From IMG/VR virus record IMGVR_UViG_3300025133_009649, positions 1-64,000 of that record: DNA of 64,000 nucleotides; one strand, 5' to 3'. The first letter of the stretch is position 1, and each line of letters begins with the position of its first letter. The notes beneath the pieces were generated by a model. The model made no database searches. It was not told the origin of the DNA and saw only the letters and a list, made by a program, of their open reading frames with translations. Of the stretch, positions 1 to 64,000 are shown one piece after another. The translations under genes were made by a program, and so were the position numbers. This DNA comes from a virus.

Positions 1-2
1 GT

Positions 3-281
3 GAATTTGATTGGAATATGCTAGAAAAACCACCTCTTATGGTCTTCGGTGAGGAGGGGGTGGGCTTAACTGATGAGATGTTAAAAATTGCCGATTATAA
101 CATAGAAATCCCACAATATGGATCAGTTCGTAGTTTAAACGTTGGGACTAGTTCTGGAATTCTAATGTACGACTTTGCGCAATCTTTAAAAAATTCCAAA
201 GCTGGTCATGAGTCGCAGAAACAGTTATATGATGAAATCTGTAGTGAACAGAATGAATCATTCCAATTAACTCTCCTTTGA
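3..281 (+). CDS. SpoU/TrmH-family RNA 2'-O-methyltransferase, C-terminal part (5' end outside window)
   Basis: The frame is open to the left window edge, so only the last 93 codons are seen. The visible part holds the two C-terminal SAM-binding motifs of the SPOUT (SpoU/TrmH) class: the motif 2 segment 'VFGEEGVGLTDEM' and the motif 3 segment 'IPQYGSVRSLNVGTSSGI', which form the trefoil knot in this family. Known members methylate the 2'-OH of a ribose in tRNA or rRNA; the RNA target here cannot be told. The first internal ATG is at 18, but the codons before it (E-F-D-W-N) read into the domain, so that ATG is not the start. The 3' end overlaps the convergent protease gene by 134 nt. A methyltransferase of this class is unusual cargo for a T4-like phage. 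Confidence 0.8.
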   Translation, partial: EFDWNMLEKPPLMVFGEEGVGLTDEMLKIADYNIEIPQYGSVRSLNVGTSSGILMYDFAQSLKNSKAGHESQKQLYDEICSEQNESFQLTLL

Positions 282-882
282 TATTTAATATCGGAGATCC
301 TGACGAGCCTCCGATAGCTGGTATACTATAGAATGCTCGATTATCTGAAACACCAAAAAACTGGCCGCGATATATTGGTACCATGTCTCCTTCTATAACA
401 CCAAGAGGACCAGCTAAATTATATACTATTTCACCATATTCTGGTTTTTTTGAACTTATTTTTATGTAACTTGGCAATTCACCTGTTATACTTTTAAGTA
501 AGCATATATCTGCACTATGATCATATTTTAAAATATTTATTATATATTCTTTGCTATCACGATCGATAGCTTTTAAAAGAACTTCTCCATTACGCGATTG
601 TACAAAAGATTCAAGCTGTTTTTGATCACAAACATGTGCAGCAGTTAATATTGCTTTTTTATTATTATATAAAACAACGGCGCCTGAAGCCATCGACAAC
701 AACTCAGATTTATTACAAGCAAGATTTTCTACATCACATTTTGCAAACTCACTCCAAGTTTCAATTTTTAAAATTGATTTTTTGGCATCTTGCATGGACT
801 TAATTATATTTGTTTGTATGGCACAACTATTTACAAATGACATTAAAACAAGTATTATAAAAATTGATAAATATTTTTTCAT
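148..882 (-). CDS. Trypsin-like serine protease lipoprotein
   Basis: This 244-aa protein begins with a basic tip and hydrophobic stretch ending in 'SFVNSC', a lipobox with Cys20 as the predicted lipidated residue, so it should be exported and membrane anchored. The rest is a chymotrypsin-fold protease. His83 lies in 'LTAAHVC', Asp125 in 'HSADICLL', and the Ser in 'GGSSGSP' is most likely Ser194, giving a complete catalytic triad. It is the only supported minus-strand gene in the window. It is transcribed divergently from phoH across a 35-nt gap and runs convergently into the methyltransferase gene. A cargo (moron) role at the host envelope, for example superinfection exclusion or periplasmic proteolysis, is inference; the substrate is unknown. 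Confidence 0.85.
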   Translation of the reverse strand: MKKYLSIFIILVLMSFVNSCAIQTNIIKSMQDAKKSILKIETWSEFAKCDVENLACNKSELLSMASGAVVLYNNKKAILTAAHVCDQKQLESFVQSRNGEVLLKAIDRDSKEYIINILKYDHSADICLLKSITGELPSYIKISSKKPEYGEIVYNLAGPLGVIEGDMVPIYRGQFFGVSDNRAFYSIPAIGGSSGSPILNIKGELIGMIHSVHYRFHHITVSATHDQLWNFLKIAQSRTLEFQN

Positions 883-917
883 TACATTTTAAATAGTTTT
901 CGAAACAAGAGCAAAGC
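883..917. promoter_or_regulatory. Divergent intergenic gap between protease and phoH, possible promoters
   Basis: These 35 nt must hold any start signals for two divergent genes unless phoH is read from elsewhere. On the plus strand TTTAAATA at 888-895 is one mismatch from the T4 late octamer TATAAATA and lies 22 nt before the phoH ATG. On the minus strand the same bases read AACTATTTAAAA, close to the 14-nt motif at 37123 and 60520. No strong ribosome site is visible for either gene. AT-rich DNA gives such matches by chance. Confidence 0.25.
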
Positions 918-2225
918 ATGAAAAAAACTTACGTATTGGATACAAACGTATTTTTAACAAACTCAAAATCGATTTTTGAATTCCAAAATAACGATATTAT
1001 TGTACCTTTGAAGGTTTTGGATGAAATTGATAAACATAAAAAAAGACAAGATGGCGTTGGCTTAAACGCTAGATCTGTTATTCGAATACTGGATAATTTA
1101 CGAAGTAAAGGTAATCTTCATAAAGGAGTTCGAATTGCGAAAGGCAAAGGGATCTTATCTGTAAGAGGTTACGATATCGAAGATCTTCCAATTGGTTGTG
1201 ATTTACAAAGTGCAGATAATGAGATTATTACAACAGCAATTACTGAGCAAAAAAAGAACCTTAAAAGGAAGGTAATTGTTGTAACACGCGATATTAATAT
1301 GCGTGTGAAGTGTGATTCACTTGAAATTTTAACTGAAGATTATGTTACCAATAAAGTTGTAACTGATCGTAATAAATTATTTACTGGTTTTACAAAACAC
1401 TTGGTTGATGATCAATTAATTGATCATGTATATGAAGGCCAAGAAGTCATTTTTGATAAAGAAGAAGGTAAATTCAACCCAAACCAATTCTTAATGTTAG
1501 TTTCTAACGCAAATGAAAAAAAGACCGCGCTGGCCAGATTCAAAAATTATAATCTACCTTTACACAAAGTTTCTGAATATAAAAAGGGTGTTTGGGGATT
1601 AAAACCTAGAAACAAAGAGCAAATGTTTGCTTTAGATGTTTTATTGGATCCGAATATTCCTATTGTAACCCTTGTTGGAAAAGCTGGTTGTGGTAAAACT
1701 CTATTAGCAATTGCAGCTGGTTTAGATCAAGTATTAGATCAGGAAAGGTACAAAAAATTGGTTGTGTCTCGTCCAGTTCAACCTTTGGGCAAAGATATTG
1801 GGTATCTTCCGGGCACAATGGAAGAAAAGATGAGGCCATGGTTAATGCCAATTCAAGATAACCTAGATCACTTGTTAAATGGTAAAAAAGATTCTATGTC
1901 AATGTTTTTTGAGAACGGCACTATTCAAATAGAAGCTCTCACATATATCAGAGGCAGGTCTATAACTAATGCTTTTATTATTATTGATGAAGCACAAAAC
2001 TTAACAGTACATGAATTAAAGACTATAATCACTAGAGTAGGTGAAAATACTAAAATAGTTCTCACGGGAGACATAGAACAAATTGATAGTGTTTATTTGG
2101 ATTCAACTTCCAACGGGCTATCATATGCAGTAGAAAAATTTAAAACACATGATCTTTCTGGCCACATGACTTTAATAAAAGGCGAAAGATCTAAAGTGGC
2201 CACTTTGGCTTCGAGGGTACTATAA
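918..2225 (+). CDS. phoH: PIN domain-PhoH ATPase fusion (PhoH2 type)
   Basis: This 435-aa protein has an N-terminal PIN nuclease-like domain that opens with 'YVLDTNVFLTN' (Asp8 as first acidic residue) and has further acidic positions at 'SADNE' and 'VTRDINM'. The C-terminal half is a PhoH P-loop ATPase with Walker A 'VGKAGCGKTLL' near residue 253, 'VSRPVQPLGKDIGYLPG', and Walker B 'IIIDEAQN' near residue 353. In the PhoH2 family this pairing is linked to RNA helicase and RNase activity. PhoH genes are common in marine phages, though their role in infection is unsettled. Its stop overlaps the next start (TAATG), so it heads the plus-strand run. Confidence 0.93.
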   Translation: MKKTYVLDTNVFLTNSKSIFEFQNNDIIVPLKVLDEIDKHKKRQDGVGLNARSVIRILDNLRSKGNLHKGVRIAKGKGILSVRGYDIEDLPIGCDLQSADNEIITTAITEQKKNLKRKVIVVTRDINMRVKCDSLEILTEDYVTNKVVTDRNKLFTGFTKHLVDDQLIDHVYEGQEVIFDKEEGKFNPNQFLMLVSNANEKKTALARFKNYNLPLHKVSEYKKGVWGLKPRNKEQMFALDVLLDPNIPIVTLVGKAGCGKTLLAIAAGLDQVLDQERYKKLVVSRPVQPLGKDIGYLPGTMEEKMRPWLMPIQDNLDHLLNGKKDSMSMFFENGTIQIEALTYIRGRSITNAFIIIDEAQNLTVHELKTIITRVGENTKIVLTGDIEQIDSVYLDSTSNGLSYAVEKFKTHDLSGHMTLIKGERSKVATLASRVL

Positions 2226-2548
2226 TGGAAATAATTAATGCAAAAGATTTGGATGCTAATCCAACGTTATCTGAAACAATAGAACCAGACAACGATTTAA
2301 AAAATATGTTGGTTGAATATGTCGGAGAGAAGATAGATCCTGAAGATCAAAATGTTACAGTTGAAATGATTGTTGAAACAATGGCAAAAGAATTTCCTGA
2401 TTTTCTTCTTGCCATAGCAGAAGAAAACTGGATTAGAGGATATCATCAGGCTTTAGCTGACGTGGAAGACGGGAAAAAGCTTGTTGAAGAGGAAGAAAAA
2501 AAGAATGCCAAACAAAGAACTTGTAAACTATGTGAAGAAACAGAATAA
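2225..2548 (+). CDS. Small acidic protein of unknown function
   Basis: This 107-aa protein starts inside the phoH stop (TAATG), which suggests translational coupling. It is strongly acidic in the first half, with a helical-looking middle carrying 'EENWIRGYHQALADVE', and a charged tail with a Cys-x2-Cys pair. The tail shares its DNA with the start of the next gene (44-nt overlap), so the odd C-terminus may be partly forced by that overlap. No membrane segment or catalytic motif is seen and no family was recognised with confidence. It is accepted as real because of the tight coupling and the lack of any alternative on either strand. Confidence 0.75.
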   Translation: MEIINAKDLDANPTLSETIEPDNDLKNMLVEYVGEKIDPEDQNVTVEMIVETMAKEFPDFLLAIAEENWIRGYHQALADVEDGKKLVEEEEKKNAKQRTCKLCEETE

Positions 2549-3194
2549 ACAATTACCAGAATATAAGTTTGGCTCTTTGCATGTAATCGTTAAAGATCAA
2601 ATACAAAATGATGTTGATATTAAAAATGTATTTGGTAAAGTTAACAATTTAGTTCCTAAATACTTTCTAGAATTAATTGATATTGTTTATATAGGACAGT
2701 TTGATTTTTTCGAAGAAAGAGAAATTAACGCGTTGTTTCTTGATGATGCTCTTTATATTTCTAATGAACAAGATAATGATGAAGATTTATTAGATGACAT
2801 AATACACGAGCTAGCACATGCTGTAGAAAAAAAATATGGTGATTTTATATATGGTGATGGTAAAATAGAAGATGAATTCATATTAAAAAGAAATCGATTA
2901 AAACGAATACTACAAGATCAAAATTATAATATTAATAAATATGATTTTTTCGAAACTGAATATAATAAGGAATTTGATCTTTTTTTGTATAAAGAGATAG
3001 GATATGACGCGCTTAGAATGTTTTCTGTAAATTTATTTGTAGATCCTTACTCTCCTACTTCTTTAAGAGAATACTTTGCGTCCGGATTTGAAGAATTTTA
3101 TTTGGGTGATAAGCTTTATTTAAAGGAAATTAGTTCTTATATTTATAAAAAACTCATGGTATTACATGAAGGAGAATTAGAAAATGAATATTAA
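2505..3194 (+). CDS. Zincin-type metallopeptidase (HExxH)
   Basis: From ATG 2505 the protein is 229 aa. An upstream in-frame TTG at 2481 is possible, but the GAGGAAGA run at about 2488-2495 favours 2505. It carries 'IIHELAHAVE' (His101, Glu102, His105), the gluzincin zinc site, and downstream 'SLREYFASGFEEF', whose Glu189 is a good third zinc ligand. That arrangement resembles the anthrax-lethal-factor-like and related M34-type peptidases, in which a Glu ahead of an aromatic-Phe-Ala triplet completes the site. There is no signal peptide, so it acts in the cytoplasm or in the virion. It overlaps the gene before by 44 nt and the one after by 11 nt. Possible roles (inference) are cleavage of a host target or of a phage precursor. 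Confidence 0.8.
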   Translation: MPNKELVNYVKKQNKQLPEYKFGSLHVIVKDQIQNDVDIKNVFGKVNNLVPKYFLELIDIVYIGQFDFFEEREINALFLDDALYISNEQDNDEDLLDDIIHELAHAVEKKYGDFIYGDGKIEDEFILKRNRLKRILQDQNYNINKYDFFETEYNKEFDLFLYKEIGYDALRMFSVNLFVDPYSPTSLREYFASGFEEFYLGDKLYLKEISSYIYKKLMVLHEGELENEY

Positions 3195-3495
3195 ATTTGT
3201 TGAAGACTTAAAAAACTCTTTAATGAGAGTAACAATAAAACTTAAAAAACGAAAATTGGCTAGAGAAGAAAGAGTGATGCTTGGTTGGTATAAACTCAAA
3301 GAAATTGTAGATGAGCAATATAAGTGTTCGAGCACACATGTGTTAGGCGAATGTACAAACCCCCATCAAAAGATGGATAATGACTATGATCATCTGTTAG
3401 AGAAAACATGGGTTTTTAATTTAATTCCAAAACAACCACCAAAAAAGAAATTTACTAAATCGAAAAGAACAAAGAAAGCCACGGTTAAAAAATGA
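3184..3495 (+). CDS. Small basic protein of unknown function
   Basis: This 103-aa protein is preceded by AAGGAGA at a good distance, so the start is well supported. It is Lys/Arg-rich at both ends and finishes with a polybasic tail ('KKKFTKSKRTKKATVKK'), which suggests nucleic-acid binding (inference). A central Cys/His set ('YKCSSTHVLGECTNPHQK') could hold a metal, but the spacing matches no zinc-finger class I recognise. It overlaps the metallopeptidase by 11 nt and the nuclease start by 4 nt (ATGA), so it sits in a coupled run. Confidence 0.75.
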   Translation: MNIKFVEDLKNSLMRVTIKLKKRKLAREERVMLGWYKLKEIVDEQYKCSSTHVLGECTNPHQKMDNDYDHLLEKTWVFNLIPKQPPKKKFTKSKRTKKATVKK

Positions 3496-4271
3496 GATCT
3501 CACATATCTTTTTCTGAATTAAAAATTTGGAATGAGTGTCCCTACAAACATAAATTAGTTTATAAAGACAAAATAAAAGAATTTTTAGGTAATGAATATA
3601 CTGCTTTTGGAACTGCTATTCACTATGTTTGTGAGAAGGCGGTCATGGACGAACCAAGCAAAAATCTAGATTATATCTTTCATGAGAAATTTTTAGAAGA
3701 AGTAAAACTACTAAAAGAAAATAATGTCGACATCAATCATAAAATGATCTCTCAAATGAGAGAACAAAGTAAGAATATTATTGATTATATTATTCCGGCT
3801 CTTAAAGAATGCTTTAATAAATTTGAAGTTATCTCGGTAGAAGAACAGCTTTTTATTCCTATTAAAGATACAAATCTCATGTTTAAAGGATTTATTGATC
3901 TGGTATTAAAAACATCTGACGGTAAATATCATGTTATAGATTGGAAAAGTTGTTCATGGGGTTGGGATTCTAGGAAGAAGGCCGATCGTATGATAACTTA
4001 CCAATTGACCTTCTACAAACATTTTTTTGCAGAAAAACACAACATAGATCCAAAAAATATTGAAACTCATTTTGCATTGTTGAAAAGAACAGCTAAATCA
4101 AATAACGTTGAAATATTTCGTGTAACCAGCGCCGCAAAAAAAACTGAAAATGCGCTTAACTTATTGAACAAAGCTACGTATAATATTGTTAATAATAATC
4201 ATGTGAAAAACAGGTTATCATGCACAACCGGATATGGCTGCGAATTTTATAAAACACAATATTGTAGGTAA
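3492..4271 (+). CDS. PD-(D/E)XK nuclease, Cas4/RecB-like with candidate iron-sulfur cysteines
   Basis: The 259-aa protein opens with 'HISFSELKIWNECPYKHKL', the typical RecB/Cas4 N-terminus with Cys16. The nuclease core shows Asp136 in 'FKGFIDLVL' and the D-x-K pair Asp150-Lys152 in 'VIDWKS'. The C-terminus carries Cys244, Cys250 and Cys258, so with Cys16 there are four Cys in the layout used for a 4Fe-4S cluster by Cas4 and AddB-type nucleases. The expected activity is exonuclease or flap cleavage in recombination or DNA degradation. No cas genes or CRISPR repeats are nearby, so this is a stand-alone phage nuclease. It starts with an ATGA overlap. Confidence 0.85.
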   Translation: MRSHISFSELKIWNECPYKHKLVYKDKIKEFLGNEYTAFGTAIHYVCEKAVMDEPSKNLDYIFHEKFLEEVKLLKENNVDINHKMISQMREQSKNIIDYIIPALKECFNKFEVISVEEQLFIPIKDTNLMFKGFIDLVLKTSDGKYHVIDWKSCSWGWDSRKKADRMITYQLTFYKHFFAEKHNIDPKNIETHFALLKRTAKSNNVEIFRVTSAAKKTENALNLLNKATYNIVNNNHVKNRLSCTTGYGCEFYKTQYCR

Positions 4272-4275
4272 ATAA

Positions 4276-5526
4276 ATGAAAAAAAAGAAGATTTTTGTGA
4301 TTTCTGATCATCCTTTTTCTCCATCGGGAGTTGGAACGCAAACAAGAAATGTTATTGAGTCTCTGATATCAACTGGAGAATATTCTTTTATTTGTTTTGG
4401 TGGTGCTATAAAGCACGATAATTATCAACCGCAAAAAATAGATCCTCACGGTGAAGATTGGGTAATTTATCCAGTTGATAATTATGGTTCACAAGAGACA
4501 GTTAGATCTATCATTCGTACAGAAAAACCAGATATGTTATGGTTTATGACAGATCCTAGATTTTTTCCATGGTTATGGGAGATAGAGGACGAAATTAGAT
4601 CATTAATACCAATGGTATATTATCATGTTTGGGATAATTATCCTTATCCAGTTTTTAATAAAGTTTGGTATAATTCATGTGATCATGTTGCATGTATCTC
4701 AAAAGTTACTCATGATATTGTAAAAACAGTTGCACCAGATACTGATTCACAGTATATACCACATGCTGTGAATTCTGAAATATTTAAAGCTTTAGAAGAA
4801 AAAGAAATTCTAGAATTAAGGAAGCAAGCAGGGCTTAACAAAGATGACTTTATTATATTCTGGAATAATCGTAATGCAAGAAGAAAACAATCCGGTAGTT
4901 TAATTTTTTGGTTTGCTAAATTTTTAGATAAAGTTGGCAAAAATAAAGCTAAACTTATAATGCATACGGAACCAAATGATCCAAACGGACCAGATTTAAT
5001 TGCACAAATTAATTCGTTAGGACTAATAAATGGTGAAGTTAGATTTTCGAAACAGAAAGTAGAACCTCAGCATTTAGCAGCAATGTATAATATGGCAGAC
5101 GTAACGGTTAATATAGCAGATGCAGAAGGCTTTGGTTTGGCTACTTTAGAATCATTATCTTGCGCAACACCAATAGTCGTTACGATGACTGGTGGTTTAC
5201 AAGAACAAGTTACTGATGGCGAAAATTGGTTTGGTATTGGTATCGAGCCAAACTCTAAAGCAGTTATTGGTTCTCAAGATATTCCCTTCATCTATGAAGA
5301 CCGAATTAGTGAAGACGATTTTATCGAAGCATTAGAAAAAATTTATAAAATGTCAAAAAAAGATCGACAGATGCTTGGTTTAAAAGGCAGAGAACACGTG
5401 ATGAAAAATTATAATTTTGATAAATTTCAAGAAACCTGGAGGGAAACAATTAAAAATATTCATAATAAATTTGGATCTTGGGAAACAAGAACCGGTTATA
5501 AATCATGGGAATTACTAGAGGTTTAA
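4276..5526 (+). CDS. GT4-type glycosyltransferase
   Basis: This 416-aa GT-B fold protein starts with 'FVISDHPFSPSGVGTQTRNV', the glycine-rich acceptor-side loop of GT4 enzymes. The donor-side E-x7-E motif is 'EGFGLATLE' (Glu284, Glu292), followed by 'PIVVTMTGGLQEQV'. It should transfer a sugar from a nucleotide donor with retention of configuration; donor and acceptor are unknown. There is no membrane segment. It opens a 13-kb run of sugar genes and stands 1 nt ahead of the next glycosyltransferase, so the two are probably co-translated. Confidence 0.9.
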   Translation: MKKKKIFVISDHPFSPSGVGTQTRNVIESLISTGEYSFICFGGAIKHDNYQPQKIDPHGEDWVIYPVDNYGSQETVRSIIRTEKPDMLWFMTDPRFFPWLWEIEDEIRSLIPMVYYHVWDNYPYPVFNKVWYNSCDHVACISKVTHDIVKTVAPDTDSQYIPHAVNSEIFKALEEKEILELRKQAGLNKDDFIIFWNNRNARRKQSGSLIFWFAKFLDKVGKNKAKLIMHTEPNDPNGPDLIAQINSLGLINGEVRFSKQKVEPQHLAAMYNMADVTVNIADAEGFGLATLESLSCATPIVVTMTGGLQEQVTDGENWFGIGIEPNSKAVIGSQDIPFIYEDRISEDDFIEALEKIYKMSKKDRQMLGLKGREHVMKNYNFDKFQETWRETIKNIHNKFGSWETRTGYKSWELLEV

Positions 5527-5527
5527 A

Positions 5528-7549
5528 ATGAAGAAAGTTTGTATAAAGGGCCCGTTTTTAACTCAATCAGGTTATGGCCATCACGCTAGAACAGTTATAA
5601 GAGCACTGAGAACAAGAGAAGATCTGTTTGATATATATCTACACCCAATTACCTGGGGAAAAACCAATTGGCTTTGGCAAGACGATGAAGAAAGAAGATG
5701 GATCGATCTTGCTTTAGAAAAAACTATAGCTTATAATAATAAACATAATGGCAACCCAATTTTTGACATATCAATTCAAGTTACAATTCCCAATGAATGG
5801 GCAAAAATAGCTCGATATAATATCGGCGTTACTGCAGGCATAGAAACTACTAAAATTTCCCCACAATGGATTGAAAAGTCGGAAATAGTGGATAAAATTT
5901 TAACAATCAGTAAACATTCTAAAGATGTTTTTGCTAATACAGTGTATGAAGCCACCAGGAATGATACTGGAGAAGAAGTAACCTTCAAATGCCAAAAGCC
6001 TGTTGAGTATATAAACTATCCAGTAAGAAAATTTGATTCTGCAGAATTAGATCTAAATTTAACTACTGATTTTAATTTCTTGGCCATCGCGCAAATAAGC
6101 CCTAGAAAAAATATTGAGCAATTAATAAAATGTTTTATTGAAAAATTTCAAGATGAAGAAAATGTTGGATTGGTTATAAAAGCCAATATGGCAAAAAATT
6201 CTTTAATTGATCGAATTAACAGTGCAAATATAATAAAACAATCAGTTTTGCAATATGGTGAAAAAAAATGTAAAATTTATTTATTACATGGATTTCTAAA
6301 TGACAATGAAATGGCTTCGTTGTATACGCATCCTAAAATAAAAGCAATGGTTTCAACTACTCACGGTGAAGGATTTGGACTTCCCTTATTTGAATCAGCA
6401 TACTATGGACTTCCAGTTATTGCAACTGACTGGTCTGGTCATTTAGATTTTCTTTATAAACCTACTAAACAAAAAAACGGTAAAATAAAAAATAAACATT
6501 TATTTTCTAAAATTAGTTATACCCTTGGACCTGTACAAAAAAGCGCTGTATGGGATGGTGTATTGGAAAAGGAGTCTATGTGGGCTTATCCTGAAGAAGG
6601 TTCAATTAAGATGAGTCTTGGAGAACTTTATAAAGACTATGGTCGTTTTAAAAAACGAGCAAAAGAACTACAGAAGTGGGTGTGTGAAGAGTTTACAGAA
6701 GACAAAATTTATAAGCAATATGTTAAGTATATTTTTGGTAATGATTATACAGATATCGATATACAAGATTTACCAAAAATATCTCTCGTAACATCAGTAT
6801 ATAAAGCAAGTGAATATATAGAGCAATTAATGGAAAACACCACTAATCAAACTGTGTTTAAAGATAAGTGTGAGTGGATAATATTAAATGCTAATGAAAG
6901 TGGGGATGATTTTGAAGAAGAAGTTATTCTAAAATACAAGGAAAAATATCCTGAAAATATAGTTTATAAGCGTCTTAAAGAGGATCCTGGTGTCTACGCA
7001 GTCTGGAATATGGGAATTAAAATGTCGACCGGCGAATTTATTACTAACATTAATTGTGACGATCGTCGTGCCCTACATGGAATCGAAAGACAAGCATCTG
7101 TATTATCAACAAAGCCAGATGTTGATTTAGTTTACAATGATTCTTATGTGGTCAAAGAGCCAAATATAACATTTGAAAATATTACTTCAGGAAGCCCTCA
7201 ATATAATCATGAGCAGTTTTCGAAAGAAGCCATGTTAAGAGCCAATTTACCACACAACAATCCTATGTGGAGAAAAAGTTTACATGATAAACACGGATAT
7301 TTCAATGAAAAACATGGGTCTGTATCTGATTGGGAGCTGTGGCTGAAATGTGCTTTTGAGGGCAGTAAATTTATGAAAATCGATTCTGTTTTGGGTGTTT
7401 ATTATTTCAATCCAACAGGAATTTCAACTAATCCAGAAAACGACTCTTGGAAGAAAGAAGAAGAGAAAGAAGTATTTAAAAAATATTTTAGTATGTTAAG
7501 AAAAGAAGACGCGTCACTACCTCTACCTGATGGTAATCTAGTGTTATGA
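5528..7549 (+). CDS. Two-domain glycosyltransferase, GT4 fused to GT2-like
   Basis: In this 673-aa protein, residues 1 to about 400 form a GT-B glycosyltransferase. It begins 'GPFLTQSGYGHHARTVI', has 'SPRKNIEQLI' in the middle and the E-x7-E motif 'EGFGLPLFE' (Glu281, Glu289). From about residue 417 a second GT-A, GT2-like domain begins ('ISLVTSVYKASEYI'), with an acidic metal-site-like 'NCDDRR' near residue 510 and a later 'SDWELWLK'. Fusions of two transferase domains usually add two sugars in sequence to one acceptor (inference here). It overlaps the next gene by 4 nt (ATGA). Confidence 0.88.
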   Translation: MKKVCIKGPFLTQSGYGHHARTVIRALRTREDLFDIYLHPITWGKTNWLWQDDEERRWIDLALEKTIAYNNKHNGNPIFDISIQVTIPNEWAKIARYNIGVTAGIETTKISPQWIEKSEIVDKILTISKHSKDVFANTVYEATRNDTGEEVTFKCQKPVEYINYPVRKFDSAELDLNLTTDFNFLAIAQISPRKNIEQLIKCFIEKFQDEENVGLVIKANMAKNSLIDRINSANIIKQSVLQYGEKKCKIYLLHGFLNDNEMASLYTHPKIKAMVSTTHGEGFGLPLFESAYYGLPVIATDWSGHLDFLYKPTKQKNGKIKNKHLFSKISYTLGPVQKSAVWDGVLEKESMWAYPEEGSIKMSLGELYKDYGRFKKRAKELQKWVCEEFTEDKIYKQYVKYIFGNDYTDIDIQDLPKISLVTSVYKASEYIEQLMENTTNQTVFKDKCEWIILNANESGDDFEEEVILKYKEKYPENIVYKRLKEDPGVYAVWNMGIKMSTGEFITNINCDDRRALHGIERQASVLSTKPDVDLVYNDSYVVKEPNITFENITSGSPQYNHEQFSKEAMLRANLPHNNPMWRKSLHDKHGYFNEKHGSVSDWELWLKCAFEGSKFMKIDSVLGVYYFNPTGISTNPENDSWKKEEEKEVFKKYFSMLRKEDASLPLPDGNLVL

Positions 7550-8388
7550 ACAACAAATTAGTTGTTGCTTCAGTAGCTACTCACAGTTGTTTAAAAGAGT
7601 TTTTATTAACCAAATATTCCTGTGAACTGTTTAACGAGTGTATATGGTACGTTGGTTGTGATCAGTATAGTTATAACTATCTTAAAAAATATAACAATAT
7701 ACAAGCTATACAATATGATATGAAAGATAACCAATCTGATCATAATTCGAATAATAAAGAAAATAGAGAACAATTTTTAAAGATAATATTAAATAAGTTT
7801 AATATTCTAGAAGTTGCATTAAAAGAAAATAGTTATTGTTTGTTTTTAGATTCAGATATGCTATTTTTAGACAAAATTGATAATAATATAATTAATCTTA
7901 TTAAGAATACACCTGTTGATTTTATAGTATCCCCACATTATTCTAGAGATCCAATGAACGAAGATAAACATGGATTTTATAATGTGGGGATGTTTGCATT
8001 AAAAGACCCCTCTCATATAAAACAATGGAGATACTTGTCAGAAAACTGTGAAAAATTTGGCCTCTATTATGAACAAAAACCATTCGAGCTAATATTAAGT
8101 AATTTTAATACGCTAAATTTACCAATAAATTATAATATTGGGTGGTGGAGATTTAATAATCAGCGTACACAAAGCAGATTAAGCCAACTTTCTTTGGCTA
8201 ATGAACAAGTAATGTTTGGTGATCTTCCAGCTATTAATTTTCATTTTCATGTTTTTAAATCCCCTGATGGTTATAACCCCGGTCAATTTTTAGTTGATAA
8301 AGTAATGAAATTATTAAATTTATCACATAAAATAGAATATAAGAAAATATTAGAATATTATGAGAAACTATCAGAAACATCTTTTTAA
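7546..8388 (+). CDS. GT-A nucleotide-sugar transferase, GT8-like
   Basis: This 280-aa protein has 'YCLFLDSDMLFLDK', a clear D-x-D metal/nucleotide site at Asp102-Asp104 after a hydrophobic strand, and downstream 'FYNVGMFALKD', the usual acceptor-side strand of GT8/GT77-like folds. A late 'NFHFHVFKS' may give the C-terminal metal ligand. It lacks membrane segments. It is coupled to the preceding fusion protein by ATGA, and the next gene begins 29 nt before its stop. Family assignment below the GT-A fold is tentative. Confidence 0.75.
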   Translation: MNNKLVVASVATHSCLKEFLLTKYSCELFNECIWYVGCDQYSYNYLKKYNNIQAIQYDMKDNQSDHNSNNKENREQFLKIILNKFNILEVALKENSYCLFLDSDMLFLDKIDNNIINLIKNTPVDFIVSPHYSRDPMNEDKHGFYNVGMFALKDPSHIKQWRYLSENCEKFGLYYEQKPFELILSNFNTLNLPINYNIGWWRFNNQRTQSRLSQLSLANEQVMFGDLPAINFHFHVFKSPDGYNPGQFLVDKVMKLLNLSHKIEYKKILEYYEKLSETSF

Positions 8389-9244
8389 GTTGTTTGAGGA
8401 ATTTCGCCAGGCCCCGACGTGGCCAAATTATCCGCCATATAAGAAGGGGGATTATTTAGAAGAGCGTTTTATAAAATATTTTCAAGAAATACAGCCTAAA
8501 ACAAAAAGATATTTTATTCCTGTAGCGTGGAGTTCTTGTTACATTAATAACAGAGATATTCCACTTCCTGGATTACAAGAGGCCTTGTCATCTTTGAAAC
8601 AAAACGAAGAATATTTTATGGTTGGAGTTCATGACGACGCGCCAAGAGAGGCGTTACCGCCAAATACTATAAAATTTCTAGCTGGTGGAAATAAAAGAGA
8701 CGAAAAAAGTATTCCAATACCAGTGGTCGTTAATAAAATTCCAGAATTTTACTTAAAAGACCTTAATTATGAAAAAATATATTTGGCTTCTTTTATTGGT
8801 TCTATGACTCATCCTATTCGCCGTATATTATTTGAAAAACAAAAAAATAATTCAGATATTATTTTTCAAATAAAAGGGTGGTCACCACTAGTATTAGAAA
8901 ACCAATTACAAAATTTTTTAAATGTAAGTGCACAAAGCAGTTTTGTTCTTTGTCCTAGGGGGTATGCTCCTACTAGTTGTCGACTTTATGAAGCAATGCA
9001 ATTAAATTCAGTTCCTGTATATATAAGTGATGATTTTTGGGTACCATGGTCTGAGGAAATAGACTGGAACTCTATATGCGTTTTTATTAAAGAAAAAGAA
9101 ATAAAATATTTAGATTTAATTTTAAAAGAATGCAAATATTCAGGAGAATATGATTTAAAACTTAAAAAAATAAAAGAAATATACGATAAATATTTTACAA
9201 TAGATGTTATAATAGACAAAGTTATTGAAAGAGTAAACATATGA
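8360..9244 (+). CDS. Exostosin-like glycosyltransferase (GT47 type)
   Basis: This 294-aa protein carries the exostosin core 'FVLCPRGYAPTSCRLYEAM' near residues 195-213 followed by 'VPVYISDDFWVP', the nucleotide-sugar-binding end of GT47/exostosin proteins. An earlier 'ASFIGSMTHPIRR' fits the segment before that core. Eukaryotic exostosins build heparan chains, and related short forms occur in bacteria, phages and giant viruses. The donor sugar is not predictable. The N-terminus overlaps the previous gene by 29 nt, and the stop overlaps the next ATG (ATGA). Confidence 0.88.
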   Translation: MRNYQKHLFKLFEEFRQAPTWPNYPPYKKGDYLEERFIKYFQEIQPKTKRYFIPVAWSSCYINNRDIPLPGLQEALSSLKQNEEYFMVGVHDDAPREALPPNTIKFLAGGNKRDEKSIPIPVVVNKIPEFYLKDLNYEKIYLASFIGSMTHPIRRILFEKQKNNSDIIFQIKGWSPLVLENQLQNFLNVSAQSSFVLCPRGYAPTSCRLYEAMQLNSVPVYISDDFWVPWSEEIDWNSICVFIKEKEIKYLDLILKECKYSGEYDLKLKKIKEIYDKYFTIDVIIDKVIERVNI

Positions 9245-10005
9245 AACAAATAGTTTTTGCAATTGCTGACTACCCTAATGAAAAACAGGATATATTTGAC
9301 AATCATCTCTCTCCTAGGAACAAACAATATTGTGATCATCATGGTTTTGAATATAAAATTATTAGAAATGGTATTAAATTTCGAGACAATTATACTTGGC
9401 ACAAAATATTTGAGATTAAAAGAATGTTGGATGAAGGTGAATTAAAAGATGACGACTGCGTTTGTAATATTGATGCGGACATGTGCATTGTTGACGGAAG
9501 ATATTCTATCTTTCCAAAAGAAGGAAAATCGTTTGCCCTAGCGGTAGACAACGGGAACTCTCATTGTTGGGGGTGGATATCTTTTAGAATTAATGAATGG
9601 TCAAGAAACATGATTAATCAGATTGTTGATGAGGAGCGATGGAAAAGATTAAAAGATACGCCCCATGGAAAGGATTTTAGAGAACAGGCAATGTGGTATT
9701 TTTTGTGCGGAATCATGTCACATAGTTGGCATTCTTTTTTGAATATGATCAATTATGGGTGGTATAGCGCATATGACGAAAAGGAAACATATTATTCCTT
9801 GGATGAATTGTACGAACATGTAGAGGTCCGAGGGCCCCGGTGGAATACCACCCTTTTAAAAGAAGAACAAAATGACTCAGTGAGCAAGTGGTTACAGCAA
9901 TATAATATTGTCACTTCCCAAAAACAAGACACTATTATTAGGCATTGGGCTGGTGGGCAGCCATGGAACTATCAAGAATATTGTTCCAAAGAGGTAATAT
10001 TTTAG
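9241..10005 (+). CDS. GT34-like (GMA12/MNN10-type) glycosyltransferase
   Basis: This 254-aa GT-A protein has 'RNKQYCDHHGFEY', the segment that precedes the catalytic core in GT34 enzymes, then 'WHKIFEIKRML' and the D-x-D site 'NIDADMCIV' (Asp78-Asp80). 'DFREQAMWYFL' and the late 'IIRHWAGGQPW' fit the acceptor side and the metal-binding His of this fold. Known GT34 members are galactosyl-, mannosyl- or xylosyltransferases; the sugar here is unknown. The gene is coupled upstream by ATGA and ends 1 nt before the next start. Confidence 0.78.
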   Translation: MKQIVFAIADYPNEKQDIFDNHLSPRNKQYCDHHGFEYKIIRNGIKFRDNYTWHKIFEIKRMLDEGELKDDDCVCNIDADMCIVDGRYSIFPKEGKSFALAVDNGNSHCWGWISFRINEWSRNMINQIVDEERWKRLKDTPHGKDFREQAMWYFLCGIMSHSWHSFLNMINYGWYSAYDEKETYYSLDELYEHVEVRGPRWNTTLLKEEQNDSVSKWLQQYNIVTSQKQDTIIRHWAGGQPWNYQEYCSKEVIF

Positions 10006-10006
10006 C

Positions 10007-10915
10007 ATGAAGATTTTATATGTCACTATCAAAGACAAGAACAAGCAGGGCGACTATTTAGATGTCATTTGCTTGAGATCTTTAAGATCTGTTTTGGGTG
10101 ACAATTGCATTGATTACCCAAAGAAAAAAATTCTTTATAATGATTGGTCTGAAGTTGAAAAGTCGTCGCTCCACGGCATGGGCTTCTCGCTATACGATCC
10201 TCCAATACAAGATATAACAGACAGAGGTTATGATGATGTTGATGTCGTTGTATATGGCTTCATTGACAACTATAAGGGAAATTATGTAAGTGACAAGTAC
10301 CCCGAACTAGATAAATTAAATAAACCAATTGTCTATATCGATGGCCACGATGATACCGTAGTAGTTAAGACGCCTTGCTTTAAACACGAACTACACGAGG
10401 CCCACCCGGACGTTTATCCGATGAATCTTGCCTTACCGTCGGCAAAGGTTAGAAAAATTAACCTTTCTAGCAAAACGCAATTAATTCAAAAAACAGCGCC
10501 TCCTTTTTCTAGATTTAGGCCTCAAATTTTAGGCATGCCCGGACGTAGATTATATATTTTTGACAATGAGAAAGACTATTATGATGATATGGCCAATTCG
10601 TGGTTCGGATTATCGTGCCGCAAGGGATCTTGGGATGCGCTGCGCAACTATGAAATTATAGCAGCAGGAGCACTTTTATTGTTCAGAGACTTTGATAAAA
10701 AGCCCGCACTAGCTAGCCCTCGGCTGGTGCCAGCCGTTTCTTATTCGACACCTCAAGAACTTCAGAGTATTGTCAATAGGCTTTTACCTCAAGGTGCTCC
10801 ATCAGATGAATATACAAGAATTCTTAATTTACAGCGCCAATGGTTATTAGACTACGCCACAGAGGAGAGGCTTGGTGAATATATGGTGTCTACCATAAAA
10901 GAGAAACTTTTATAA
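10007..10915 (+). CDS. Probable GT-B glycosyltransferase (spore-coat/CgeB-like)
   Basis: This 302-aa protein resembles the single-lobe GT-B proteins related to CgeB and YkvP. The C-terminal part has 'FGLSCRKGSWDALRNYEIIAAGALLLF', quoted here only by its ends 'SCRKGSWDALRNYE' and 'AAGALLLF', where the Glu near residue 211 matches the donor-side acidic position. The N-terminal half ('MKILYVTIKDKNKQGDYLD') looks like a Rossmann strand-loop. No D-x-D or membrane segment is seen. Context inside the sugar island supports the call, but it is weaker than its neighbours. Confidence 0.6.
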   Translation: MKILYVTIKDKNKQGDYLDVICLRSLRSVLGDNCIDYPKKKILYNDWSEVEKSSLHGMGFSLYDPPIQDITDRGYDDVDVVVYGFIDNYKGNYVSDKYPELDKLNKPIVYIDGHDDTVVVKTPCFKHELHEAHPDVYPMNLALPSAKVRKINLSSKTQLIQKTAPPFSRFRPQILGMPGRRLYIFDNEKDYYDDMANSWFGLSCRKGSWDALRNYEIIAAGALLLFRDFDKKPALASPRLVPAVSYSTPQELQSIVNRLLPQGAPSDEYTRILNLQRQWLLDYATEERLGEYMVSTIKEKLL

Positions 10916-10918
10916 TGA

Positions 10919-11110
10919 GTGTACAACAAAGCAGTTGCCAGCTTTACGGAGCACCTTAAATATATGGATAGTATTGGTTATATTCCATTTGATATATGTG
11001 AAACACATAGAACAGGAATTATTTTGTCACAAGTAGATATTGTTTTTTTAAAAAAAGAGCATCCTATTAATGTGGTAGCCCAAGACATAATTAATACTGT
11101 AGGAGAATGA
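10919..11110 (+). CDS. 63-aa protein resembling the C-terminal end of FkbM methyltransferases, possible remnant
   Basis: A GTG start 3 nt after the previous stop gives 63 aa. The middle and end, 'YMDSIGYIPFDICETHR' and 'ILSQVDIVFLKKEHP', look like the last strands of FkbM-family SAM methyltransferases, which commonly end with a Gly-aromatic, Phe-Asp, Gln-Val-Asp, Phe-Leu-Lys pattern. The SAM-binding part is absent and the upstream DNA codes for an unrelated transferase, so this cannot be an active methyltransferase alone. It may be a gene remnant still being translated, or a small protein reused by a partner. The ATG 3 nt upstream is in another frame and closes after 14 codons. Confidence 0.5.
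   Translation: MYNKAVASFTEHLKYMDSIGYIPFDICETHRTGIILSQVDIVFLKKEHPINVVAQDIINTVGE
11101..11106 (+). promoter_or_regulatory. Shine-Dalgarno site fixing a TTG start
   Basis: AGGAGA lies 7 nt before the TTG at 11114. The nearer ATG at 11107 is in another frame and closes after five codons, so this site supports TTG as the start of the next glycosyltransferase. Confidence 0.7.
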
Positions 11111-11113
11111 ACT

Positions 11114-11833
11114 TTGGATTATGAAATAGTAGTGCCAGCTAGTACGGCCAATAAATCACTTTTAAACAACTTTAAGAATTCTTATCGGTATTATAATAAT
11201 TCTTTTACAAAACAACCAATATTTTTTGGAGACCCAAGGACTACATCTTGTTATCATTCAAAAATGGTCAGAATGTTGGAGTTACTCGAACAATTAGATA
11301 GTAAATATATTATCGTATTGGATGGATTTGATCTTATTTTTAATAGGGAGCTTGACGACTCTTTATTTGATGATTTTATAAAAAACCCAAATTTGGAATT
11401 TATGTTCGGCGCGGAAACTAATTGCTTTCCCTATCCTCAATATAGTGATCTGTTTGATTCTCACGCGAGAACAAAGATGAAATATCTTAATGGAGGAGTA
11501 ATTATTTCCAAAAGAAAAAGATATATTGAAGTTCTTGAGGATTTTTTAAATCCACATAAATATTCACAACAAGAATTTTTAGCAAACTCTGATCAAGTCG
11601 CTTATACTTTACTTTACAAAGATGCACTAGAAAAGGAAAATCATAAAGTTATCATTGATTGCGAAGCTCGGATATCCTTACAGATGTTTGCTCTGGAAAG
11701 GGATGAAGACTATACTCTAGATGAAGAGAAACAACTAACATTTTTGGAAACTGGAAATACTCCATTTTTTGTACACTTTAACGGAGATGGGAAAAATCAA
11801 ATGCATCATTTTGGGATTGAATATGGAAAATAA
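11114..11833 (+). CDS. Lysyl-hydroxylase/procollagen-type glycosyltransferase domain protein
   Basis: This 239-aa protein begins at TTG, supported by AGGAGA 7 nt upstream. It matches the GT domain of procollagen lysyl hydroxylase 3 and related proteins: 'YIIVLDGFDLIF' (acidic residues 70 and 73), 'MFGAETNCFPYP', 'YLNGGVIISKRKR', 'SDQVAYTLLYKD' and a final 'FVHFNGDGK'. In animals this fold glucosylates or galactosylates hydroxylysine of collagen. No hydroxylase domain and no Gly-x-y collagen repeats are present in the window, so the acceptor must be something else or lie outside. A 62-nt AT-rich gap follows it. Confidence 0.82.
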   Translation: MDYEIVVPASTANKSLLNNFKNSYRYYNNSFTKQPIFFGDPRTTSCYHSKMVRMLELLEQLDSKYIIVLDGFDLIFNRELDDSLFDDFIKNPNLEFMFGAETNCFPYPQYSDLFDSHARTKMKYLNGGVIISKRKRYIEVLEDFLNPHKYSQQEFLANSDQVAYTLLYKDALEKENHKVIIDCEARISLQMFALERDEDYTLDEEKQLTFLETGNTPFFVHFNGDGKNQMHHFGIEYGK

Positions 11834-11895
11834 AATATATAATAAAAGCACCATTTCCTTGATGTTCTGTTAAACATGCGTTATTATATAATATA
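11834..11895. other. AT-rich 62-nt intergenic gap
   Basis: This is one of the few gaps in the sugar island. A weak inverted repeat (ATGTT at 11862-11866 and AACAT at 11873-11877) has no following T-run, so it is not a convincing terminator. A TATAAT at 11887-11892 sits only 3 nt before the next ATG, too close to serve as its -10 box unless the message is leaderless. No Shine-Dalgarno site is visible for the next gene. Confidence 0.4.
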
Positions 11896-12660
11896 ATGGA
11901 AACTAAAGAAATAACAATTTGTTTACATTGTGGTTGCGACCAAAATGTGGTGGATTCTCAAATAGAGAGTTTAAGACCTCTAGAGGAGACTTATAAAATA
12001 CATTGGAATAATAGAATTGATCGTCATCCAGGCGCCTACGACTCATACTCGGAATTAATTAATGATTCCATCGTCAGTTCCCCCACCGAAACAGTTATTT
12101 TAATCAACGATAGAACACGCCCTAAATCTCATGAAGTGGAGAAAATAATCCGACTTTTAGAGGGAGGATTCGCCGCCGCCACCATGTATAGCGTAGGATT
12201 TATGGGATTAACTAAAGAGCTTATTCGGCATATCGGATGGTGGGACGAGAGATTTTATGGTGCGGGATATGAAGATGACGATTTTGTATTGCGGTTACGC
12301 ATGAATGATTTGGCATATTATGAATCCGAGGAAGCAGATTATGATATGCACTGGCAGACTCCCTTAAGAGCGTCGGGCGGCGAGAAATGTTCCAGATCGG
12401 AACCATGGTTTAAAACCAAATGGCATATAAGCGACAAAGAGATTAGGCAAATGGTCGACAATGAAAATTATACAAAGTATGAAGGAAAACTAGGACCATC
12501 CAACCCAGAAATTAAATCTCGTTGGATGAAGTGGAACCAGTCTGTTATTGGGTATAGGTTTGCCTACCGCATGCAGACAAATCGAGGGGGGCAATCTCGG
12601 TCTTATTGGTTTATGGATTGGTCTGGTACTCAAAACGAAACGAAGAAGGTAGTAAAATGA
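11896..12660 (+). CDS. GT2/GT7-like glycosyltransferase
   Basis: This 254-aa GT-A protein has 'TVILINDRTRP', an early acidic nucleotide site, and a strong acceptor-side signature 'IGWWDERFYGAGYEDDDFVLRLR' quoted here as 'WWDERFYGAG' then 'EDDDFVLRLR', as in the catalytic segment of GT2 and galactosyltransferase (GT7-like) enzymes. 'DYDMHW' may supply a metal ligand. The only in-frame ATG is at 11896 and it lacks a visible ribosome site. Its stop overlaps the next start (ATGA). Confidence 0.78.
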   Translation: METKEITICLHCGCDQNVVDSQIESLRPLEETYKIHWNNRIDRHPGAYDSYSELINDSIVSSPTETVILINDRTRPKSHEVEKIIRLLEGGFAAATMYSVGFMGLTKELIRHIGWWDERFYGAGYEDDDFVLRLRMNDLAYYESEEADYDMHWQTPLRASGGEKCSRSEPWFKTKWHISDKEIRQMVDNENYTKYEGKLGPSNPEIKSRWMKWNQSVIGYRFAYRMQTNRGGQSRSYWFMDWSGTQNETKKVVK

Positions 12661-13637
12661 AAAAAATTCTTATAACAGGGGGTTTGGGATTTCTTGGAAC
12701 TCACTGCATAGAAAAGTGGTCCAAAGAGGGGTGGGAAATTTGTGTGGTGGATAATTTATCATCAAATGCTATTTCCCCCGATCACCAATTTGCGCGAAAG
12801 ACAACATTGATACTTGACGACGTGACAAAAGTTTTATGGGACGACTTGCCAACATTTGATATGATTTTGCACCTAGCGAGCCCCGTCGGGCCCGTCGGCG
12901 TGTTGAAACATTCTGGCAAAATGGCAAAAATCATTATGGATGATATATACTGGGCCATCGAAGGCGCAAGAAAAAATAATTGCCCATTGATTTTTGTTTC
13001 TACTTCTGAGGTATATGGTTATCGCGAGAACAAGACTTATTTATCGGAGGAAGACGATAAAGTTTTGAGAGGTGAATTTACGGTGCGCAATGAATATGCT
13101 ATAGCTAAGTTATTAGCTGAAATTGCTTTATCGAATAATGGAAAAGTTGATAAAAACTTGAAATATCAAATTATTAGACCTTTTAATGTTACTGGCGAAT
13201 ATCAATTGGCGGATGGAGGGTTTGTCTTGCCAAGATTTGCAATTCAGGCTTTAACTAATCAAGAAATAACGGTATACTATTCAGGTGAGCAAATAAGAGC
13301 GTTTACGTGGGCAAAAGATATAATTGACGGGATATATCTTGTCTCAAAGGCTCCAGAGCACTTATGGAACCAAGAATGGAACATTGGAAACGAAATGAAT
13401 GAAAAATCTATTCTTTATTTGGCCAAGAGAGTAAAAAAATTAGCCAACTCTTCGTCTAAAATAGTTCACGTAGATCCAAAGCATATACACGGAGAATTAT
13501 TTGCCGAGGCGCCAGAAAAAATACCCAATTCTGATAAAATTAAGAAACTTTTGGGCTGGCAGCCAAAAAAAAATGTTGACGACGTAGTCAAAGAAGTTCT
13601 AGACTTTTGGAAGAAGCGGAATAAAATAGATGAGTAA
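12657..13637 (+). CDS. NAD-dependent epimerase/dehydratase, extended SDR
   Basis: The start is set at ATG 12657, which overlaps the previous stop (ATGA) and gives 'MKKILITGGLGFLGTH', the canonical NAD-binding Gly motif at the very N-terminus. An in-frame ATG at 12606 would only add a tail made from the previous gene's coding DNA. In 326 aa the catalytic set is 'VSTSEVYG' (Ser/Thr) and Y147-x3-K151 in 'YAIAK'. 'IIRPFNVTGEYQ' and 'AFTWAKDII' match nucleotide-sugar 4,6-dehydratases, 4-epimerases or UDP-glucuronate decarboxylases. Which reaction it does cannot be settled by eye. Confidence 0.9.
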   Translation: MKKILITGGLGFLGTHCIEKWSKEGWEICVVDNLSSNAISPDHQFARKTTLILDDVTKVLWDDLPTFDMILHLASPVGPVGVLKHSGKMAKIIMDDIYWAIEGARKNNCPLIFVSTSEVYGYRENKTYLSEEDDKVLRGEFTVRNEYAIAKLLAEIALSNNGKVDKNLKYQIIRPFNVTGEYQLADGGFVLPRFAIQALTNQEITVYYSGEQIRAFTWAKDIIDGIYLVSKAPEHLWNQEWNIGNEMNEKSILYLAKRVKKLANSSSKIVHVDPKHIHGELFAEAPEKIPNSDKIKKLLGWQPKKNVDDVVKEVLDFWKKRNKIDE

Positions 13638-14493
13638 GAGAACGACGAAAAAAAACATAGGTGTTATTGGCAATGGGTTTGTAGGCTCTGCTATATCGGC
13701 CGGCTTCGCATTAGACGCAAATGTATTTGTATATGATCTAGATGAAAGGCGAAGAACCCACACTATTACTGAAGTTATGCACAAAAGCGATTTTATATTT
13801 GTTTGTGTCCCAACACCAATGAAGCTTGAGACTGGCGAAATTGATCTTTCAATTATCAGGGACGTTTTTTCCGATATAAAAAAAATAGCTACTAGGAGAG
13901 ACCAAATATTTATTATTAAATCTACAGTTACTCCAACTAGCTTAGAATCTATCATAAAAGAAAGTCCTGAATTGAGGATCGTGTTCAGCCCCGAATTTTT
14001 AACTGAACGCTCTTCGCGCCTTGATTTTATCAATTCAAATCGAATAGTAATTGGTGGTCACGAAAAAGACTTAGATGAAGTCGAAGAGCTATTTAAGATA
14101 CGGTTTCCGTTCACAAGAATTATCAAAACTGATTTAAAAACTGCACAATTTATAAAATATATGGCAAATTGTTTTTTCGCCACAAAAGTGTCTTTTATGA
14201 ACGAAATGTTTCAAGCAGCCCAGGTTCTTGAGATCGATTGGCAACATGCCATGGAGGGTTTTATTTCGGATGGCCGTATCGGCAATTCTCATATAAGTGT
14301 TCCCGGCCACGATGGTTATTTGGGCTTCGGTGGTAAATGTTTTCCAAAAGATCTTAATGCTTTTATTAAACTGTATGAAGATCTCGGAGTCGAGCCCACA
14401 ATTATGAGGGCCGCCTGGAAAAAGAATATGGAAGTAAGAGAGTGCTATGACTGGCTTGATATCGAGGGTGCAATAAGCACAGAAAATGAATAA
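13630..14493 (+). CDS. Short UDP-glucose/GDP-mannose dehydrogenase family protein
   Basis: This 287-aa protein has an N-terminal Rossmann motif 'GVIGNGFVGSAI', then 'VCVPTPM', 'FIIKSTVTP' and 'SPEFLTE', and the catalytic Cys237 in 'GFGGKCFPKD'. Family members oxidise UDP-glucose or GDP-mannose to the uronic acid by two NAD steps. Usual bacterial enzymes are about 390-450 aa; here the protein stops about 50 residues after the catalytic Cys and lacks the C-terminal nucleotide-sugar-binding domain. It may be a reduced but active phage form or have a changed donor site. It overlaps both neighbours by 8 nt. Confidence 0.9.
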   Translation: MSKRTTKKNIGVIGNGFVGSAISAGFALDANVFVYDLDERRRTHTITEVMHKSDFIFVCVPTPMKLETGEIDLSIIRDVFSDIKKIATRRDQIFIIKSTVTPTSLESIIKESPELRIVFSPEFLTERSSRLDFINSNRIVIGGHEKDLDEVEELFKIRFPFTRIIKTDLKTAQFIKYMANCFFATKVSFMNEMFQAAQVLEIDWQHAMEGFISDGRIGNSHISVPGHDGYLGFGGKCFPKDLNAFIKLYEDLGVEPTIMRAAWKKNMEVRECYDWLDIEGAISTENE

Positions 14494-16012
14494 TACAAAT
14501 AGAAAAATAGATATGAAAGAGCGTATATGCCTTATAACACCTCCATCACCATTTTTATTAGACGAGCGTGTTTTCATGCACTTGGGCATCTTAAAAGTTG
14601 CTGCCGTTTTAGAAGAACAAGGATACGATGTTGATTTTATTGATTTAAGCGCAGTAAAAAATTATTTGGATGTTTTAGATGATTATTTAAAATTAGATGA
14701 TAGCACCACTATTATAGGTGTTACTGCAACTACACCACAAATACCGTTTGCAGTTAAAATAGCAAAGCATATTGATGCTGTTTATAAAGATAAAGTTTGT
14801 AAAACAATACTTGGTGGGCCTCATGTTACTTTAATGAACTCCGCTTCAAAAAATGAAAAAAAGAAAAATTTTATTGGAAGCTGCAGAGCAACAAATGATA
14901 TTAAGACACTTATAGATACTTTTGATGTTCTAGTATGCGGAGACGGAGAATTAGCTATTTTTGAAGCTCTTAAAATAGACAAGGGCATTATTGACGCAGA
15001 TGACAAAGACTCACCATTATTTTTAAGTAATAAAATTCTTACTAGCATGCCTCTACCCGCGAGGCATTTGGTTGATGTTGACTCATACAAATATTATATT
15101 GAAAACGAAAGATCTATAAGTTTAATCGCACAATTAGGGTGTCCTTTTCAGTGTACATTTTGTTCTGGTAGAAGTTCACCATTTCTTCGAAAAATTAGAA
15201 CACGGACAACTCAGTCTGTTATAAACGAAATTGAGTACCTCTACCTAACATATAACATGAAAGGGTTTATGTTATATGATGATGAATTAAATGTAAATAA
15301 AGAAATGGTTCATTTAATGAGACAAATCACCAAGTTACAAAAAAAATATAATACTGAATTCAAGTTGAGGGGTTTTATTAAAGCAGAACTTTTTAATGAT
15401 GAACAAGCAGAGGCAATGTATAGCGCTGGATTCAGGTGGTTGTTGACCGGTTTTGAATCTGGTGACGAAAGAATATTAAAAAATATTAATAAACGAGCAA
15501 CTAGAGATGACAATACAAGATGTGTAGAAATTGGCAAAAAACATGGCTTAAAAGTTAAAGCTCTTATGTCAATTGGCCACGCCGGCGAAAGTATAGAAAC
15601 TATTGAAAATACAAAAAATTGGCTTTTAGAAGTAAAACCTGACGATTTTGATTGTACAATTATTACAACTTACCCAGGATCTCCCTATTTCGATAACGCT
15701 GTTTTTAACGGAACACATTATACTTATACTAGTAAACGAACGGGAGATAGATTACATCAAGCACAATTAGATTATTGTGTAGACCAGGATTATTATAAGG
15801 GCGACCCGGAGGGTGGTTATATATCATATGTGTGGACTGATTATATCTCTGCTGAAAACTTGGTTAAGGAAAGAGAAAAATTAGAAACAGAAGTGAGAAA
15901 AAAACTTAATATTGCTTTTAATCCTGCCCGACCCGGGTTGGTCTATGAACATTCTATGGGAATGGGCATTACTAATATTCCTTCACACATATTACGCTCT
16001 ACAAAAAAATAA
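14486..16012 (+). CDS. B12-binding-domain radical SAM protein
   Basis: In this 508-aa protein, residues from about 10 to 165 form a cobalamin-binding-like Rossmann domain ('CLITPPSPF', 'GILKVAAVLEEQGYDV', 'KTILGGPHVT'). The radical SAM core follows, with the iron-sulfur motif 'GCPFQCTFCSG' (Cys-x3-Cys-x2-Cys, first Cys near residue 218), 'MLYDDELNVN' and 'GFESGDERILKNINK'. Relatives do methylations, ring contractions and other radical steps. In sugar clusters they often modify sugars or nucleotides, but the substrate here is unknown. A second Met at residue 10 (14513) could be the start. It overlaps the dehydrogenase by 8 nt, placing it in the same unit. Confidence 0.88.
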   Translation: MNNTNRKIDMKERICLITPPSPFLLDERVFMHLGILKVAAVLEEQGYDVDFIDLSAVKNYLDVLDDYLKLDDSTTIIGVTATTPQIPFAVKIAKHIDAVYKDKVCKTILGGPHVTLMNSASKNEKKKNFIGSCRATNDIKTLIDTFDVLVCGDGELAIFEALKIDKGIIDADDKDSPLFLSNKILTSMPLPARHLVDVDSYKYYIENERSISLIAQLGCPFQCTFCSGRSSPFLRKIRTRTTQSVINEIEYLYLTYNMKGFMLYDDELNVNKEMVHLMRQITKLQKKYNTEFKLRGFIKAELFNDEQAEAMYSAGFRWLLTGFESGDERILKNINKRATRDDNTRCVEIGKKHGLKVKALMSIGHAGESIETIENTKNWLLEVKPDDFDCTIITTYPGSPYFDNAVFNGTHYTYTSKRTGDRLHQAQLDYCVDQDYYKGDPEGGYISYVWTDYISAENLVKEREKLETEVRKKLNIAFNPARPGLVYEHSMGMGITNIPSHILRSTKK

Positions 16013-16024
16013 GGAGATTAAAAA

Positions 16025-16933
16025 ATGAAAGCAGTAGTAACAGGCGGCAATGGTTTTATAGGAAGTCACTTGGTAGATAAATTAATAAAAGAGAAATGGG
16101 AAGTCGCTGTGATAGATAATTTATCTGCAGAATGCAATGAACAATTCTTTTTTAATGATAAAGCACATAATCACAAAGTTGATATTTGTGATTATGAAAC
16201 CATCCTTCCAATTTTTGAGAATGCAGATATAGTATTTCATTTAGCTGCTGAATCACGTATCCAACCAACCATTTTAAATCCATCTCGTGCTGCAGAAGTC
16301 AATGTAGTGGGTACCTGTAATGTTTTACAAGCCGCGCGCATACATAAAATAAAAAAAGTAATATATTCTTCTACTTCTTCTGGTTACGGATTAAAAAACA
16401 AGCCTCCCTTAACAGAAACCATGCCTAAAGATTGCTTAAATCCTTATTCTGTTACAAAGTGCGCAGGAGAAGATTTGTGTGTTATGTACAATAACCTGTT
16501 TGGATTAAAAACTATCACATTTAGATATTTTAATGTTTATGGACCACGCCAACCACTAAGAGGACAGTACGCTCCAGTAGTGGGTTTATTCTTGAAACAA
16601 TTTGCAAATAAAAAATCAATGACAATTGTTGGTACCGGCCACCAAAGAAGAGACTTTACTCATGTTTTGGATGTAGTGGAAGCAAATATATTGGCCGCGG
16701 CCACACAAAATGAAGAAGCATTTGGAGAAGTCTTTAATGTTGGAAGCGGGGTTAACTATTCTGTTTTGGAGTTGGCTAAAATAATTGGAGGAAAGTATAA
16801 TTTTATTGCGCCGCGCTCTGGAGAAGCTGAAGTAACTTTAGCTGATATCAACAAAATAAGAAATATCTTAGGATGGAATCCAAAATATGATTTTGTGGAA
16901 TACATGAAAAAAGAAGTAGAAAATATAAAATGA
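16025..16933 (+). CDS. NAD-dependent nucleotide-sugar epimerase, GalE/WbpP-like
   Basis: AAGGAGA precedes the ATG at a good distance. The 302-aa protein has the SDR motif 'VTGGNGFIGSHL', Y141-x3-K145 in 'NPYSVTK', 'YSSTSSGYG' as the Ser/Thr site, and 'FRYFNVYGPRQ', as in UDP-hexose 4-epimerases. A late 'RRDFTHVLDVVEA' is usual for the family. UDP-glucose, UDP-GlcNAc or a uronic acid are all possible substrates. It is a second, diverged SDR in the island beside the 12657 gene, so at least two different sugar donors are probably made. It overlaps the next gene by 4 nt. Confidence 0.92.
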   Translation: MKAVVTGGNGFIGSHLVDKLIKEKWEVAVIDNLSAECNEQFFFNDKAHNHKVDICDYETILPIFENADIVFHLAAESRIQPTILNPSRAAEVNVVGTCNVLQAARIHKIKKVIYSSTSSGYGLKNKPPLTETMPKDCLNPYSVTKCAGEDLCVMYNNLFGLKTITFRYFNVYGPRQPLRGQYAPVVGLFLKQFANKKSMTIVGTGHQRRDFTHVLDVVEANILAAATQNEEAFGEVFNVGSGVNYSVLELAKIIGGKYNFIAPRSGEAEVTLADINKIRNILGWNPKYDFVEYMKKEVENIK

Positions 16934-17334
16934 CTGAAAAGAAAATTACAGGCTTTATAGCTGGTTGTTTTGATTTACTGCATCCGGGGTATATTTTAAT
17001 GTTTGAAGATGCTAAAACTATTTGTAATCATTTAATTATTGCGCTTCACGAGGACCCTTCACTCGAAAGATCTCATAAACATAAGCCTATACATTCTTTA
17101 AAAGAAAGAGAGACAATATTAAAAGGCATTAAATATATTGATGAAGTAGTGTATTATAAAACAGAGAAAGAATTGAAAAATTTATTATTGGATATATCAC
17201 CAGATTATAGAATTATTGGAACTGATTATTTAGAAAGAGATTTTACTGGAAAAGATATTGAAGATATTAAAATATATTATCATGAAAGACAGCATGACTG
17301 GTCTTATTCAAAATTAAGGAGAAAAATATGTTAA
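16930..17334 (+). CDS. Cytidylyltransferase-like (TagD/RfaE2 fold) nucleotidyltransferase, HPGY variant
   Basis: This 134-aa protein starts 'GFIAGCFDLLHPGYILMFEDAK', quoted here as 'GCFDLLHPGYI'. In the family the second His of H-x-G-H helps bind the nucleotide phosphates; here it is Tyr21, with His18 kept. 'SLKERETILKGIKYIDEV' matches the next conserved block and 'HDWSYSKLRRKI' replaces the usual I-S-S-T-x-I-R end. Relatives join CTP or ATP to glycerol-phosphate, ribitol-phosphate or heptose-phosphate. It closes the sugar island and is coupled to the epimerase by ATGA. Confidence 0.85.
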   Translation: MTEKKITGFIAGCFDLLHPGYILMFEDAKTICNHLIIALHEDPSLERSHKHKPIHSLKERETILKGIKYIDEVVYYKTEKELKNLLLDISPDYRIIGTDYLERDFTGKDIEDIKIYYHERQHDWSYSKLRRKIC

Positions 17335-17531
17335 AATTATCAAATGAGGCAGTTGGAGCTGTTATGCTAGCTCTACAAAATTCATTAATGGACCAAAGCG
17401 ATATTGTACCAGTTTTAAGAGGGTTCGATTTAAAAATTGATGATAAAGAAGAATTATATATTATGAACCCACCGGTGGTAAAACTTGATAATGATTCTGA
17501 TGAATATCCCATAGATGACGGGTCAGAGTAA
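17328..17531 (+). CDS. Small acidic protein of unknown function
   Basis: AAGGAG precedes the ATG, and the gene overlaps the cytidylyltransferase by 7 nt. The 67-aa product has an amphipathic N-terminal helix ('LSNEAVGAVMLALQNSLM'), a short 'DIVPVLRGFDL' and an acidic tail ('DNDSDEYPIDDGSE'). No known family was named. The neighbours downstream are phage late-control genes, so it probably belongs with them rather than with the sugar genes. Confidence 0.75.
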   Translation: MLKLSNEAVGAVMLALQNSLMDQSDIVPVLRGFDLKIDDKEELYIMNPPVVKLDNDSDEYPIDDGSE

Positions 17532-17537
17532 TTAACC

Positions 17538-17798
17538 GTGCCCAAATATAGCTATAAGTGTGCACAGTGTAATAATATTATTACTATTTATCATTCAATT
17601 GGTGATAAAAAAACAGACTGTGATGCCTGTGAAACTCCTGGCACGCTTAAACGTTTGCCATCTAAATTTAGCTTAAATATACAAGAAAAAAAGAGCAAAG
17701 TGGGCGACTTAGTTAAGCACAGCATAGAAGAATTTGGAAAAGAACTTGAACAGGAAAAAGAGAAATTAAGAAATGAATTTTTTCACCCAGATGAATAA
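17538..17798 (+). CDS. FmdB-like zinc-ribbon protein
   Basis: Starting at GTG 17538, the 86-aa product begins 'MPKYSYKCAQCNNII' and continues with 'DCDACETPGTLKRLPS'. The two Cys-x2-Cys pairs and the M-P-x-Y-x-Y-x-C start are the hallmarks of the FmdB/CxxC zinc-ribbon family. The C-terminal half is a charged helix. Small zinc ribbons of this type are often found next to the gp55 sigma gene in T4-like phages and may act in transcription, but a role here is inference. Confidence 0.85.
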   Translation: MPKYSYKCAQCNNIITIYHSIGDKKTDCDACETPGTLKRLPSKFSLNIQEKKSKVGDLVKHSIEEFGKELEQEKEKLRNEFFHPDE

Positions 17799-18174
17799 AT
17801 ATGTTTTATTATTTTCAATAATATTAAATGGTATATTGCTGATGTTTGTTACAGGCATCGTTCCTTTCTTTTTATATCTTAGCATCATTATTAATTTAAT
17901 GCTTGTTTGGTATAGTGGTGTTTGTCTGTTGAGAGTTAATAATCTAGAAAATGATATGATTATACTTTTGCAAAAAAACGAAGATTTTCTAGATGAATTA
18001 GAAAATATTCATGCTCTAGAAATGTATTACGGAGATGAATACTTACAAAATCTTATTGTTAAGTCAAGAGACTTGGTTAACGATTTTGTTGATATACAAG
18101 AAGAATATTTTGATGTAGAAGTAACGGAATTAGAACATGACGAAGAAAACTCGCCGCCCCCGCAAGAAGAATAA
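17773..18174 (+). CDS. Small membrane protein with acidic coiled tail
   Basis: This 133-aa product has two strongly hydrophobic segments at about residues 9-28 and 30-52, then a long acidic helix ('LLQKNEDFLDELENI', 'ALEMYYGDEYLQNLIVK') and a Pro-Glu end. It is predicted to sit in the inner membrane with its tail in the cytoplasm. The function is unknown. A second Met at 17791 is a possible start; 17773 is chosen for the AAGAGAAATTAAGAA run just upstream. It overlaps the zinc ribbon by 26 nt and gp55 by 38 nt, a tightly coupled set. Confidence 0.75.
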   Translation: MNFFTQMNKYVLLFSIILNGILLMFVTGIVPFFLYLSIIINLMLVWYSGVCLLRVNNLENDMIILLQKNEDFLDELENIHALEMYYGDEYLQNLIVKSRDLVNDFVDIQEEYFDVEVTELEHDEENSPPPQEE

Positions 18175-18832
18175 CTATTTTACAAAAGTGCATGAGAATG
18201 CAATTGTCAAATATGCTATAACAGACGATAGATCGGTAAGGTCAGAATTATATATTTCTTATATAGGTCCGGCCTTCGATGAAATGGTCGATAAAATAGT
18301 TTATACCTATAAATTTAATAATTTGCCTAATATTGATTATCTCAAAGATGACTGCAAACTTTGGCTAATAACAATACTTGACAAATATGATACTAGTAGG
18401 AATTCTAAGGCTTTTTCTTATTTTAGTGTCATAACTAAAAATTGGTTTATCCACAAGGTTAAACAAAATTCAAAAAAATTAAGAAGAGACGTACAATATG
18501 AAGATTTAAATAATGAAGTCCAATTGGAACATCTTGTTGTACAACACACGTATGAACATAACAGGGAGCAACAGGAATTTTGGGAGCACCTGTACAAAGA
18601 AATGGATACCTGGGAAAATCTTAAATTAAAAGAAACAGAAAAGAAAGTGTTAGAAGCAATAAGAATACTCTTTAACAGCACAAACGATATAGAAATTTTT
18701 AATAAAAAGGCTATTTATTTGTATATGAGGGAAATTACTGGACTTAACACAAAACAAATTGTTAATAACCTCAATAGAATAAGAAAAAGATATAGGATTT
18801 TCAAAAAAGAATGGGAAAAAGGAAACATTTAA
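18137..18832 (+). CDS. 55: T4 gp55-like late-transcription sigma factor
   Basis: This 231-aa protein matches the T4 gp55 class. The N-terminal third has 'ENAIVKYAITDD' and 'SELYISYIGPAFDEMVDKIV', and the core has 'LDKYDTSRNSKAFSYFSVITKNWFI', quoted here as 'KAFSYFSVITKNWFI', which corresponds to the sigma region 2 remnant that contacts core polymerase and the late promoter -10. In T4, gp55 directs host RNA polymerase to TATAAATA late promoters together with gp33 and the sliding clamp gp45. Its presence identifies the genome as a T4-like lytic phage. It should drive the long tail module that follows. Confidence 0.92.
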   Translation: MTKKTRRPRKKNNYFTKVHENAIVKYAITDDRSVRSELYISYIGPAFDEMVDKIVYTYKFNNLPNIDYLKDDCKLWLITILDKYDTSRNSKAFSYFSVITKNWFIHKVKQNSKKLRRDVQYEDLNNEVQLEHLVVQHTYEHNREQQEFWEHLYKEMDTWENLKLKETEKKVLEAIRILFNSTNDIEIFNKKAIYLYMREITGLNTKQIVNNLNRIRKRYRIFKKEWEKGNI

Positions 18833-19125
18833 ATTCACAAGAATTTGTTGAAGAAGCTGCAGACAATATTAGGAAAGATAGAGCTTTGGCTTCTTCTCTT
18901 TTAATAGAGCTGATGAAAATTCTTAAAGCAGATGAAACAAAACATCAGCATTCTGGCCCCGTCGCAGCTAAATATTTAGAAACCTTACAGAGATCTAATG
19001 AACAACTCGTTAAGTTAGCTTCTTTAATTTCAAAAAAAGAACATACTTCTGTTGATCTGTCTCAAATGGAGAAATCAGAAATATATGATTTAATTAACGA
19101 AAACGAAAATAATATCGAGGATTAA
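18811..19125 (+). CDS. Small helical protein of unknown function after gp55
   Basis: This 104-aa product overlaps gp55 by 22 nt. It is mostly helical and charged ('DRALASSLLIELMKILKADE', 'KYLETLQRSNEQLVKLASLI'), with a His-rich turn 'KHQHSGP' between. No zinc or catalytic motif is complete. Its size and helical nature could suit a small adaptor or terminase small subunit, but nothing in the sequence proves this. It ends 4 nt before the first large tail gene. Confidence 0.7.
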   Translation: MGKRKHLNSQEFVEEAADNIRKDRALASSLLIELMKILKADETKHQHSGPVAAKYLETLQRSNEQLVKLASLISKKEHTSVDLSQMEKSEIYDLINENENNIED

Positions 19126-19129
19126 ATAT

Positions 19130-22100
19130 ATGGGAGATGGTGGAATAGTTAAGTGGGCTGGATCTGTAAAAGATGATGATGGTGACCAAAATTTTGGCAA
19201 TCAGCAACTTCATGAAGGACGGATGCATCTAAACCGTACTAAGGTAGTGCCAACTTTATTAAAGACCATGCTTGAAAGGGAGTATGGTTACACTGACATT
19301 GTGAATAATGGAATTCCTTATATAGCTACTGTATTACATATTTTTAACGGACCTAATTCAGAGAAAGGAGTTTCGACCAAAGGCGTGCAAACAACAGTGG
19401 TCAATGCAGACACTTGGTTCGTAAACAAGACGGTTTCTAAACCAACTGAGAGAAGAGAAAGAATAAGATTACTGGCCAGAATACCAGAGTTTGATACGGG
19501 GCTAAATTGGCCCATGGATAAGGAGGATTTTATTCGTATATGTGCTCATGGAGAATATCATGAGCGCTCGACACAGAAGACCACTGGTCTCGCAGACACT
19601 TATGCTATTCAGGTTGGCGATCAGATTTTGGTTAATCTTCGAGGAAAAAATACTTCTCCATCCGACGGCCGCCAGGCAGGTTGGATAGTTGGTCTTTCAC
19701 GGAAAGCGTTACTTAGGGAGGCACTCGTTGATATGCCTCATCCCAGTATTCAATTTGCAAAACCCTGTAAGTCTAACAGAGACGTTTCCGGCCCTCCCCC
19801 TGAATATTTGCGAGGTGAAACAGAAAAAGAGCCGGCTATAGCATACCCTATAATAGAAAAATATAAAACAAGAATTAAAACCGGTTTATACGGCAACGGT
19901 ACTCCACAAACAAAATATCATTTTAATAATGCTTTATCGGGAATCCAAGGTGCAAAAAAATCTTTTAAATATGATGTACCTGGTCCTGCTCCTGGAAAGG
20001 ACGATGCGTTTATTTGGGTTGGCCACTTAAGAAACAACGGTTATTTAGATTTAGTAGATCGTCCTATCAGTCTAGGGAGGGAAACTATTATATACGCCCC
20101 CATGACCTTAGACGTCACGTTGCCGATAGAATTAAAATATTATTTTCACGACCGCGCGGGCTTCGGCCATGCATGGGTTAATGGACCAGATACAAAAGTT
20201 GGAGAGTCAATCGATTTAGCTGAAACCAAGGGGAACGATTTTAGAGAAAAAATTGCTCCTGCAATTAAAGATATGATTAAAGATAGAAGAAATTTTATTT
20301 TAGTTATACCTGAAATGTCTTATTCTAGAGGATTTGGAACAAAGTCAAATGATGTTACTAGGACAAAAAAAATGTCTGTGGGTAAAAAAGCCGGCTACAC
20401 CGTTGGCACCGCGCACAAAGAATCACCTGCAGTAATAAGAACCAAGATTACAAAATCTGAAGTTTTCAGTACTGTTAAGGAATATTTAAGAGGCCTCCCT
20501 GCTGGAAAAATACTTATTGATGAAGGCGTTTTTACAGATGACGAAATTTTAACTAGCAATGTTTTGCAAAAAACTCATTTAAGAGAAAGAGAAACTGTTA
20601 CTTTTGATGGATCATTCACTGGTGGGTTATTTGGGAGCTTTCATATTGAAGTACTTGATATAATTAAAAATTATTTAGGTAAATACGCTTTTGACAATAT
20701 TAATTATATATCTATTTTGGCCGACGGCATGGGGGCTATAAATTTAGCATCTATAATTAAATTTACGACATACAGCACAGTACACAACAATGCTGAGAAT
20801 AGTTTTAAATCTGTACCTATTAATAGAATTGATTATGTTGAGAGTTCAAAAGATATGTTAGAAATTTATAATTTTTCTAAGATGCCTGCCTATTCAATAT
20901 ACGAAGATTATTTAATTTTCAGGGCTGAAGGTTCTGAATACTTTGAATTTAATTATATTACAGAAAAGAATTCTACTCATGGACGAAGCTTTTTTAATAA
21001 ATTAGGACACATCGATTCATATGATAACTCTATTAAGGCTGCCAGCTCCCACGGTGACAAAAAATTCTCTTTAAAAGTCGCTCCCAACACACCATTACAA
21101 AAAATAGAAGTTGCTGCAGACATCAAGGCGGTAATTAATATGCATGTATTGCCAAAAGAGCCTTCATCAATTACTAGCGATACGACTAAAAAAGCAGCAT
21201 ATGCTTTTGTTATGAAAGATGATTTTGTTCTTGCCCCGGATACTTTGGTTACTTCTGACTCTAACTCTTCTCAGACCCCAGTTAATGATTTTGTGCCAGA
21301 CCACGCCGGCGCCATGGCATCTAAGCCATCTGAAGGCAACGCAAATAAATATGAAAAAGAAATGCAAGGTCTAAAAGTTAAAATAAATACTTTTGCAAAT
21401 AACGTATTAAATTCTCTACAAACTAAAAGTTTTTGCACAGATCCAAAAACACAAGACTATTGTACGGGAGCCGGCGGTGTAAGTTATGAGTCGAGCATCG
21501 CAGCACACTTCCAAAACTACATAGCAGATTTAGAAAATTATTTTTATTATTTTGTGTTACTTCAACATGAATTAAACATTGCTAAAATTAAAAATGTCAA
21601 AAAAGAACTTCAAAATTATTTGAATAAGGATCCTTTTAATATTAGTGAAGAATGTGATGATGCTGCAGCAAATAATAAAAATGAAAGTTGGTTTGATGAT
21701 TATAAAGATAATTTTGGCGGGATGTTTAGGGGTTATGTTGGTACTACTGACAAGTATGATATGAAAAAGGCAGCAAAGAAGCTTGCAGAGGGCCCAACAA
21801 AACTAGTGATGCCATCTGATGCTGGCAGGCGCGATTTTTTTGTAACTGACGGAGACATCGACGACGGCGCATCCCGCGGCGCATATGCAAATATTATGTA
21901 TAATGTCGCCCGCGAAAGAGCTTTAAAAAAGATTAAAGATGATTTAGATGAGTTAATTGAAGCTGCAGAACCGGTGCCTGCCACAGCCCCTAATCCGGAT
22001 TGTGATCCACCACCAGTAACCTTGGAAGAAATAAGAACTATGGTACCAAGCCGATCAGCTAAATATTCTAGATTTTCTGAACAATCATGTGCTGGTAATA

Positions 22101-23290
22101 ATATAAAAGTTGTTTCAACTTTCAAAGAACTAAAAACCATGCTTTCATGGAATCCAAAAACTAAACCTCTGAAGGAGTCTATGGGTTCAGATAAAAAATA
22201 TACAGATTTAGTGACTAACATCGACACCGAGGCTGTTGGATACAAAACAAAAAGATTTACATATAGAGCTAGGGCAAAAATCAATCCAGTTTATAAAGAA
22301 AGTCCGCTTGTTTGGTCATGCATAGCAGAAAAAATAAGAGAGTCGTGGGAGGCCGCATGCAATATATCAAATTATATACCATTTACAATCACTTCCGGCA
22401 TCAAAGGTGTTATTGGTAATCCTGGTGTTTCTGCGTATAACAATGGAATGTCAATTGATTCATTTGGATTATCAATAAATGTGGACCCACCATTGGCTGG
22501 TTATAGCGGTGATGGAAAACCAGTATATAGTGTTTTTACTGGAATGTGGACTCCGGGTTTTGTTGAAACATCTGCACAAGAACTTTATGATTTAGGTGTA
22601 TTATACACCAGCCCAAATACAATGAGCGAATCTCCTTTTGCTATTGTCACTTCTGCAGGAATTGGATCACGATATTTAGATAACGCATATGAATCTGGAT
22701 TTTATTATGATCAAAATATGTCTGACATCACCCTCGCCGAAGGTCACGGAGAACTAGCAGTGCCGGAATTTGAACCGCCCGCCGGCGTCGGCGACGCCTT
22801 GGAAGACCTAGGTATGCCACATAAAGCGAAGAAGCCTGTTGAGGCTGATGGTGGTTTTATAATGCCTGAACCAAGATTGGTACCACCAGATCCAAGATTA
22901 ATAGAAAATTGGTCAGGCGCACCCGATTCATATGCCGGCCCCTCCGGCATCGGTGAAAAAAAAGCAAGTTATAACAAAGATATAAAAGAAGCTGAAGGAC
23001 AATTAATCGTCCCGCCTGGAGCGAATCCTGTTGTATGGTTGCTAACTTTTTGTGAAAGAAGCGGCATGAAGTGGGGAAATTCTTTTTTCTTAAGAAAAAG
23101 ATTTGTAGGAGGCAAACAAACTTGGACTCCTGCCGAACAAAGAAGAATAGCGGCTATATATGGTATTCCTGATATAGTTGCTAGAATAAACGCTATTTCA
23201 TGGCCTGTAACTTCGGTTGATAAACACATGCATTTTCAATATTATGCCGGAGGCCCAATAATAACTTGGGAAGAAATAGAGGAGAAGTAA
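19130..23290 (+). CDS. Large tail-tip protein with C-terminal M15-type peptidase domain (probable tail lysin/hub)
   Basis: This is a 1386-aa virion-type protein. Near residues 150-190 'YAIQVGDQILVNLRG' followed by 'GWIVGLSRKALL' looks like the OB-type beta barrel of T4 gp5-like hub proteins. The C-terminal 300 residues match M15C/L-alanyl-D-glutamate peptidases: 'FTITSGIKG', 'SAYNNGMSID' (Tyr1103, Gly1106, Asp1110), 'RSGMKWGNSFF' and 'DKHMHFQYY' (His1368). The expected first zinc His is Tyr1103, while Asp1110 and His1368 are kept. The role is probably peptidoglycan cutting at the tail tip during entry, if it is active. It is followed 3 nt later by the next tail gene, which has a GAGGAG ribosome site. 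Confidence 0.75.
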   Translation: MGDGGIVKWAGSVKDDDGDQNFGNQQLHEGRMHLNRTKVVPTLLKTMLEREYGYTDIVNNGIPYIATVLHIFNGPNSEKGVSTKGVQTTVVNADTWFVNKTVSKPTERRERIRLLARIPEFDTGLNWPMDKEDFIRICAHGEYHERSTQKTTGLADTYAIQVGDQILVNLRGKNTSPSDGRQAGWIVGLSRKALLREALVDMPHPSIQFAKPCKSNRDVSGPPPEYLRGETEKEPAIAYPIIEKYKTRIKTGLYGNGTPQTKYHFNNALSGIQGAKKSFKYDVPGPAPGKDDAFIWVGHLRNNGYLDLVDRPISLGRETIIYAPMTLDVTLPIELKYYFHDRAGFGHAWVNGPDTKVGESIDLAETKGNDFREKIAPAIKDMIKDRRNFILVIPEMSYSRGFGTKSNDVTRTKKMSVGKKAGYTVGTAHKESPAVIRTKITKSEVFSTVKEYLRGLPAGKILIDEGVFTDDEILTSNVLQKTHLRERETVTFDGSFTGGLFGSFHIEVLDIIKNYLGKYAFDNINYISILADGMGAINLASIIKFTTYSTVHNNAENSFKSVPINRIDYVESSKDMLEIYNFSKMPAYSIYEDYLIFRAEGSEYFEFNYITEKNSTHGRSFFNKLGHIDSYDNSIKAASSHGDKKFSLKVAPNTPLQKIEVAADIKAVINMHVLPKEPSSITSDTTKKAAYAFVMKDDFVLAPDTLVTSDSNSSQTPVNDFVPDHAGAMASKPSEGNANKYEKEMQGLKVKINTFANNVLNSLQTKSFCTDPKTQDYCTGAGGVSYESSIAAHFQNYIADLENYFYYFVLLQHELNIAKIKNVKKELQNYLNKDPFNISEECDDAAANNKNESWFDDYKDNFGGMFRGYVGTTDKYDMKKAAKKLAEGPTKLVMPSDAGRRDFFVTDGDIDDGASRGAYANIMYNVARERALKKIKDDLDELIEAAEPVPATAPNPDCDPPPVTLEEIRTMVPSRSAKYSRFSEQSCAGNNIKVVSTFKELKTMLSWNPKTKPLKESMGSDKKYTDLVTNIDTEAVGYKTKRFTYRARAKINPVYKESPLVWSCIAEKIRESWEAACNISNYIPFTITSGIKGVIGNPGVSAYNNGMSIDSFGLSINVDPPLAGYSGDGKPVYSVFTGMWTPGFVETSAQELYDLGVLYTSPNTMSESPFAIVTSAGIGSRYLDNAYESGFYYDQNMSDITLAEGHGELAVPEFEPPAGVGDALEDLGMPHKAKKPVEADGGFIMPEPRLVPPDPRLIENWSGAPDSYAGPSGIGEKKASYNKDIKEAEGQLIVPPGANPVVWLLTFCERSGMKWGNSFFLRKRFVGGKQTWTPAEQRRIAAIYGIPDIVARINAISWPVTSVDKHMHFQYYAGGPIITWEEIEEK

Positions 23291-23293
23291 TTT

Positions 23294-24301
23294 ATGTCAA
23301 AAATAAGTAAAAAAGCTAGAGATTATTGTGGTTTGACAGACGAATCTAAACGAATTCTTGCTAGCTTATCCGATGACGAAGCAGAAGATTATGGGGGAAT
23401 ATTCGGAGGGGTAAGAAAACAGGCAATGGTTAGAAGGCTTACAGTGCCATCAGAAAATATAGTTGGTGAAGGTCTAGATAACAATGCTTTTATTGTTATT
23501 GGCAATGATCGCACAGGAGCCCCCCATACAGGTAATGGTGGGAGGGGGCACACTCAATGTGACGCTATAGATATAGTTGCAGGACTAGGGGGCTATTGCC
23601 CGCAGGAGGTAGAAGAAATTGAACTTGAAGATGGGAACAAAACTACGGTAAGGGTAGAAACTAACCCTAATTTTTATCTTGATGCAGCAAGAATCTATAT
23701 TTCACAAAAAACAGATGTTGACAAAAATTTTGGGATTGGCGGAGAATTCGGGCCAAAAAAGCCAGATGCAGGAGCCCCGGATGAAGAAAATATAGGTAAG
23801 TATGGGGGAAAATCAGCTATAGCCATAAAAGCCGATAATATCAGAGTTATTGGAAGGGAGAGCTTAAAACTGGTCACAGGAACAGATAAATTCAATTCTC
23901 AAGGTGGCGAGGTTAGTGGCAAGCATGGTATAGAAATAATATCAATGAACGAAGATAGCAAACTACAACCCATGGTTTTGGGCGATAATCTAATTAGGGC
24001 ATTGAGCAATATAATAAAATATGTTGAAAAATTACAAAACATTGTTCAAGCTCAAATACATTATCAAGCAAAATTTAATAAAGCTGTGATGCAACATAAT
24101 CACAGATCACCATTTTTTGCGCTTGAAACGTTGCCTTCAGAGGAATGCATGATCAGTAATATACAATGTGATGTTGAAACCATGCTTAATACTGAATTGT
24201 CTTTTATGTCTAGTACTTCAAATGGCGCCGGCATGAGAGCAAACTACTTGTCACCAAGTGGTCCTAAATATATTTTAAGTCCTCTTAACAAGGTAAATTA
24301 A
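23294..24301 (+). CDS. Probable tail-spike/needle or baseplate-hub protein
   Basis: GAGGAG lies just upstream. The 335-aa product has a repetitive beta-rich centre ('SAIAIKADNIRVIGRESLKL', 'GIEIISM') in the style of short beta-helix or spike segments, then a helix ('LIRALSNIIKYVEKLQNI') and 'MQHNHRSPFF'. A Gly-rich part lies around residues 75-95. The position directly after the gp5-like lysin and before the giant protein suggests a tail-tip or central-spike part (inference). No signal or membrane segment is present. Confidence 0.6.
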   Translation: MSKISKKARDYCGLTDESKRILASLSDDEAEDYGGIFGGVRKQAMVRRLTVPSENIVGEGLDNNAFIVIGNDRTGAPHTGNGGRGHTQCDAIDIVAGLGGYCPQEVEEIELEDGNKTTVRVETNPNFYLDAARIYISQKTDVDKNFGIGGEFGPKKPDAGAPDEENIGKYGGKSAIAIKADNIRVIGRESLKLVTGTDKFNSQGGEVSGKHGIEIISMNEDSKLQPMVLGDNLIRALSNIIKYVEKLQNIVQAQIHYQAKFNKAVMQHNHRSPFFALETLPSEECMISNIQCDVETMLNTELSFMSSTSNGAGMRANYLSPSGPKYILSPLNKVN

Positions 24302-24313
24302 AAAGGTAAAAAG

Positions 24314-27300
24314 ATGCAACTTGAGATAAGTAAAAATAAGTTAAAAGAAGTTCAGAGTGCCGTAAAAAAGTGGGCCGACGTTGCAATACCGATGTGGCAG
24401 AAAATGTTTCAATGGTTGCTGCCCGACGATTTTGATTATGGGTATAGTGGAGAAAGTGTAACTGCTCCAAATTTTAGTGATTTAATTCTTGTTGAGGATG
24501 TTCAAGCTGAGCAACTAGCTCATTATGAGTCAGGATTAGGTTTTTTAATACAAATTAATGCTACAATCAAGAAATATCATACACAAAAAATCAACTGGGA
24601 CGGCGCCCCGCTCGTAAACGGTGAGGTTTTTAGCAACGCCGCCTGGCCTGAACAAGACAAAATTAATAGCGAATGGTGGCATGAGGACTATTGCGCAGAT
24701 ATAGTTGATAATCTCCTCCAAGATGTCAAAGTTTTACAAAACAGTCCCTTATACAATACAGATCCGCAACTCTTGACCGCTATAAATCTTAATTTCGACG
24801 GTGCTGATCTTTCTAATAAAGCTGATGCAGTAGTAAAGGCGGCAGGTGAATATTTGTCATTGATGGGCTTATCTTTCTCGACTAAACATGAAATTAGCCC
24901 TCCTCCTGACGAAGTCAGCGCTTTATCTCCATGGACAATTGCTAGTGACAAGAGTCTAGAATCTCAATTTGAAAATTTACGGCCTACGTCAACACACTAT
25001 ATCGCCTTCATGCTGGATGAAACAAAATCAGATCTCGACTACCCCGACGCGGGGCCGGGTGGATATTATTTACCGGTACGTTATTCTCCATGGGACGAAA
25101 CTAATCATGAAAGCGATCCAAAAGAAGTAAAAGACTGGAATGACGAGAATTTTAGATATCTGACCATGGATGGAGATTTTTTTAAGCCAGGATCAAATGC
25201 TTCACAACTTGCAAATGGCATTGAATTACCACATGGTCTTGGAGTAATTGTAACTGAGATAATTAACAGTAAAACTGGGGTATGGGTTGGCTTCATAATA
25301 GATGAATTTGATCCCCTGACCCTCGACTCTGACATAGCTGTAACGAATAGCTCTTGGCATAACAAGCTTGATGATTTTTATAAATCGGGGGACTATGGCT
25401 GGAACGACCCGGCTCACAAACGCCGCGTGCAGCGTTTTTTGTATACTAGGCCAGAGTATTTAAGAATAAAACAGGATTCTAAGGAGATAGGAACAGATAA
25501 TATAGAACGATCGGCTCTGGATCCACCTATCTCTGATAACATCGTGGTTTCTGAAGAATCAATTGCTGAGGTAACTAAGAACTTGCCACCTGCTCTGGGC
25601 AAAATTAATCCACAAGATAACAAAAATTGGTTAACTTTACTTCCCGGCCAAGTAGCGCTTTCTTATTATAGTTTTATAAAACAAAATCATAAACAAACTG
25701 AAAAAAAGAATTATGTTGTTGACCACACAGCAATAATAAATAATCCGTCTTTGCGATATTCTGAAGGATACTTTTATTTTGTTGTAGGCCAATCACCTAG
25801 AATGTCTGAGCGCGACGCCATCGCCTTACCTAACGAAACAGCAGGCGACACTCTAGAGCAAAAAAAGCTTTATGCTTCAGCACAATCGATTGATCTTGCC
25901 AAAGATAAGGCTTGGGAAGCCTTGCTTAAGCATTTTGGCAAAGATATGGACGAGATAGAAAGCAATCCCTTAATACAGCGGTTAAAAAGAAGTTTCTTTG
26001 TTACAGCGGCATCTCATGTAAATATCAATACAACAAATCCAAATAACCAGAATGTTTTATTCGCGATTCGGGCAAGCTACATCGATGCTCTTCCTGAGAC
26101 AAGAAAACCTTATTTTAATGACTTTGACGATACAGATTTCGCAGGAGGCCGAAGCTTTTCGTTTCAGTTTTTAGCAAAAGAAATGGGCAAAATTTGCAGT
26201 GATTTGACAAATAGCTTAACTGGAATAAAAAAGAAAACGCAGGCAATAAAGGCTAATCAACCTTGGATGAAAGACGCCGCTGGACAACAGTTCAACATGA
26301 AAATCATTGAGGACTTTTTGTTCGATTCTAAGACTACTGTTCATTCGGGAGGCAGCGCACGTCCAGGCCAGTCGCTTATCGGAGGAGCATCCACCGCCGG
26401 CGGCTTTCCAGTATTGTTATCAAATTTCTTTAAAAATCAGGTTTATCCACGAACAACAAAAAATGATTATATATCTAAGCTAATTAGCGAAGCCGGAGCT
26501 TTGATACTATCTTCTAATTCTAATCCAGATGATCCAGATCATGTAGTCGAAATTGGGATAAGGGACAATGGCCTCGTAGGCTCTGATGTGAGATTAACCA
26601 TTTCTTATATCTTATTTTCTCCTGATCCAAAAGTTTTAAAGAATCTCGGCGAAACAGAAGAAGGCGAATTGACTGGTCATTTTAAATTATTCTATCATGA
26701 TCCTTATATAACTGAAGATGAATATAAGACGGATACTATCCCAAGAAGCGCCGTTCCTTTACGAATCGGAATTCCTCTTCTTCGACAAAATTTAGAAGGT
26801 GTGTACCCGTCAATGGCTCTTCACTACCTTTTATCACATTCTAGTATATTAAGTGGATATAAATCGTTAGAAGGAAACGATGAAGCCACACCAAAAGCCT
26901 GGCAAGATTATTTATTAAGATATTCAGTGCCGCCGATAGCTATTTCAGCACATCCTAGACTACCCAAGGCTGATAATATAAATAACTTAAGTTGTGAAGA
27001 GCTTATTAAAACTTTGGACAAGGCCGGTAACGTCTCAGGCTACGAACAACGAATAATAATGGAGAGAATATATACTAATCCTGGATGCAGAAAAGAATAT
27101 TATAGAAAATTTAAAAAGTCTACGCCGGCGAGCGATCCTGAAATGACCAGGAAAATGTTAGAAAGTAAGGCTGCTGAATCGGAAAATCTTGATGGTAAAT
27201 CATCATCCGGAGGGGTATCTCAGCAACTTTCACGTCTTTATAACGTTTTATTGAACACTCTTGATATAGAGGGCATTATTCAATTACTTATAGCCTGTAT

Positions 27301-30300
27301 CCAGGCAAAGCTAGGTATACCTCTTACTGCTGAAGCGATTTGTGAGGCGATACTTATTGAAATAATATTGGCTCTCGGTGTTGATGAGATGGCCAAGGCT
27401 CTTTATCAGCAGGCCATGAATGATCCTGATAATTATGGGCCTCTTTTAGACGCCCTTAGCAAGACGGCGCCGCCTCTTGACAAGACTGTTTTAGATATAA
27501 AAAAGATGTTTGCAAGAGCCCCAATTGCTTCTTATATGGCTCTTCTTTATAAAAAGTTCGATGCCGCTGGTGATGTGGATGAGGACGGCGCCATCGTCGA
27601 TGCAGCCGGGATCCCCGTCGACCGACTAAGTTGGTTAACCTTGGAAGCAATCTCTGTTGTAAAGCGGATAGAAGTAAAGAAAGTTCCTGTACAACTAGTC
27701 CCGGCTGGCCGAGTAAACGCTATTGCTGCAGAAAATTGGAATCCTGATATATCTTCAGGATTTGCAGAATTATACGTTGATGACGAATTATTTGATATAG
27801 CTTATGGACACAATTTATCCACTCCAAACGTGTACACGATTAGAGAGATAAATACTGAAAAAAAGAGGATGTTGGATTTAGGATATTCTAATAAAGAAAC
27901 AGAAGCTTTGTTGGTATACGATGGTTATTTAAAACCAAAAGAAAGCCAAATAAAAAAATATTATGATAATTCAGTCCCGTATGTCGTCGGCAAACAAGCT
28001 GTAGAATCTAAATTTCATGAAATTATAACCGGACACCGGCCCCCGGGCAAATACGCAGGTCCTGGAGCTGAAGAGTGCAAGGACGCAGAAGACTTTGACG
28101 CATGCGTAAAAGACTTGATGTCTGAAGAATTAGCTAAACAGTTTCTAGAAAGTATAAAGCTTGTAATAGACATACAAGAAATATGTGTGATGCTCGTGGG
28201 CCCAATGTTAGACGGACTCGAAGATCTGCTGCGTGATCCCTTCGGCGACAGCGGAGAAGATTGGTGGGATAACTTTGTCGAAGGCCTCAAAAGACAATTT
28301 TCTTTTGCATGGCCAACATTTGGTTTTCCTGATAATTTACCAACAGTTAGCCATATGGGCGACTATGGCGCAAGACTATTAGAAACGATTTTAACTTTAG
28401 TTGTTGTTTTATTGGGACAAATTCTCAATATAATAATTAAAGAGGCACTTAGAAACTGTATTGAAGAAATCGATGATGACTCCGGCCCGGCTAATCAGCC
28501 TTATCCTTCAGGCCGACCTCCATTAAGAATTCCATCACTTGACGCAATCATGTCTGATGGCCCAATCGGTGGCCCCATGCCATTCTCGGTTCTAGCTGAC
28601 TTAATGGATAACATACTAGATACACTTTCATTAAGTCAGCTATGTTCTTTATTAAAAGGAGAGGCATCAGAGCAAACTTTATATAATATTATGATGCTAG
28701 CCCGGGACGGCGCAGATAAAAGAACAGCAGAAATTAAAGAATCTTTTATAAATGAGGGCTACAACGAAGAAGACGCTGCTAGAAAGGCTGGTAAACCGAA
28801 ACATTGGTCGATGCTTGATATCAAAAACTTGTTTTTGAGCATAGCAGAATCTCCAGATTTTCCTGGGTTAGATGATATGTGCGACACACTTTCTCCTACT
28901 ACTGCTATGCTTGATGATGTTTGCACTGCTTTTTATGATAGGGACGGTAAAGCTGCACAATTGCAAAAAGCTGGCTTAACTGAAAAGGAAGCCCAGAAGC
29001 AGATTGATCAAGATTTAGAAGATTTAAAAAACAAAGTTATGCTATATGCACCAATATTGTTTCCGAATAATAATCAAGGAATTGGAAAATCTTTAAATGC
29101 TATTCCTGATATCTGTGATATTCCCGGCGCCTTTTCAATTCCTCCTGGTGTACAACACACCATGGAACTGATAACCGATAATATACTAGATAGTGTTAAA
29201 GGTTCATTAATCCAAGATATGATTGCTTTAAGACATTTTGCTGTACCTTCTCGCGCAATGATGGCTGTAACAAATCCGGATGATTTAAAAAAGGCCCACG
29301 AGCTGTTTAAAAGCTCAATTGGCAAACCATACAAAAAAAAGGCAATTGCCTTTATCGGAAATCCCGGTTATGAAGAGATGAAAAGCTTAAAAGATATTCC
29401 AACATATCCTATTATTTATGGTATAAACAACATTTGTTTTGGTGGATACCGACCCGGCGATGACGGGATGGATGACGAATATTTATCTGATGCAGAAACA
29501 AAAGAGAACCTGCAATTTAATAGGGTTTGGGATTCCATCGAAGCTTGGCCCTCTAATATTTTTGAGCATGAATATTTTAAACCAACTACTTTTCTTCGTT
29601 TGTTGGCAAATCCGAATTTTTATTCAAAAGCTAAGTGGGGTTTAGGCACGGGGATCCCTGGAGTTACTAGCAAACTTTCGCTTGCACAAAAGCTTGTCAC
29701 TAGAGCCCTCTCCGATGAACCGCTGGGCGAGAATGGCCAGCCAGGAGGTGACCTCGTAGCCGCGGCCATCTTCAAAGCTCCCGCGGACACACCCTTCATC
29801 GGCGCCCTTAATCTGACAGATTTTATTAAATTATTTTGGGCTGACCCTGTGGGTGGAGAGTACGGTGGCCCTATCGTAGATAAACTTCGTATATTAATAA
29901 ACGAAGATTTTGTACAAGACGTAAAACCAAAATATTTGTCTGAAATGCTTTTTGAAAAAGATCATTTGATGGCTCCTAAAATTTCTGGTTTAACCGAGGA
30001 CAAACCGCCATCAGGGGGCCCCAGTCTCAATGGTTTTATTGCCCCTCCCGTACCATGGCCAAACACCGAGCTAGCCTGGGAAAATGCAAAAAAAGTTCAC
30101 TCACTTAATAGTACATTAAAGTCCATACACAAAAATCCATACGTTTGGTCAAATATGTATAAGAGTTATACTGGCTTGCCGGCCACGGAGGAATACATCC
30201 AGTTCGAAAAGGAAATGGAATACTTCACCGGAACCACCAGCTCGCCCGACTATGAACCAATCTCTCTCAAAGACCGAGAGGACTGGAGCCCCTCCGGCAT

Positions 30301-33300
30301 AATTGATACCGGAGGCCTCCCGGGTGAGGACTATTATAACCTTGCAAATATGTCACCTGGTTATTATTCACTGGTTACTAACCAGCTGGCTGACATATTC
30401 CGTAGAGGCGACGGAGAACATGTGGGTGGCGCCGATGACCACTCGGACGTCAGCGCGTGGTGGATCAAAAATAAATCCCCGGCGAAGCTTTTATGGGCTT
30501 TTATGGAATTAACACTTGGTGAGGCAATTGGTCTTACGGACGAAAGAATAGGAACATTATATCCTAATTTCCCTGGTGCGTTTGCTGACGGGGTTATTCT
30601 TGGTTTGTCTGGCCCCAGCACAGCGGACGCCCGTTATAAACCTCTATACGTGGTTTTTGATCAAGCATACATGGATCCTGGAAGCCCTCTTTTTGCAGAA
30701 CCTGCAGCGATGATATCACATTTTAGCGCAAACAAGGACCCAGTCAATCGTGAATTATTCGCCTATCTTTCAGATACCAATAATTTTCCACAAATGTTGG
30801 GATACATTAACGAAGAAGCCTTCGACCACCAGACTTTTGAGGAGGCGAAAAGGCTGACGCTTGATAAGAATTTTAATCCTAATATTCTTAAATATGATCT
30901 CCCTCTTACAAAGTTGGCTGCTAAATCTATCGCTGGCCCGGAGGGCACTACTACCATTAATGCTAACGAGACGATGCAAGAAATATTTAAGGCCTTCACT
31001 GCCAAGGGCTTAGCTGGAGAAAATCTGGGAGAAGCCGGCGAAACGGCAGGCATAGGAAATATAACTTCACTGATCGAAGCCCTAGAAGTGTCGATGAGAA
31101 ATGATAGTTTAATTTATCAAAATGTTCCGAATATGAGTCAAGATAACTTATTAAAACAACTATCTTCTATTAAGGATGCTTTTAGAATAGCAAAAGGAAA
31201 ATTAGTTGGTGCCGAAGAATATAATGTACCGCCTGGTGTTTTATTTGGAGAGGAATCAATAAAAAGTGCATTGTTCGATTTTACTTTCGCTGATGAGCTG
31301 GATTCAGATATACAAGATTTAATAAAAGAAATTTATGATACTGATACTCCCATAATAGAAATAATAAATAATTTCGAAGATTTTGATCCGGATAATACTC
31401 CATCGGGCCTCCTCGTCGAAGCCCCTGGCAGCACACCAGACTCGCCACAAATCCCCACCGCCGCCTATCAGACTGATCCATTAAATATTAGAGCGCAAAT
31501 ATTTGGACAATTTTTAACTTATAAGTTTTTTGAAAAATATGATAAATATAAAATTTTGTCTGGCAAATTTGAAGATTTGGATGTTGATGATTTTAGAAAA
31601 TCTCTTAAAATAATCCTTTCAACTTATTGTTATAGTTCTTTACAATTCGCATATTCTAATCAAATGTTCGCTAAACTTAAGCGGTCACGCTTGCAAGAAA
31701 GAGGCTTTATGAAGAAGCTTTGGGACAAGATGTTAAGCAGTCCTCTAGGCGAAAATATTCCTCCAGTTTGCCAAGATGTGTTTGATCAATTTGGCACATT
31801 ATCCAGCGCTCAGGCCCAAGGCACAAATACAGATTTCTTTAGAATAGGGGAAGAAAAAACGCGCATAATTGAATTTTATAAAAAATCAATTTGTAAAGAC
31901 GTTTATGCTAAAAACTCTCCAGAAGAAAATTCTGTTCGAGTTGCTTTATTAGAAGGCATCGTAAAATTAATAGTAAAAATTTATACATTAGAAATGTGCA
32001 TAGCAAGTATTATTGCTTGGGATAGCTTTGAAATAGGAGAGATTTTTGCAACTGATTTTATGACAAAGGTTATTGTTAATAATATCAAAGAAGACACTGA
32101 AATAGAGAAAATATCGTTATATGCTAAAGAAATAGTTAAAAAGGAAATGGGGGCCGATGATGAAGAAGATCTAGCTGATAAATTGAAAGATAGAAGCGCG
32201 CTAGCTTACATGGTCGGTACCGCTAGCGATGATATAGCTGGTATAATAAGAGATATCTTTAAAAACGAGAACTATGTGCCTATTTCTACAGACCTTGAAT
32301 TAGAAATACTTTATAATTCTGATGAGGACTTTGTTAGTAAATACAGAAAAAATATATTACCTGAACGTGGAATAGATCCTAACACAGAATTGACTCCACA
32401 TCAGGATCCACAGAGGTTTTTTTCTTTACACCAGGCTGGAATCCCGGATTATGTAGTTGATGTAAGGTTCAAGCAGAACATTTATACTATGAATTATGGA
32501 TCTGGACACATACAAGATCTTTTTGGTGCTGTTGGCCATTGGCCCATGAGTGAGGACTGCTTGAATAAACAAGTTGTAGATGCTGATGACGAAATATTAG
32601 GAATGAATTCTTTTACATGTGATCCTTTTCGTGTTCGCGCCCATGTCATTAAGACCAGCCGTTCATGGCCGGCCAAAGAGGCCTCTGAATACATTAATAT
32701 GTACGGGTTTAATAAGCGCGATGATATAGTAAAGCTAAAAAAATCAAAAAACTTTTTTCATTCTATGCCTTATAACTATTATCAAACTGGTCTGAACTAC
32801 GGTGAAGTAGCCGGCGGGAACCAGGCGGCTGTAACTGCAGAAATAGAGGGTTTTCAAGGTAGCAACGGAGGCGCCAATTCCTTTGATAACTATTCTCGTC
32901 CACTTCTTGGTGGATCTTTCTTAAACAACCCTGTTGGTCATAACGAGTTCGGTACGGAGGTTGAGCACTCTCTCTGGAACAAGCAAAGCGGCTTAGGCAA
33001 CGATCATTTCGGCGGCGCCTTCGAGGATTACTCAGCATATTGGGACCCGGCGATTAACGCTTACAAAACTAGGGTGCTTAAAAATTATTATATTCCAGAT
33101 ACGGAACAAAAACAATTTGTAAGAATTAATGATTTGATGAGGACATATCTTGGCGGCGCCGATGCATTCAACAAAGAAATGTTTAGGCCTTCACAATTTG
33201 GTAATTTGTTTAATGGCACATTCGGTAATGTTACTATAGAACCTTACGTAAGAGTAATTGATTATACAGAAGCCGAATTAGACGAAATCAAGGATAATTT

Positions 33301-36300
33301 TGATGTTAATTTATATAAGCCTGAAGGCGGCGTCTGGGGCACTGATCCATGTGACGCCCCGGTTGCGCAATTAACAACAAAATACAGCGATTATATGAAT
33401 GATTTCTTTCTTCAACTTGATTCATGGCGCAACAACAACATATTTAATGCTTATGTTTATGATTTTGTACCACTGTCCGTATGGAGTCATTTTTATAATG
33501 AGGTATTTTTAAAATTGCTTAAGACTTTTGAGGCTGGCATCGTCTCGGGCACGTGCTACGAAGAAGAGGGTACCCCGGAGGATCCCTGGGAGACCCAGGC
33601 CCTGGCCGGCTGCGAGCCGGCCATGCCGAACGAGAATGACTCTACCCCGCCCCCAATGAAAATTATTTTTGATACGTATGGGCTTGCACCCTTTTTCAAA
33701 GAGATAAAATTTGGCTTAAGACTAAGCTATTCTACCACTTTTCCTGTAGACGACCGCGTAGAAATGGCCAATGGATACGGGCTAAAAGAGTTTATGGAAC
33801 ACAGCTTCGGCCGCGGCACGACTCCGCGGCACGGATGCAAGATCCCGGCTCATGGCTTGAAAAATAGTAAAACTCTTTTTGGCCATCGTCCATATTATGT
33901 TGAATCAAATGATCCGGAGGTGGACGCCGAGTTGCCCTACCCCATCGAAAGATTCAAAATATGTGACGAAATACAGATACCAATTGTTGAACTTGAAAAA
34001 GCAATTACAACAGTTCCTGGAACAAGCCCTATTAAATTTACAGTTGAGGGCAGCGAAGAATTAATACCACTAGAACAACTTGGTTTTTATAACCGATCAA
34101 CTTATAATCTTTTTGATCATAAATATTGGGAAGATTTAATTAATTCTACAGACATACCGAAGCAGGCCGAGGAGTATGATGCCGCGGCCTTGGACAATAT
34201 CTGGCAAAGCGAAGAATTATTGAACCAAGCCATGGCCGAAGCAACCGATATCGTCTCGGAGTGCGATCAGCTTTGGGCAAACTATGAGTTTGATCGCAGA
34301 GTTACCAATGCGCACAAAATTTATTGGGCTGCCAAGGAACAGTTTATCCAGCTTGTTACGGCGGGAAAATACTGGGATTGGTCGTATAAAGACGAGAATG
34401 GCGTGACCCCATCGGGCAACTGGTATGATCATACGATGACTAAATTAGCCAGATATAACAATATGGATCCCACATGGAACGAAACGACATGGTCCCTTTC
34501 CACCCAGGGTGGATTTCTATTTAGTCCATGGTACCCGTGGTCCATGGCCGACTACAATAACGGCATCGGCCCACGTCGAGGGTCGTACGATACTCTCGAC
34601 TACGGTACCGGCGGCGCGACTGATGCGCGCGAGGAGTATGATTATGACTTCGTCCCGGCCCAGGCGAACTGGGTCGAAATGACTGCCGGTGGCCAATTAC
34701 ACTGGCCACACAGGGGTGGATTTGATTTTCGATATTATTTAAATCATTATTACAGTAAGTCCCGCGGCGGGGAAGGAATGTCGTCCACCGGCTATGTCGA
34801 CCCCAATCATGTCCCTACGAACCAACAGGCGATCCAGTCCGGCGTTGAGGCTTACTGGACCCCCGCGCCAAATTATGAAACCTGGCTTAACCAACTCACC
34901 GGCCCCGGCGGTGAAAAGGAGGGCTATTGTCTCTATCAGTGTCAGTTTATACGACCCACGCGCCTTGCTCTTGAATCATCCATGATCCTCGGCGAAGCGC
35001 TCACCGGAATCGACGCGCACTACTACTCCGCCCCGGATCCGACGCTCACGCCGGTACCCCCACACACACTCGAAGGGCCCATGGCCCACGAGCACAATCC
35101 CAGTACATACCACGACTGGACCCACGACCCTCTTATGCCCAGTACCCCTGCCTCCGAGACGGTGATTATCCACGCGGGGAACGACGTCCCGACGGTGATC
35201 ACCCAGCCTCGTGGCGCCCCCATCTCGTCCGGGGTATTCTCTACGTACGAAGACTATACCGAAAAATCGATTTATGTTAATGATGCACATTTATTCAGCG
35301 CAATCTCGCCCGGTAGCTTGCCCCCGGGGGACCCGCTCTACTACCAACTCGTGTCTGAGCAGACCCCTGAAAACGCCAGCGCATTTTGGAATTATTTAAT
35401 ACATCAGAAAAGATATCCTCCGCCCATAGATACAGAAGATAATATCACCACCTGCTCTGAAAAACCGCTCCTGTGCGAGACACTTGATGGCGATGCATGG
35501 TTTGCAGAAAATTTTCCTGAATTAGCTCCGTTTTTCCCGAGCATCAAAGTTATCGATATGGTTGCCGCTAACCCTCGTAGCCATGACGCTCAACCCACCG
35601 AGTATCGAGTTGAGAAGCCGGGCCCCGAGTGCCCCGAGAACCTGAAACCCGCCGATATCTTCGACACTTTAAAGGTTGGCCTCTACGACCAGATGGTCCA
35701 GGCCTATTACGACAGTTTAGGACAGAATATTTCGTGGAATCCGGGTCCACTGGGAGGAGGTATAGGTCCAGTTTACCAAGGGACTCTTGGGAACTTTGTT
35801 GCGGACTATGTTGAAGAGGGTTCTATGGTTTTTGCTCAAACTGTTGAGTTAGGAAAAAATGAAAATAAAGATGCCATAAAACATTTAACTACTAATTTTC
35901 ATCAGTTCTTTTATAAAAATTTAGCTCAAAAAATGGTTAACGAACTTCAAGCTACTCCAGAATTTAGATTAATGTACGAATACTTGTTTCCAATGAAGAA
36001 ATATATGTCTTTATCTTTTATGTATGCTAGTGATAGTTTATCAAGATTTGTACCAGACCCAACAGATATATTAGATATAACAAAAAATACTTTATTTCAA
36101 GTTTTAACGGGAATAGAAAATTCTTTAGATTATACATATTTGCCGGATGAATTAAGCAACTTTTTATCAAAACAATTAAATTCGGATGATATTAGCACTC
36201 AAGCAAAAAAACCAAGTATGTGGAAAATAATATTATGGATGATAATTCGTACTTCCTTATTGGTTCTTAAGGGGTTTGTTGAGGTTACTGACCCGGCTAT

Positions 36301-37096
36301 TATAATAGCTAAATTTATTATTGATACTATCAATGCGATACAACAAGCCGTTATAGGATTAATCGAATCAGGCATTAATACTGCAAAGGCTGCGATCAAT
36401 GCGGCTAAAATGATTGCTGATTCTACTCTTAAGATGGCTGAAATAAACATTTCTATAGCGGCTTCAACAATATCAATGATGATAGATCTCACTTTGAAGT
36501 TCATGAAGATCCCAGATGAAGAAAGCGAATCAGGATTTGTACAGGAGGAAAATAGTGAAGGCGTGCTGGAAGATGTAACATTAGACAAATATGTTGTATT
36601 CGACACAGGGGGAGAGGGTGATGACGCAAAATCGATAGAGGACTGGGTAATTTCAGTTACCCCTCTCACTCCATTGATGTATGAAAAACTGGGTGAAGAA
36701 AATGCCACGAAATGGGATGAACTAGGAGTTGAGATTGATAAAGCCAAGGACCTCCAAACAGACTATATCAATGCCAAGAAAGAGAAAGAGGAGCTGGAAA
36801 AGACCGTAAACACAACAATTAAAGATATGGAAGATGCACTAAAAGACGCCAAAAAAACTATGAAAGAAGTATTTGCGTCTCCTTTCTTGTTGCCTGGCAT
36901 GTGGGCCGCGATGCTTCCTTCAGCTCATATCTATGGAGGAGGCCTCATGTATCCTCCATTGCCTCCAGTTGGTCCGCCGAGTACAGTACCTGGTATGATC
37001 TATCTTGTTTTGCTTTTCTTGGATGGCTGGGAAGATATGATGCATGAACAATCGCAGTTAGCAAACGAAGATGTTGATTGCGAAGATTATCTTTAA
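24314..37096 (+). CDS. Giant 4260-aa virion-associated protein of unknown function
   Basis: One uninterrupted 12.8-kb frame lies between the spike-like gene and gp25. No catalytic domain was recognised. Seen features: long hydrophobic helices near residues 1357-1377 ('LTLVVVLLGQILNIII'), a longer hydrophobic/amphipathic run near 3968-4020 and another near 4190-4200; a Lys/Glu coiled stretch near 4140-4190; and an aromatic- and proline-rich middle near residues 3100-3810 that is coded by GC-rich DNA. Context makes it a tail-tip/baseplate protein. A tape-measure role is not supported: it lies downstream of the lysin rather than beside tube genes, and a helix of this length would imply a tail of about 640 nm. 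Membrane-active segments could help genome entry (inference). Confidence 0.8.
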   Translation: MQLEISKNKLKEVQSAVKKWADVAIPMWQKMFQWLLPDDFDYGYSGESVTAPNFSDLILVEDVQAEQLAHYESGLGFLIQINATIKKYHTQKINWDGAPLVNGEVFSNAAWPEQDKINSEWWHEDYCADIVDNLLQDVKVLQNSPLYNTDPQLLTAINLNFDGADLSNKADAVVKAAGEYLSLMGLSFSTKHEISPPPDEVSALSPWTIASDKSLESQFENLRPTSTHYIAFMLDETKSDLDYPDAGPGGYYLPVRYSPWDETNHESDPKEVKDWNDENFRYLTMDGDFFKPGSNASQLANGIELPHGLGVIVTEIINSKTGVWVGFIIDEFDPLTLDSDIAVTNSSWHNKLDDFYKSGDYGWNDPAHKRRVQRFLYTRPEYLRIKQDSKEIGTDNIERSALDPPISDNIVVSEESIAEVTKNLPPALGKINPQDNKNWLTLLPGQVALSYYSFIKQNHKQTEKKNYVVDHTAIINNPSLRYSEGYFYFVVGQSPRMSERDAIALPNETAGDTLEQKKLYASAQSIDLAKDKAWEALLKHFGKDMDEIESNPLIQRLKRSFFVTAASHVNINTTNPNNQNVLFAIRASYIDALPETRKPYFNDFDDTDFAGGRSFSFQFLAKEMGKICSDLTNSLTGIKKKTQAIKANQPWMKDAAGQQFNMKIIEDFLFDSKTTVHSGGSARPGQSLIGGASTAGGFPVLLSNFFKNQVYPRTTKNDYISKLISEAGALILSSNSNPDDPDHVVEIGIRDNGLVGSDVRLTISYILFSPDPKVLKNLGETEEGELTGHFKLFYHDPYITEDEYKTDTIPRSAVPLRIGIPLLRQNLEGVYPSMALHYLLSHSSILSGYKSLEGNDEATPKAWQDYLLRYSVPPIAISAHPRLPKADNINNLSCEELIKTLDKAGNVSGYEQRIIMERIYTNPGCRKEYYRKFKKSTPASDPEMTRKMLESKAAESENLDGKSSSGGVSQQLSRLYNVLLNTLDIEGIIQLLIACIQAKLGIPLTAEAICEAILIEIILALGVDEMAKALYQQAMNDPDNYGPLLDALSKTAPPLDKTVLDIKKMFARAPIASYMALLYKKFDAAGDVDEDGAIVDAAGIPVDRLSWLTLEAISVVKRIEVKKVPVQLVPAGRVNAIAAENWNPDISSGFAELYVDDELFDIAYGHNLSTPNVYTIREINTEKKRMLDLGYSNKETEALLVYDGYLKPKESQIKKYYDNSVPYVVGKQAVESKFHEIITGHRPPGKYAGPGAEECKDAEDFDACVKDLMSEELAKQFLESIKLVIDIQEICVMLVGPMLDGLEDLLRDPFGDSGEDWWDNFVEGLKRQFSFAWPTFGFPDNLPTVSHMGDYGARLLETILTLVVVLLGQILNIIIKEALRNCIEEIDDDSGPANQPYPSGRPPLRIPSLDAIMSDGPIGGPMPFSVLADLMDNILDTLSLSQLCSLLKGEASEQTLYNIMMLARDGADKRTAEIKESFINEGYNEEDAARKAGKPKHWSMLDIKNLFLSIAESPDFPGLDDMCDTLSPTTAMLDDVCTAFYDRDGKAAQLQKAGLTEKEAQKQIDQDLEDLKNKVMLYAPILFPNNNQGIGKSLNAIPDICDIPGAFSIPPGVQHTMELITDNILDSVKGSLIQDMIALRHFAVPSRAMMAVTNPDDLKKAHELFKSSIGKPYKKKAIAFIGNPGYEEMKSLKDIPTYPIIYGINNICFGGYRPGDDGMDDEYLSDAETKENLQFNRVWDSIEAWPSNIFEHEYFKPTTFLRLLANPNFYSKAKWGLGTGIPGVTSKLSLAQKLVTRALSDEPLGENGQPGGDLVAAAIFKAPADTPFIGALNLTDFIKLFWADPVGGEYGGPIVDKLRILINEDFVQDVKPKYLSEMLFEKDHLMAPKISGLTEDKPPSGGPSLNGFIAPPVPWPNTELAWENAKKVHSLNSTLKSIHKNPYVWSNMYKSYTGLPATEEYIQFEKEMEYFTGTTSSPDYEPISLKDREDWSPSGIIDTGGLPGEDYYNLANMSPGYYSLVTNQLADIFRRGDGEHVGGADDHSDVSAWWIKNKSPAKLLWAFMELTLGEAIGLTDERIGTLYPNFPGAFADGVILGLSGPSTADARYKPLYVVFDQAYMDPGSPLFAEPAAMISHFSANKDPVNRELFAYLSDTNNFPQMLGYINEEAFDHQTFEEAKRLTLDKNFNPNILKYDLPLTKLAAKSIAGPEGTTTINANETMQEIFKAFTAKGLAGENLGEAGETAGIGNITSLIEALEVSMRNDSLIYQNVPNMSQDNLLKQLSSIKDAFRIAKGKLVGAEEYNVPPGVLFGEESIKSALFDFTFADELDSDIQDLIKEIYDTDTPIIEIINNFEDFDPDNTPSGLLVEAPGSTPDSPQIPTAAYQTDPLNIRAQIFGQFLTYKFFEKYDKYKILSGKFEDLDVDDFRKSLKIILSTYCYSSLQFAYSNQMFAKLKRSRLQERGFMKKLWDKMLSSPLGENIPPVCQDVFDQFGTLSSAQAQGTNTDFFRIGEEKTRIIEFYKKSICKDVYAKNSPEENSVRVALLEGIVKLIVKIYTLEMCIASIIAWDSFEIGEIFATDFMTKVIVNNIKEDTEIEKISLYAKEIVKKEMGADDEEDLADKLKDRSALAYMVGTASDDIAGIIRDIFKNENYVPISTDLELEILYNSDEDFVSKYRKNILPERGIDPNTELTPHQDPQRFFSLHQAGIPDYVVDVRFKQNIYTMNYGSGHIQDLFGAVGHWPMSEDCLNKQVVDADDEILGMNSFTCDPFRVRAHVIKTSRSWPAKEASEYINMYGFNKRDDIVKLKKSKNFFHSMPYNYYQTGLNYGEVAGGNQAAVTAEIEGFQGSNGGANSFDNYSRPLLGGSFLNNPVGHNEFGTEVEHSLWNKQSGLGNDHFGGAFEDYSAYWDPAINAYKTRVLKNYYIPDTEQKQFVRINDLMRTYLGGADAFNKEMFRPSQFGNLFNGTFGNVTIEPYVRVIDYTEAELDEIKDNFDVNLYKPEGGVWGTDPCDAPVAQLTTKYSDYMNDFFLQLDSWRNNNIFNAYVYDFVPLSVWSHFYNEVFLKLLKTFEAGIVSGTCYEEEGTPEDPWETQALAGCEPAMPNENDSTPPPMKIIFDTYGLAPFFKEIKFGLRLSYSTTFPVDDRVEMANGYGLKEFMEHSFGRGTTPRHGCKIPAHGLKNSKTLFGHRPYYVESNDPEVDAELPYPIERFKICDEIQIPIVELEKAITTVPGTSPIKFTVEGSEELIPLEQLGFYNRSTYNLFDHKYWEDLINSTDIPKQAEEYDAAALDNIWQSEELLNQAMAEATDIVSECDQLWANYEFDRRVTNAHKIYWAAKEQFIQLVTAGKYWDWSYKDENGVTPSGNWYDHTMTKLARYNNMDPTWNETTWSLSTQGGFLFSPWYPWSMADYNNGIGPRRGSYDTLDYGTGGATDAREEYDYDFVPAQANWVEMTAGGQLHWPHRGGFDFRYYLNHYYSKSRGGEGMSSTGYVDPNHVPTNQQAIQSGVEAYWTPAPNYETWLNQLTGPGGEKEGYCLYQCQFIRPTRLALESSMILGEALTGIDAHYYSAPDPTLTPVPPHTLEGPMAHEHNPSTYHDWTHDPLMPSTPASETVIIHAGNDVPTVITQPRGAPISSGVFSTYEDYTEKSIYVNDAHLFSAISPGSLPPGDPLYYQLVSEQTPENASAFWNYLIHQKRYPPPIDTEDNITTCSEKPLLCETLDGDAWFAENFPELAPFFPSIKVIDMVAANPRSHDAQPTEYRVEKPGPECPENLKPADIFDTLKVGLYDQMVQAYYDSLGQNISWNPGPLGGGIGPVYQGTLGNFVADYVEEGSMVFAQTVELGKNENKDAIKHLTTNFHQFFYKNLAQKMVNELQATPEFRLMYEYLFPMKKYMSLSFMYASDSLSRFVPDPTDILDITKNTLFQVLTGIENSLDYTYLPDELSNFLSKQLNSDDISTQAKKPSMWKIILWMIIRTSLLVLKGFVEVTDPAIIIAKFIIDTINAIQQAVIGLIESGINTAKAAINAAKMIADSTLKMAEINISIAASTISMMIDLTLKFMKIPDEESESGFVQEENSEGVLEDVTLDKYVVFDTGGEGDDAKSIEDWVISVTPLTPLMYEKLGEENATKWDELGVEIDKAKDLQTDYINAKKEKEELEKTVNTTIKDMEDALKDAKKTMKEVFASPFLLPGMWAAMLPSAHIYGGGLMYPPLPPVGPPSTVPGMIYLVLLFLDGWEDMMHEQSQLANEDVDCEDYL
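33540..35760. other. GC-rich composition patch inside the giant gene
   Basis: Within the AT-rich gene, this stretch turns GC-rich and uses G/C-ending codons while the frame stays open. Hand counts show the contrast: bases 35041-35100 have 40 G/C of 60 and 35101-35160 have 36 of 60, while 35881-35940 have 12 of 60. The encoded part is rich in Tyr, Trp, Pro, Gly and His. Edges are gradual, and short AT-rich pieces lie inside, so this is a mosaic rather than one clean block. Confidence 0.7.
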
Positions 37097-37122
37097 ACCT
37101 ATTCCTGGTATGATTTTAATCG

Positions 37123-37136
37123 TTTAACTATTTATA
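37123..37136 (+). promoter_or_regulatory. Candidate late promoter motif before gp25
   Basis: TTTAACTATTTATA lies in the 69-nt gap between the giant gene and gp25, 29 nt before the ATG. The identical 14 bases recur at 60520-60533 in another of the few gaps. The last eight bases read TATAAATA, the T4 late octamer, on the opposite strand. Orientation and function are open. Confidence 0.4.
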
Positions 37137-37165
37137 CATGTATCTAGTATATCAAGAGGAAGCAA

Positions 37166-37564
37166 ATGAGCAGTATAGGGCCAAGAGTACCTTTGCAAAG
37201 GGATCCCGACACATATGGATTTTATCTAGCTGTAACTCAGTATAAAGATGAAATACAACAAAATTTAAAAAATCTTCTTTTAACTTCTCCGGGTGAAAGA
37301 ATGATGAACCCCAATTTTGGCGTTGGATTAAGACATTTTTTGTTTGAACCTAGAATTCATAGTATTACTGCTATGAGGCAAAAAATTGAGTCTCAAGTGA
37401 GAAGATACATGCCGTTTATAAGAGGTCTCAAGGTGCAATTTAATGCTGGGTCTGATCAGGAATATTTAGATAATTCAAATATTTTATCGGTTAATATTAT
37501 TTATGAGATACCAAATTTAAATTTGTCTACTAACTTATTATTACAAAAAGAGGATATTAGTTAA
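37166..37564 (+). CDS. 25: gp25-like baseplate wedge protein
   Basis: This 132-aa protein is the same length as T4 gp25. It carries the family core 'LLLTSPGERMMNPNFGVGL' followed by 'RHFLFEP' and the C-terminal 'IIYEIPNLN'. gp25 and its homologues in all contractile tails (W of P2, TssE of type VI secretion) join the wedge to the sheath and start sheath growth. AGAGGAAG upstream supports the ATG. It is followed 2 nt later by the gp6-like gene, the usual pair. Confidence 0.94.
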   Translation: MSSIGPRVPLQRDPDTYGFYLAVTQYKDEIQQNLKNLLLTSPGERMMNPNFGVGLRHFLFEPRIHSITAMRQKIESQVRRYMPFIRGLKVQFNAGSDQEYLDNSNILSVNIIYEIPNLNLSTNLLLQKEDIS

Positions 37565-37566
37565 TT

Positions 37567-39363
37567 ATGACAAAAGAAGACAAAAAACTTATAAGATATA
37601 CAGATAGAAATTTCAACTCCATAAAAGAAAGTTTAGTAAACTATACTAAAAGGTATTATCCTGATATATTCCAAGATTTTTCTGAGGCCTCCTTTGGTTC
37701 TTTGATGCTGGATACTGTATCTTATGTGGGAGATGTACTTTCTTTTTATTTAGATTACCAAACTAATGAATCATTTTTAGATACCACTATTGAATACGAC
37801 AACATCGTTAGGCATGGGGAACAAGTTGGTTATAAACAACCACTAAGAGCAAACTCTTTTGGTGTGATTACTCTATATGTGTTAATACCAGTTGCTAGTA
37901 ACGGAACAGATCCGGATGTCGATTATTTACCAACTTTGGTAAGGGGCAGTAAATTTTCTTCTGCTGGGGGACAAATATTTACTTTAATCGATGACGTCGA
38001 CTTTTCAAATTCTGACAACGAGATTATAACAGCTACTTCAAATACCGGCGACGGCGCTCCCACGGCATATGCTGTGAAAGCATATGGGCGGATTATCTCT
38101 GGAGAGCTAAACGAGCAAACAATAAATGTAGGTAATTTTACCAGATTTTTAACAGTTTCTTTATCAGATCCGAATATCACAGAAATAGTATCTGTTGTTG
38201 ATACTGAAGGCCATGAATATTTTGAAGTTGATTATCTTTCACAGGATACCGTTTTTAGATCAGTTACTAATAAAGATCCTGAGACTACTCGCTATGTACG
38301 AGAAAAAATTGTGTCAACTGCAGTACCAAGGCGCTTTGTTACTTTTAATAGATTTGGACAAATTTTTATAAAATTTGGTTATGGTTCAGAATCTTCTTTA
38401 AAAACGGACAATATAACCCATCCTTCTAATATTGCATTAAAAATGCATGGAAAAGAATATGAAAAAGAAATTGGTTTTGATCCTTCAAATCTTTTAGTAA
38501 CGGATAAATTCGGTATTGCACCTGCGAACACAACGCTAACCGTTACTTACAGAACAAACACAATTGATAATGTTAATGTTGCTAGTAAAGGTGTCAGCGG
38601 GGTTACTGAGGCTTTACTCGTTTTCGGAAGTAACGCAACAAATTCTGATAAAATTGATTTAGTAAGGGATAGCCTAGAAGTAACAAACGAAAAGCCCATC
38701 CTTGGAGACGTTTCTTTGCCAACAGCTGCTGAATTAAAGCAAAGGGTTAACGACACTTTTGCTTCACAAAATCGCGCGGTTACGTCTGACGATTATGAAG
38801 CATTAATATACAGAATGCCGGCTAAATTTGGCAGAATTAAAAGAGCAAAAATTTTAAGGGATCATGATTCCTTTAAGAGAAATTTAAATTTATATATTTT
38901 GTCAGAAGACTCTCATGAGAATTTTATAATTAGTAATCCTCTTTTGAAAAATAATTTAAAGATATGGCTTAACAATTATCGTATGATTAATGATACGATT
39001 GACATTCTAGATCCTAAAATTATCAATATTAAAATTAATTTTGTTGCAGTAGTCGACTATTCACAAAACAAGTTTGAAGCCCTCGACGCCGCGATCGATG
39101 AAGTAAGAGAGATGTTTGAGGAAAAATTAGATATTGGTCAATCAATTCAAATTACAAAAATTTATAATGTATTAAACAACTTAGATGAGATTGTTGATGT
39201 CACGAATGTAAAAGTGGAATATCAAACTGGATCTAGATATTCTGAGGAGACTCTGAATATAGACGACTATATTTCTGCAGACGGAAGAATTCTTTATGCT
39301 CCTGAGAATGTTGTTTATGAATTAAAATATCCGAATCTTGATATCAAAGGAACTATTAAGTAA
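37567..39363 (+). CDS. 6: gp6/baseplate J-like wedge protein
   Basis: This 598-aa protein has the baseplate J/gp6 features: the start 'IRYTDRNFNSIKESLVNY', the long beta-rich centre, 'SQNRAVTSDDYEALIYRMP' followed by 'KFGRIKRAKI' and a C-terminal domain with 'DIGQSIQITKIYNVL' and 'VDVTNVKV'. In T4, gp6 dimers form the inner ring that holds the wedges together and interlocks with gp25 and gp53. The length is close to T4 gp6 (660 aa). It ends in a TAATG overlap with the next gene. Confidence 0.92.
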   Translation: MTKEDKKLIRYTDRNFNSIKESLVNYTKRYYPDIFQDFSEASFGSLMLDTVSYVGDVLSFYLDYQTNESFLDTTIEYDNIVRHGEQVGYKQPLRANSFGVITLYVLIPVASNGTDPDVDYLPTLVRGSKFSSAGGQIFTLIDDVDFSNSDNEIITATSNTGDGAPTAYAVKAYGRIISGELNEQTINVGNFTRFLTVSLSDPNITEIVSVVDTEGHEYFEVDYLSQDTVFRSVTNKDPETTRYVREKIVSTAVPRRFVTFNRFGQIFIKFGYGSESSLKTDNITHPSNIALKMHGKEYEKEIGFDPSNLLVTDKFGIAPANTTLTVTYRTNTIDNVNVASKGVSGVTEALLVFGSNATNSDKIDLVRDSLEVTNEKPILGDVSLPTAAELKQRVNDTFASQNRAVTSDDYEALIYRMPAKFGRIKRAKILRDHDSFKRNLNLYILSEDSHENFIISNPLLKNNLKIWLNNYRMINDTIDILDPKIINIKINFVAVVDYSQNKFEALDAAIDEVREMFEEKLDIGQSIQITKIYNVLNNLDEIVDVTNVKVEYQTGSRYSEETLNIDDYISADGRILYAPENVVYELKYPNLDIKGTIK

Positions 39364-40889
39364 TGGGAATTAAAGATTACAAAGCAACAAAAGATAATAC
39401 CATAACTAATGGTTTTAAACTAATTTCCTCAACGCGCGGCACTGGGTCTAACATGGGTGCTGCTGACATTTTAGAGGTATATTCTATATATGGTCAAAAC
39501 ACTACTTCTTCAGCCGAGCTTTCCCGCGCGCTAATCCAGTTTCCGATTACTACAGTTTCTTCTGACAGAACTGCAGGCATAATTCCGGCTTCTGGAAGTG
39601 TTAATTTCTTTTTAAGAATGTTCAATGCACGTCATTCAGAACAACTTCCAAGAGATTTTACTGTAAATGTGCTAGCCGTATCTCAATCCTGGCAAGAGGG
39701 GTATGGCTTAGACATGGATGGGTATTCTGATCTGACGGATGATAAAATAGAGGGCTCGAACTGGATGAACAGAAATTCAAATCCAGCGGCGCCATGGGCC
39801 CAAGTTGGCGGTGACTATCACTCTTCTTCTTATATTCCTGCTGATACAATGCCGAATTATACTTTTACTTTTAGCGATGGCGATGAAGATCTTTTAGTTG
39901 ATGTAACCGCTGCCGTAGAGGAGTGGATTACCGGCACACAAGCGAATAATGGCTTTGGCATTTTTCTTACTTCCAGCCAAGAAGCTTATGTTGTTGACAC
40001 ATCCGCCGCGGATAGCGAAGATGGCACCGGTGCTGGTGTTCTTTTGAATACAAGCGGGCAAAAGAAGAGTTTTTATACAAAACGATTCTTTTCTAGATCA
40101 AGCGAGTTCTTCTTTAAGAGGCCGTCTTTAGAGGCTCGATGGGATTCTAGAATTATGGACGATAGAGGCAACTTTTATTCTAGTTCCTCTATCGCATCTG
40201 CCGCCGATAATTTAAATAATCTATATTTATATAATTACATTCGAGGAAACCTTAAAGATATACCACACAGTGAAACTTTAACAGTTAAGTTATATGCTAG
40301 CTCTAACAATGCTCCAGTTGGTGCTGCTCTTGCATCGGCTGTAGCTAACACTTCGAATACAGGAATTTATAAAGCACAAATGGCTATTGACACTACCTCT
40401 TCCGTTTTACATGATGTTTGGTCCGGCAGTGTTGGTGGTGAATACAAAACAGGATCCATAAGTATAAGAAATTTTAACAATACTAGTGTCCTACTTTCTA
40501 ACGATTTTAAACAGTTTACCACAAAAATAACCAATCTTAAGTCAAGATATGCAAGTGACGAAACAGCAAAACTTAGAGTATTTACCAGACCAAGGAACTT
40601 TAGTCCTACAATTTATAGTGTTGCTAACGAAGAAATTCAACATGTAATAAATCCCAGCGCATCTTTTGAGATATTTAGAAGTGTTGATAATGAAACAGTT
40701 ATAAACAATTCAACTGGTAGTGCTACTAGGCATACATTTTTATCATATGACAATTCTGGTAGTTATTTTGATTTAAATATGTCTTTGTTGGAGCCGGGTT
40801 ATATGTATGGAATAAGGTTTTTATTTTATTCTTCTGATGGTTGGAGAGAACAGGAAGAAACATTTAATTTTAGAGTTGAAAACAGTTAA
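39363..40889 (+). CDS. Baseplate-associated protein with DNRLRE-like domain
   Basis: In this 508-aa protein, residues about 40-220 have the pattern of the DNRLRE/disaggregatase-related beta domain: 'SRALIQFPITTV', a strand with 'FFLRMFNARH', 'VLAVSQSWQEGY' and 'DVTAAVEEWITG' followed by 'NNGFGIFLTSS'. In other proteins that fold binds or displays carbohydrates. The remaining part is beta-rich and ends 'YGIRFLFYSSDGWREQEE'. It starts inside the gp6 stop (TAATG). A role as a wedge or fibre-network part is likely from position, in the place held by gp7/gp8 in T4, but no T4 homologue was recognised. Confidence 0.65.
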   Translation: MGIKDYKATKDNTITNGFKLISSTRGTGSNMGAADILEVYSIYGQNTTSSAELSRALIQFPITTVSSDRTAGIIPASGSVNFFLRMFNARHSEQLPRDFTVNVLAVSQSWQEGYGLDMDGYSDLTDDKIEGSNWMNRNSNPAAPWAQVGGDYHSSSYIPADTMPNYTFTFSDGDEDLLVDVTAAVEEWITGTQANNGFGIFLTSSQEAYVVDTSAADSEDGTGAGVLLNTSGQKKSFYTKRFFSRSSEFFFKRPSLEARWDSRIMDDRGNFYSSSSIASAADNLNNLYLYNYIRGNLKDIPHSETLTVKLYASSNNAPVGAALASAVANTSNTGIYKAQMAIDTTSSVLHDVWSGSVGGEYKTGSISIRNFNNTSVLLSNDFKQFTTKITNLKSRYASDETAKLRVFTRPRNFSPTIYSVANEEIQHVINPSASFEIFRSVDNETVINNSTGSATRHTFLSYDNSGSYFDLNMSLLEPGYMYGIRFLFYSSDGWREQEETFNFRVENS

Positions 40890-40907
40890 TATGGTTGGAT
40901 TATTCTT

Positions 40908-43900
40908 ATGAGTGTAAAAGATTTATTTAATAAGGGTTATTCGCTAAAATTTCTTAAGAATAAAAGTCAAGAAGATCTTCGTGAAGATCTTGAATCTCAA
41001 AGATATCTTACAGCTTATTCTAAAAAATCACAAAGATTTTTACCTGATACAGATTTTACTACGGCATCTAATTTTGCTCGTTTTGGCCTTGCTGAAGAAT
41101 ACTATGATACTGCGATTAAGCGTATTTATCAGACATATCCTTATGACGGATCCCAAGCTGAGAAAGTTGAATGGGAAAATGAAAGTACATATTTAGATCT
41201 TTTTATATTCGAAAATGAATATCCAAGAACGAATGGCTTTGTAACATTTAATAGTGGATCATCAACATATACTAGTGATAAGGGGACTGGTTTTTATAGT
41301 AGTAGTTCTCCTCAATATGTGTATTTCACCGGTGGTCCGCATGCTGATCCGGGTGGCGATTATAAGAGTGATTTTTCGGCCGGCCCTTCCAAAAAGGGCG
41401 TATCAAAAGCTAATATATATCATACAGGAAGTCAGAGAACAAGTAATTTAGAGTTTGATCTAGAAAAAGGCGCGACCATTGAATTTTGGATGAAAAAAGA
41501 TGGTTATGCCTTATCTGATCCTGCTACATCAGATGCGAATGAAGTGATTTTTCACCTAGCAAAGTCCGGATCCTATAGTGAAACTTATAATCAAGAAATT
41601 CTCATATATAAAGGTACCGGCGCCGTAGCAGGCGCAAATGTGGGAATTTCCATATCTTCCGGCTCAGCACAACAAACATTTATACACAATATTGGATCTG
41701 CTACCGCTATGTCTGATGGCGCTTGGCATCATTATGCATTTACTTTTAAAACGACTAATTCAAAAACACTCACAAATTTATATGTAGATGGGATTTATCA
41801 GTCTCAAGTTATACAAGGAACGACTTTTAATTCTTTTGACGGTCCTTTGGTCGCTAGCATCGGCGCGTTCGCACACCATGTAACTGCATTTGGTGTTTAC
41901 CGAGGCGGTGGTAATATTATTTCATGTTCTTTTGATGAATTCAGGTATTGGAAGACAGAGAGGGACGCGCAACAAATTGGTAGATATTACCGCGATCAAG
42001 TTGGTGGAGGTACAAACACTGATAATATAAAATACGATGACGTCACGAATTTTGTTGATTTAGGCGTATATTATAAATTTAATGAAGGTATCGCAGGTGA
42101 TTCCACAACAGATGCTACAATATTAGATTATTCTGGTAGAGTTTCTAATGGTACATTTATAAATTATTCTTCTGAATGTAGAAACACAGATTCAGCTATT
42201 GTTTTAGCCGGCGCAGCATCAAAAGAATTCAAAGATCCTATTATTTATTCTACTCATACTTCTGTGAACAACTTGATAAAGGAAAAGAGACTTTTAGGTA
42301 AAATGCATGATGATAGCAACCCGGCCTCTCTTTACAAGTCAGTTCCAGGTTGGCTTTTAGAAGAAGACGAAAGAGAATCAAATCATTTAAAATATTTAAT
42401 GCAAATTCTTGCTAGCTATTTTGATGATTTATACTTACAAATAGAGAAATTATCAAGTTTAAAAGACATTAATTATCCAGATGATGCCAACTATGAGAAG
42501 CCTTTACCTTTTGCCGATCGGCTTCTTGAAACTAGGGGATACGACGCTCCAGAATTGTTTGCTCATGCCAGTGCCATGGCGCAGTACCTAGAGAGAGATG
42601 AAAAAAGACTTTTTGAGAAGAAATTATATGAAGTAAAAAATATAATTTATCAAAATGTTTATAATAATCTTTCTTATATTCAAAAATCAAAAGGCACGTA
42701 TAAATCACTTAGAAACTTTTTAAGATGTTTTGGCGTTGATGAAGAACTAATAAAACTTAATATATACGCAAATAACGATGTTTATGAATTAAAAGATAAT
42801 ACTACTAATGTTGCGTTACGAAAGAAATTCATTGATTTTGACGATCTTGAAACAAGATACGCTGCGTCGGGCCAGACATCTGGATCATTCACTGCAACGG
42901 CATATCAATACAAAGATTCTTCTGTAAACAATACAATTTCTTATATACCAGCAATATCTGCTAATCAAGCCTCCGGCGCCGCTTTAACTATTGAAGCAGA
43001 GGTTATAATACCAAAGAGGGCCATCGCCGGCGATGATAATTTTAAGTTATATCCTTCTTTAATTTCTTCTATTTTCGGTATGCACGCAGTTTTAGAATCA
43101 GATAGTGATTTGTCTTTTGCAGCTGACGATACAATTAATTTTAATATTGCTATTAATAAATCAAGCCTGGATCTACGAACTGGTTATTTTTCTTTGACGA
43201 CCCGCGGCTCGTCAAATATATTATCGGATGTACAAAGTGACAGTTATATAGGCTTATATGATAACCAAAAATGGAATCTTGCATTTAGGCTTAAACCAAC
43301 TGGATATCCAAATCCTGCATCAGTAGTTAGCGCGTCTGCCACATATACTTATGAAATGTATGGCAATAATTATATGTCTAACATCATTCAAAATGAATTT
43401 TCTGTATCTGGTACAATAAGCCTTTCAGATGCTACAAAATTCTTTACGCAGCCAAAAAGAATTTTCGTCGGTGCCGAAAGAACTAATTTTACTGGCAGCA
43501 CAGTAGAAAAATATTCTGATGTTAAGGTATCCTCTGTAAGAGCCTGGTATAGTTATTTAGATGATGAAACCATGCGTGATCATGGCAAATATTCAAATAC
43601 TTATGGTGTTTTACATCCACTGAAAAACGCAAATTTAACTGATAAAACTGATTTTTTGGGAACAAAAATTCCGCAAATTAAGACGTTGATATTAAATTGG
43701 AACATGGATAATTTGACTGGTTCAGATGGAAATGGCCGATTTATGATTAGTGATTTTTCTTCAGGTTCTAGCGATACTTCAAATTATGGTTTTTTAACTC
43801 CTGTTCTAGAAAAAAATTATACTGGTCGTGGAGATTTTTTTGAATCTGCGTTAGAACAGCGTGATCAAGCCATCGATGTTGAATTTGTCCAGACAGCAAA

Positions 43901-46900
43901 ACAAAAATTACCAGAGGTTGTTAATAGCGACGATATGGTAAAAATTCTGAATAAACAAGATGACGTGGTTTTCACCAGAGAAACAACCTATGTACAGCAT
44001 TTGTTATCAGTAGAAAAAAGCATGTATCAGACCATTTCTGAAGAGATGATGAGGTTTTTTGCTTCGGTTACCGATTTTAACAATTTAATTGGTGAGCCCG
44101 TTAATCGTTATCGGCCTAACTATAAAAAAATAGAGAAATTAAGGGAACTATTTTTTAGTCGTGTCGAAAGCGATCTAGAATTAGAAAATTTTGTTGAATA
44201 TTATAAATGGATAGACGACGCTGTTACTATAATGATTGCACAGTTAATCCCTGTTTCAGCAAATACTGTTGAGTTATTAAGAAACATGGTTGAAAGTCAT
44301 GTTTTGGAGAGAAACAAATATTGGACTAAATTTCCCTCACTTGAATCAGAACCACATAATCCAATATCCTCTATTAAGGGAGTCGAGGAGCTAAAATACA
44401 ATTGGAAATTTGGCCATGCCCCCGTCGCTCCAGAACAAAACACTAATCAAAATCAGAATTGTTTGTGGTGGAAGCAAAGAGCAGAGAGAAATGGTGCTCT
44501 TTCATCGAGCGTGGCTTCAGTTAATAATGACAAAAGCAATCTTTTAAAAATTATTGTCACAGAGGTCGGTAACGAAGATATAACGTTAAAAACGCCTGCA
44601 GGAGTAAAATATACTAAGAGTTATTATTCAGATAGAAGCCTGGCAAGACCATGGGATATGACATCTGGTATATCACTGCAGTTAAAAGGAGGCTCGAACC
44701 CCAAACACACAAATAGACAGGATTTGTACAAGAGCGTTATAAAATGGGGTAGTGATGATGACTTTATCTTTATAGATGCGGACAACGAAACACCAAAACC
44801 AGACTGTACTGACGAGTTGATCCCTGATGAAATTAATAAAAAGTTGTTTAGAGCCCGAACACTAACTATGCCGGCAACTGAGACAGCCAACTCAGATGCA
44901 ACAGGTGCAGGTTCAAACGATCAAAATTATGATGATGCAAAATCTGCTCTTTTATTACCTTTTAGCATGTATTCTTCTTCAATCGATACTGGCTATAGAC
45001 AAACATATGTCACTGGTACTATGCCTAAAATTGAATTTGCAAATATGCATGATGATAAATATGGCTTTGACGCAGAAGTGCCAATGCAAGGCCCATTTAC
45101 TGAAAAAAATGTTGGTGGAATGCAACATCGGCATGTTGATTTAAATCGCCATGATCCTGTTATCAACTCTACAACAACAAATAAAATAGACTCTCCACTA
45201 ACCAGGCCAGAAGGTTGGCATTTACAAGAATTTTTAGATCAAGATTTTATTGATTATCTTTTTCAAGAGTGGTTTACCAACGCAACAACAACCGCTACAA
45301 CTGATGTTTCTATTTTAGCTTTACCCTATGGAGATATTTCTGGTGAACCAAGCGAGCATGAATATTGGAAAAACGGCGTTGGGGCCGACAATTCATGGAC
45401 ATTCTTAAAAGGGCCGACACCTTCTGCTGGAACTGGTCCCGGTGGCTCTGCACATGCTACCACTACTTATGCTTACTGTGAAGTTCAGCCATCTAAAGTT
45501 GGCCAAACATTTAGTTTGGTATCACCTTTAGTTGATTTATTAGAGGTTGATTCAGGCGATGTTAAAATACGTTTTAGTTATCACATGCATGGTATTCATA
45601 TAGGCAATCTGAAGGTTCAAGCATCGCAGGATCCTAATTTTGAAATTGATGTGGAGGATCTCTTGGTTGATTGGGGCACTTTTCAGAGCACTGTTATTTC
45701 CGGACAGCAGCACACTAATGAAGCAGATTCTTTCACCACCAATGCCGAGGTAGGTTCAACATCGTCGGGCAATGGTCTTGCAAATTGGCTTGGAAAACGT
45801 TTTTATATAAGATTTTTCTATACTGCTGGTATAAGCCACCTTGGTGATTGCGCTATTGACCGCCCTCGTATTTACAAAGGAAACGATGGCATAGGCATAA
45901 CACAAAATTCCTTTAAACTCCTCAATCCAACTTATGACAACCATCATAGACCAAGCGCAATTTACACACGGCAAGAATTTGCAAAACGCCCTGTAAACAT
46001 TCGCAATATTCACATGACTGGAAATTCACCTACAGTTGCAGGAAATTATCTTAATAGATACGAATATATCAGTACAACAAGCCCCGAAGCCAATGATCCA
46101 TTTTTTGTGAAGAATCCAGATAAAATTGCATCGTCACAAGAAAGCCCTGTACTACATAAAATTGAAAATCTTTTAAGTACACCACCAGGAACAGCTCGAA
46201 CCGCGCTGCGCTACAAAAATTATAGACTTCCTGACCGATCTTATATAACTGGTACTTTTGATAATACAACCGGAAAGTGGTCAGATGGGACGGTTAAAAA
46301 CAGAACAAGAATAATGACAAGATTCACTGCGCATAGCGGCTATGAATCTATGTCTCGTGGTTATTTAGATACTGCTCATGAGACGTATTCTGTATACAAT
46401 GTTATGACATATAGAAATATATCATCAAGAGTAATACATAACACACAATTGCAAGCCCACCAGGGCCAACATGGCGTTAGTACACACGGAGAGGGGTTCG
46501 TCTCGCACGGTATCGCCCGGGGCAATCAGGTTGGGTATGGGTCCGTCCGATGGGACGGCGCGCCATCTAATGGAAATACTTTAATATTAACAAACTATCA
46601 AGGTAAAATTGTTACTTATAAGATAGACACTTCTAACACTCATATTGATGGTCGTCTTCATAGCGATGGTATTAGCATAAACGTTGGCATGCACGGCGCC
46701 TCAGCTGACGACACCCGAGCCGAGCGTCTAGAAGCGGTTATTAACGCCACCACCGGTATCGATATAAGCGCCGATAGTGTCACTATCGGCTCTTATAATG
46801 TGACGCGCGTATACCAAAAATTCCCGTCGCGTCTAGGGAATACTAAGATTATTAATAATATTACTAATACAACTTCTTATGGTTTTACATATAGTGGTTA

Positions 46901-47174
46901 TAACGCAAGAGTATTTGGAGAAGGCGATAAAGTTGAAAAAGTTGGATTTATAAATTCTGAAGATTATACTCTTTCCGTTGGCAACGAGGCCGGCCAGGCC
47001 GCAAAACATAAATATCATAGAAACAATTTAGAAAGAATAAGATTTCTTGGTGATGACCCAACATCAAATAGTGTAACTTTTCTTACGGCCTCCTCATATG
47101 ATAACGCTTTTGTTTCTCATATGATACCAAGAACAGATAAGCAATATGCATGGATAACAGGATCATTAATTTAG
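40908..47174 (+). CDS. Giant wedge/tail protein with LamG, tail-protein-I-like and MAM-like domains
   Basis: This 2088-aa protein has, in order: a first concanavalin/LamG-like domain at about 170-355 ('ATIEFWMKKDGY', 'GAWHHYAFTFK', 'FDEFRYWKTERD'); a segment at about 480-620 like P2 gpI-type tail proteins ('YLMQILASYFDDLYLQIEKL', 'SKGTYKSLRNFLRCFG'); a second LamG-like domain at about 685-890 ('ALTIEAEVIIP', 'VSSVRAWYSYLDDE'); a MAM-like jelly roll at about 1530-1660 ('IRFSYHMHGIHIGNL', 'DCAIDRPRI'); and an end in 'DNAFVSHMIPRTDKQYAWI'. The three jelly-roll domains suggest sugar or receptor contact; the gpI-like part suggests a wedge that attaches fibres (inference). Confidence 0.75.
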   Translation: MSVKDLFNKGYSLKFLKNKSQEDLREDLESQRYLTAYSKKSQRFLPDTDFTTASNFARFGLAEEYYDTAIKRIYQTYPYDGSQAEKVEWENESTYLDLFIFENEYPRTNGFVTFNSGSSTYTSDKGTGFYSSSSPQYVYFTGGPHADPGGDYKSDFSAGPSKKGVSKANIYHTGSQRTSNLEFDLEKGATIEFWMKKDGYALSDPATSDANEVIFHLAKSGSYSETYNQEILIYKGTGAVAGANVGISISSGSAQQTFIHNIGSATAMSDGAWHHYAFTFKTTNSKTLTNLYVDGIYQSQVIQGTTFNSFDGPLVASIGAFAHHVTAFGVYRGGGNIISCSFDEFRYWKTERDAQQIGRYYRDQVGGGTNTDNIKYDDVTNFVDLGVYYKFNEGIAGDSTTDATILDYSGRVSNGTFINYSSECRNTDSAIVLAGAASKEFKDPIIYSTHTSVNNLIKEKRLLGKMHDDSNPASLYKSVPGWLLEEDERESNHLKYLMQILASYFDDLYLQIEKLSSLKDINYPDDANYEKPLPFADRLLETRGYDAPELFAHASAMAQYLERDEKRLFEKKLYEVKNIIYQNVYNNLSYIQKSKGTYKSLRNFLRCFGVDEELIKLNIYANNDVYELKDNTTNVALRKKFIDFDDLETRYAASGQTSGSFTATAYQYKDSSVNNTISYIPAISANQASGAALTIEAEVIIPKRAIAGDDNFKLYPSLISSIFGMHAVLESDSDLSFAADDTINFNIAINKSSLDLRTGYFSLTTRGSSNILSDVQSDSYIGLYDNQKWNLAFRLKPTGYPNPASVVSASATYTYEMYGNNYMSNIIQNEFSVSGTISLSDATKFFTQPKRIFVGAERTNFTGSTVEKYSDVKVSSVRAWYSYLDDETMRDHGKYSNTYGVLHPLKNANLTDKTDFLGTKIPQIKTLILNWNMDNLTGSDGNGRFMISDFSSGSSDTSNYGFLTPVLEKNYTGRGDFFESALEQRDQAIDVEFVQTAKQKLPEVVNSDDMVKILNKQDDVVFTRETTYVQHLLSVEKSMYQTISEEMMRFFASVTDFNNLIGEPVNRYRPNYKKIEKLRELFFSRVESDLELENFVEYYKWIDDAVTIMIAQLIPVSANTVELLRNMVESHVLERNKYWTKFPSLESEPHNPISSIKGVEELKYNWKFGHAPVAPEQNTNQNQNCLWWKQRAERNGALSSSVASVNNDKSNLLKIIVTEVGNEDITLKTPAGVKYTKSYYSDRSLARPWDMTSGISLQLKGGSNPKHTNRQDLYKSVIKWGSDDDFIFIDADNETPKPDCTDELIPDEINKKLFRARTLTMPATETANSDATGAGSNDQNYDDAKSALLLPFSMYSSSIDTGYRQTYVTGTMPKIEFANMHDDKYGFDAEVPMQGPFTEKNVGGMQHRHVDLNRHDPVINSTTTNKIDSPLTRPEGWHLQEFLDQDFIDYLFQEWFTNATTTATTDVSILALPYGDISGEPSEHEYWKNGVGADNSWTFLKGPTPSAGTGPGGSAHATTTYAYCEVQPSKVGQTFSLVSPLVDLLEVDSGDVKIRFSYHMHGIHIGNLKVQASQDPNFEIDVEDLLVDWGTFQSTVISGQQHTNEADSFTTNAEVGSTSSGNGLANWLGKRFYIRFFYTAGISHLGDCAIDRPRIYKGNDGIGITQNSFKLLNPTYDNHHRPSAIYTRQEFAKRPVNIRNIHMTGNSPTVAGNYLNRYEYISTTSPEANDPFFVKNPDKIASSQESPVLHKIENLLSTPPGTARTALRYKNYRLPDRSYITGTFDNTTGKWSDGTVKNRTRIMTRFTAHSGYESMSRGYLDTAHETYSVYNVMTYRNISSRVIHNTQLQAHQGQHGVSTHGEGFVSHGIARGNQVGYGSVRWDGAPSNGNTLILTNYQGKIVTYKIDTSNTHIDGRLHSDGISINVGMHGASADDTRAERLEAVINATTGIDISADSVTIGSYNVTRVYQKFPSRLGNTKIINNITNTTSYGFTYSGYNARVFGEGDKVEKVGFINSEDYTLSVGNEAGQAAKHKYHRNNLERIRFLGDDPTSNSVTFLTASSYDNAFVSHMIPRTDKQYAWITGSLI

Positions 47175-47211
47175 TGTATAATCTAATTATATTATAGGAT
47201 TGAGGCAGAAA

Positions 47212-50200
47212 ATGGCGACAAACGAGACATTAAATTTTATAAGTGCGAGCGAACTAGTAATTTATCAGGATGGAGATGATCCTTATTTTGCAGGCTCTAA
47301 GCCGACGCTCGACGGCGCCGGGTTTTCTGAGTGGTACGCTTTTGATTTTGTTGGTTTAAACATAGGAATAGTAGACCCAGTTAGTTCTTCAGATAACATA
47401 GTTGGATATCCAGCTGCAGCTGCCGTAACTAATTATATAAATCGTCCTGTTGGATACGGTGTCTCTGGTCATAACGATTTAATGTCCCTAACATCCGACG
47501 CCGCGGCGCAGACGTTAAACCCTCTTTTACATCATCGGAACGGCCCTTATGGACATCCTACATGGAAACAAATAAGAGGTGGCCAACATCCTGTCGCGAG
47601 ACACTTTCGCTTGAATAACACGATGTCGGTTGATTTACAATGGCCAGTAGATCCTATATACAGAGAATCTCTCCGACGTGAGCGACGTGAACAACAGGAA
47701 AATTATAATTTTATAGAATACGATATATACCAGGAAGACCAAAATATAATATTGAGCAATCCAGTATATTCTGATTACTTTAGTCCTAAATTACATCAAT
47801 ATTATGAACCGGTTTTGACAACAAAACATAAGCCTCTGGAATTTAAAGCAACCATACCAGGAGGCGGACCGATAAGAGTTAGAACATCTTTTATGAATAA
47901 AATGATGGATTTTTCTAGTGACGATTTAAATAAAGATTTGCGATTTTCTTCTGGGATCCCTGCGTCGGCTCTGCCGCTCGGCGGAGGTATACCATGGAAG
48001 AGAACAAACCAAAAATATTATAATATTTTTCGTATGGCAAAGGCCACGGGCGCTACTTTATTTATATATTCTGAAAGACTTTATCCTAGAGAAATTAATT
48101 CTTATAGAGCATTCAAAACAAAAAGGCCAAATTATGAAGAAGCTCCTGGCACTGGCCACAATGGTTATGATAGAGCGCTCCATCGTCTTTTTTGGAAGGA
48201 CACCCAAGGCGGAGATACTTCAACAACAATAACTTCTTCTGCTACTTCTGATGGTACCACGAGATTAAGAACTGTCGGCACCGCCTTAAGCTCGGTAGAA
48301 ACTTTGCAGAATATGAATTTTTCATCAACAACGCTTGAATTTCTAACTGGTTCTGCTCTTATATACGGTTCTTCCGCAACAGCGTCTTTAGTTGACGGAA
48401 TTTCGAATCTTTTGGTCAATTCTATCACTAATGGCGTGGTTACCGACAGATACTATCACGCACATGCATCCGGCGTAATTGATCAAAAAGATGCTCATCA
48501 ACCTTACCCAATATCTCTTTTAAGCTCCTGGCCCCTCGACGCTAGAGACGATATATATGATAAGCCTGATTATTTAACTTCTAGTATAGGTGGGAAAGGT
48601 TTACAGATTGGTTTGACTCCGCACAAAGGAGGCCACTACGATATCGTGGATATGGATGACAATCTTATAGGCTCAAACACTTTGTACAACACCATTCGAC
48701 ACTCCGGCCAAACAGCAATTTCAGCATCTTCAGTAATACAAGCTGCAGTTAACTTGCATACTGGCTCTGCTGGGGAACTGGTTTATAGTACAAAACCAAC
48801 AATATTTTATGCTGAGGGCACGGACCACAAATTCGTCACCGGCGGATATAAAGCACCAACAGCCTCGCTACAATATAATAGGCACACTTATCCTTATAAC
48901 ACACCATTTTATGTTACCAACAGGGTGCGAGGACGTAATCCTTTTTATAAATCATATGATGACTTCGTAAGCCAACTAAAATATCTAGGACGTGATTATT
49001 CTATTGTGCCAGAATATCGATATTCTGATCATATGGATTACTATAATACAACATATGGTACTACTTTGAGCGCTCCGAATAAGCTTCTTTTTAAGGAAGC
49101 CATTTTTGACACGGAGGCCCTCGGTGGTGATATTGCACATCTGGGAAACAAATTGGTGAGAGCGGTGTCCTTTATGGACTGGTCTGACTCAATCGAGAAC
49201 CCACCGAGCGAGGAGTTGTTAGAGATTTATAAAGCCAGTTTTTTGATATTGGATGGGGCGGATGTCACTTCTAGCGCGAACGCAACAGGGAGTTATCTCA
49301 AAACAACAGATCGATATAAATATAATGATATAAGTGGCGCCACAGCTGTCACACCTCCAGGATTCACGCCGAGTATCTATACTTATTTAGGAGATAAAAC
49401 CAGCGTAGATTTTGATGGTAAATATGCAACTACTGATTCCACAATTAATTTTTCTAATTTATTAGAGATTCCAGAAGGCTTTACTGAGGGGCAAGATTCA
49501 ATTCCACGATCTGTAAAGTTTAAGTGCTCTATTATAAAAAAGCTTTTACCATATAACGGATTTTACCCTGTTACAAGAACAACACAGATAGGCAACGCGT
49601 TTAAAAAAGAATTTGTAGCAGCTTCGGGCTACACAGGATCGATGACCGAGACCCCGAGCGGGTTTTACTCCTGCGAAGACCAAGCTTATTTGCAGGCTCT
49701 GTTGGAGCCGTTTATGGCTCCTGGCGTCCTATACAACTCTATAAAATCTGGTATTGCTGTTGATTATCCAATTTATACCGCCAGCATGGGTGCCTCCGAC
49801 GCCGCGGCTGCAGCTTCAAGGCCTAATTACCATGTCCCACGGCCTTTCATTAGCTCTTCTGCCGATGGGTCAATCCTTCCACTCCGGGAAGCAGGCCCTC
49901 ATCACCACGCTTTATCTTCATCTTATCATGGCGGTTTACATATGCTCGGCGCTAGTCATTGTATTCCTTCAATATTAACTTCTTTTTATGGCGCCAGGTT
50001 CCCTTTTCGTTATTTATATAATCTAGATGAACTGGAATTACAATTTGGGGGTGATACAAGGCCTTCGATTCATTTGGTTTCTGATTTTGTTGATTTGAAC
50101 AGGTTTACACAGACCTGTACAGTTCCAGGGGGGGATTGCACGGATTCTATGAGCGGTAGTATACTAATCGGAGACCCTTCTGTGACGTTACCGGACGCCG

Positions 50201-52599
50201 CAGGTTTTACTCAGTTACGCCATGGTAAATACTTTTCAATGATAAATAATTATTTGTCCGAAACAATGGAATTTTTTCTAGCGGATGTTACTAGTTTTAA
50301 TACAAAATTGCCTATTGTGACGACGAGCCCTTTCGATTCTGGCCCAAACCCAGTATCACCTATCACACCGCAGTCAAAAGAATATTTGATGGAAGTTTCT
50401 TTAAGAATGGGGAAATATCAAGTTATGTGTGAGGGCCCTCGCCAAGCTGGAATTGGTGATCCTGATTCGAATTTATTTGATCAAGCCGGGACCGACCAGG
50501 GCTTTTGGCTGAGAAACTCCTCTATGAGAGGGTATATATATGGTCCTCCTATGGAGATCATACCTGCCAACGCCCCGGGCGCCTCGGGCAATGATACTTG
50601 GTATCCAAATTCCGCCGTCGCCATGAAAGACGCTGTGATACAAGATATCGATTATTCTTCTTATTTCGCTGCCAATTTACAAGACCCTGCATATCATGCT
50701 TATACACCGCCATATTTTTATGGAAAAAGCTCTATGATTTATAAATTTTCAGCTGAGGAAAGTGACAATATAAGCCTCCCCAATCTTGTAAACAAAATGG
50801 CCATCGCGGGCGTAACGGGCTCATATTATGTTAACACGTATGACACACCAACTTACAATTTCACAACCCCGAAGAAAGGCCAGGTAATTGCAAATGAATC
50901 ACTATCATTAACAACACCAGCAACTGATTCGACTTCTGGTGGTGCAAGAGCAAAAATGAAAATAGATGCTAGCCTAGGCGGCATCGAGGGCCTTATGGGA
51001 CTTTATTCCAGCCCAATTGAGGTAGCAAATTCGGAAGCTGGAGAGGGCACCCACAATTCGGCTCTACACGTCTGGACCATCGCACCAGAGTGGATTTGCC
51101 CAGTTTTAGATTTCGAACAGGACCGCGCCGCCGTGAGAAATCATGACAATACGTTTTCATTTATAGAAAACAGCTTTCATGACGTTACTACAGGCCGCGG
51201 CATGTGGGGCGGGTACGGTACTGATCCTTATGACTCTTTTTTAATGAACAAAGTCGGCGGCGCTGGATTTACATCTTCAGGTAAAAAAGGTATCTATATT
51301 GAAATAAATGATTTTTTGTTAGAGCCCACTACAAATAAAAAAGAAGCTCCTATAGACAAAGATAGCACTAGTGGATTTTATGACTTGCTGGATATTAAAA
51401 AAGGCGCCGCCACCGGCTCCCTTTCTAGGCTTTTGGGCATTCAACCTGAAAACACAAGAACAAGTTTTCCAGTAGGCAAGTTCGCTAGCGGCAAGAAGAT
51501 TCATGAAGCCATTATTTTGATACCATATATTGATAAGCCTATTAGACTTCCACTCGATCCTGAAGTAACATATTCTCAGCAGCATATTCATGGTACTCTG
51601 CATCATGATGAAAGATTATATTATGCAACTCGTGAAATAATACCTGGAAAACATTTTCTGCCAATTAACGAAGAAATTTTTGTTAATACTCTTCATTTTC
51701 ACCTTTTGGAGGCGACAAAACAAACACATCTGAATAAGTTCTGGACCGGCGGCGGTTATAGCGGCCCCTATTCACCTTCGACAATAGAAAAATGGGCTCT
51801 AGTCAGATCTTTGGCAGCAGAAACTGACGTTGGCAAAATGATAAGCAGGTTGTCTTCGTTTAATTCGGTCCATGGTGGGTTCCAGCTTCCTCCTGAATTT
51901 GATTTTATTCACAACGCTTCGGTCCCCCCATTTCAGATGATAGTAGTCCCATTTGAACATACGTTAAAAAAACAAGAGTTGATTGATATATACCAGGGAA
52001 TTATGCCTGATAGCTCATTAACAACAAAAAAAGATGCTAGCTGCATTAGCTCTTTGGAAATTCATCCGACTCGTGTTCCACCTCTAAATCAAATTGCAGG
52101 CGGAGCCCTATTAGATGTTGACTATATACCAGAATTTGCTAGTACCGAGACCAACGCGGCCGGCATTCTCGATGCCGGACATTCAGCAGCACTCACAGGC
52201 TTTTTATCTCCCTTGCCGTTTGTGGATCCTCCGAAAGCTAGCTTCACTGCCGGCCAGCCAACTATGGATATTACAACTATGACTGGTGCTAGCCTCCCAT
52301 ACAAAACGTCTGCAAAATTTTATAAAAATTTACGTTTTATGGTCTTTAAAATAAAGCAAAGAGCTAAAAAGGATTATTCTAATTATAGAAAGGGACAGAT
52401 AATAAAAGCTGTTAATTCAAGAATTAATGATGTTCCGACCCCCGGTGAGGGAAACGGATATCAATTTATAACTGATGCTAATTACAATTATATATCAAAA
52501 AATAAAACAGTCGGCGATGTTTTTGGTGCTAATTGGCCATATGATTATTTCTCTCTGATCCAATCGTTAAAAGTAGATATCACTTTCTCTGACAACTAA
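47212..52599 (+). CDS. Large baseplate/virion protein of unknown fold
   Basis: ATG 47212 is taken as the start, with GAGG at 47202-47205. An in-frame TTG at 47200 is the alternative, but it would lie over the ribosome site. The protein is 1795 aa. It starts 'MATNETLNFISASELVIYQ' and soon has 'FDFVGLNIGIVDPVSSSDN'. It is beta-rich with many Tyr, His and Pro, and has no catalytic motif, signal or membrane segment that I can see. It follows the LamG protein after only 37 nt and may form one functional unit with it. It is virion associated by position. Confidence 0.7.
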   Translation: MATNETLNFISASELVIYQDGDDPYFAGSKPTLDGAGFSEWYAFDFVGLNIGIVDPVSSSDNIVGYPAAAAVTNYINRPVGYGVSGHNDLMSLTSDAAAQTLNPLLHHRNGPYGHPTWKQIRGGQHPVARHFRLNNTMSVDLQWPVDPIYRESLRRERREQQENYNFIEYDIYQEDQNIILSNPVYSDYFSPKLHQYYEPVLTTKHKPLEFKATIPGGGPIRVRTSFMNKMMDFSSDDLNKDLRFSSGIPASALPLGGGIPWKRTNQKYYNIFRMAKATGATLFIYSERLYPREINSYRAFKTKRPNYEEAPGTGHNGYDRALHRLFWKDTQGGDTSTTITSSATSDGTTRLRTVGTALSSVETLQNMNFSSTTLEFLTGSALIYGSSATASLVDGISNLLVNSITNGVVTDRYYHAHASGVIDQKDAHQPYPISLLSSWPLDARDDIYDKPDYLTSSIGGKGLQIGLTPHKGGHYDIVDMDDNLIGSNTLYNTIRHSGQTAISASSVIQAAVNLHTGSAGELVYSTKPTIFYAEGTDHKFVTGGYKAPTASLQYNRHTYPYNTPFYVTNRVRGRNPFYKSYDDFVSQLKYLGRDYSIVPEYRYSDHMDYYNTTYGTTLSAPNKLLFKEAIFDTEALGGDIAHLGNKLVRAVSFMDWSDSIENPPSEELLEIYKASFLILDGADVTSSANATGSYLKTTDRYKYNDISGATAVTPPGFTPSIYTYLGDKTSVDFDGKYATTDSTINFSNLLEIPEGFTEGQDSIPRSVKFKCSIIKKLLPYNGFYPVTRTTQIGNAFKKEFVAASGYTGSMTETPSGFYSCEDQAYLQALLEPFMAPGVLYNSIKSGIAVDYPIYTASMGASDAAAAASRPNYHVPRPFISSSADGSILPLREAGPHHHALSSSYHGGLHMLGASHCIPSILTSFYGARFPFRYLYNLDELELQFGGDTRPSIHLVSDFVDLNRFTQTCTVPGGDCTDSMSGSILIGDPSVTLPDAAGFTQLRHGKYFSMINNYLSETMEFFLADVTSFNTKLPIVTTSPFDSGPNPVSPITPQSKEYLMEVSLRMGKYQVMCEGPRQAGIGDPDSNLFDQAGTDQGFWLRNSSMRGYIYGPPMEIIPANAPGASGNDTWYPNSAVAMKDAVIQDIDYSSYFAANLQDPAYHAYTPPYFYGKSSMIYKFSAEESDNISLPNLVNKMAIAGVTGSYYVNTYDTPTYNFTTPKKGQVIANESLSLTTPATDSTSGGARAKMKIDASLGGIEGLMGLYSSPIEVANSEAGEGTHNSALHVWTIAPEWICPVLDFEQDRAAVRNHDNTFSFIENSFHDVTTGRGMWGGYGTDPYDSFLMNKVGGAGFTSSGKKGIYIEINDFLLEPTTNKKEAPIDKDSTSGFYDLLDIKKGAATGSLSRLLGIQPENTRTSFPVGKFASGKKIHEAIILIPYIDKPIRLPLDPEVTYSQQHIHGTLHHDERLYYATREIIPGKHFLPINEEIFVNTLHFHLLEATKQTHLNKFWTGGGYSGPYSPSTIEKWALVRSLAAETDVGKMISRLSSFNSVHGGFQLPPEFDFIHNASVPPFQMIVVPFEHTLKKQELIDIYQGIMPDSSLTTKKDASCISSLEIHPTRVPPLNQIAGGALLDVDYIPEFASTETNAAGILDAGHSAALTGFLSPLPFVDPPKASFTAGQPTMDITTMTGASLPYKTSAKFYKNLRFMVFKIKQRAKKDYSNYRKGQIIKAVNSRINDVPTPGEGNGYQFITDANYNYISKNKTVGDVFGANWPYDYFSLIQSLKVDITFSDN

Positions 52600-52616
52600 A
52601 ATAAGGAAAATAAATA

Positions 52617-53612
52617 ATGGAGTTTTTTAATAAAAAAGAAGATGTTATAGACCTCCAAATAACTCAGTTTGGAAGACATTTATTATCGAAAGGTCGCTTT
52701 AAACCGGTATATTATTCTTTTTTTGATGATAATATACTTTATGATTCTTCAAGGGCTGATTTTGCTGAACAACAAAATGATACGGAACAAAGAATTAAAG
52801 AAACTCATACTGTACAACCACAAATAGCTATTTCTTCTTTAGAAAAAGAATTCAATACAAGCTACGATATGATATTATCTAATCAAGCAGACGCGAGTAC
52901 TGCTGTTTTACAAAAAACAGCAGAAAAAAACTATGCTTTGCCGCAGCCATTAGGAACGAGCGATATAAATTCAGAATATGCACCGTCTTGGTCTATAAGA
53001 TATTTAAAAGGTATTTTGTCGGGTTCATCTAATAGTCTGAGCTTGCAAGAAAAAAGTGGTGGCAACAGCACGGTGTACATACCACAATTAGAGACGAATA
53101 TAGAAACAGAAATAAAGTTCTTGTCTAGCGATCCTGACCTTCCTGCGGAGGATGCATCTGGCCCTGCACAATCAGATATAATAGTACAAAATAAAGAAGA
53201 TAATTTTGTTTTGTTAAAAGTTATGGAGAGCAACGGCGCATACCAGAAAAAGAATTTTGATATAGAAATATTTGAAGTAATCGATCAGCATGAAGGCGAC
53301 ACAACAATTGAGGTTTTAAGACCTTTGTATTTTACAAAACCTCCAAATCCAAATCCGATCGATCCACTAGATATGCTGGACGAGGTAACACCGGCTGACA
53401 ATCAAGATTATGTTGCACATTATTTTGATTTTTTAACTGACAACGAGATCGACCCAGAAACCTTATGTGTCCATGATCCAACTAATCAAAAGCTTGGTGT
53501 TTTTGCTGATGAGCGTGCAGTTATATGTCAAGATATATTAAATAAACAACAAAAAGTTCCGTTTAATATTTATGAAGGAGGAACTGGCGACGTTCCGGGA
53601 GAAATTTGTTAA
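52617..53612 (+). CDS. Virion protein sharing an N-terminal module with the 60551 gene
   Basis: AAGGAAA precedes the ATG. The 331-aa product starts 'MEFFNKKEDVIDLQITQFGR', followed by 'KGRFKPVYYSFFDDNILYD'. That pattern (Asp, Thr, Gly-Arg, Gly, Phe-Lys, Phe, Asp-Asp, Ile, Tyr) recurs at the N-terminus of the 382-aa protein coded at 60551. The rest is acidic and partly disordered-looking, with 'KPPNPNPIDPLDML'. No known function was recognised. It is coupled to the next large gene by TAATG. A shared docking element for joining the baseplate is one reading (inference). Confidence 0.7.
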   Translation: MEFFNKKEDVIDLQITQFGRHLLSKGRFKPVYYSFFDDNILYDSSRADFAEQQNDTEQRIKETHTVQPQIAISSLEKEFNTSYDMILSNQADASTAVLQKTAEKNYALPQPLGTSDINSEYAPSWSIRYLKGILSGSSNSLSLQEKSGGNSTVYIPQLETNIETEIKFLSSDPDLPAEDASGPAQSDIIVQNKEDNFVLLKVMESNGAYQKKNFDIEIFEVIDQHEGDTTIEVLRPLYFTKPPNPNPIDPLDMLDEVTPADNQDYVAHYFDFLTDNEIDPETLCVHDPTNQKLGVFADERAVICQDILNKQQKVPFNIYEGGTGDVPGEIC

Positions 53613-56600
53613 TGTCAGCGAACGTGTGCACAATATCAGACTTAATTTCAGGTGGTAGTATTCTACCGCATGTGTATTGTAAAAATATTTCTTTAGAAAA
53701 TGGCCCCGAAGAAGGCTCCACTAATGTTATATTAAACTTAGAAATTTTGCAAAGTAAAAAAGAACTAAATAAGAAAAATTATTTATCTGAGCTTACTCCT
53801 TTTGGAAGCTCTTACTCTTTTTCGGATTACATAAACATTCAAATTGTGCCTTTCCGTAACACTTTAAATATCCAGAGATTAGATCCGACCTACAACACGG
53901 ACTCGACCGAGCATCCAGGAAATGCATATGTCCAATCTTCTTTTCCGGCCGGCCTCACGCAGAACCACTATCCCTGGAAGGTCATCGACGAGTGGGGCGA
54001 AAGCACTCAAGCTGGCAGTATCTACTCCTCCGAGCATGCGTACTGGTCGTCGGATGCAGGCATGAGGTTGTTTCCTCTATCTGATTTTCTTCAGCCGTCT
54101 TCCCCAGAGAAACCTACCTCGTCATATGTTCGTGAAGAAACAATATCTGGTGTATCATATTATGTAATATCTTTTGAGCAAGTTTTTACTTATTCAGAGG
54201 CCCTCACGATTACAAATTTAGGATTTTTATTTTATGCATGGCTTGATCCAAGAAAATTTGTAGAGGACATGAATCCTGACCTTTCAAATATTGATCTATT
54301 AACTGATAAACACTTAACTGGACCGGTTAATACGGAAATAGTTTTGTTGGGTAACGAAGTACAAACCACTAGAAAACAGTTTTTCTTACCTAACGGTAAC
54401 CGCTGGAATGGGGCAGTTCATTTACATCTTTGTGATTTAAACCCGGCTCCCGACGGTTATTGTGGAACTGGCCAGGCTCTCGGTGGACCAGCCGGGCCAG
54501 ATGCAAGTGATACTGGATACCAAGGATGGATGGCCGGGGAGAAACATGTTAAAGATGCACCAAGATTGAGGTTAATGCAAACGCCAAATAACATGATACA
54601 AGATTTTAGAACTGAAAGTCCATGGCTGGACACTGCCATGGGCTTAACAAACGCGGAATCGAATGAGTTTCTTGGCAAATCTTTTAATCAACAAATACAT
54701 GTTTTTAGTCAAAATCAAGATGCAAATTGGTTATATAAACATGTTATAAGCCCGTTTCAAAAAGAAACTAAAAAATATTTAACAAAAATAGACAACGCTC
54801 CCGGGCCCTTGGATCGCATAGTTCCACTATATGACAACGATAGTGAATTTTCAAAATTATATATGTCAAGAGACAAAGATAACAACGCAAGGGGAACATT
54901 CTTAATTAATTTTGAAAGACTATTAAGAAATAATTCTGTTCTTTATAACATGCTCGACGGCCCTGCCGCCGCAACTAATTTTAAAATGCAACAATGTTTA
55001 GCTTTTTCACAATTACTAGAATTAAAAGTTTATAGAGACAGAGTGCAGAAAAGACCCCAGGGAAAAACATACGAAAAATATGCTAATGATACTTCATATG
55101 AAGAACCTTCGTATTACGTCGGTACTGTAAGAGATAGCAACCCAGGCGCTGACACCTCGTGGTCCATCGACGGGGCCCTAAGAGTGGTTAACTTAGAAAC
55201 TCCATATTCTGACACAACTATTAATAACATAAAGTGCTTTACATTTAAAGACACTGATGTGGGTGAAAAATCTGCAGGCCTATATCAATATAGAATAGAA
55301 ATGTCTTATAAAGATGGCACTTATTATATGTTAAATAGCCTTCTCAAGAATCTGGTGATAGCAAGATTTACAATGCAAAAATATTATGATTTTTCTTTAG
55401 GATCCTATGTTGTACCGGGCATATTACATCCGGAACATCCGGACGACAGTGTTTATTTGCCAGGTGAACATCCGGATGATACTAAAACACCAGCAAGAAT
55501 ACATCCATATTTTTTAGGGAACAACACATTTGATCCTCAATTCGAAGAGGCCGCGTCCACACGGTTTCCTGATAAACCATGGCTCGGCGCTGACGCGCCA
55601 AATCCTGAAATGACTATATGGTATTTAATAAACCAAGTTGCTTATAACCTTTTTGATCTTAAAGTCAACGGTCTATCCATCAATCCCGATAACTTCAAAA
55701 TGGCCATGGCATCGTTAACTAGTCCTGTTAATGGAAGCCCCCAAGGTATAGAATTTGTAATAAAATTAACCGATAGCATAATTGGCCACTTACATAAACT
55801 TCTTGGGGCTAAAAAGGTTAACAAAACTGGTTCTGAAATAGATGCTACTTCCATCCCATTTGATAGCCAAGCTGGAACAGCATATAATTTAAGTACTTTT
55901 CCTAGTTATAATATTACTCCGTCCACCTCTACTATAAAAGAATATCATACTTTTGATGGCCCTTCTGAACTTCATAAAGCACTCTCCAACGAAGACATAT
56001 ATATAGATTATTTGTCACAACATCAAAATTCGACTGCAGATTATAATCCCGGGTGGGTAGGAACGTACCAGCTATCTTACGCATCTTATTTGATTCGAGA
56101 ACAGCACGACTCTGTTAGAATGTACGCCTCGACAGCAGATCCACTCATTTATAATGGCGCCATGGCAGCAGGCCAGTTTACTGTCAATGAACAGAACGAT
56201 AGTTTTTCTCAGAGTGTCGGATATTTAATGCCATCAATTATAGAATTATCAGATCCATCGGAAGAAGATACTTCTTTTAAATTTAAGACCCATTTCTTCA
56301 AGACCAATGGTCTCGTTACGCCATCGATTACCTACGAAGATTACGATAAAATTTTGGTTGCTTTAATGCTTTATAATATTAACAAAGATAATGCAAATGA
56401 CGCAGATTTACTGGATGCCTTATACAGTCCTACCACGGCCTCTGATACTAGTCTTAAAGAGGCTTATAAAAGTTTATATAGCTCTGCTGGAATAGTGATT
56501 TATGATGAAAATAAATATGCTCAATTTTTAGCTAAAGAGCCTAATAATCTTCTTGAACTTGTACCATGCGATCCTGAAGACGCAGATTACCAAGAGTGCT

Positions 56601-57139
56601 TGGACGACTATCTTCCTGAATATCCGACTGAGTTTTCAGATGGGGATTTGGAAACAGAAAAATATTATAAACAGTTTTTCTCTGATCCTAACAGTATATA
56701 TAAAACACCTGTTGGAAAAATAAATGTGCCATACAACAAAGAAATGCCAAATATATTTAAATTGGTACGCTTTGTGGACGACCCTGGCCTTGGAGGCTCA
56801 ACCCTCCTTGAAAGCGAAAACCAGTCCGGCGCTACCAACGCGCCATTTATAGAAGCTATAAACGCCACCAAACAAGGGATGATACCAAAATACAATTCTT
56901 TTTTCTTTATAAATGCAAATTTATTAGCTAAGATACAAGTTTATACCGGCATACATCATACTAGTTCTCCTATGAAGCACGATGACTATTCTTGGGAAAA
57001 GTTATCTGGGGGTCATCTTAGCGGTTTAACTATTGGTGAGTCACTTCTTTGTAGAATAAAATTATACGATGAAAGAGCAGCATATGGGCTGGAATTACCT
57101 ATTATAAATAAATATTTTTTTATATATAAAAATATATAA
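53612..57139 (+). CDS. Large virion protein of unknown function
   Basis: ATG 53612 overlaps the previous stop (TAATG) and has GGGAG at 53597-53601; the in-frame TTG at 53606 is less likely. The product is 1175 aa. It has mixed beta and loop segments, a Gly/Pro-rich part near residues 285-310, a small internal repeat 'HPEHPDD' then 'EHPDD' near residues 606-624, and a stretch 'FVIKLTDSIIGHLHKLLG'. There is no catalytic motif or membrane segment. Position between baseplate genes makes it a tail-tip part. It ends in a Tyr/Phe/Ile-rich segment ('INKYFFIYKNI'). Confidence 0.7.
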   Translation: MSANVCTISDLISGGSILPHVYCKNISLENGPEEGSTNVILNLEILQSKKELNKKNYLSELTPFGSSYSFSDYINIQIVPFRNTLNIQRLDPTYNTDSTEHPGNAYVQSSFPAGLTQNHYPWKVIDEWGESTQAGSIYSSEHAYWSSDAGMRLFPLSDFLQPSSPEKPTSSYVREETISGVSYYVISFEQVFTYSEALTITNLGFLFYAWLDPRKFVEDMNPDLSNIDLLTDKHLTGPVNTEIVLLGNEVQTTRKQFFLPNGNRWNGAVHLHLCDLNPAPDGYCGTGQALGGPAGPDASDTGYQGWMAGEKHVKDAPRLRLMQTPNNMIQDFRTESPWLDTAMGLTNAESNEFLGKSFNQQIHVFSQNQDANWLYKHVISPFQKETKKYLTKIDNAPGPLDRIVPLYDNDSEFSKLYMSRDKDNNARGTFLINFERLLRNNSVLYNMLDGPAAATNFKMQQCLAFSQLLELKVYRDRVQKRPQGKTYEKYANDTSYEEPSYYVGTVRDSNPGADTSWSIDGALRVVNLETPYSDTTINNIKCFTFKDTDVGEKSAGLYQYRIEMSYKDGTYYMLNSLLKNLVIARFTMQKYYDFSLGSYVVPGILHPEHPDDSVYLPGEHPDDTKTPARIHPYFLGNNTFDPQFEEAASTRFPDKPWLGADAPNPEMTIWYLINQVAYNLFDLKVNGLSINPDNFKMAMASLTSPVNGSPQGIEFVIKLTDSIIGHLHKLLGAKKVNKTGSEIDATSIPFDSQAGTAYNLSTFPSYNITPSTSTIKEYHTFDGPSELHKALSNEDIYIDYLSQHQNSTADYNPGWVGTYQLSYASYLIREQHDSVRMYASTADPLIYNGAMAAGQFTVNEQNDSFSQSVGYLMPSIIELSDPSEEDTSFKFKTHFFKTNGLVTPSITYEDYDKILVALMLYNINKDNANDADLLDALYSPTTASDTSLKEAYKSLYSSAGIVIYDENKYAQFLAKEPNNLLELVPCDPEDADYQECLDDYLPEYPTEFSDGDLETEKYYKQFFSDPNSIYKTPVGKINVPYNKEMPNIFKLVRFVDDPGLGGSTLLESENQSGATNAPFIEAINATKQGMIPKYNSFFFINANLLAKIQVYTGIHHTSSPMKHDDYSWEKLSGGHLSGLTIGESLLCRIKLYDERAAYGLELPIINKYFFIYKNI

Positions 57140-57184
57140 GGTACAAGGAGAAGCGCAAAGTGAAGGAACAAGAAGGAATCATCA

Positions 57185-60100
57185 ATGCTCGGTAGCAAAA
57201 AAAGAATAGTTGTAGACAAAAATATATTTCTAGATCTTGTAAGGGAGGGTCCTGAAAATGTGGCCCCTGGCGGAACCGGCACCGATAAGGCCATTGTTAA
57301 TGATCAACTCATAGACATGAACATGGGAGAGATAATTAGTAATGCCGCAAATTCAGCAAAAGCGCTTGGTTGTTTCTTCCTCCCTTACACTGACGTCGAC
57401 ACACTAAGAGTTGCTTTAGGCAGGTATTGGGATTACGAAGCGAAAACCCAAAGTTATAACACTAATGTTGTTAATATCCCTGACCTCGGCCTCACGCTAA
57501 CACATGGTGCCACAACTGAAAAAATATTCCATCACAAACATCCTGCGACAAATATAATTTTCGGTATGCCAATTACATGGTCACCCTGCCCCGGGGCTGC
57601 CGGTGAAATTGAATATTTGGAAATTGGCGGAAATAGCTCTTATTTTGGTGGTATAAAGCAAGAACTTCTTATTAGTTCTACTTGGAACATGCACTTCGGA
57701 TATCCGAAGTGGGGCGGCGTAAGAAAGTACTTAGGTTTACAAAATATGAGTAAAACTGAAATATCCGATGCTGGATATACAAGAAATTTTGGAACTTACT
57801 GGACTTATTTAATGAAGACTGGGATTATAACAGCTGACGGAAAAATCTTAAATCCAATAATTAAATCAACAAATCTTAATTCGGTTAACCCTCAAGTATA
57901 TTATGATCATTATCATAATGTTATGTCTCCTTATACACCGGATGAACTGAATAATCAGCAGGCAATAATAACTGGGGAGGCTTCATATGCTAGCTATAAA
58001 ACATATTATAATAGTAGAACTTATTCTAAAGATTACGAGAACTTTATCGCAAATCCAATCTATCAAAACTCCTTACCCAATATTCATGCCCTTGCAAAGA
58101 TTGCTAATAATCCAGAATTAGCAAAAAATTCATTTCTAGATTTATCTAATATGATTAATTATATGGAAGCATGGTATAAAGATCCTAGCGAAGCCGAAGA
58201 TCCATCTACGGTTCGTAATGATACTTATAGCAATTTATTTCAACAATTCCCGCTAGAAGCCAGTATATTACTTTATGGCGCCATGGCAGAAGACGATCCC
58301 GATACCATTGACGAGAATGAGCTGGGGGTAATTTTAGAGAGGTTGGTATCTTTGGACATAAAAAACGTAGATGCAGATTCATTATTTATAAAATACCTTG
58401 AAAATTTTAGAAGTGTTATGCTAAATGATCCCCAATTAGACAAAAAACCGCTCGCAGCCGACGCCAACCCCGCCGCCGCCGCGATGGGACACTATGCAAT
58501 CGCCCCCGGTGTAAAAATCGGTGCTTTAGAACATATAAACTCAAATTTGTTATTTGGCTCTAACGCATCAACAATCCTACATAAAGCAAAACAATATAAA
58601 GATTATTTTCCAATGTATTGTGAAATTAATTTTACTGCTCAGAAGACATTATTGGGTGATAAAATCAAAAAATCTAAAATAACTAATTTTTTGGGACAGG
58701 AAATAGCAGCTGCACAATCTGTTTATGGCTGGGACCCGTCGCTCTACCTCGCCGGCTTTTTGCAAGATAATTCAATTAATCGTGAATTTGTTGATTATTT
58801 GGAAAAAAATATATATGAGGATATAACTGATCTAGAACCTGTTGCAGTTCCTGCTTTTAGCGAAACTTGGGTGGAAAGTTATAAGGTAAATAGCAAAAAA
58901 ACTTTTGAATTGATAGGTCGCGATGGCGACGCTGAAGGCGCTAGCGCCGGCGTCTTAAACAAATGGGTCCACGGACTCGACTATAATTCTTCGAACATAC
59001 ACGAGGGCATTGACACCGCTACCGGTGGCGTCGGCGCCGATAACGAATTTATGCCCATGACCGAGGTCGCCACCCCTTCGCCGGCAGAATGGGCAAGAGA
59101 TGTGAGAAATTATGTAGCTTATGTCAGAAACGATCTTGAGGATCCTTATGAAATAAACAATGAATGTAATCCGCTTTTTAAGGCCTTGTTTGGGGCCTCT
59201 TTTGTACAGCACTTAAAAAGTATTTATAACGAGAAAGCAAGAACATATTCAGATATACTAAATGGTGTACCTGCCTATTCTGAAGATTTGTTTTATGTTA
59301 TCAAAAAATTTAGAAAAGATAATGGGGCAGAAGAGGAGCGTAATGTACAAAATATTATCATACCCAATACTTCAGATCTGGATATTGTAGATTATGTTGA
59401 TACACAGGTAAAATATGGCACACATGCAACTTATAGATATGATATTTATGCATATCGCGTCGTTTTTGGTTCAGAATATTCTTATACCTTTGGTGATGGT
59501 TACCCGGTTGATCATATAGACGCCGATGGCAATGCGTCTACGTTAATCGATCCAGCTAACGCTCCCATCTCTGTGGTAAACTCGAATTTTCTTGAAGGTG
59601 TAACTTACGACCCCCAGGGCCCAGGCGCAGGCGTTGAATACGAGGCCGATACCGTATTAGATTACAATTTTACTGTTAAGGTTGGCGTAACTGTTAACCC
59701 ATCAATTAAACTAATTGGTGATAAAATGTTTTCGACTCCTCCGATTAAAATTTTAGATTCCCCCCCTGTTCCTCCTTTCGTCAACATTGTTCCTTATCGG
59801 GCTGTTGGCGACAGAATAAAGATAATTTTAGCTAGTTCAACTGACACATTCAGGGCCGAGCCAATAAATATATTAGACGGGGATCAAGAGAGCTTTCTCG
59901 ATATTATGAGCGCTCAACTTTCAAATGATGGAAAGGTGGAATTTTCATCGGACGATAGAGCAGCTAATTTCCAAGTATTCAGAGTTGCTCGTAGCCAGCT
60001 GGTTGATGTAGCAGGTAACAAAAAAGCAAGGCCGACGAGCTATAATGATTTCTCTCTGCATCCGAACGAAGAAATCGCTCTTATAGAGACTGGCGGCTCG

Positions 60101-60487
60101 GCGGTTTTTGATGATTCAATTTTACCCAATGAAAGATACTATTATATATTTAGAACAGTTGATAATCATGGCCATGTTTCAAATCCAACTCCGGTTTATG
60201 AAGTCGAGTTAATTGATGAAAAAGGAGCAATAAAGCCAATAATCAGAACAATATCCATGGAGCTTGCAGAGAACAAGGCGCACTCAAAGGAACTTCAAAA
60301 ATATATATTAATAAAGCCAACTGACAGGCAAATTTATTTTTCAGAGGAATCAGATGTTAACAGTATTTTTTCAACAAACGTTGAAGGCGACAAAAAGAAA
60401 AAATATAAAATGAGAATAACCTCTAAAGGAACAGGAAAAAAAATAGATATTAATTTTTCATTTACAAAGAACTGCACAAATTGTTAG
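57185..60487 (+). CDS. Large virion protein with a C-terminal FN3-like segment
   Basis: AAGGA at 57173-57177 supports ATG 57185. The protein is 1100 aa. The first 850 residues have no recognised domain; a Pro/Ala patch near residues 420-435 is coded by a GC-rich run. From about 850 to 1012 the chain becomes Ig/FN3-like: 'PPVPPFVNIVPYRAVGDR', 'FQVFRVARS' and 'RYYYIFRTVDNHGHVSNPT', the usual strand-turn pattern of fibronectin type III. The end is Lys-rich ('GDKKKKYKMRITSKGTG') with a final Cys pair. FN3 domains are frequent on phage surfaces and tails. A 63-nt gap with the 14-nt motif follows. Confidence 0.7.
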   Translation: MLGSKKRIVVDKNIFLDLVREGPENVAPGGTGTDKAIVNDQLIDMNMGEIISNAANSAKALGCFFLPYTDVDTLRVALGRYWDYEAKTQSYNTNVVNIPDLGLTLTHGATTEKIFHHKHPATNIIFGMPITWSPCPGAAGEIEYLEIGGNSSYFGGIKQELLISSTWNMHFGYPKWGGVRKYLGLQNMSKTEISDAGYTRNFGTYWTYLMKTGIITADGKILNPIIKSTNLNSVNPQVYYDHYHNVMSPYTPDELNNQQAIITGEASYASYKTYYNSRTYSKDYENFIANPIYQNSLPNIHALAKIANNPELAKNSFLDLSNMINYMEAWYKDPSEAEDPSTVRNDTYSNLFQQFPLEASILLYGAMAEDDPDTIDENELGVILERLVSLDIKNVDADSLFIKYLENFRSVMLNDPQLDKKPLAADANPAAAAMGHYAIAPGVKIGALEHINSNLLFGSNASTILHKAKQYKDYFPMYCEINFTAQKTLLGDKIKKSKITNFLGQEIAAAQSVYGWDPSLYLAGFLQDNSINREFVDYLEKNIYEDITDLEPVAVPAFSETWVESYKVNSKKTFELIGRDGDAEGASAGVLNKWVHGLDYNSSNIHEGIDTATGGVGADNEFMPMTEVATPSPAEWARDVRNYVAYVRNDLEDPYEINNECNPLFKALFGASFVQHLKSIYNEKARTYSDILNGVPAYSEDLFYVIKKFRKDNGAEEERNVQNIIIPNTSDLDIVDYVDTQVKYGTHATYRYDIYAYRVVFGSEYSYTFGDGYPVDHIDADGNASTLIDPANAPISVVNSNFLEGVTYDPQGPGAGVEYEADTVLDYNFTVKVGVTVNPSIKLIGDKMFSTPPIKILDSPPVPPFVNIVPYRAVGDRIKIILASSTDTFRAEPINILDGDQESFLDIMSAQLSNDGKVEFSSDDRAANFQVFRVARSQLVDVAGNKKARPTSYNDFSLHPNEEIALIETGGSAVFDDSILPNERYYYIFRTVDNHGHVSNPTPVYEVELIDEKGAIKPIIRTISMELAENKAHSKELQKYILIKPTDRQIYFSEESDVNSIFSTNVEGDKKKKYKMRITSKGTGKKIDINFSFTKNCTNC

Positions 60488-60519
60488 AAAGTTGTAACTG
60501 ATTAAACATAATTAAAATA

Positions 60520-60533
60520 TTTAACTATTTATA
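60520..60533 (+). promoter_or_regulatory. Candidate late promoter motif, second copy
   Basis: TTTAACTATTTATA, identical to 37123-37136, lies 17 nt before the ATG at 60551. It is followed by GTAGGAG, a ribosome site at 60536-60542. If the TATTTATA part works as a -10-like element, transcription would begin just upstream of that ribosome site. Confidence 0.4.
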
Positions 60534-60550
60534 AAGTAGGAGCATACAAA

Positions 60551-61699
60551 ATGGCATTTTTAGACAATTCAGGTGATATTATTCTTGATGCAGTATTAAC
60601 TGACACAGGAAGACTGAGGATGGCTCAGGGCGACGGAAGTTTCAAAATATCTAAGTTCGCCCTCGGCGATGATGAAATTAATTATGGTCTTTATAATAAA
60701 GATCATTTATCGGGTAGCGCATATTATGATTTAGAAGTGTTACAAACACCCGTGTTGGAAGCATTCACCAACAACACTTCAAATTTAAAAACAAAGTTAG
60801 TTACTATGTCTAGGACTAACGTTTTGTACATGCCTGTTTTGAAGGTTAACCCTAGGGCAATATCAGGTGAGACATCTTCGAAATATTTTATACGCACCGC
60901 AGCCGCAGGTGCCACAAAAACTGAAGATGCATCTGCTGTAACTATGCCTGCTACAGGCAAATTTTATGTTGCAGTAGACTCAACTACTTTTGAAGGAATT
61001 TACAAGTACAGAGAGGAAGGCACGTCCGATAGTATATCTCATTCTGACAATGATCAAGTTATACCACATGGAATAATTCAGGGTTATACAGCGTCGCCGG
61101 CTAAGGGTGGCATGATCAGAGTTGATCATGGTTTAGATACAACTGAAATATCTGTGGGGCAAGGCTTGGACACTGATTTAATGGAAAATGCTTTTATTGT
61201 TGAGCTGGACTATCGGTTAGGCCGCATCAAACTTCAATCTGGGACCAACATCGCTCCTGTTAACTTTATCGATGATGATAATATTGCAACTTATTATTTA
61301 GCAGGGTCCAATTGGGTTGACAATGGTCCCTCGTTAACTAATACGAGTTTGAGTGCCGATCAGCTCGCCCTTCTTGATTCAACCGATCCGCAGGTTTTTG
61401 GTGATGGTCAGGGCACAGGTCCTCGCGGAAACAGTTTTAAATTTAGAATTCAGGCTTCTCAAGAATTACAACAATCATCATACTTATTCCAACAGCTGGG
61501 AACAAGCCAAGATTTGACGTCCGGTGGTTTTGGAGCAGGCAGCGTCGCAGGCCTGCCTGAGGCAGCCAGTGCTAAAGATGGTTATCTTTGGAATTTAAAG
61601 GATCGTAAGTTGTGGTATCTTGATAGTACTGTTCGTGTTATAGGGGCGAACACCGGTTACAGAATAGACATTCCAATACGATTTGTAAAATTGACATAA
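60551..61699 (+). CDS. Virion structural protein (382 aa)
   Basis: GTAGGAG supports the ATG. The product begins 'MAFLDNSGDIILDAVLTDTG', then 'DGSFKISKFALGDDEINYGL', a module also seen at the start of the 52617 protein. The remainder is beta-rich with Gly/Asp turns and ends 'YRIDIPIRFVKLT'. No enzyme motif is present. Having its own candidate promoter and being followed by two related proteins, it probably starts a small late unit of tail-surface proteins. The exact place in the virion is unknown. Confidence 0.75.
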   Translation: MAFLDNSGDIILDAVLTDTGRLRMAQGDGSFKISKFALGDDEINYGLYNKDHLSGSAYYDLEVLQTPVLEAFTNNTSNLKTKLVTMSRTNVLYMPVLKVNPRAISGETSSKYFIRTAAAGATKTEDASAVTMPATGKFYVAVDSTTFEGIYKYREEGTSDSISHSDNDQVIPHGIIQGYTASPAKGGMIRVDHGLDTTEISVGQGLDTDLMENAFIVELDYRLGRIKLQSGTNIAPVNFIDDDNIATYYLAGSNWVDNGPSLTNTSLSADQLALLDSTDPQVFGDGQGTGPRGNSFKFRIQASQELQQSSYLFQQLGTSQDLTSGGFGAGSVAGLPEAASAKDGYLWNLKDRKLWYLDSTVRVIGANTGYRIDIPIRFVKLT

Positions 61700-61717
61700 A
61701 CAAGGTGAGTTAATAAT

Positions 61718-62737
61718 ATGGCTAAATCATTTAAAAGTCTTTTAGGAGATGATATAAAAAATACAAGAACTTTATTGCATGAAGCAATACCCATCACTGG
61801 TACAATTGTTTCTGGAACTTACAGCGATAACAATATCAAAACATTCTCTCATGGAATGTACGAATCTGTCTATGATTATCCGTATTTAAGCTCTTCTGCA
61901 AACCATATTTTTGACTTATCTTATGGATGCAGCACGCGTGTTAGTTCTTCGACGAATACACAAAATGCTAAAAAAATGAATATGTATAACCAAATGGCTC
62001 AAGTTTTATTTGGTTATGATCTTAGTGGCAGCATTAGAAAGTTTGATTCAGACGGCTCGTTAGACACTGTCGCCGGTACAATGGACCATTGTTTCTTCAT
62101 AAATTTTTCTCGCTTGCTGTGTAAAGATGAGATTAAGAAAAACACTTTTAGATTGGGGCTCCACACAGCCGGCACTGTCGCCAGTCCAGGAACGTTATTA
62201 ACACTTGGAGATTACGATGCAGGAAATGAATTCAGAACTTCACCTGCTGGTGACTATGGTTTAATCTTCAAAACTTCCGGCGATGCATCAGATAATACCA
62301 ATAGCGTTGGCTTACTTTTTTATCAGGCCGGCGTGGCTGTGTTAACCTCTTCAATATTCACTGGCGAATTCGGCCCCACAACCGATCCCCGACCATCGGC
62401 TGCGATGGCACAAACTGGTTCGACAATACAACAATTGGCTGACGGTTTTAGAAATCGTTTTCATGATCTTGACCTTAACAATACAATTGAGCTGAACTCA
62501 GCAATATATTTTTGTAGAGTTAATCATAACGAATTTAATTATAGTTCCAATCCAACTTATTTATCTGGTAGCAAACTGGTTATCAAGAACCAATCAACAG
62601 ATTTACCAGTTACTTATATTACAACAATTGGTCTATATTCGCCAGATAACGAACTTATGGCTGTTGCTAAATTATCGGAACCCATCAGGAAGGACCCAAA
62701 TACTGAATTAACTTTGAGGGTTAGATTGGACTATTAA
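61718..62737 (+). CDS. Virion protein, paralogue of the 62749 protein
   Basis: AAGGTGAG precedes the ATG. The 339-aa product has 'VGLLFYQAGVAVLTSS' near residue 205 and a C-terminal domain 'NEFNYSSNPTYLSGS', 'PVTYITTIGLYSPDNELM', 'AVAKLSEPIRKD' and 'LRVRLDY'. The same three blocks occur in the same order in the next gene's product, so the two arose by duplication. There is no enzymatic motif. Paired, related, beta-rich proteins at the end of a tail module could be fibre-tip or collar parts; this is inference. Confidence 0.75.
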   Translation: MAKSFKSLLGDDIKNTRTLLHEAIPITGTIVSGTYSDNNIKTFSHGMYESVYDYPYLSSSANHIFDLSYGCSTRVSSSTNTQNAKKMNMYNQMAQVLFGYDLSGSIRKFDSDGSLDTVAGTMDHCFFINFSRLLCKDEIKKNTFRLGLHTAGTVASPGTLLTLGDYDAGNEFRTSPAGDYGLIFKTSGDASDNTNSVGLLFYQAGVAVLTSSIFTGEFGPTTDPRPSAAMAQTGSTIQQLADGFRNRFHDLDLNNTIELNSAIYFCRVNHNEFNYSSNPTYLSGSKLVIKNQSTDLPVTYITTIGLYSPDNELMAVAKLSEPIRKDPNTELTLRVRLDY

Positions 62738-62748
62738 GAGGTACTAAT

Positions 62749-63915
62749 ATGCCCTCACATAAACCAGAATATGGAAACTTTTTTGAGTTTAAAAAAGATG
62801 ATGTTTATCACAACAGAATAAAGACTTTCCCTGAAGTTGATTTTATGATATACACCGGTTCTGTATATTATAATAATGAGAACCAAAATAAAGAAAATCC
62901 TGATATACCAGTTGGGCACATCAGTCTTTATGATTTAAATGTTAATCGGAAAGCTCATGCCGCCGGACAAGATACTCAGCTAATAACTCCTTTTGTTACT
63001 AAAGGTGGTTCTTTTTTCAATTTTAAGACGATATCAACAAGTGATTTTAATTTAGACTTTGTATATGGAGATAAAGTAGAGGGTTCTTATCCTTTAACTG
63101 CCAGTATTTCAATTGACACATATGATCCTGCGCTAACAACAAATAAGAAGAATGTACTCTATCCCTTGAGAAACACTCTTGATCATTATACTATTTTAAG
63201 TCCTCATTACGCTTATTCTTCATCTTACGGCGAGAAAGAATTACAGCCATTGAATTTAATAAGCATACCCTCTATCTTCTATGGTTCAAGCATCAAGAAA
63301 GGTAGTGTTGTATTAAAGTACTATGTTACTGGTACTTTAAAGGCTGAAGCTTCAGACACGAATAGGGATGGCCGCTTGATACAAACGTCTGGGTCTACAA
63401 CCGGCGAAGTAATTGGCGTTGTTTTATATAATGAGGGGTTTTTATATATTACTTCCAGCACCAATATCAGCACCCACACAGAGGCATACAAACCTTTGGA
63501 TAGCACACCATATAGCGCCTCATGGCATTACTTTGCAAATACCGGCTCATACAGTTCTGTTTCTTCAAGTTACTCGCTACTGTTCAAGGGAGTAAACTAT
63601 GTGGAGACTATGACTATGTTCGCGCATGCCAAAGAAAACCAACTTAATTATTCAAATAATCCAACATTTTTATCAAAAAATATTAATGCGTATTCCGCCC
63701 ACGATGTATATCATGAGAATTCTCAAGTAACTGCAAAAAATATTGTTTCAAGTAGCTACAAAAATTATTCTGCTAGTTTTAAGCCTGTCACTTATATTTC
63801 TAAAGTTGGTATATACGATAAAGATAAAAATTTAATTGCGATCGCAGGCTTGGCCAACCCTGTAAGAAAATTAGAAGAAAGAAGCTACACATTTAAACTT
63901 AAGTTAGATATATAG
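62749..63915 (+). CDS. Virion protein, paralogue of the 61718 protein
   Basis: AGAGGT precedes the ATG, 11 nt after the previous stop. The 388-aa product has 'IGVVLYNEGFLYITSS' near residue 224, then 'NQLNYSNNPTFLSKN', 'PVTYISKVGIYDKDKNLI', 'AIAGLANPVRKL' and 'FKLKLDI' at the end, matching the 61718 protein block by block. It has a longer insertion between the second and third blocks. The N-terminus ('YGNFFEFKKDDVYHNRI') differs, so the pair may dock differently but share the same exposed end (inference). Confidence 0.75.
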   Translation: MPSHKPEYGNFFEFKKDDVYHNRIKTFPEVDFMIYTGSVYYNNENQNKENPDIPVGHISLYDLNVNRKAHAAGQDTQLITPFVTKGGSFFNFKTISTSDFNLDFVYGDKVEGSYPLTASISIDTYDPALTTNKKNVLYPLRNTLDHYTILSPHYAYSSSYGEKELQPLNLISIPSIFYGSSIKKGSVVLKYYVTGTLKAEASDTNRDGRLIQTSGSTTGEVIGVVLYNEGFLYITSSTNISTHTEAYKPLDSTPYSASWHYFANTGSYSSVSSSYSLLFKGVNYVETMTMFAHAKENQLNYSNNPTFLSKNINAYSAHDVYHENSQVTAKNIVSSSYKNYSASFKPVTYISKVGIYDKDKNLIAIAGLANPVRKLEERSYTFKLKLDI

Positions 63916-63927
63916 TATAATTAGCTA

Positions 63928-64000
63928 ATGATTTTAGGCTTAGATGTTAGTACTAGTATAACCGGCGCCACTATTCTAGATGAAAACGGAGGAGTAGTGC
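63928..64000 (+). CDS. RuvC-like (RNase H fold) Holliday-junction nuclease, N-terminal part (cut by window edge)
   Basis: Starting at ATG 63928, 24 codons are visible before the window ends. They read 'MILGLDVSTSITGATILDE' and on, the first strand and loop of RuvC-type nucleases, with the catalytic Asp6 and the following Ser-Thr-x-x-Thr-Gly. Phage RuvC-like proteins cut DNA junctions before packaging. The gene begins 13 nt after the previous stop, no ribosome site is evident, and a TATAAT lies at 63916-63921. Confidence 0.65.
   Translation, partial: MILGLDVSTSITGATILDENGGVV

What the first reader, a model, noticed from the sequence alone, without database searches (positions are those of the whole stretch)
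4276..17334. 13-kb glycan-synthesis island in a T4-like phage, with no capsule export genes
Eight or nine glycosyltransferases of at least five fold types sit with two SDR sugar enzymes, a sugar-nucleotide dehydrogenase, a radical SAM protein and a cytidylyltransferase, nearly all overlapping by a few nt. No membrane-bound initiating transferase, flippase or polymerase is present and none of the transferases shows a membrane segment. Inference: the island makes a defined sugar chain on a soluble acceptor, most simply a virion protein (tail or capsid) or a modified DNA base.
Basis: partly seen in the sequence, partly recalled or inferred. Interest (0 to 1): 0.85.

Follow-up and report, generated by a model that had tools for sequence, protein, structure and literature searches.

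The report
Swappable sugar-coat gene cassette in phages
A large group of ocean viruses that infect bacteria all carry the same two sugar-attaching enzymes, followed at the same genome position by a block of sugar-making genes that differs from virus to virus and seems to be swapped whole; this suggests that they build changeable sugar chains on a part of their own, most likely the virus particle, although this has not been shown in the laboratory.

Summary
The island is real: 13 tightly packed genes (4276-17334) on one strand. Eleven match sugar-enzyme families; two (9241, 10007) match nothing and are only putative transferases. The first two genes (a GT4 pair) are core: present in 55/55 and 50/50 relatives with room for them, inherited with replication and structural genes, and found in cultured phages of Flavobacterium, Microcystis and Rhodothermus. 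The rest is an exchangeable cassette (0.4-21 kb in relatives) at a fixed site before the late-sigma gene. Phages 88-90% identical in the core can share no cassette gene, while a distant phage carries nearly the same cassette. None of 571 cassette ORFs has two membrane segments; no initiating phosphotransferase (0/44 records) or Wzx flippase (0/21) was found. Some cassettes encode nonulosonic-acid, heptose or pentose donor enzymes. Best reading: a cytoplasmic system building variable sugar chains on a phage-encoded acceptor, most likely a virion protein, as in chlorovirus capsid glycosylation (nearest solved relative of both core enzymes: chlorovirus B736L). Host-envelope and DNA targets are not excluded. 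GT islands in marine T4-like phages are known; I found no description of a conserved pair with a swappable cassette.

The parts
3492..4271 (+). PD-(D/E)XK exonuclease; conserved left flank of the locus
   Evidence: PF12705 7e-17; same position in all relatives with room
4276..5526 (+). GT4a: core transferase 1 (retaining GT-B, GT4)
   Evidence: PF00534 5e-15; 55/55 relatives, 56-75% id; best PDB hit chlorovirus B736L 6e-17 over full length
5528..7549 (+). GT4b: core transferase 2, here fused to a C-terminal GT2 domain; in most relatives GT4 only
   Evidence: PF00534 and PF00535; 50/50 relatives; best PDB hit B736L 4e-9; length split about 420 vs 660-700 aa
7546..17334 (+). Exchangeable cassette as a whole (11 genes)
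   Evidence: Flanks conserved, content replaced in relatives
7546..8388 (+). PF03407-type putative transferase
   Evidence: PF03407 3.5e-5; 63% in G045
8360..9244 (+). GT47 exostosin / RXYLT1-like transferase (possible pentosyltransferase)
   Evidence: PF03016 8e-22, PF24785 1e-8; 41% in Synechococcus phage S-SKS1
9241..10005 (+). Unassigned, putative GT-A transferase (DxD motif by eye)
   Evidence: No family hit; 79% in L225
10007..10915 (+). Unassigned, putative transferase
   Evidence: No family hit; 46-49% in L225
11114..11833 (+). PLOD-type glycosyltransferase (collagen hydroxylysine GT family); replaced by a methyltransferase-like gene in L225
   Evidence: PF25342 2e-16; PDB mimivirus R699 9e-5 and human LH3 5e-4
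11896..12660 (+). GT7C/GT2-like putative transferase
   Evidence: PF02709 1e-3, below cut-off; 53% in G045
12654..13637 (+). SDR, UDP-glucuronate decarboxylase (UXS/ArnA)-like
   Evidence: NF008872 1e-27, below equivalog cut-off; TSEVYG motif by eye; 69% in G045
13630..14493 (+). Short nucleotide-sugar (UDP-glucose) 6-dehydrogenase without C-terminal domain
   Evidence: TIGR03026 2e-54; PHROG 9148 1e-49; GGKCFPKD motif by eye
14486..16012 (+). B12-binding/radical SAM enzyme, probable sugar modification
   Evidence: PF04055 8e-22, PF02310 4e-9; 77% in G041 cassette
16025..16933 (+). SDR nucleotide-sugar 4-epimerase-like
   Evidence: PF16363 1e-58; cluster in 20 genomes
16930..17334 (+). HldE C-domain/TagD-type nucleotidyltransferase (HPGY instead of HxGH)
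   Evidence: TIGR02199 2e-21; motif comparison
17538..18832 (+). Conserved right flank: Zn ribbon, small 2-TM protein, late-sigma gp55-like
   Evidence: phrog_234 late sigma 3e-7; conserved in relatives

Best explanation
The locus is a modular, lipid-independent glycan-building system of a T4-like (probably Far-T4) phage lineage. Shown by sequence: two GT4 transferases are a vertically inherited core; a block of transferase, nucleotide-sugar and decorating genes beside them is exchanged between phages; no membrane step is encoded. Inferred: in the cytoplasm the GT4 pair adds the first, shared sugar or sugars to a phage-encoded acceptor, most likely a virion protein, and the cassette enzymes extend and decorate it. 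In this window the cassette would supply UDP-GlcA, UDP-xylose and possibly UDP-arabinose for GT47 and other transferases. Cassette exchange would change the outer chain (a glycotype) without touching acceptor or core enzymes, altering adsorption or recognition of the particle.
For: Pair present in 55/55 and 50/50 relatives; distances track PhoH and gp55 (r 0.72-0.81); pair in phages of Flavobacterium, Microcystis and Rhodothermus; among only 12 genes detectably shared by G010 and RM378; bacterial-genome scan found it only on fragments of this phage family. Cassette exchange: mean 4.4% shared genes, no correlation with core identity; G034/G038 90% gp55, none shared; G009/G015 and window/G045 share cassettes despite divergent cores. 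No polytopic proteins, PHPT or Wzx. Both core profiles hit chlorovirus B736L best in PDB, homolog of a GT in the chlorovirus capsid-glycan set (PMC5408694). NeuB in 13/49 records.
Against: No acceptor protein or glycosylation site identified. B736L's own biochemical role is unproven (PMC5408694), and sharing GT4 does not fix the acceptor. Sugar genes resemble LPS pathways (UGDH, HldE, heptose genes), and the published reading of similar genes in pelagimyophages is host O-chain modification (PMC7029224).
Confidence: 0.5

Rival explanations
1. Host-envelope remodelling: the enzymes add sugars to host LPS core, LOS or another lipid-linked glycan on the cytoplasmic face, using the host's own flippases, so that infected cells lose receptors for competing phages.
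For: Soluble GT4/GT2-type enzymes build LPS core without their own flippase (established knowledge); UGDH, HldE-type, NeuB and heptose genes are typical of envelope glycans; published interpretation for pelagimyophages (PMC7029224); hypervariability would fit variable host surfaces.
Against: The GT4 pair is conserved among phages of Bacteroidota/Rhodothermota and Cyanobacteriota with different envelopes and was found only in this phage family in the genome scan; near-identical phages carry wholly different cassettes; G011 and RM378 keep the pair alone.
Confidence: 0.27
2. DNA hypermodification: the pair and cassette build glycans on a modified base of the phage genome, and cassette exchange evades restriction.
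For: Phage GTs do this (RB69 arabinosyl-hmC, PMC6024577); a UDP-arabinose-type donor pathway is possible here; the pair adjoins an exonuclease gene; immuto encodes annotated DpdA/QueF and Mel-JY01 a C5-methylase next to the locus.
Against: No thymidylate synthase/hydroxymethylase family in 44 records (bacterial controls ring); no C5-methylase in eight large relatives, immuto or RM378; no Tet/JBP, though no control rang.
Confidence: 0.16
3. The cassette makes a free small molecule or soluble polysaccharide released at lysis rather than a chain on an acceptor.
For: Radical SAM, methyltransferase and sugar-nucleotide genes also occur in small-molecule clusters; no acceptor was found.
Against: A transferase pair kept in all relatives and followed by exchangeable transferases looks like chain building on a constant acceptor.
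Confidence: 0.05

Closest known systems
Chlorovirus (PBCV-1/NY-2A) autonomous capsid glycosylation (PMC5408694, PMC7826918)
   Same: Virus-encoded, cytoplasmic; few GTs present in all members and others variable; conserved inner glycan with variable outer sugars; core profiles hit B736L best
   Different: Virus of algae; GTs not in one exchangeable cassette; capsid glycan proven there, not here
Pelagimyophage/cyanomyophage host-recognition cluster (PMC7029224)
   Same: Hypervariable region with several GTs, UGDH and rfaE genes in marine T4-like phages
   Different: Lies between VrlC and gp14 together with tail fibres; here between exonuclease and gp55 with a conserved GT4 pair and no fibre recognised; read there as host O-chain modification
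Moraphages (PMC12619734)
   Same: Large aquatic phages, mostly predicted Bacteroidota hosts, with four GT orthogroups in the core set; a Rhodothermus phage appears in their marker-gene trees
   Different: Homology of their GTs to this pair not tested here; no variable cassette described in the passages read
Mycobacteriophage virion glycosylation (Freeman et al. 2023, cited in PMC12619734)
   Same: Phage GTs glycosylating capsid and tail tube, without lipid carrier
   Different: Unrelated phages (as far as known); no large exchangeable cassette known to me; paper not held, so from citation only
Flagellin glycosylation islands (Aeromonas Maf; PMC4065374)
   Same: Cytoplasmic, lipid-free glycosylation of a structural protein, including nonulosonic acids
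   Different: Bacterial; acceptor known; Maf not seen here
Bacterial Wzx/Wzy O-antigen or capsule loci
   Same: Conserved flanks with replaceable central genes; sugar-nucleotide genes plus GTs
   Different: No initiating phosphotransferase, flippase or polymerase
Far-T4 phages (PMC4360716; RM378)
   Same: Shared GT4 pair, terminase, portal, sheath and RNR with RM378; phoH near structural genes reported for Far-T4
   Different: Far-T4 paper has no mention of glycosyltransferases; RM378 has the pair but no adjacent cassette

Membership tests
Wzx/Wzy-type O-antigen or capsule locus | Membrane initiating transferase (PHPT) | tested here: not met
   PF02397 0/44 records, 9 control genomes ring; PF00953 (WecA type) was not searched
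Wzx/Wzy-type O-antigen or capsule locus | Flippase and polymerase | tested here: not met
   PF13440 0/21; no polytopic ORF in 571 cassette ORFs nor of that size in two near-complete genomes
Chlorovirus-like virion glycosylation | Conserved subset of GTs plus variable subset | tested here: met
   compare PMC5408694
Chlorovirus-like virion glycosylation | Homologous transferase | tested here: met
   GT4a profile to B736L 6e-17, aligned 5-395; distant, acceptor not implied
Chlorovirus-like virion glycosylation | Glycan on a virion protein | not testable with these tools
   Needs glycoproteomics
Phage DNA glycosylation (T4/RB69, Tet-GT) | Enzyme making a hydroxymethylated base | tested here: inconclusive
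   PF00303 0/44 with controls; PF12851 0/47 but no control rang; PF00145 only in Mel-JY01
Host O-antigen conversion (gtrABC) | GtrA-type flippase and GtrB-type membrane GT | tested here: not met
   No membrane protein in any cassette; only a weak domain hit to PHROG GtrB in the GT2 part
Pelagimyophage host-recognition cluster | Located between VrlC and gp14 with tail fibres | tested here: not met
   Located between exonuclease and gp55 in all closed loci
Far-T4 phages | Gp23, portal and terminase group with RM378 | tested here: inconclusive
   Relative G010 shares terminase, portal, protease, sheath, tube, RNR and helicase with RM378; no tree built; the window lacks these markers

The most novel reading that the evidence does not exclude
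A whole lineage of T4-like phages has a dedicated, lipid-free protein glycosylation system for its virions: a fixed inner sugar made by two core GT4 enzymes, and outer chains (pentoses, heptose, nonulosonic acids) swapped as cassettes between phages, giving bacteriophages switchable glycotypes comparable to bacterial serotypes.
Probability: 0.42. Interest if true: 0.86.

Novelty: new variant of a known kind. Interest (0 to 1): 0.68.

Why it matters
Phage GT genes are usually treated as scattered auxiliary genes that alter the host surface or DNA. Here a GT pair is among the few genes still shared by distant phages of hosts from different phyla, beside a cassette that turns over completely between close relatives. 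If the target is the virion, phages have a serotype-like locus for their own particle, which would bear on adsorption, competition between phages and recognition of phage particles. Cultured members (Flavobacterium phage immuto, Rhodothermus phage RM378, Microcystis phage Mel-JY01) make the question directly testable.

Tried and rejected
T4 late-promoter motif TATAAATA was not enriched (11 vs 10.6 expected), so timing of expression could not be read. AlphaFold models of 10007 and 9241 were unusable (pLDDT 36.8 and 35.1), so no fold search was made. The PF01702 search for DpdA missed immuto's annotated DpdA and was discarded as evidence. Collagen-like G-X-Y acceptors for the PLOD-type enzyme: none in window, G010 or G011 ORFs. 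Viral-contig scans for PLOD and 10007 gave no relatives, although 10007 has one in L225, so that scan is insensitive. Paper searches for virion work on immuto or Mel-JY01 found nothing relevant; the mycobacteriophage glycosylation paper is not held. The A1 hmmsearch value for RM378 (2e-123) is by construction, since that sequence is in A1; independent support is tblastn 3e-33 and 1e-36, and A2 7e-11 for the second gene.

Full report
WHAT IS IN THE WINDOW. The window is almost all of a 64,086-base virus record, a fragment of a T4-like phage: PhoH, exonuclease, late-sigma-like gp55 and baseplate genes. Between exonuclease 3492-4271 and the Zn-ribbon/gp55 block lie 13 genes on one strand (4276-17334) with overlaps of 4-29 nt or gaps of 1-62 nt; the single 198-nt gap holds a 63-aa ORF. 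Profile scans identify GT4; a GT4-GT2 fusion; PF03407; GT47/RXYLT1; a PLOD-type GT; a weak GT7C-like GT; two SDRs; a short UGDH; a B12/radical SAM enzyme; and an HldE/TagD-type nucleotidyltransferase. Genes 9241 and 10007 match nothing; calling them transferases is inference from motifs and context.

CORE PAIR. I fetched 160 loci around gp6 and PhoH of relatives. Searching the window's genes against them showed that GT4a (4276) and GT4b (5528) accompany PhoH-2225-2481-exonuclease everywhere: 55/55 and 50/50 loci with room, at 56-75% and 43-72% identity. Their pairwise identities correlate with PhoH (0.81, 0.74) and gp55 (0.78, 0.72), as core genes do with each other (PhoH-gp55 0.87). The pair, in order, is also in Flavobacterium phage immuto and Microcystis phage Mel-JY01, both followed by sugar genes, and in Rhodothermus phage RM378, without an adjacent cassette. 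G010 and RM378 share only 12 detectable genes, and the pair is among them. In one genome for each of 84,980 prokaryote species the GT4a motif scan found five hits, all on stretches of this same phage family; the scan needs exact 7-8-residue motifs, so distant bacterial relatives are not excluded.

EXCHANGEABLE CASSETTE. Everything after GT4b up to the Zn-ribbon gene is variable: 0.4 kb (G011) to 21 kb (G041). Among 20 closed loci (19 with cassette genes), pairs share on average 4.4% of cassette genes at 50% identity or more; 121 of 171 pairs share none; there is no correlation with GT4a identity (rho -0.04, p 0.56). G034 and G038 are 88-90% identical at PhoH, GT4a and gp55, yet none of their 16 cassette genes each (120 aa or more) is shared; over the whole records synteny resumes on both sides. 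Conversely the window's cassette, in much the same order, is in G045 (g9241 79%, epimerase 72%, UXS 69%, PF03407 63%), whose gp6 is 44% and gp55 59% identical. G009 and G015 share 17 cassette genes, most at 69-90%, while their core genes are 63-78% identical. The simplest reading is exchange of large parts of the cassette as a unit. All 48 GT2 and DegT hits checked in these records fall inside the locus.

CHEMISTRY. A sample of 150 cassette proteins from 18 records gives SDRs (21), GT2 (11), UGDH (6), methyltransferases, DegT aminotransferases, radical SAM, GT47, NeuB, cytidylyltransferase and PfkB kinases. NeuB is in 13 of 49 records; the three positions checked (G031, G032, G034) lie inside the locus, so some cassettes probably make nonulosonic acids. 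L225/G045 adds HddA- and GmhA-like heptose genes (by inspection). In this window UGDH, a UXS-like decarboxylase and a 4-epimerase-like SDR would yield UDP-GlcA, UDP-xylose and possibly UDP-arabinose; this rests on motifs and family level, as equivalog cut-offs are not met.

NO MEMBRANE STEP. No cassette ORF of 571 has two predicted membrane segments, while LacY scores 10 with the same rule. PHPT is absent from 44 records and Wzx from 21, with controls ringing. Near-complete G010 and G011 contain no polytopic protein of Wzx/Wzy size.

WHAT IT DOES. Shown: conserved pair, exchangeable cassette, no membrane machinery, a core enzyme that looks phage-restricted. Inferred: a constant phage-encoded acceptor receives the first sugars from the pair, and the cassette extends the chain. 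I favour a virion protein because the pair is kept across phages of unrelated hosts, because the best solved relative of both profiles is the chlorovirus transferase B736L (6e-17 and 4e-9), and because chlorovirus GTs show the same conserved/variable split. Cytoplasmic glycosylation of a structural protein before export is established for flagellin. The host-envelope rival remains serious because the absence of export genes does not exclude cytoplasmic LPS-core modification. The DNA rival is weakened by the absence of hydroxymethylase-type genes but not closed.

NOVELTY. GT-rich hypervariable regions are described in pelagimyophages, core GTs in moraphages, and virion glycosylation in mycobacteriophages (cited there). 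I found no description of a conserved GT4 pair with an exchangeable cassette at a fixed site, and the Far-T4 paper does not mention glycosyltransferases. Most subscription papers could not be searched, so this is not proof of novelty. Verdict: new variant of a known kind; interesting; acceptor unproven.

Noticed in passing
window 11114-11833: Transferase of the collagen-hydroxylysine (PLOD/LH3) GT family, nearest solved relative mimivirus R699; no hit in the phage collection or in viral contigs.
   Followed up: partly
window 148-882 (-): Trypsin-like protease with a lipoprotein-type signal, opposite strand next to PhoH, kept at 29-73% identity in nearly all relatives.
   Followed up: no
window 24314-37096: Single 4260-aa ORF (2455-3752 aa in relatives) with several hydrophobic stretches, between baseplate-region genes; function unknown, possibly tail-length or baseplate related.
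   Followed up: no
window 13630-14493: UDP-glucose dehydrogenase lacking the C-terminal UDP-binding domain; the short form recurs in 13 cassettes, so it is not a broken gene.
   Followed up: partly
window 16930-17334: Nucleotidyltransferase has HPGY where most cassette homologs have HxGH; G012 shares the change.
   Followed up: partly
L188:8177-9010 and 12 other records: NeuB-family (sialic/pseudaminic/legionaminic acid synthase) genes, up to three per record, in a quarter of the records examined.
   Followed up: partly
L141, L145: The GT pair lies upstream of PhoH on the opposite strand: the locus has been moved or inverted in some relatives.
   Followed up: no
L163:16001-17492: In Microcystis phage Mel-JY01 the GT4a gene is annotated as two consecutive ORFs (83441-84013 and 84024-84932), so it is split or frameshifted.
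   Followed up: no
L230 (WOR-3 MAG chromosome CP070664.1): A stretch of this phage family (PhoH to GT4a, then divergent) sits in a 2.8-Mb MAG chromosome: chimeric assembly or host link.
   Followed up: no
G034 vs G038 records: Besides the cassette, large structural ORFs (33-43% identity) and about 10 kb upstream (murein endopeptidase-like gene and unknowns) diverge strongly between these otherwise 80-90% identical phages.
   Followed up: partly
L244, RM378 record 112985-114136: RM378 has an annotated UDP-galactopyranose mutase far from its GT pair, a possible donor enzyme for its glycan.
   Followed up: no

Follow-up and report, generated by a model that had tools for sequence, protein, structure and literature searches.

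The window analysed here is a stretch of 64,000 nucleotides that covers nearly all of a 64,086-base IMG/VR record, and is thus a fragment of a larger genome. It contains a tail-tip (baseplate) gene block of about 45 kb in which a few ordinary core parts are surrounded by giant proteins. With a probability of roughly three in four, this block represents the late baseplate operon of a T4-superfamily marine phage, in which a standard wedge core carries very large outer proteins. The six giant plus-strand ORFs lie where the first-pass annotation had placed them and sum to about 35.4 kb, close to the 35 kb given there. Their lengths are 1386, 4260, 2088, 1799, 1177 and 1100 aa; the fourth and fifth, both opening at TTG starts, had been given as 1795 and 1175 aa, while the rest were exact. 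The run extends on both sides of these giants without large gaps and takes in six further genes that had not been listed before (335, 508, 331, 382, 339 and 388 aa). Because the spacing between genes ranges from a 7-base overlap to about 70 bases, these genes appear to form a single transcription unit. At about 39% GC, 4260 codons in a row would escape a stop at random with a probability of the order of e^-280, and the large ORFs stay open frames in independent contigs. The block comprises the following features.

18137–18832, +, late sigma transcription factor of gp55 type (phrog_234, E 2.8e-7)
19130–23290, +, 1386-aa tail protein with a C-terminal M15-peptidase-type domain (Peptidase_M15_4, family-level)
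22451–22480, +, degenerate M15 zinc motif SIDSFGLSIN (family alignment A5)
23294–24301, +, 335-aa spike-like protein at the gp5/spike position (position, sequence pattern)
24314–37096, +, 4260-aa giant between spike and gp25 (homologues at the same place)
28226–29221, +, core of the giant, aa 1305–1636, common to a distant 2-kaa family (hhalign)
34124–35863, +, lineage-specific insertion in the giant, aa 3271–3850, with a hypervariable patch at aa 3551–3700 (comparison with L003)
35864–37093, +, most conserved, C-terminal part of the giant, aa 3851–4260, with predicted hydrophobic helices and coiled coil (conservation, AF2, hydropathy)
37166–37564, +, gp25 baseplate wedge protein (PF04965, E 1.5e-16)
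37567–39363, +, gp6-type wedge protein (phrog_219, E 4.8e-13; phrog_10646, E 4.7e-14)
39363–40889, +, 508-aa protein with a jelly-roll carbohydrate-binding-type domain (Disaggr_repeat, CBM96)
40908–47174, +, 2088-aa probable wedge-core subunit with lectin-like domains (gp7/gpI position)
41229–42224, +, LamG/pentraxin-like lectin domain, aa 108–439 of the 2088-aa protein (LamG_3, E 2.6e-8)
41508–41957, +, hypervariable LamG core, aa 201–350 of the 2088-aa protein (20–56% identity to L003)
42258–42737, +, helical segment, aa 451–610 of the 2088-aa protein, with a KSKGTEKS-type motif, wedge-core candidate (AF2 model)
47200–52599, +, 1799-aa protein (joined onto the 2088-aa type in other phages)
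52617–53612, +, 331-aa conserved protein (synteny, 46–57% identity in near relatives)
53606–57139, +, 1177-aa fast-diverging outer protein (32–36% identity to near relatives)
57185–60487, +, 1100-aa fast-diverging outer protein with a conserved C-terminal part, aa 685–1096
60551–63915, +, 382-, 339- and 388-aa proteins, the last two being paralogues related to RM378, immuto and Mel-JY01 proteins

The late sigma gene lies directly upstream of the block and holds the same place in all relatives. Matches to the T4 late-promoter consensus TATAAATA number 11 against a chance expectation of 10.6, which is no signal; an Rfam search of this DNA gave no match, and neither tandem repeats nor tRNAs were found in it.

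Judged from the sequences of its relatives, the window probably derives from a marine contractile-tailed T4-superfamily myovirus of the RM378/immuto/Mel-JY01 ('Far-T4') zone. The placement goes through genes of relatives, the capsid (gp23) and portal genes being absent from the fragment. Specifically, the portal of one relative, G015, is nearest to those of Mel-JY01, immuto and RM378, the 339-aa protein matches an RM378 protein, and PhoH is encoded close to structural genes. The last feature is also described for Far-T4 phages (Roux et al. 2015, PMC4360716), in a paper that makes no mention of baseplate genes. Relatives of gp6 occur in 130 IMG/VR contigs, and its full-length matches among deposited phages are Microcystis phage Mel-JY01, Flavobacterium immuto phages and an uncultured 484-kb phage.

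Gene order was read from extended stretches of seven IMG/VR relatives. In near relatives the order runs from late sigma through a small gene, the 1386 slot, a spike-like gene, the 4260 slot, gp25 and gp6 to genes of the 508, 2088/1799 and 331 types, fast-evolving genes and the 382, 339 and 388 types, followed by RuvC, primase, SbcCD and then terminase and portal genes; functions downstream of the window were assigned by reading the sequences, the portal excepted. The synteny of the block is fixed in G001, G002, G010 and G015–G017; G014 and the cultured phages immuto and Mel-JY01 keep it in part. The latter two share the order of late-sigma type, spike region, gp25, gp6, gpI/gp7-type, 382-type and 339-type genes, and their gp6 is 31% identical to that of the window over 98–99%. 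They differ, however, in that the stretch between gp25 and the 339-type gene encodes proteins of at most 1265 and 1336 aa, and in that the 4260-aa slot is filled by small proteins or by a GH19-type endolysin.

Within the core, gp25 scores 60.4 bits against a PF04965 gathering cut-off of 27.2 and matches the gp25 of Prochlorococcus phage P-RSM4 at E 1.3e-12, while gp6 is assigned by its profile matches together with its position beside gp25, and is 63–74% identical to near relatives. These matches bear out the earlier description of a baseplate module with small, recognisable gp25 and gp6 genes amid large ORFs. The T4-like part had been limited to these two genes; it is probably wider, because weak Tail_P2_I matches lie inside orthologues of the 2088-aa protein. 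PF09684 (Tail_P2_I, P2 gpI) matches below threshold in three genomes, each time inside such an orthologue (E 0.0024, 0.013 and 0.024), and gives no match in the window copy; with the matches below cut-off, the 2088-aa protein is not filed as a gpI family member. Its gene follows gp25–gp6 with one gene (508 aa) between and is conserved along with the core. The full-length protein is 55–65% identical to near relatives, its N-terminal 1150 aa are encoded in at least 590 contigs, and the immuto match within it is limited to aa 467–627, which are mostly helices in the AF2 model. On moderate evidence, the 2088-aa protein is probably a gpI/gp7-type wedge subunit with attached lectin-like domains. It resembles P2 gpI (PF09684) and T4 gp7 in its place after gp25–gp6 and in the weak profile matches of its orthologues, but differs in carrying large lectin-like domains and in its length, up to 3.97 kaa where the following gene is fused to it. 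VrlC, the gp7 substitute of pelagi- and cyanomyophages (PMC7029224), was considered as a candidate homologue.

The 2088- and 1799-aa types form a single protein of 2947–3968 aa in G015, G016 and G017, the G017 fusion being matched by sequence in its 2088 part only, and in G014 the string breaks into separate genes after 1155 aa. Such division of one protein string into genes at differing points illustrates how baseplates can grow by domain addition. The 1799-aa protein matches nothing in Pfam or the PDB, and a PDB sequence search with profiles of the 2088-aa N-terminus, the 1799-, 335-, 508- and 1386-aa proteins and the C-terminal part of the 4260-aa protein returned no meaningful match. Deposited relatives of the 2088-aa protein carry no functional names; a wedge-type gene present in at least 590 marine viral contigs marks an abundant phage group with a tail that is almost undescribed.

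The LamG/pentraxin-like assignment of aa 108–439 of the 2088-aa protein combines a LamG_3 match above cut-off with a predicted fold that aligns with pentraxins (Z 20.1, rmsd 3.0, 215 aligned residues, 7y5q_B). In the 508-aa family, Disaggr_repeat is matched by 15 of the 19 members and CBM96 by three. Comparison with L003, which is 98.6% identical to the window in gp6 DNA and 95–99% identical over most aligned DNA, reveals three divergent patches, in the 4260-, 508- and 2088-aa proteins. The patch in the 2088-aa protein coincides with the hypervariable LamG core and is flanked by sequence of 96–100% protein identity; beyond it, aa 426–1150 are 92–100% identical. The 508-aa protein is variable at aa 51–250, with identity down to 32%, and the patch in the giant falls to 36–56% protein identity. 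The LamG-domain divergence, clear in the window/L003 pair, recurs as a milder dip (83–89% DNA identity) in three pairs, L194/L193, L074/L078 and L142/L033, and is absent from a fifth, L167/L163. The L142/L033 pair also shows a sharp patch of 37–58% DNA identity at aa 4003–4153 of the 4260-type protein, in the coiled part near the C-terminus.

This divergence follows the pattern that would be expected for receptor-binding domains and suggests allele exchange of a putative receptor-binding domain, so localised that the lectin-like domain becomes a candidate receptor-binding module. The sharp differences between near-identical viruses likewise suggest that the variable, putatively sugar-binding parts pick the host. 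In the proposed mechanism, the wedge core would consist of gp25 and gp6, most likely joined by a gp7/gpI-type subunit that the helical part of the 2088-aa protein supplies. Outer lectin-like domains, in the 508- and 2088-aa proteins and probably also in the 1799-, 1177- and 1100-aa proteins, would bind surface glycans, and their exchange would change receptor specificity. Glycan binding passed through the wedges would then trigger sheath contraction, while the spike and the cell-wall-peptidase-type protein would help to open the envelope.

At the downstream end, the 1177- and 1100-aa proteins are 32–42% identical to near relatives, against the 63–74% of gp6, and neither has a family or PDB match. 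Homology searches of each part, which had been put forward as a check, identified gp25 and gp6 and returned no family or PDB match for the 1799-, 1177-, 1100- and 4260-aa proteins. The view that the outer part is largely new stands, as most non-core proteins lack an annotated family. Beyond the 382-aa gene, the two adjoining paralogues (61718–62737 and 62749–63915) match each other at a phmmer E of about 5e-11, and larger proteins of Mel-JY01 end in a version of their C-terminal part.

At the front end, the 1386-aa protein had been counted into a proposed very large baseplate or fibre network; its C-terminal M15-peptidase-type domain points away from fibres, to penetration of the cell wall. 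Peptidase_M15_4 (PF13539) matches 5 of the 12 members of this family (best E 1.6e-5), with the window copy below threshold. Seven of 11 relatives, L196 among them, keep the zinc motif SxHxxGxxxD intact; the window reads SIDSFGLSIN there. With its zinc ligands lost, the window copy is not counted among active peptidases, and its M15-type domain has probably lost catalysis. Given the M15 domain in this family, an M23 peptidase gene in the 1386-aa place of the distant relative G015 and a GH19-type endolysin beside the spike region of Mel-JY01, cell-wall hydrolases recur at this place. The adjacent 335-aa protein lacks Pfam and PDB matches; its position is conserved in relatives, it aligns to the distant family at an hhalign E of 3.5e-35, and its position and sequence pattern point to a spike.

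The 4260-aa giant, situated between this putative spike and gp25, is the longest copy seen of a family that spans 1,932–4,260 aa. Complete homologues measure 2786–3954 aa in the near clade and 1932–2150 aa in a distant clade at the same place, to which the core of the giant aligns with an hhalign probability of 95% (E 3.8e-8, 276 columns). The record length of the window copy is due mainly to the lineage-specific insertion of about 580 aa, found nearly whole only in L003 (same contig as L240) and partly in L004. The protein has no family, PDB or phage-record match. A search for related loci with single sequences of the 4260-aa core and the 1100-aa protein found nothing, and one with alignment A2 found 78 loci. 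In the AF2 model of a compact homologue, L027, of which only the secondary structure was used at its mean pLDDT of 61, the C-terminal half consists chiefly of helices, plus a single mixed beta region. The richness in beta and jelly-roll domains noted earlier for the outer part is borne out by the 508- and 2088-aa proteins, with their jelly-roll or lectin-type domains, and is not supported for the giant. Against PDB folds this model gave only coiled-coil matches of low Z, and in BFVD it matched three unnamed viral proteins (E 8e-7 to 9e-4) that are probably other members of the same family. Up to six hydrophobic segments occur in the giant, and none in the 2088-, 1799- and 1386-aa proteins. The assignment of the giant as a helical structural baseplate protein between hub/spike and wedges is the most likely one, at about even odds, and its hydrophobic helices may touch the host membrane.

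Giant genes beside gp25–gp6 are already known, which tempers the earlier claim of exceptional size. The cultured P-RSM4 carries, directly after gp25–gp6, the 6603-aa PRSM4_106 (60366–80177; L252 6367–26178), annotated as a virion structural protein. This giant, T4-like GC 643, has relatives in 480 phage records, variously annotated as virion structural protein, baseplate wedge or gp7. It resembles the window giants in lying beside gp25/gp6 in marine T4-like myoviruses, in the same kind of operon. It differs in being a single giant after gp6, whereas the window has several on both sides of the core. Homology between the two sets was considered and rejected: phmmer and family HMMs gave no match, and the best hhalign result (17% probability, E 0.0014) represents no significant similarity. 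The window set is thus a different, undescribed one, and its coexistence with an unrelated cyanophage giant suggests more than one origin of giant baseplate genes among marine T4-like phages. For T4-like cyanophages, virion proteomics has been published, and the available portion of that paper does not name the 6603-aa giant (PMC3037559).

Several readings compete over what these giants do. The 1799-, 1177-, 1100- and 4260-aa proteins are putative baseplate proteins by operon position, and synteny likewise argues for a virion location of the giant proteins. Another reading, in which most of the large ORFs encode secreted or intracellular late products located in a tail operon by chance, would fit the lack of a recognised domain in several of them. 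It is improbable: every relative read keeps them syntenic with spike, gp25 and gp6, the 1799-aa part occurs fused to the wedge-type 2088-aa protein, and the equivalent-place giant of cultured cyanophages is annotated as a virion structural protein. For the 4260-aa protein alone, with the other giants remaining in the baseplate, a tentative possibility is a spike-associated cargo that leaves the virion on contraction and uses its helices to form or extend an inner-membrane DNA channel. Cargo slots beside spike genes often vary in content, and the spike–gp25 slot of relatives indeed holds 2100 aa, 631 + 280 aa, 371 + 139 aa, or a GH19-type endolysin plus 190 aa. The hydrophobic segments peculiar to the giant and its predicted, mainly helical C-terminal half point the same way. 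However, segment number is not constant among homologues (6, 6, 3, 1 and 1), the large size variation and lineage-specific insertions would suit a structural protein equally, and the protein resembled no known ejected protein. Broader still, and rather unlikely, is the proposal that 3–4-kaa spike–gp25 proteins form a new class of spike-associated, membrane-active proteins that are delivered with the spike, help to build the route of the DNA across the envelope and evolve by internal domain swaps.

A tail tape measure of a very long tail would also be long, largely helical where modelled and adjacent to baseplate genes, and low-probability matches to tape measures did appear, among many others. 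This role is very improbable for the giant, since in G001 and G015 the usual tape-measure place, immediately behind sheath and tube, is taken by another gene of about 700 aa, immuto has an annotated tape measure elsewhere, and the length of the giant differs between 1.9 and 4.3 kaa among members of a single syntenic group. The 700-aa candidate is assigned by position alone, with no tape-measure match in PHROGs. Lying between spike and gp25 while another candidate holds the usual place in relatives, the giant was rejected as a tape measure.

Further observations concern regions outside the block. The sheath-type genes of relatives are long (G001 108407–111700, 1097 aa; G015 166923–169718, 931 aa; stitched coordinates), and the enlargement may thus extend beyond the baseplate. 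Just before the late sigma gene, positions 2481–17334 of the window encode, as read from the sequences, glycosyltransferases, two NAD-dependent sugar epimerases, and proteins of UDP-glucose dehydrogenase, radical SAM/B12 and cytidylyltransferase types. Near the window start, a minus-strand ORF (148–882) resembles a secreted lipoprotein with the trypsin-like protease motif GGSSGSP, which is unusual in a phage.
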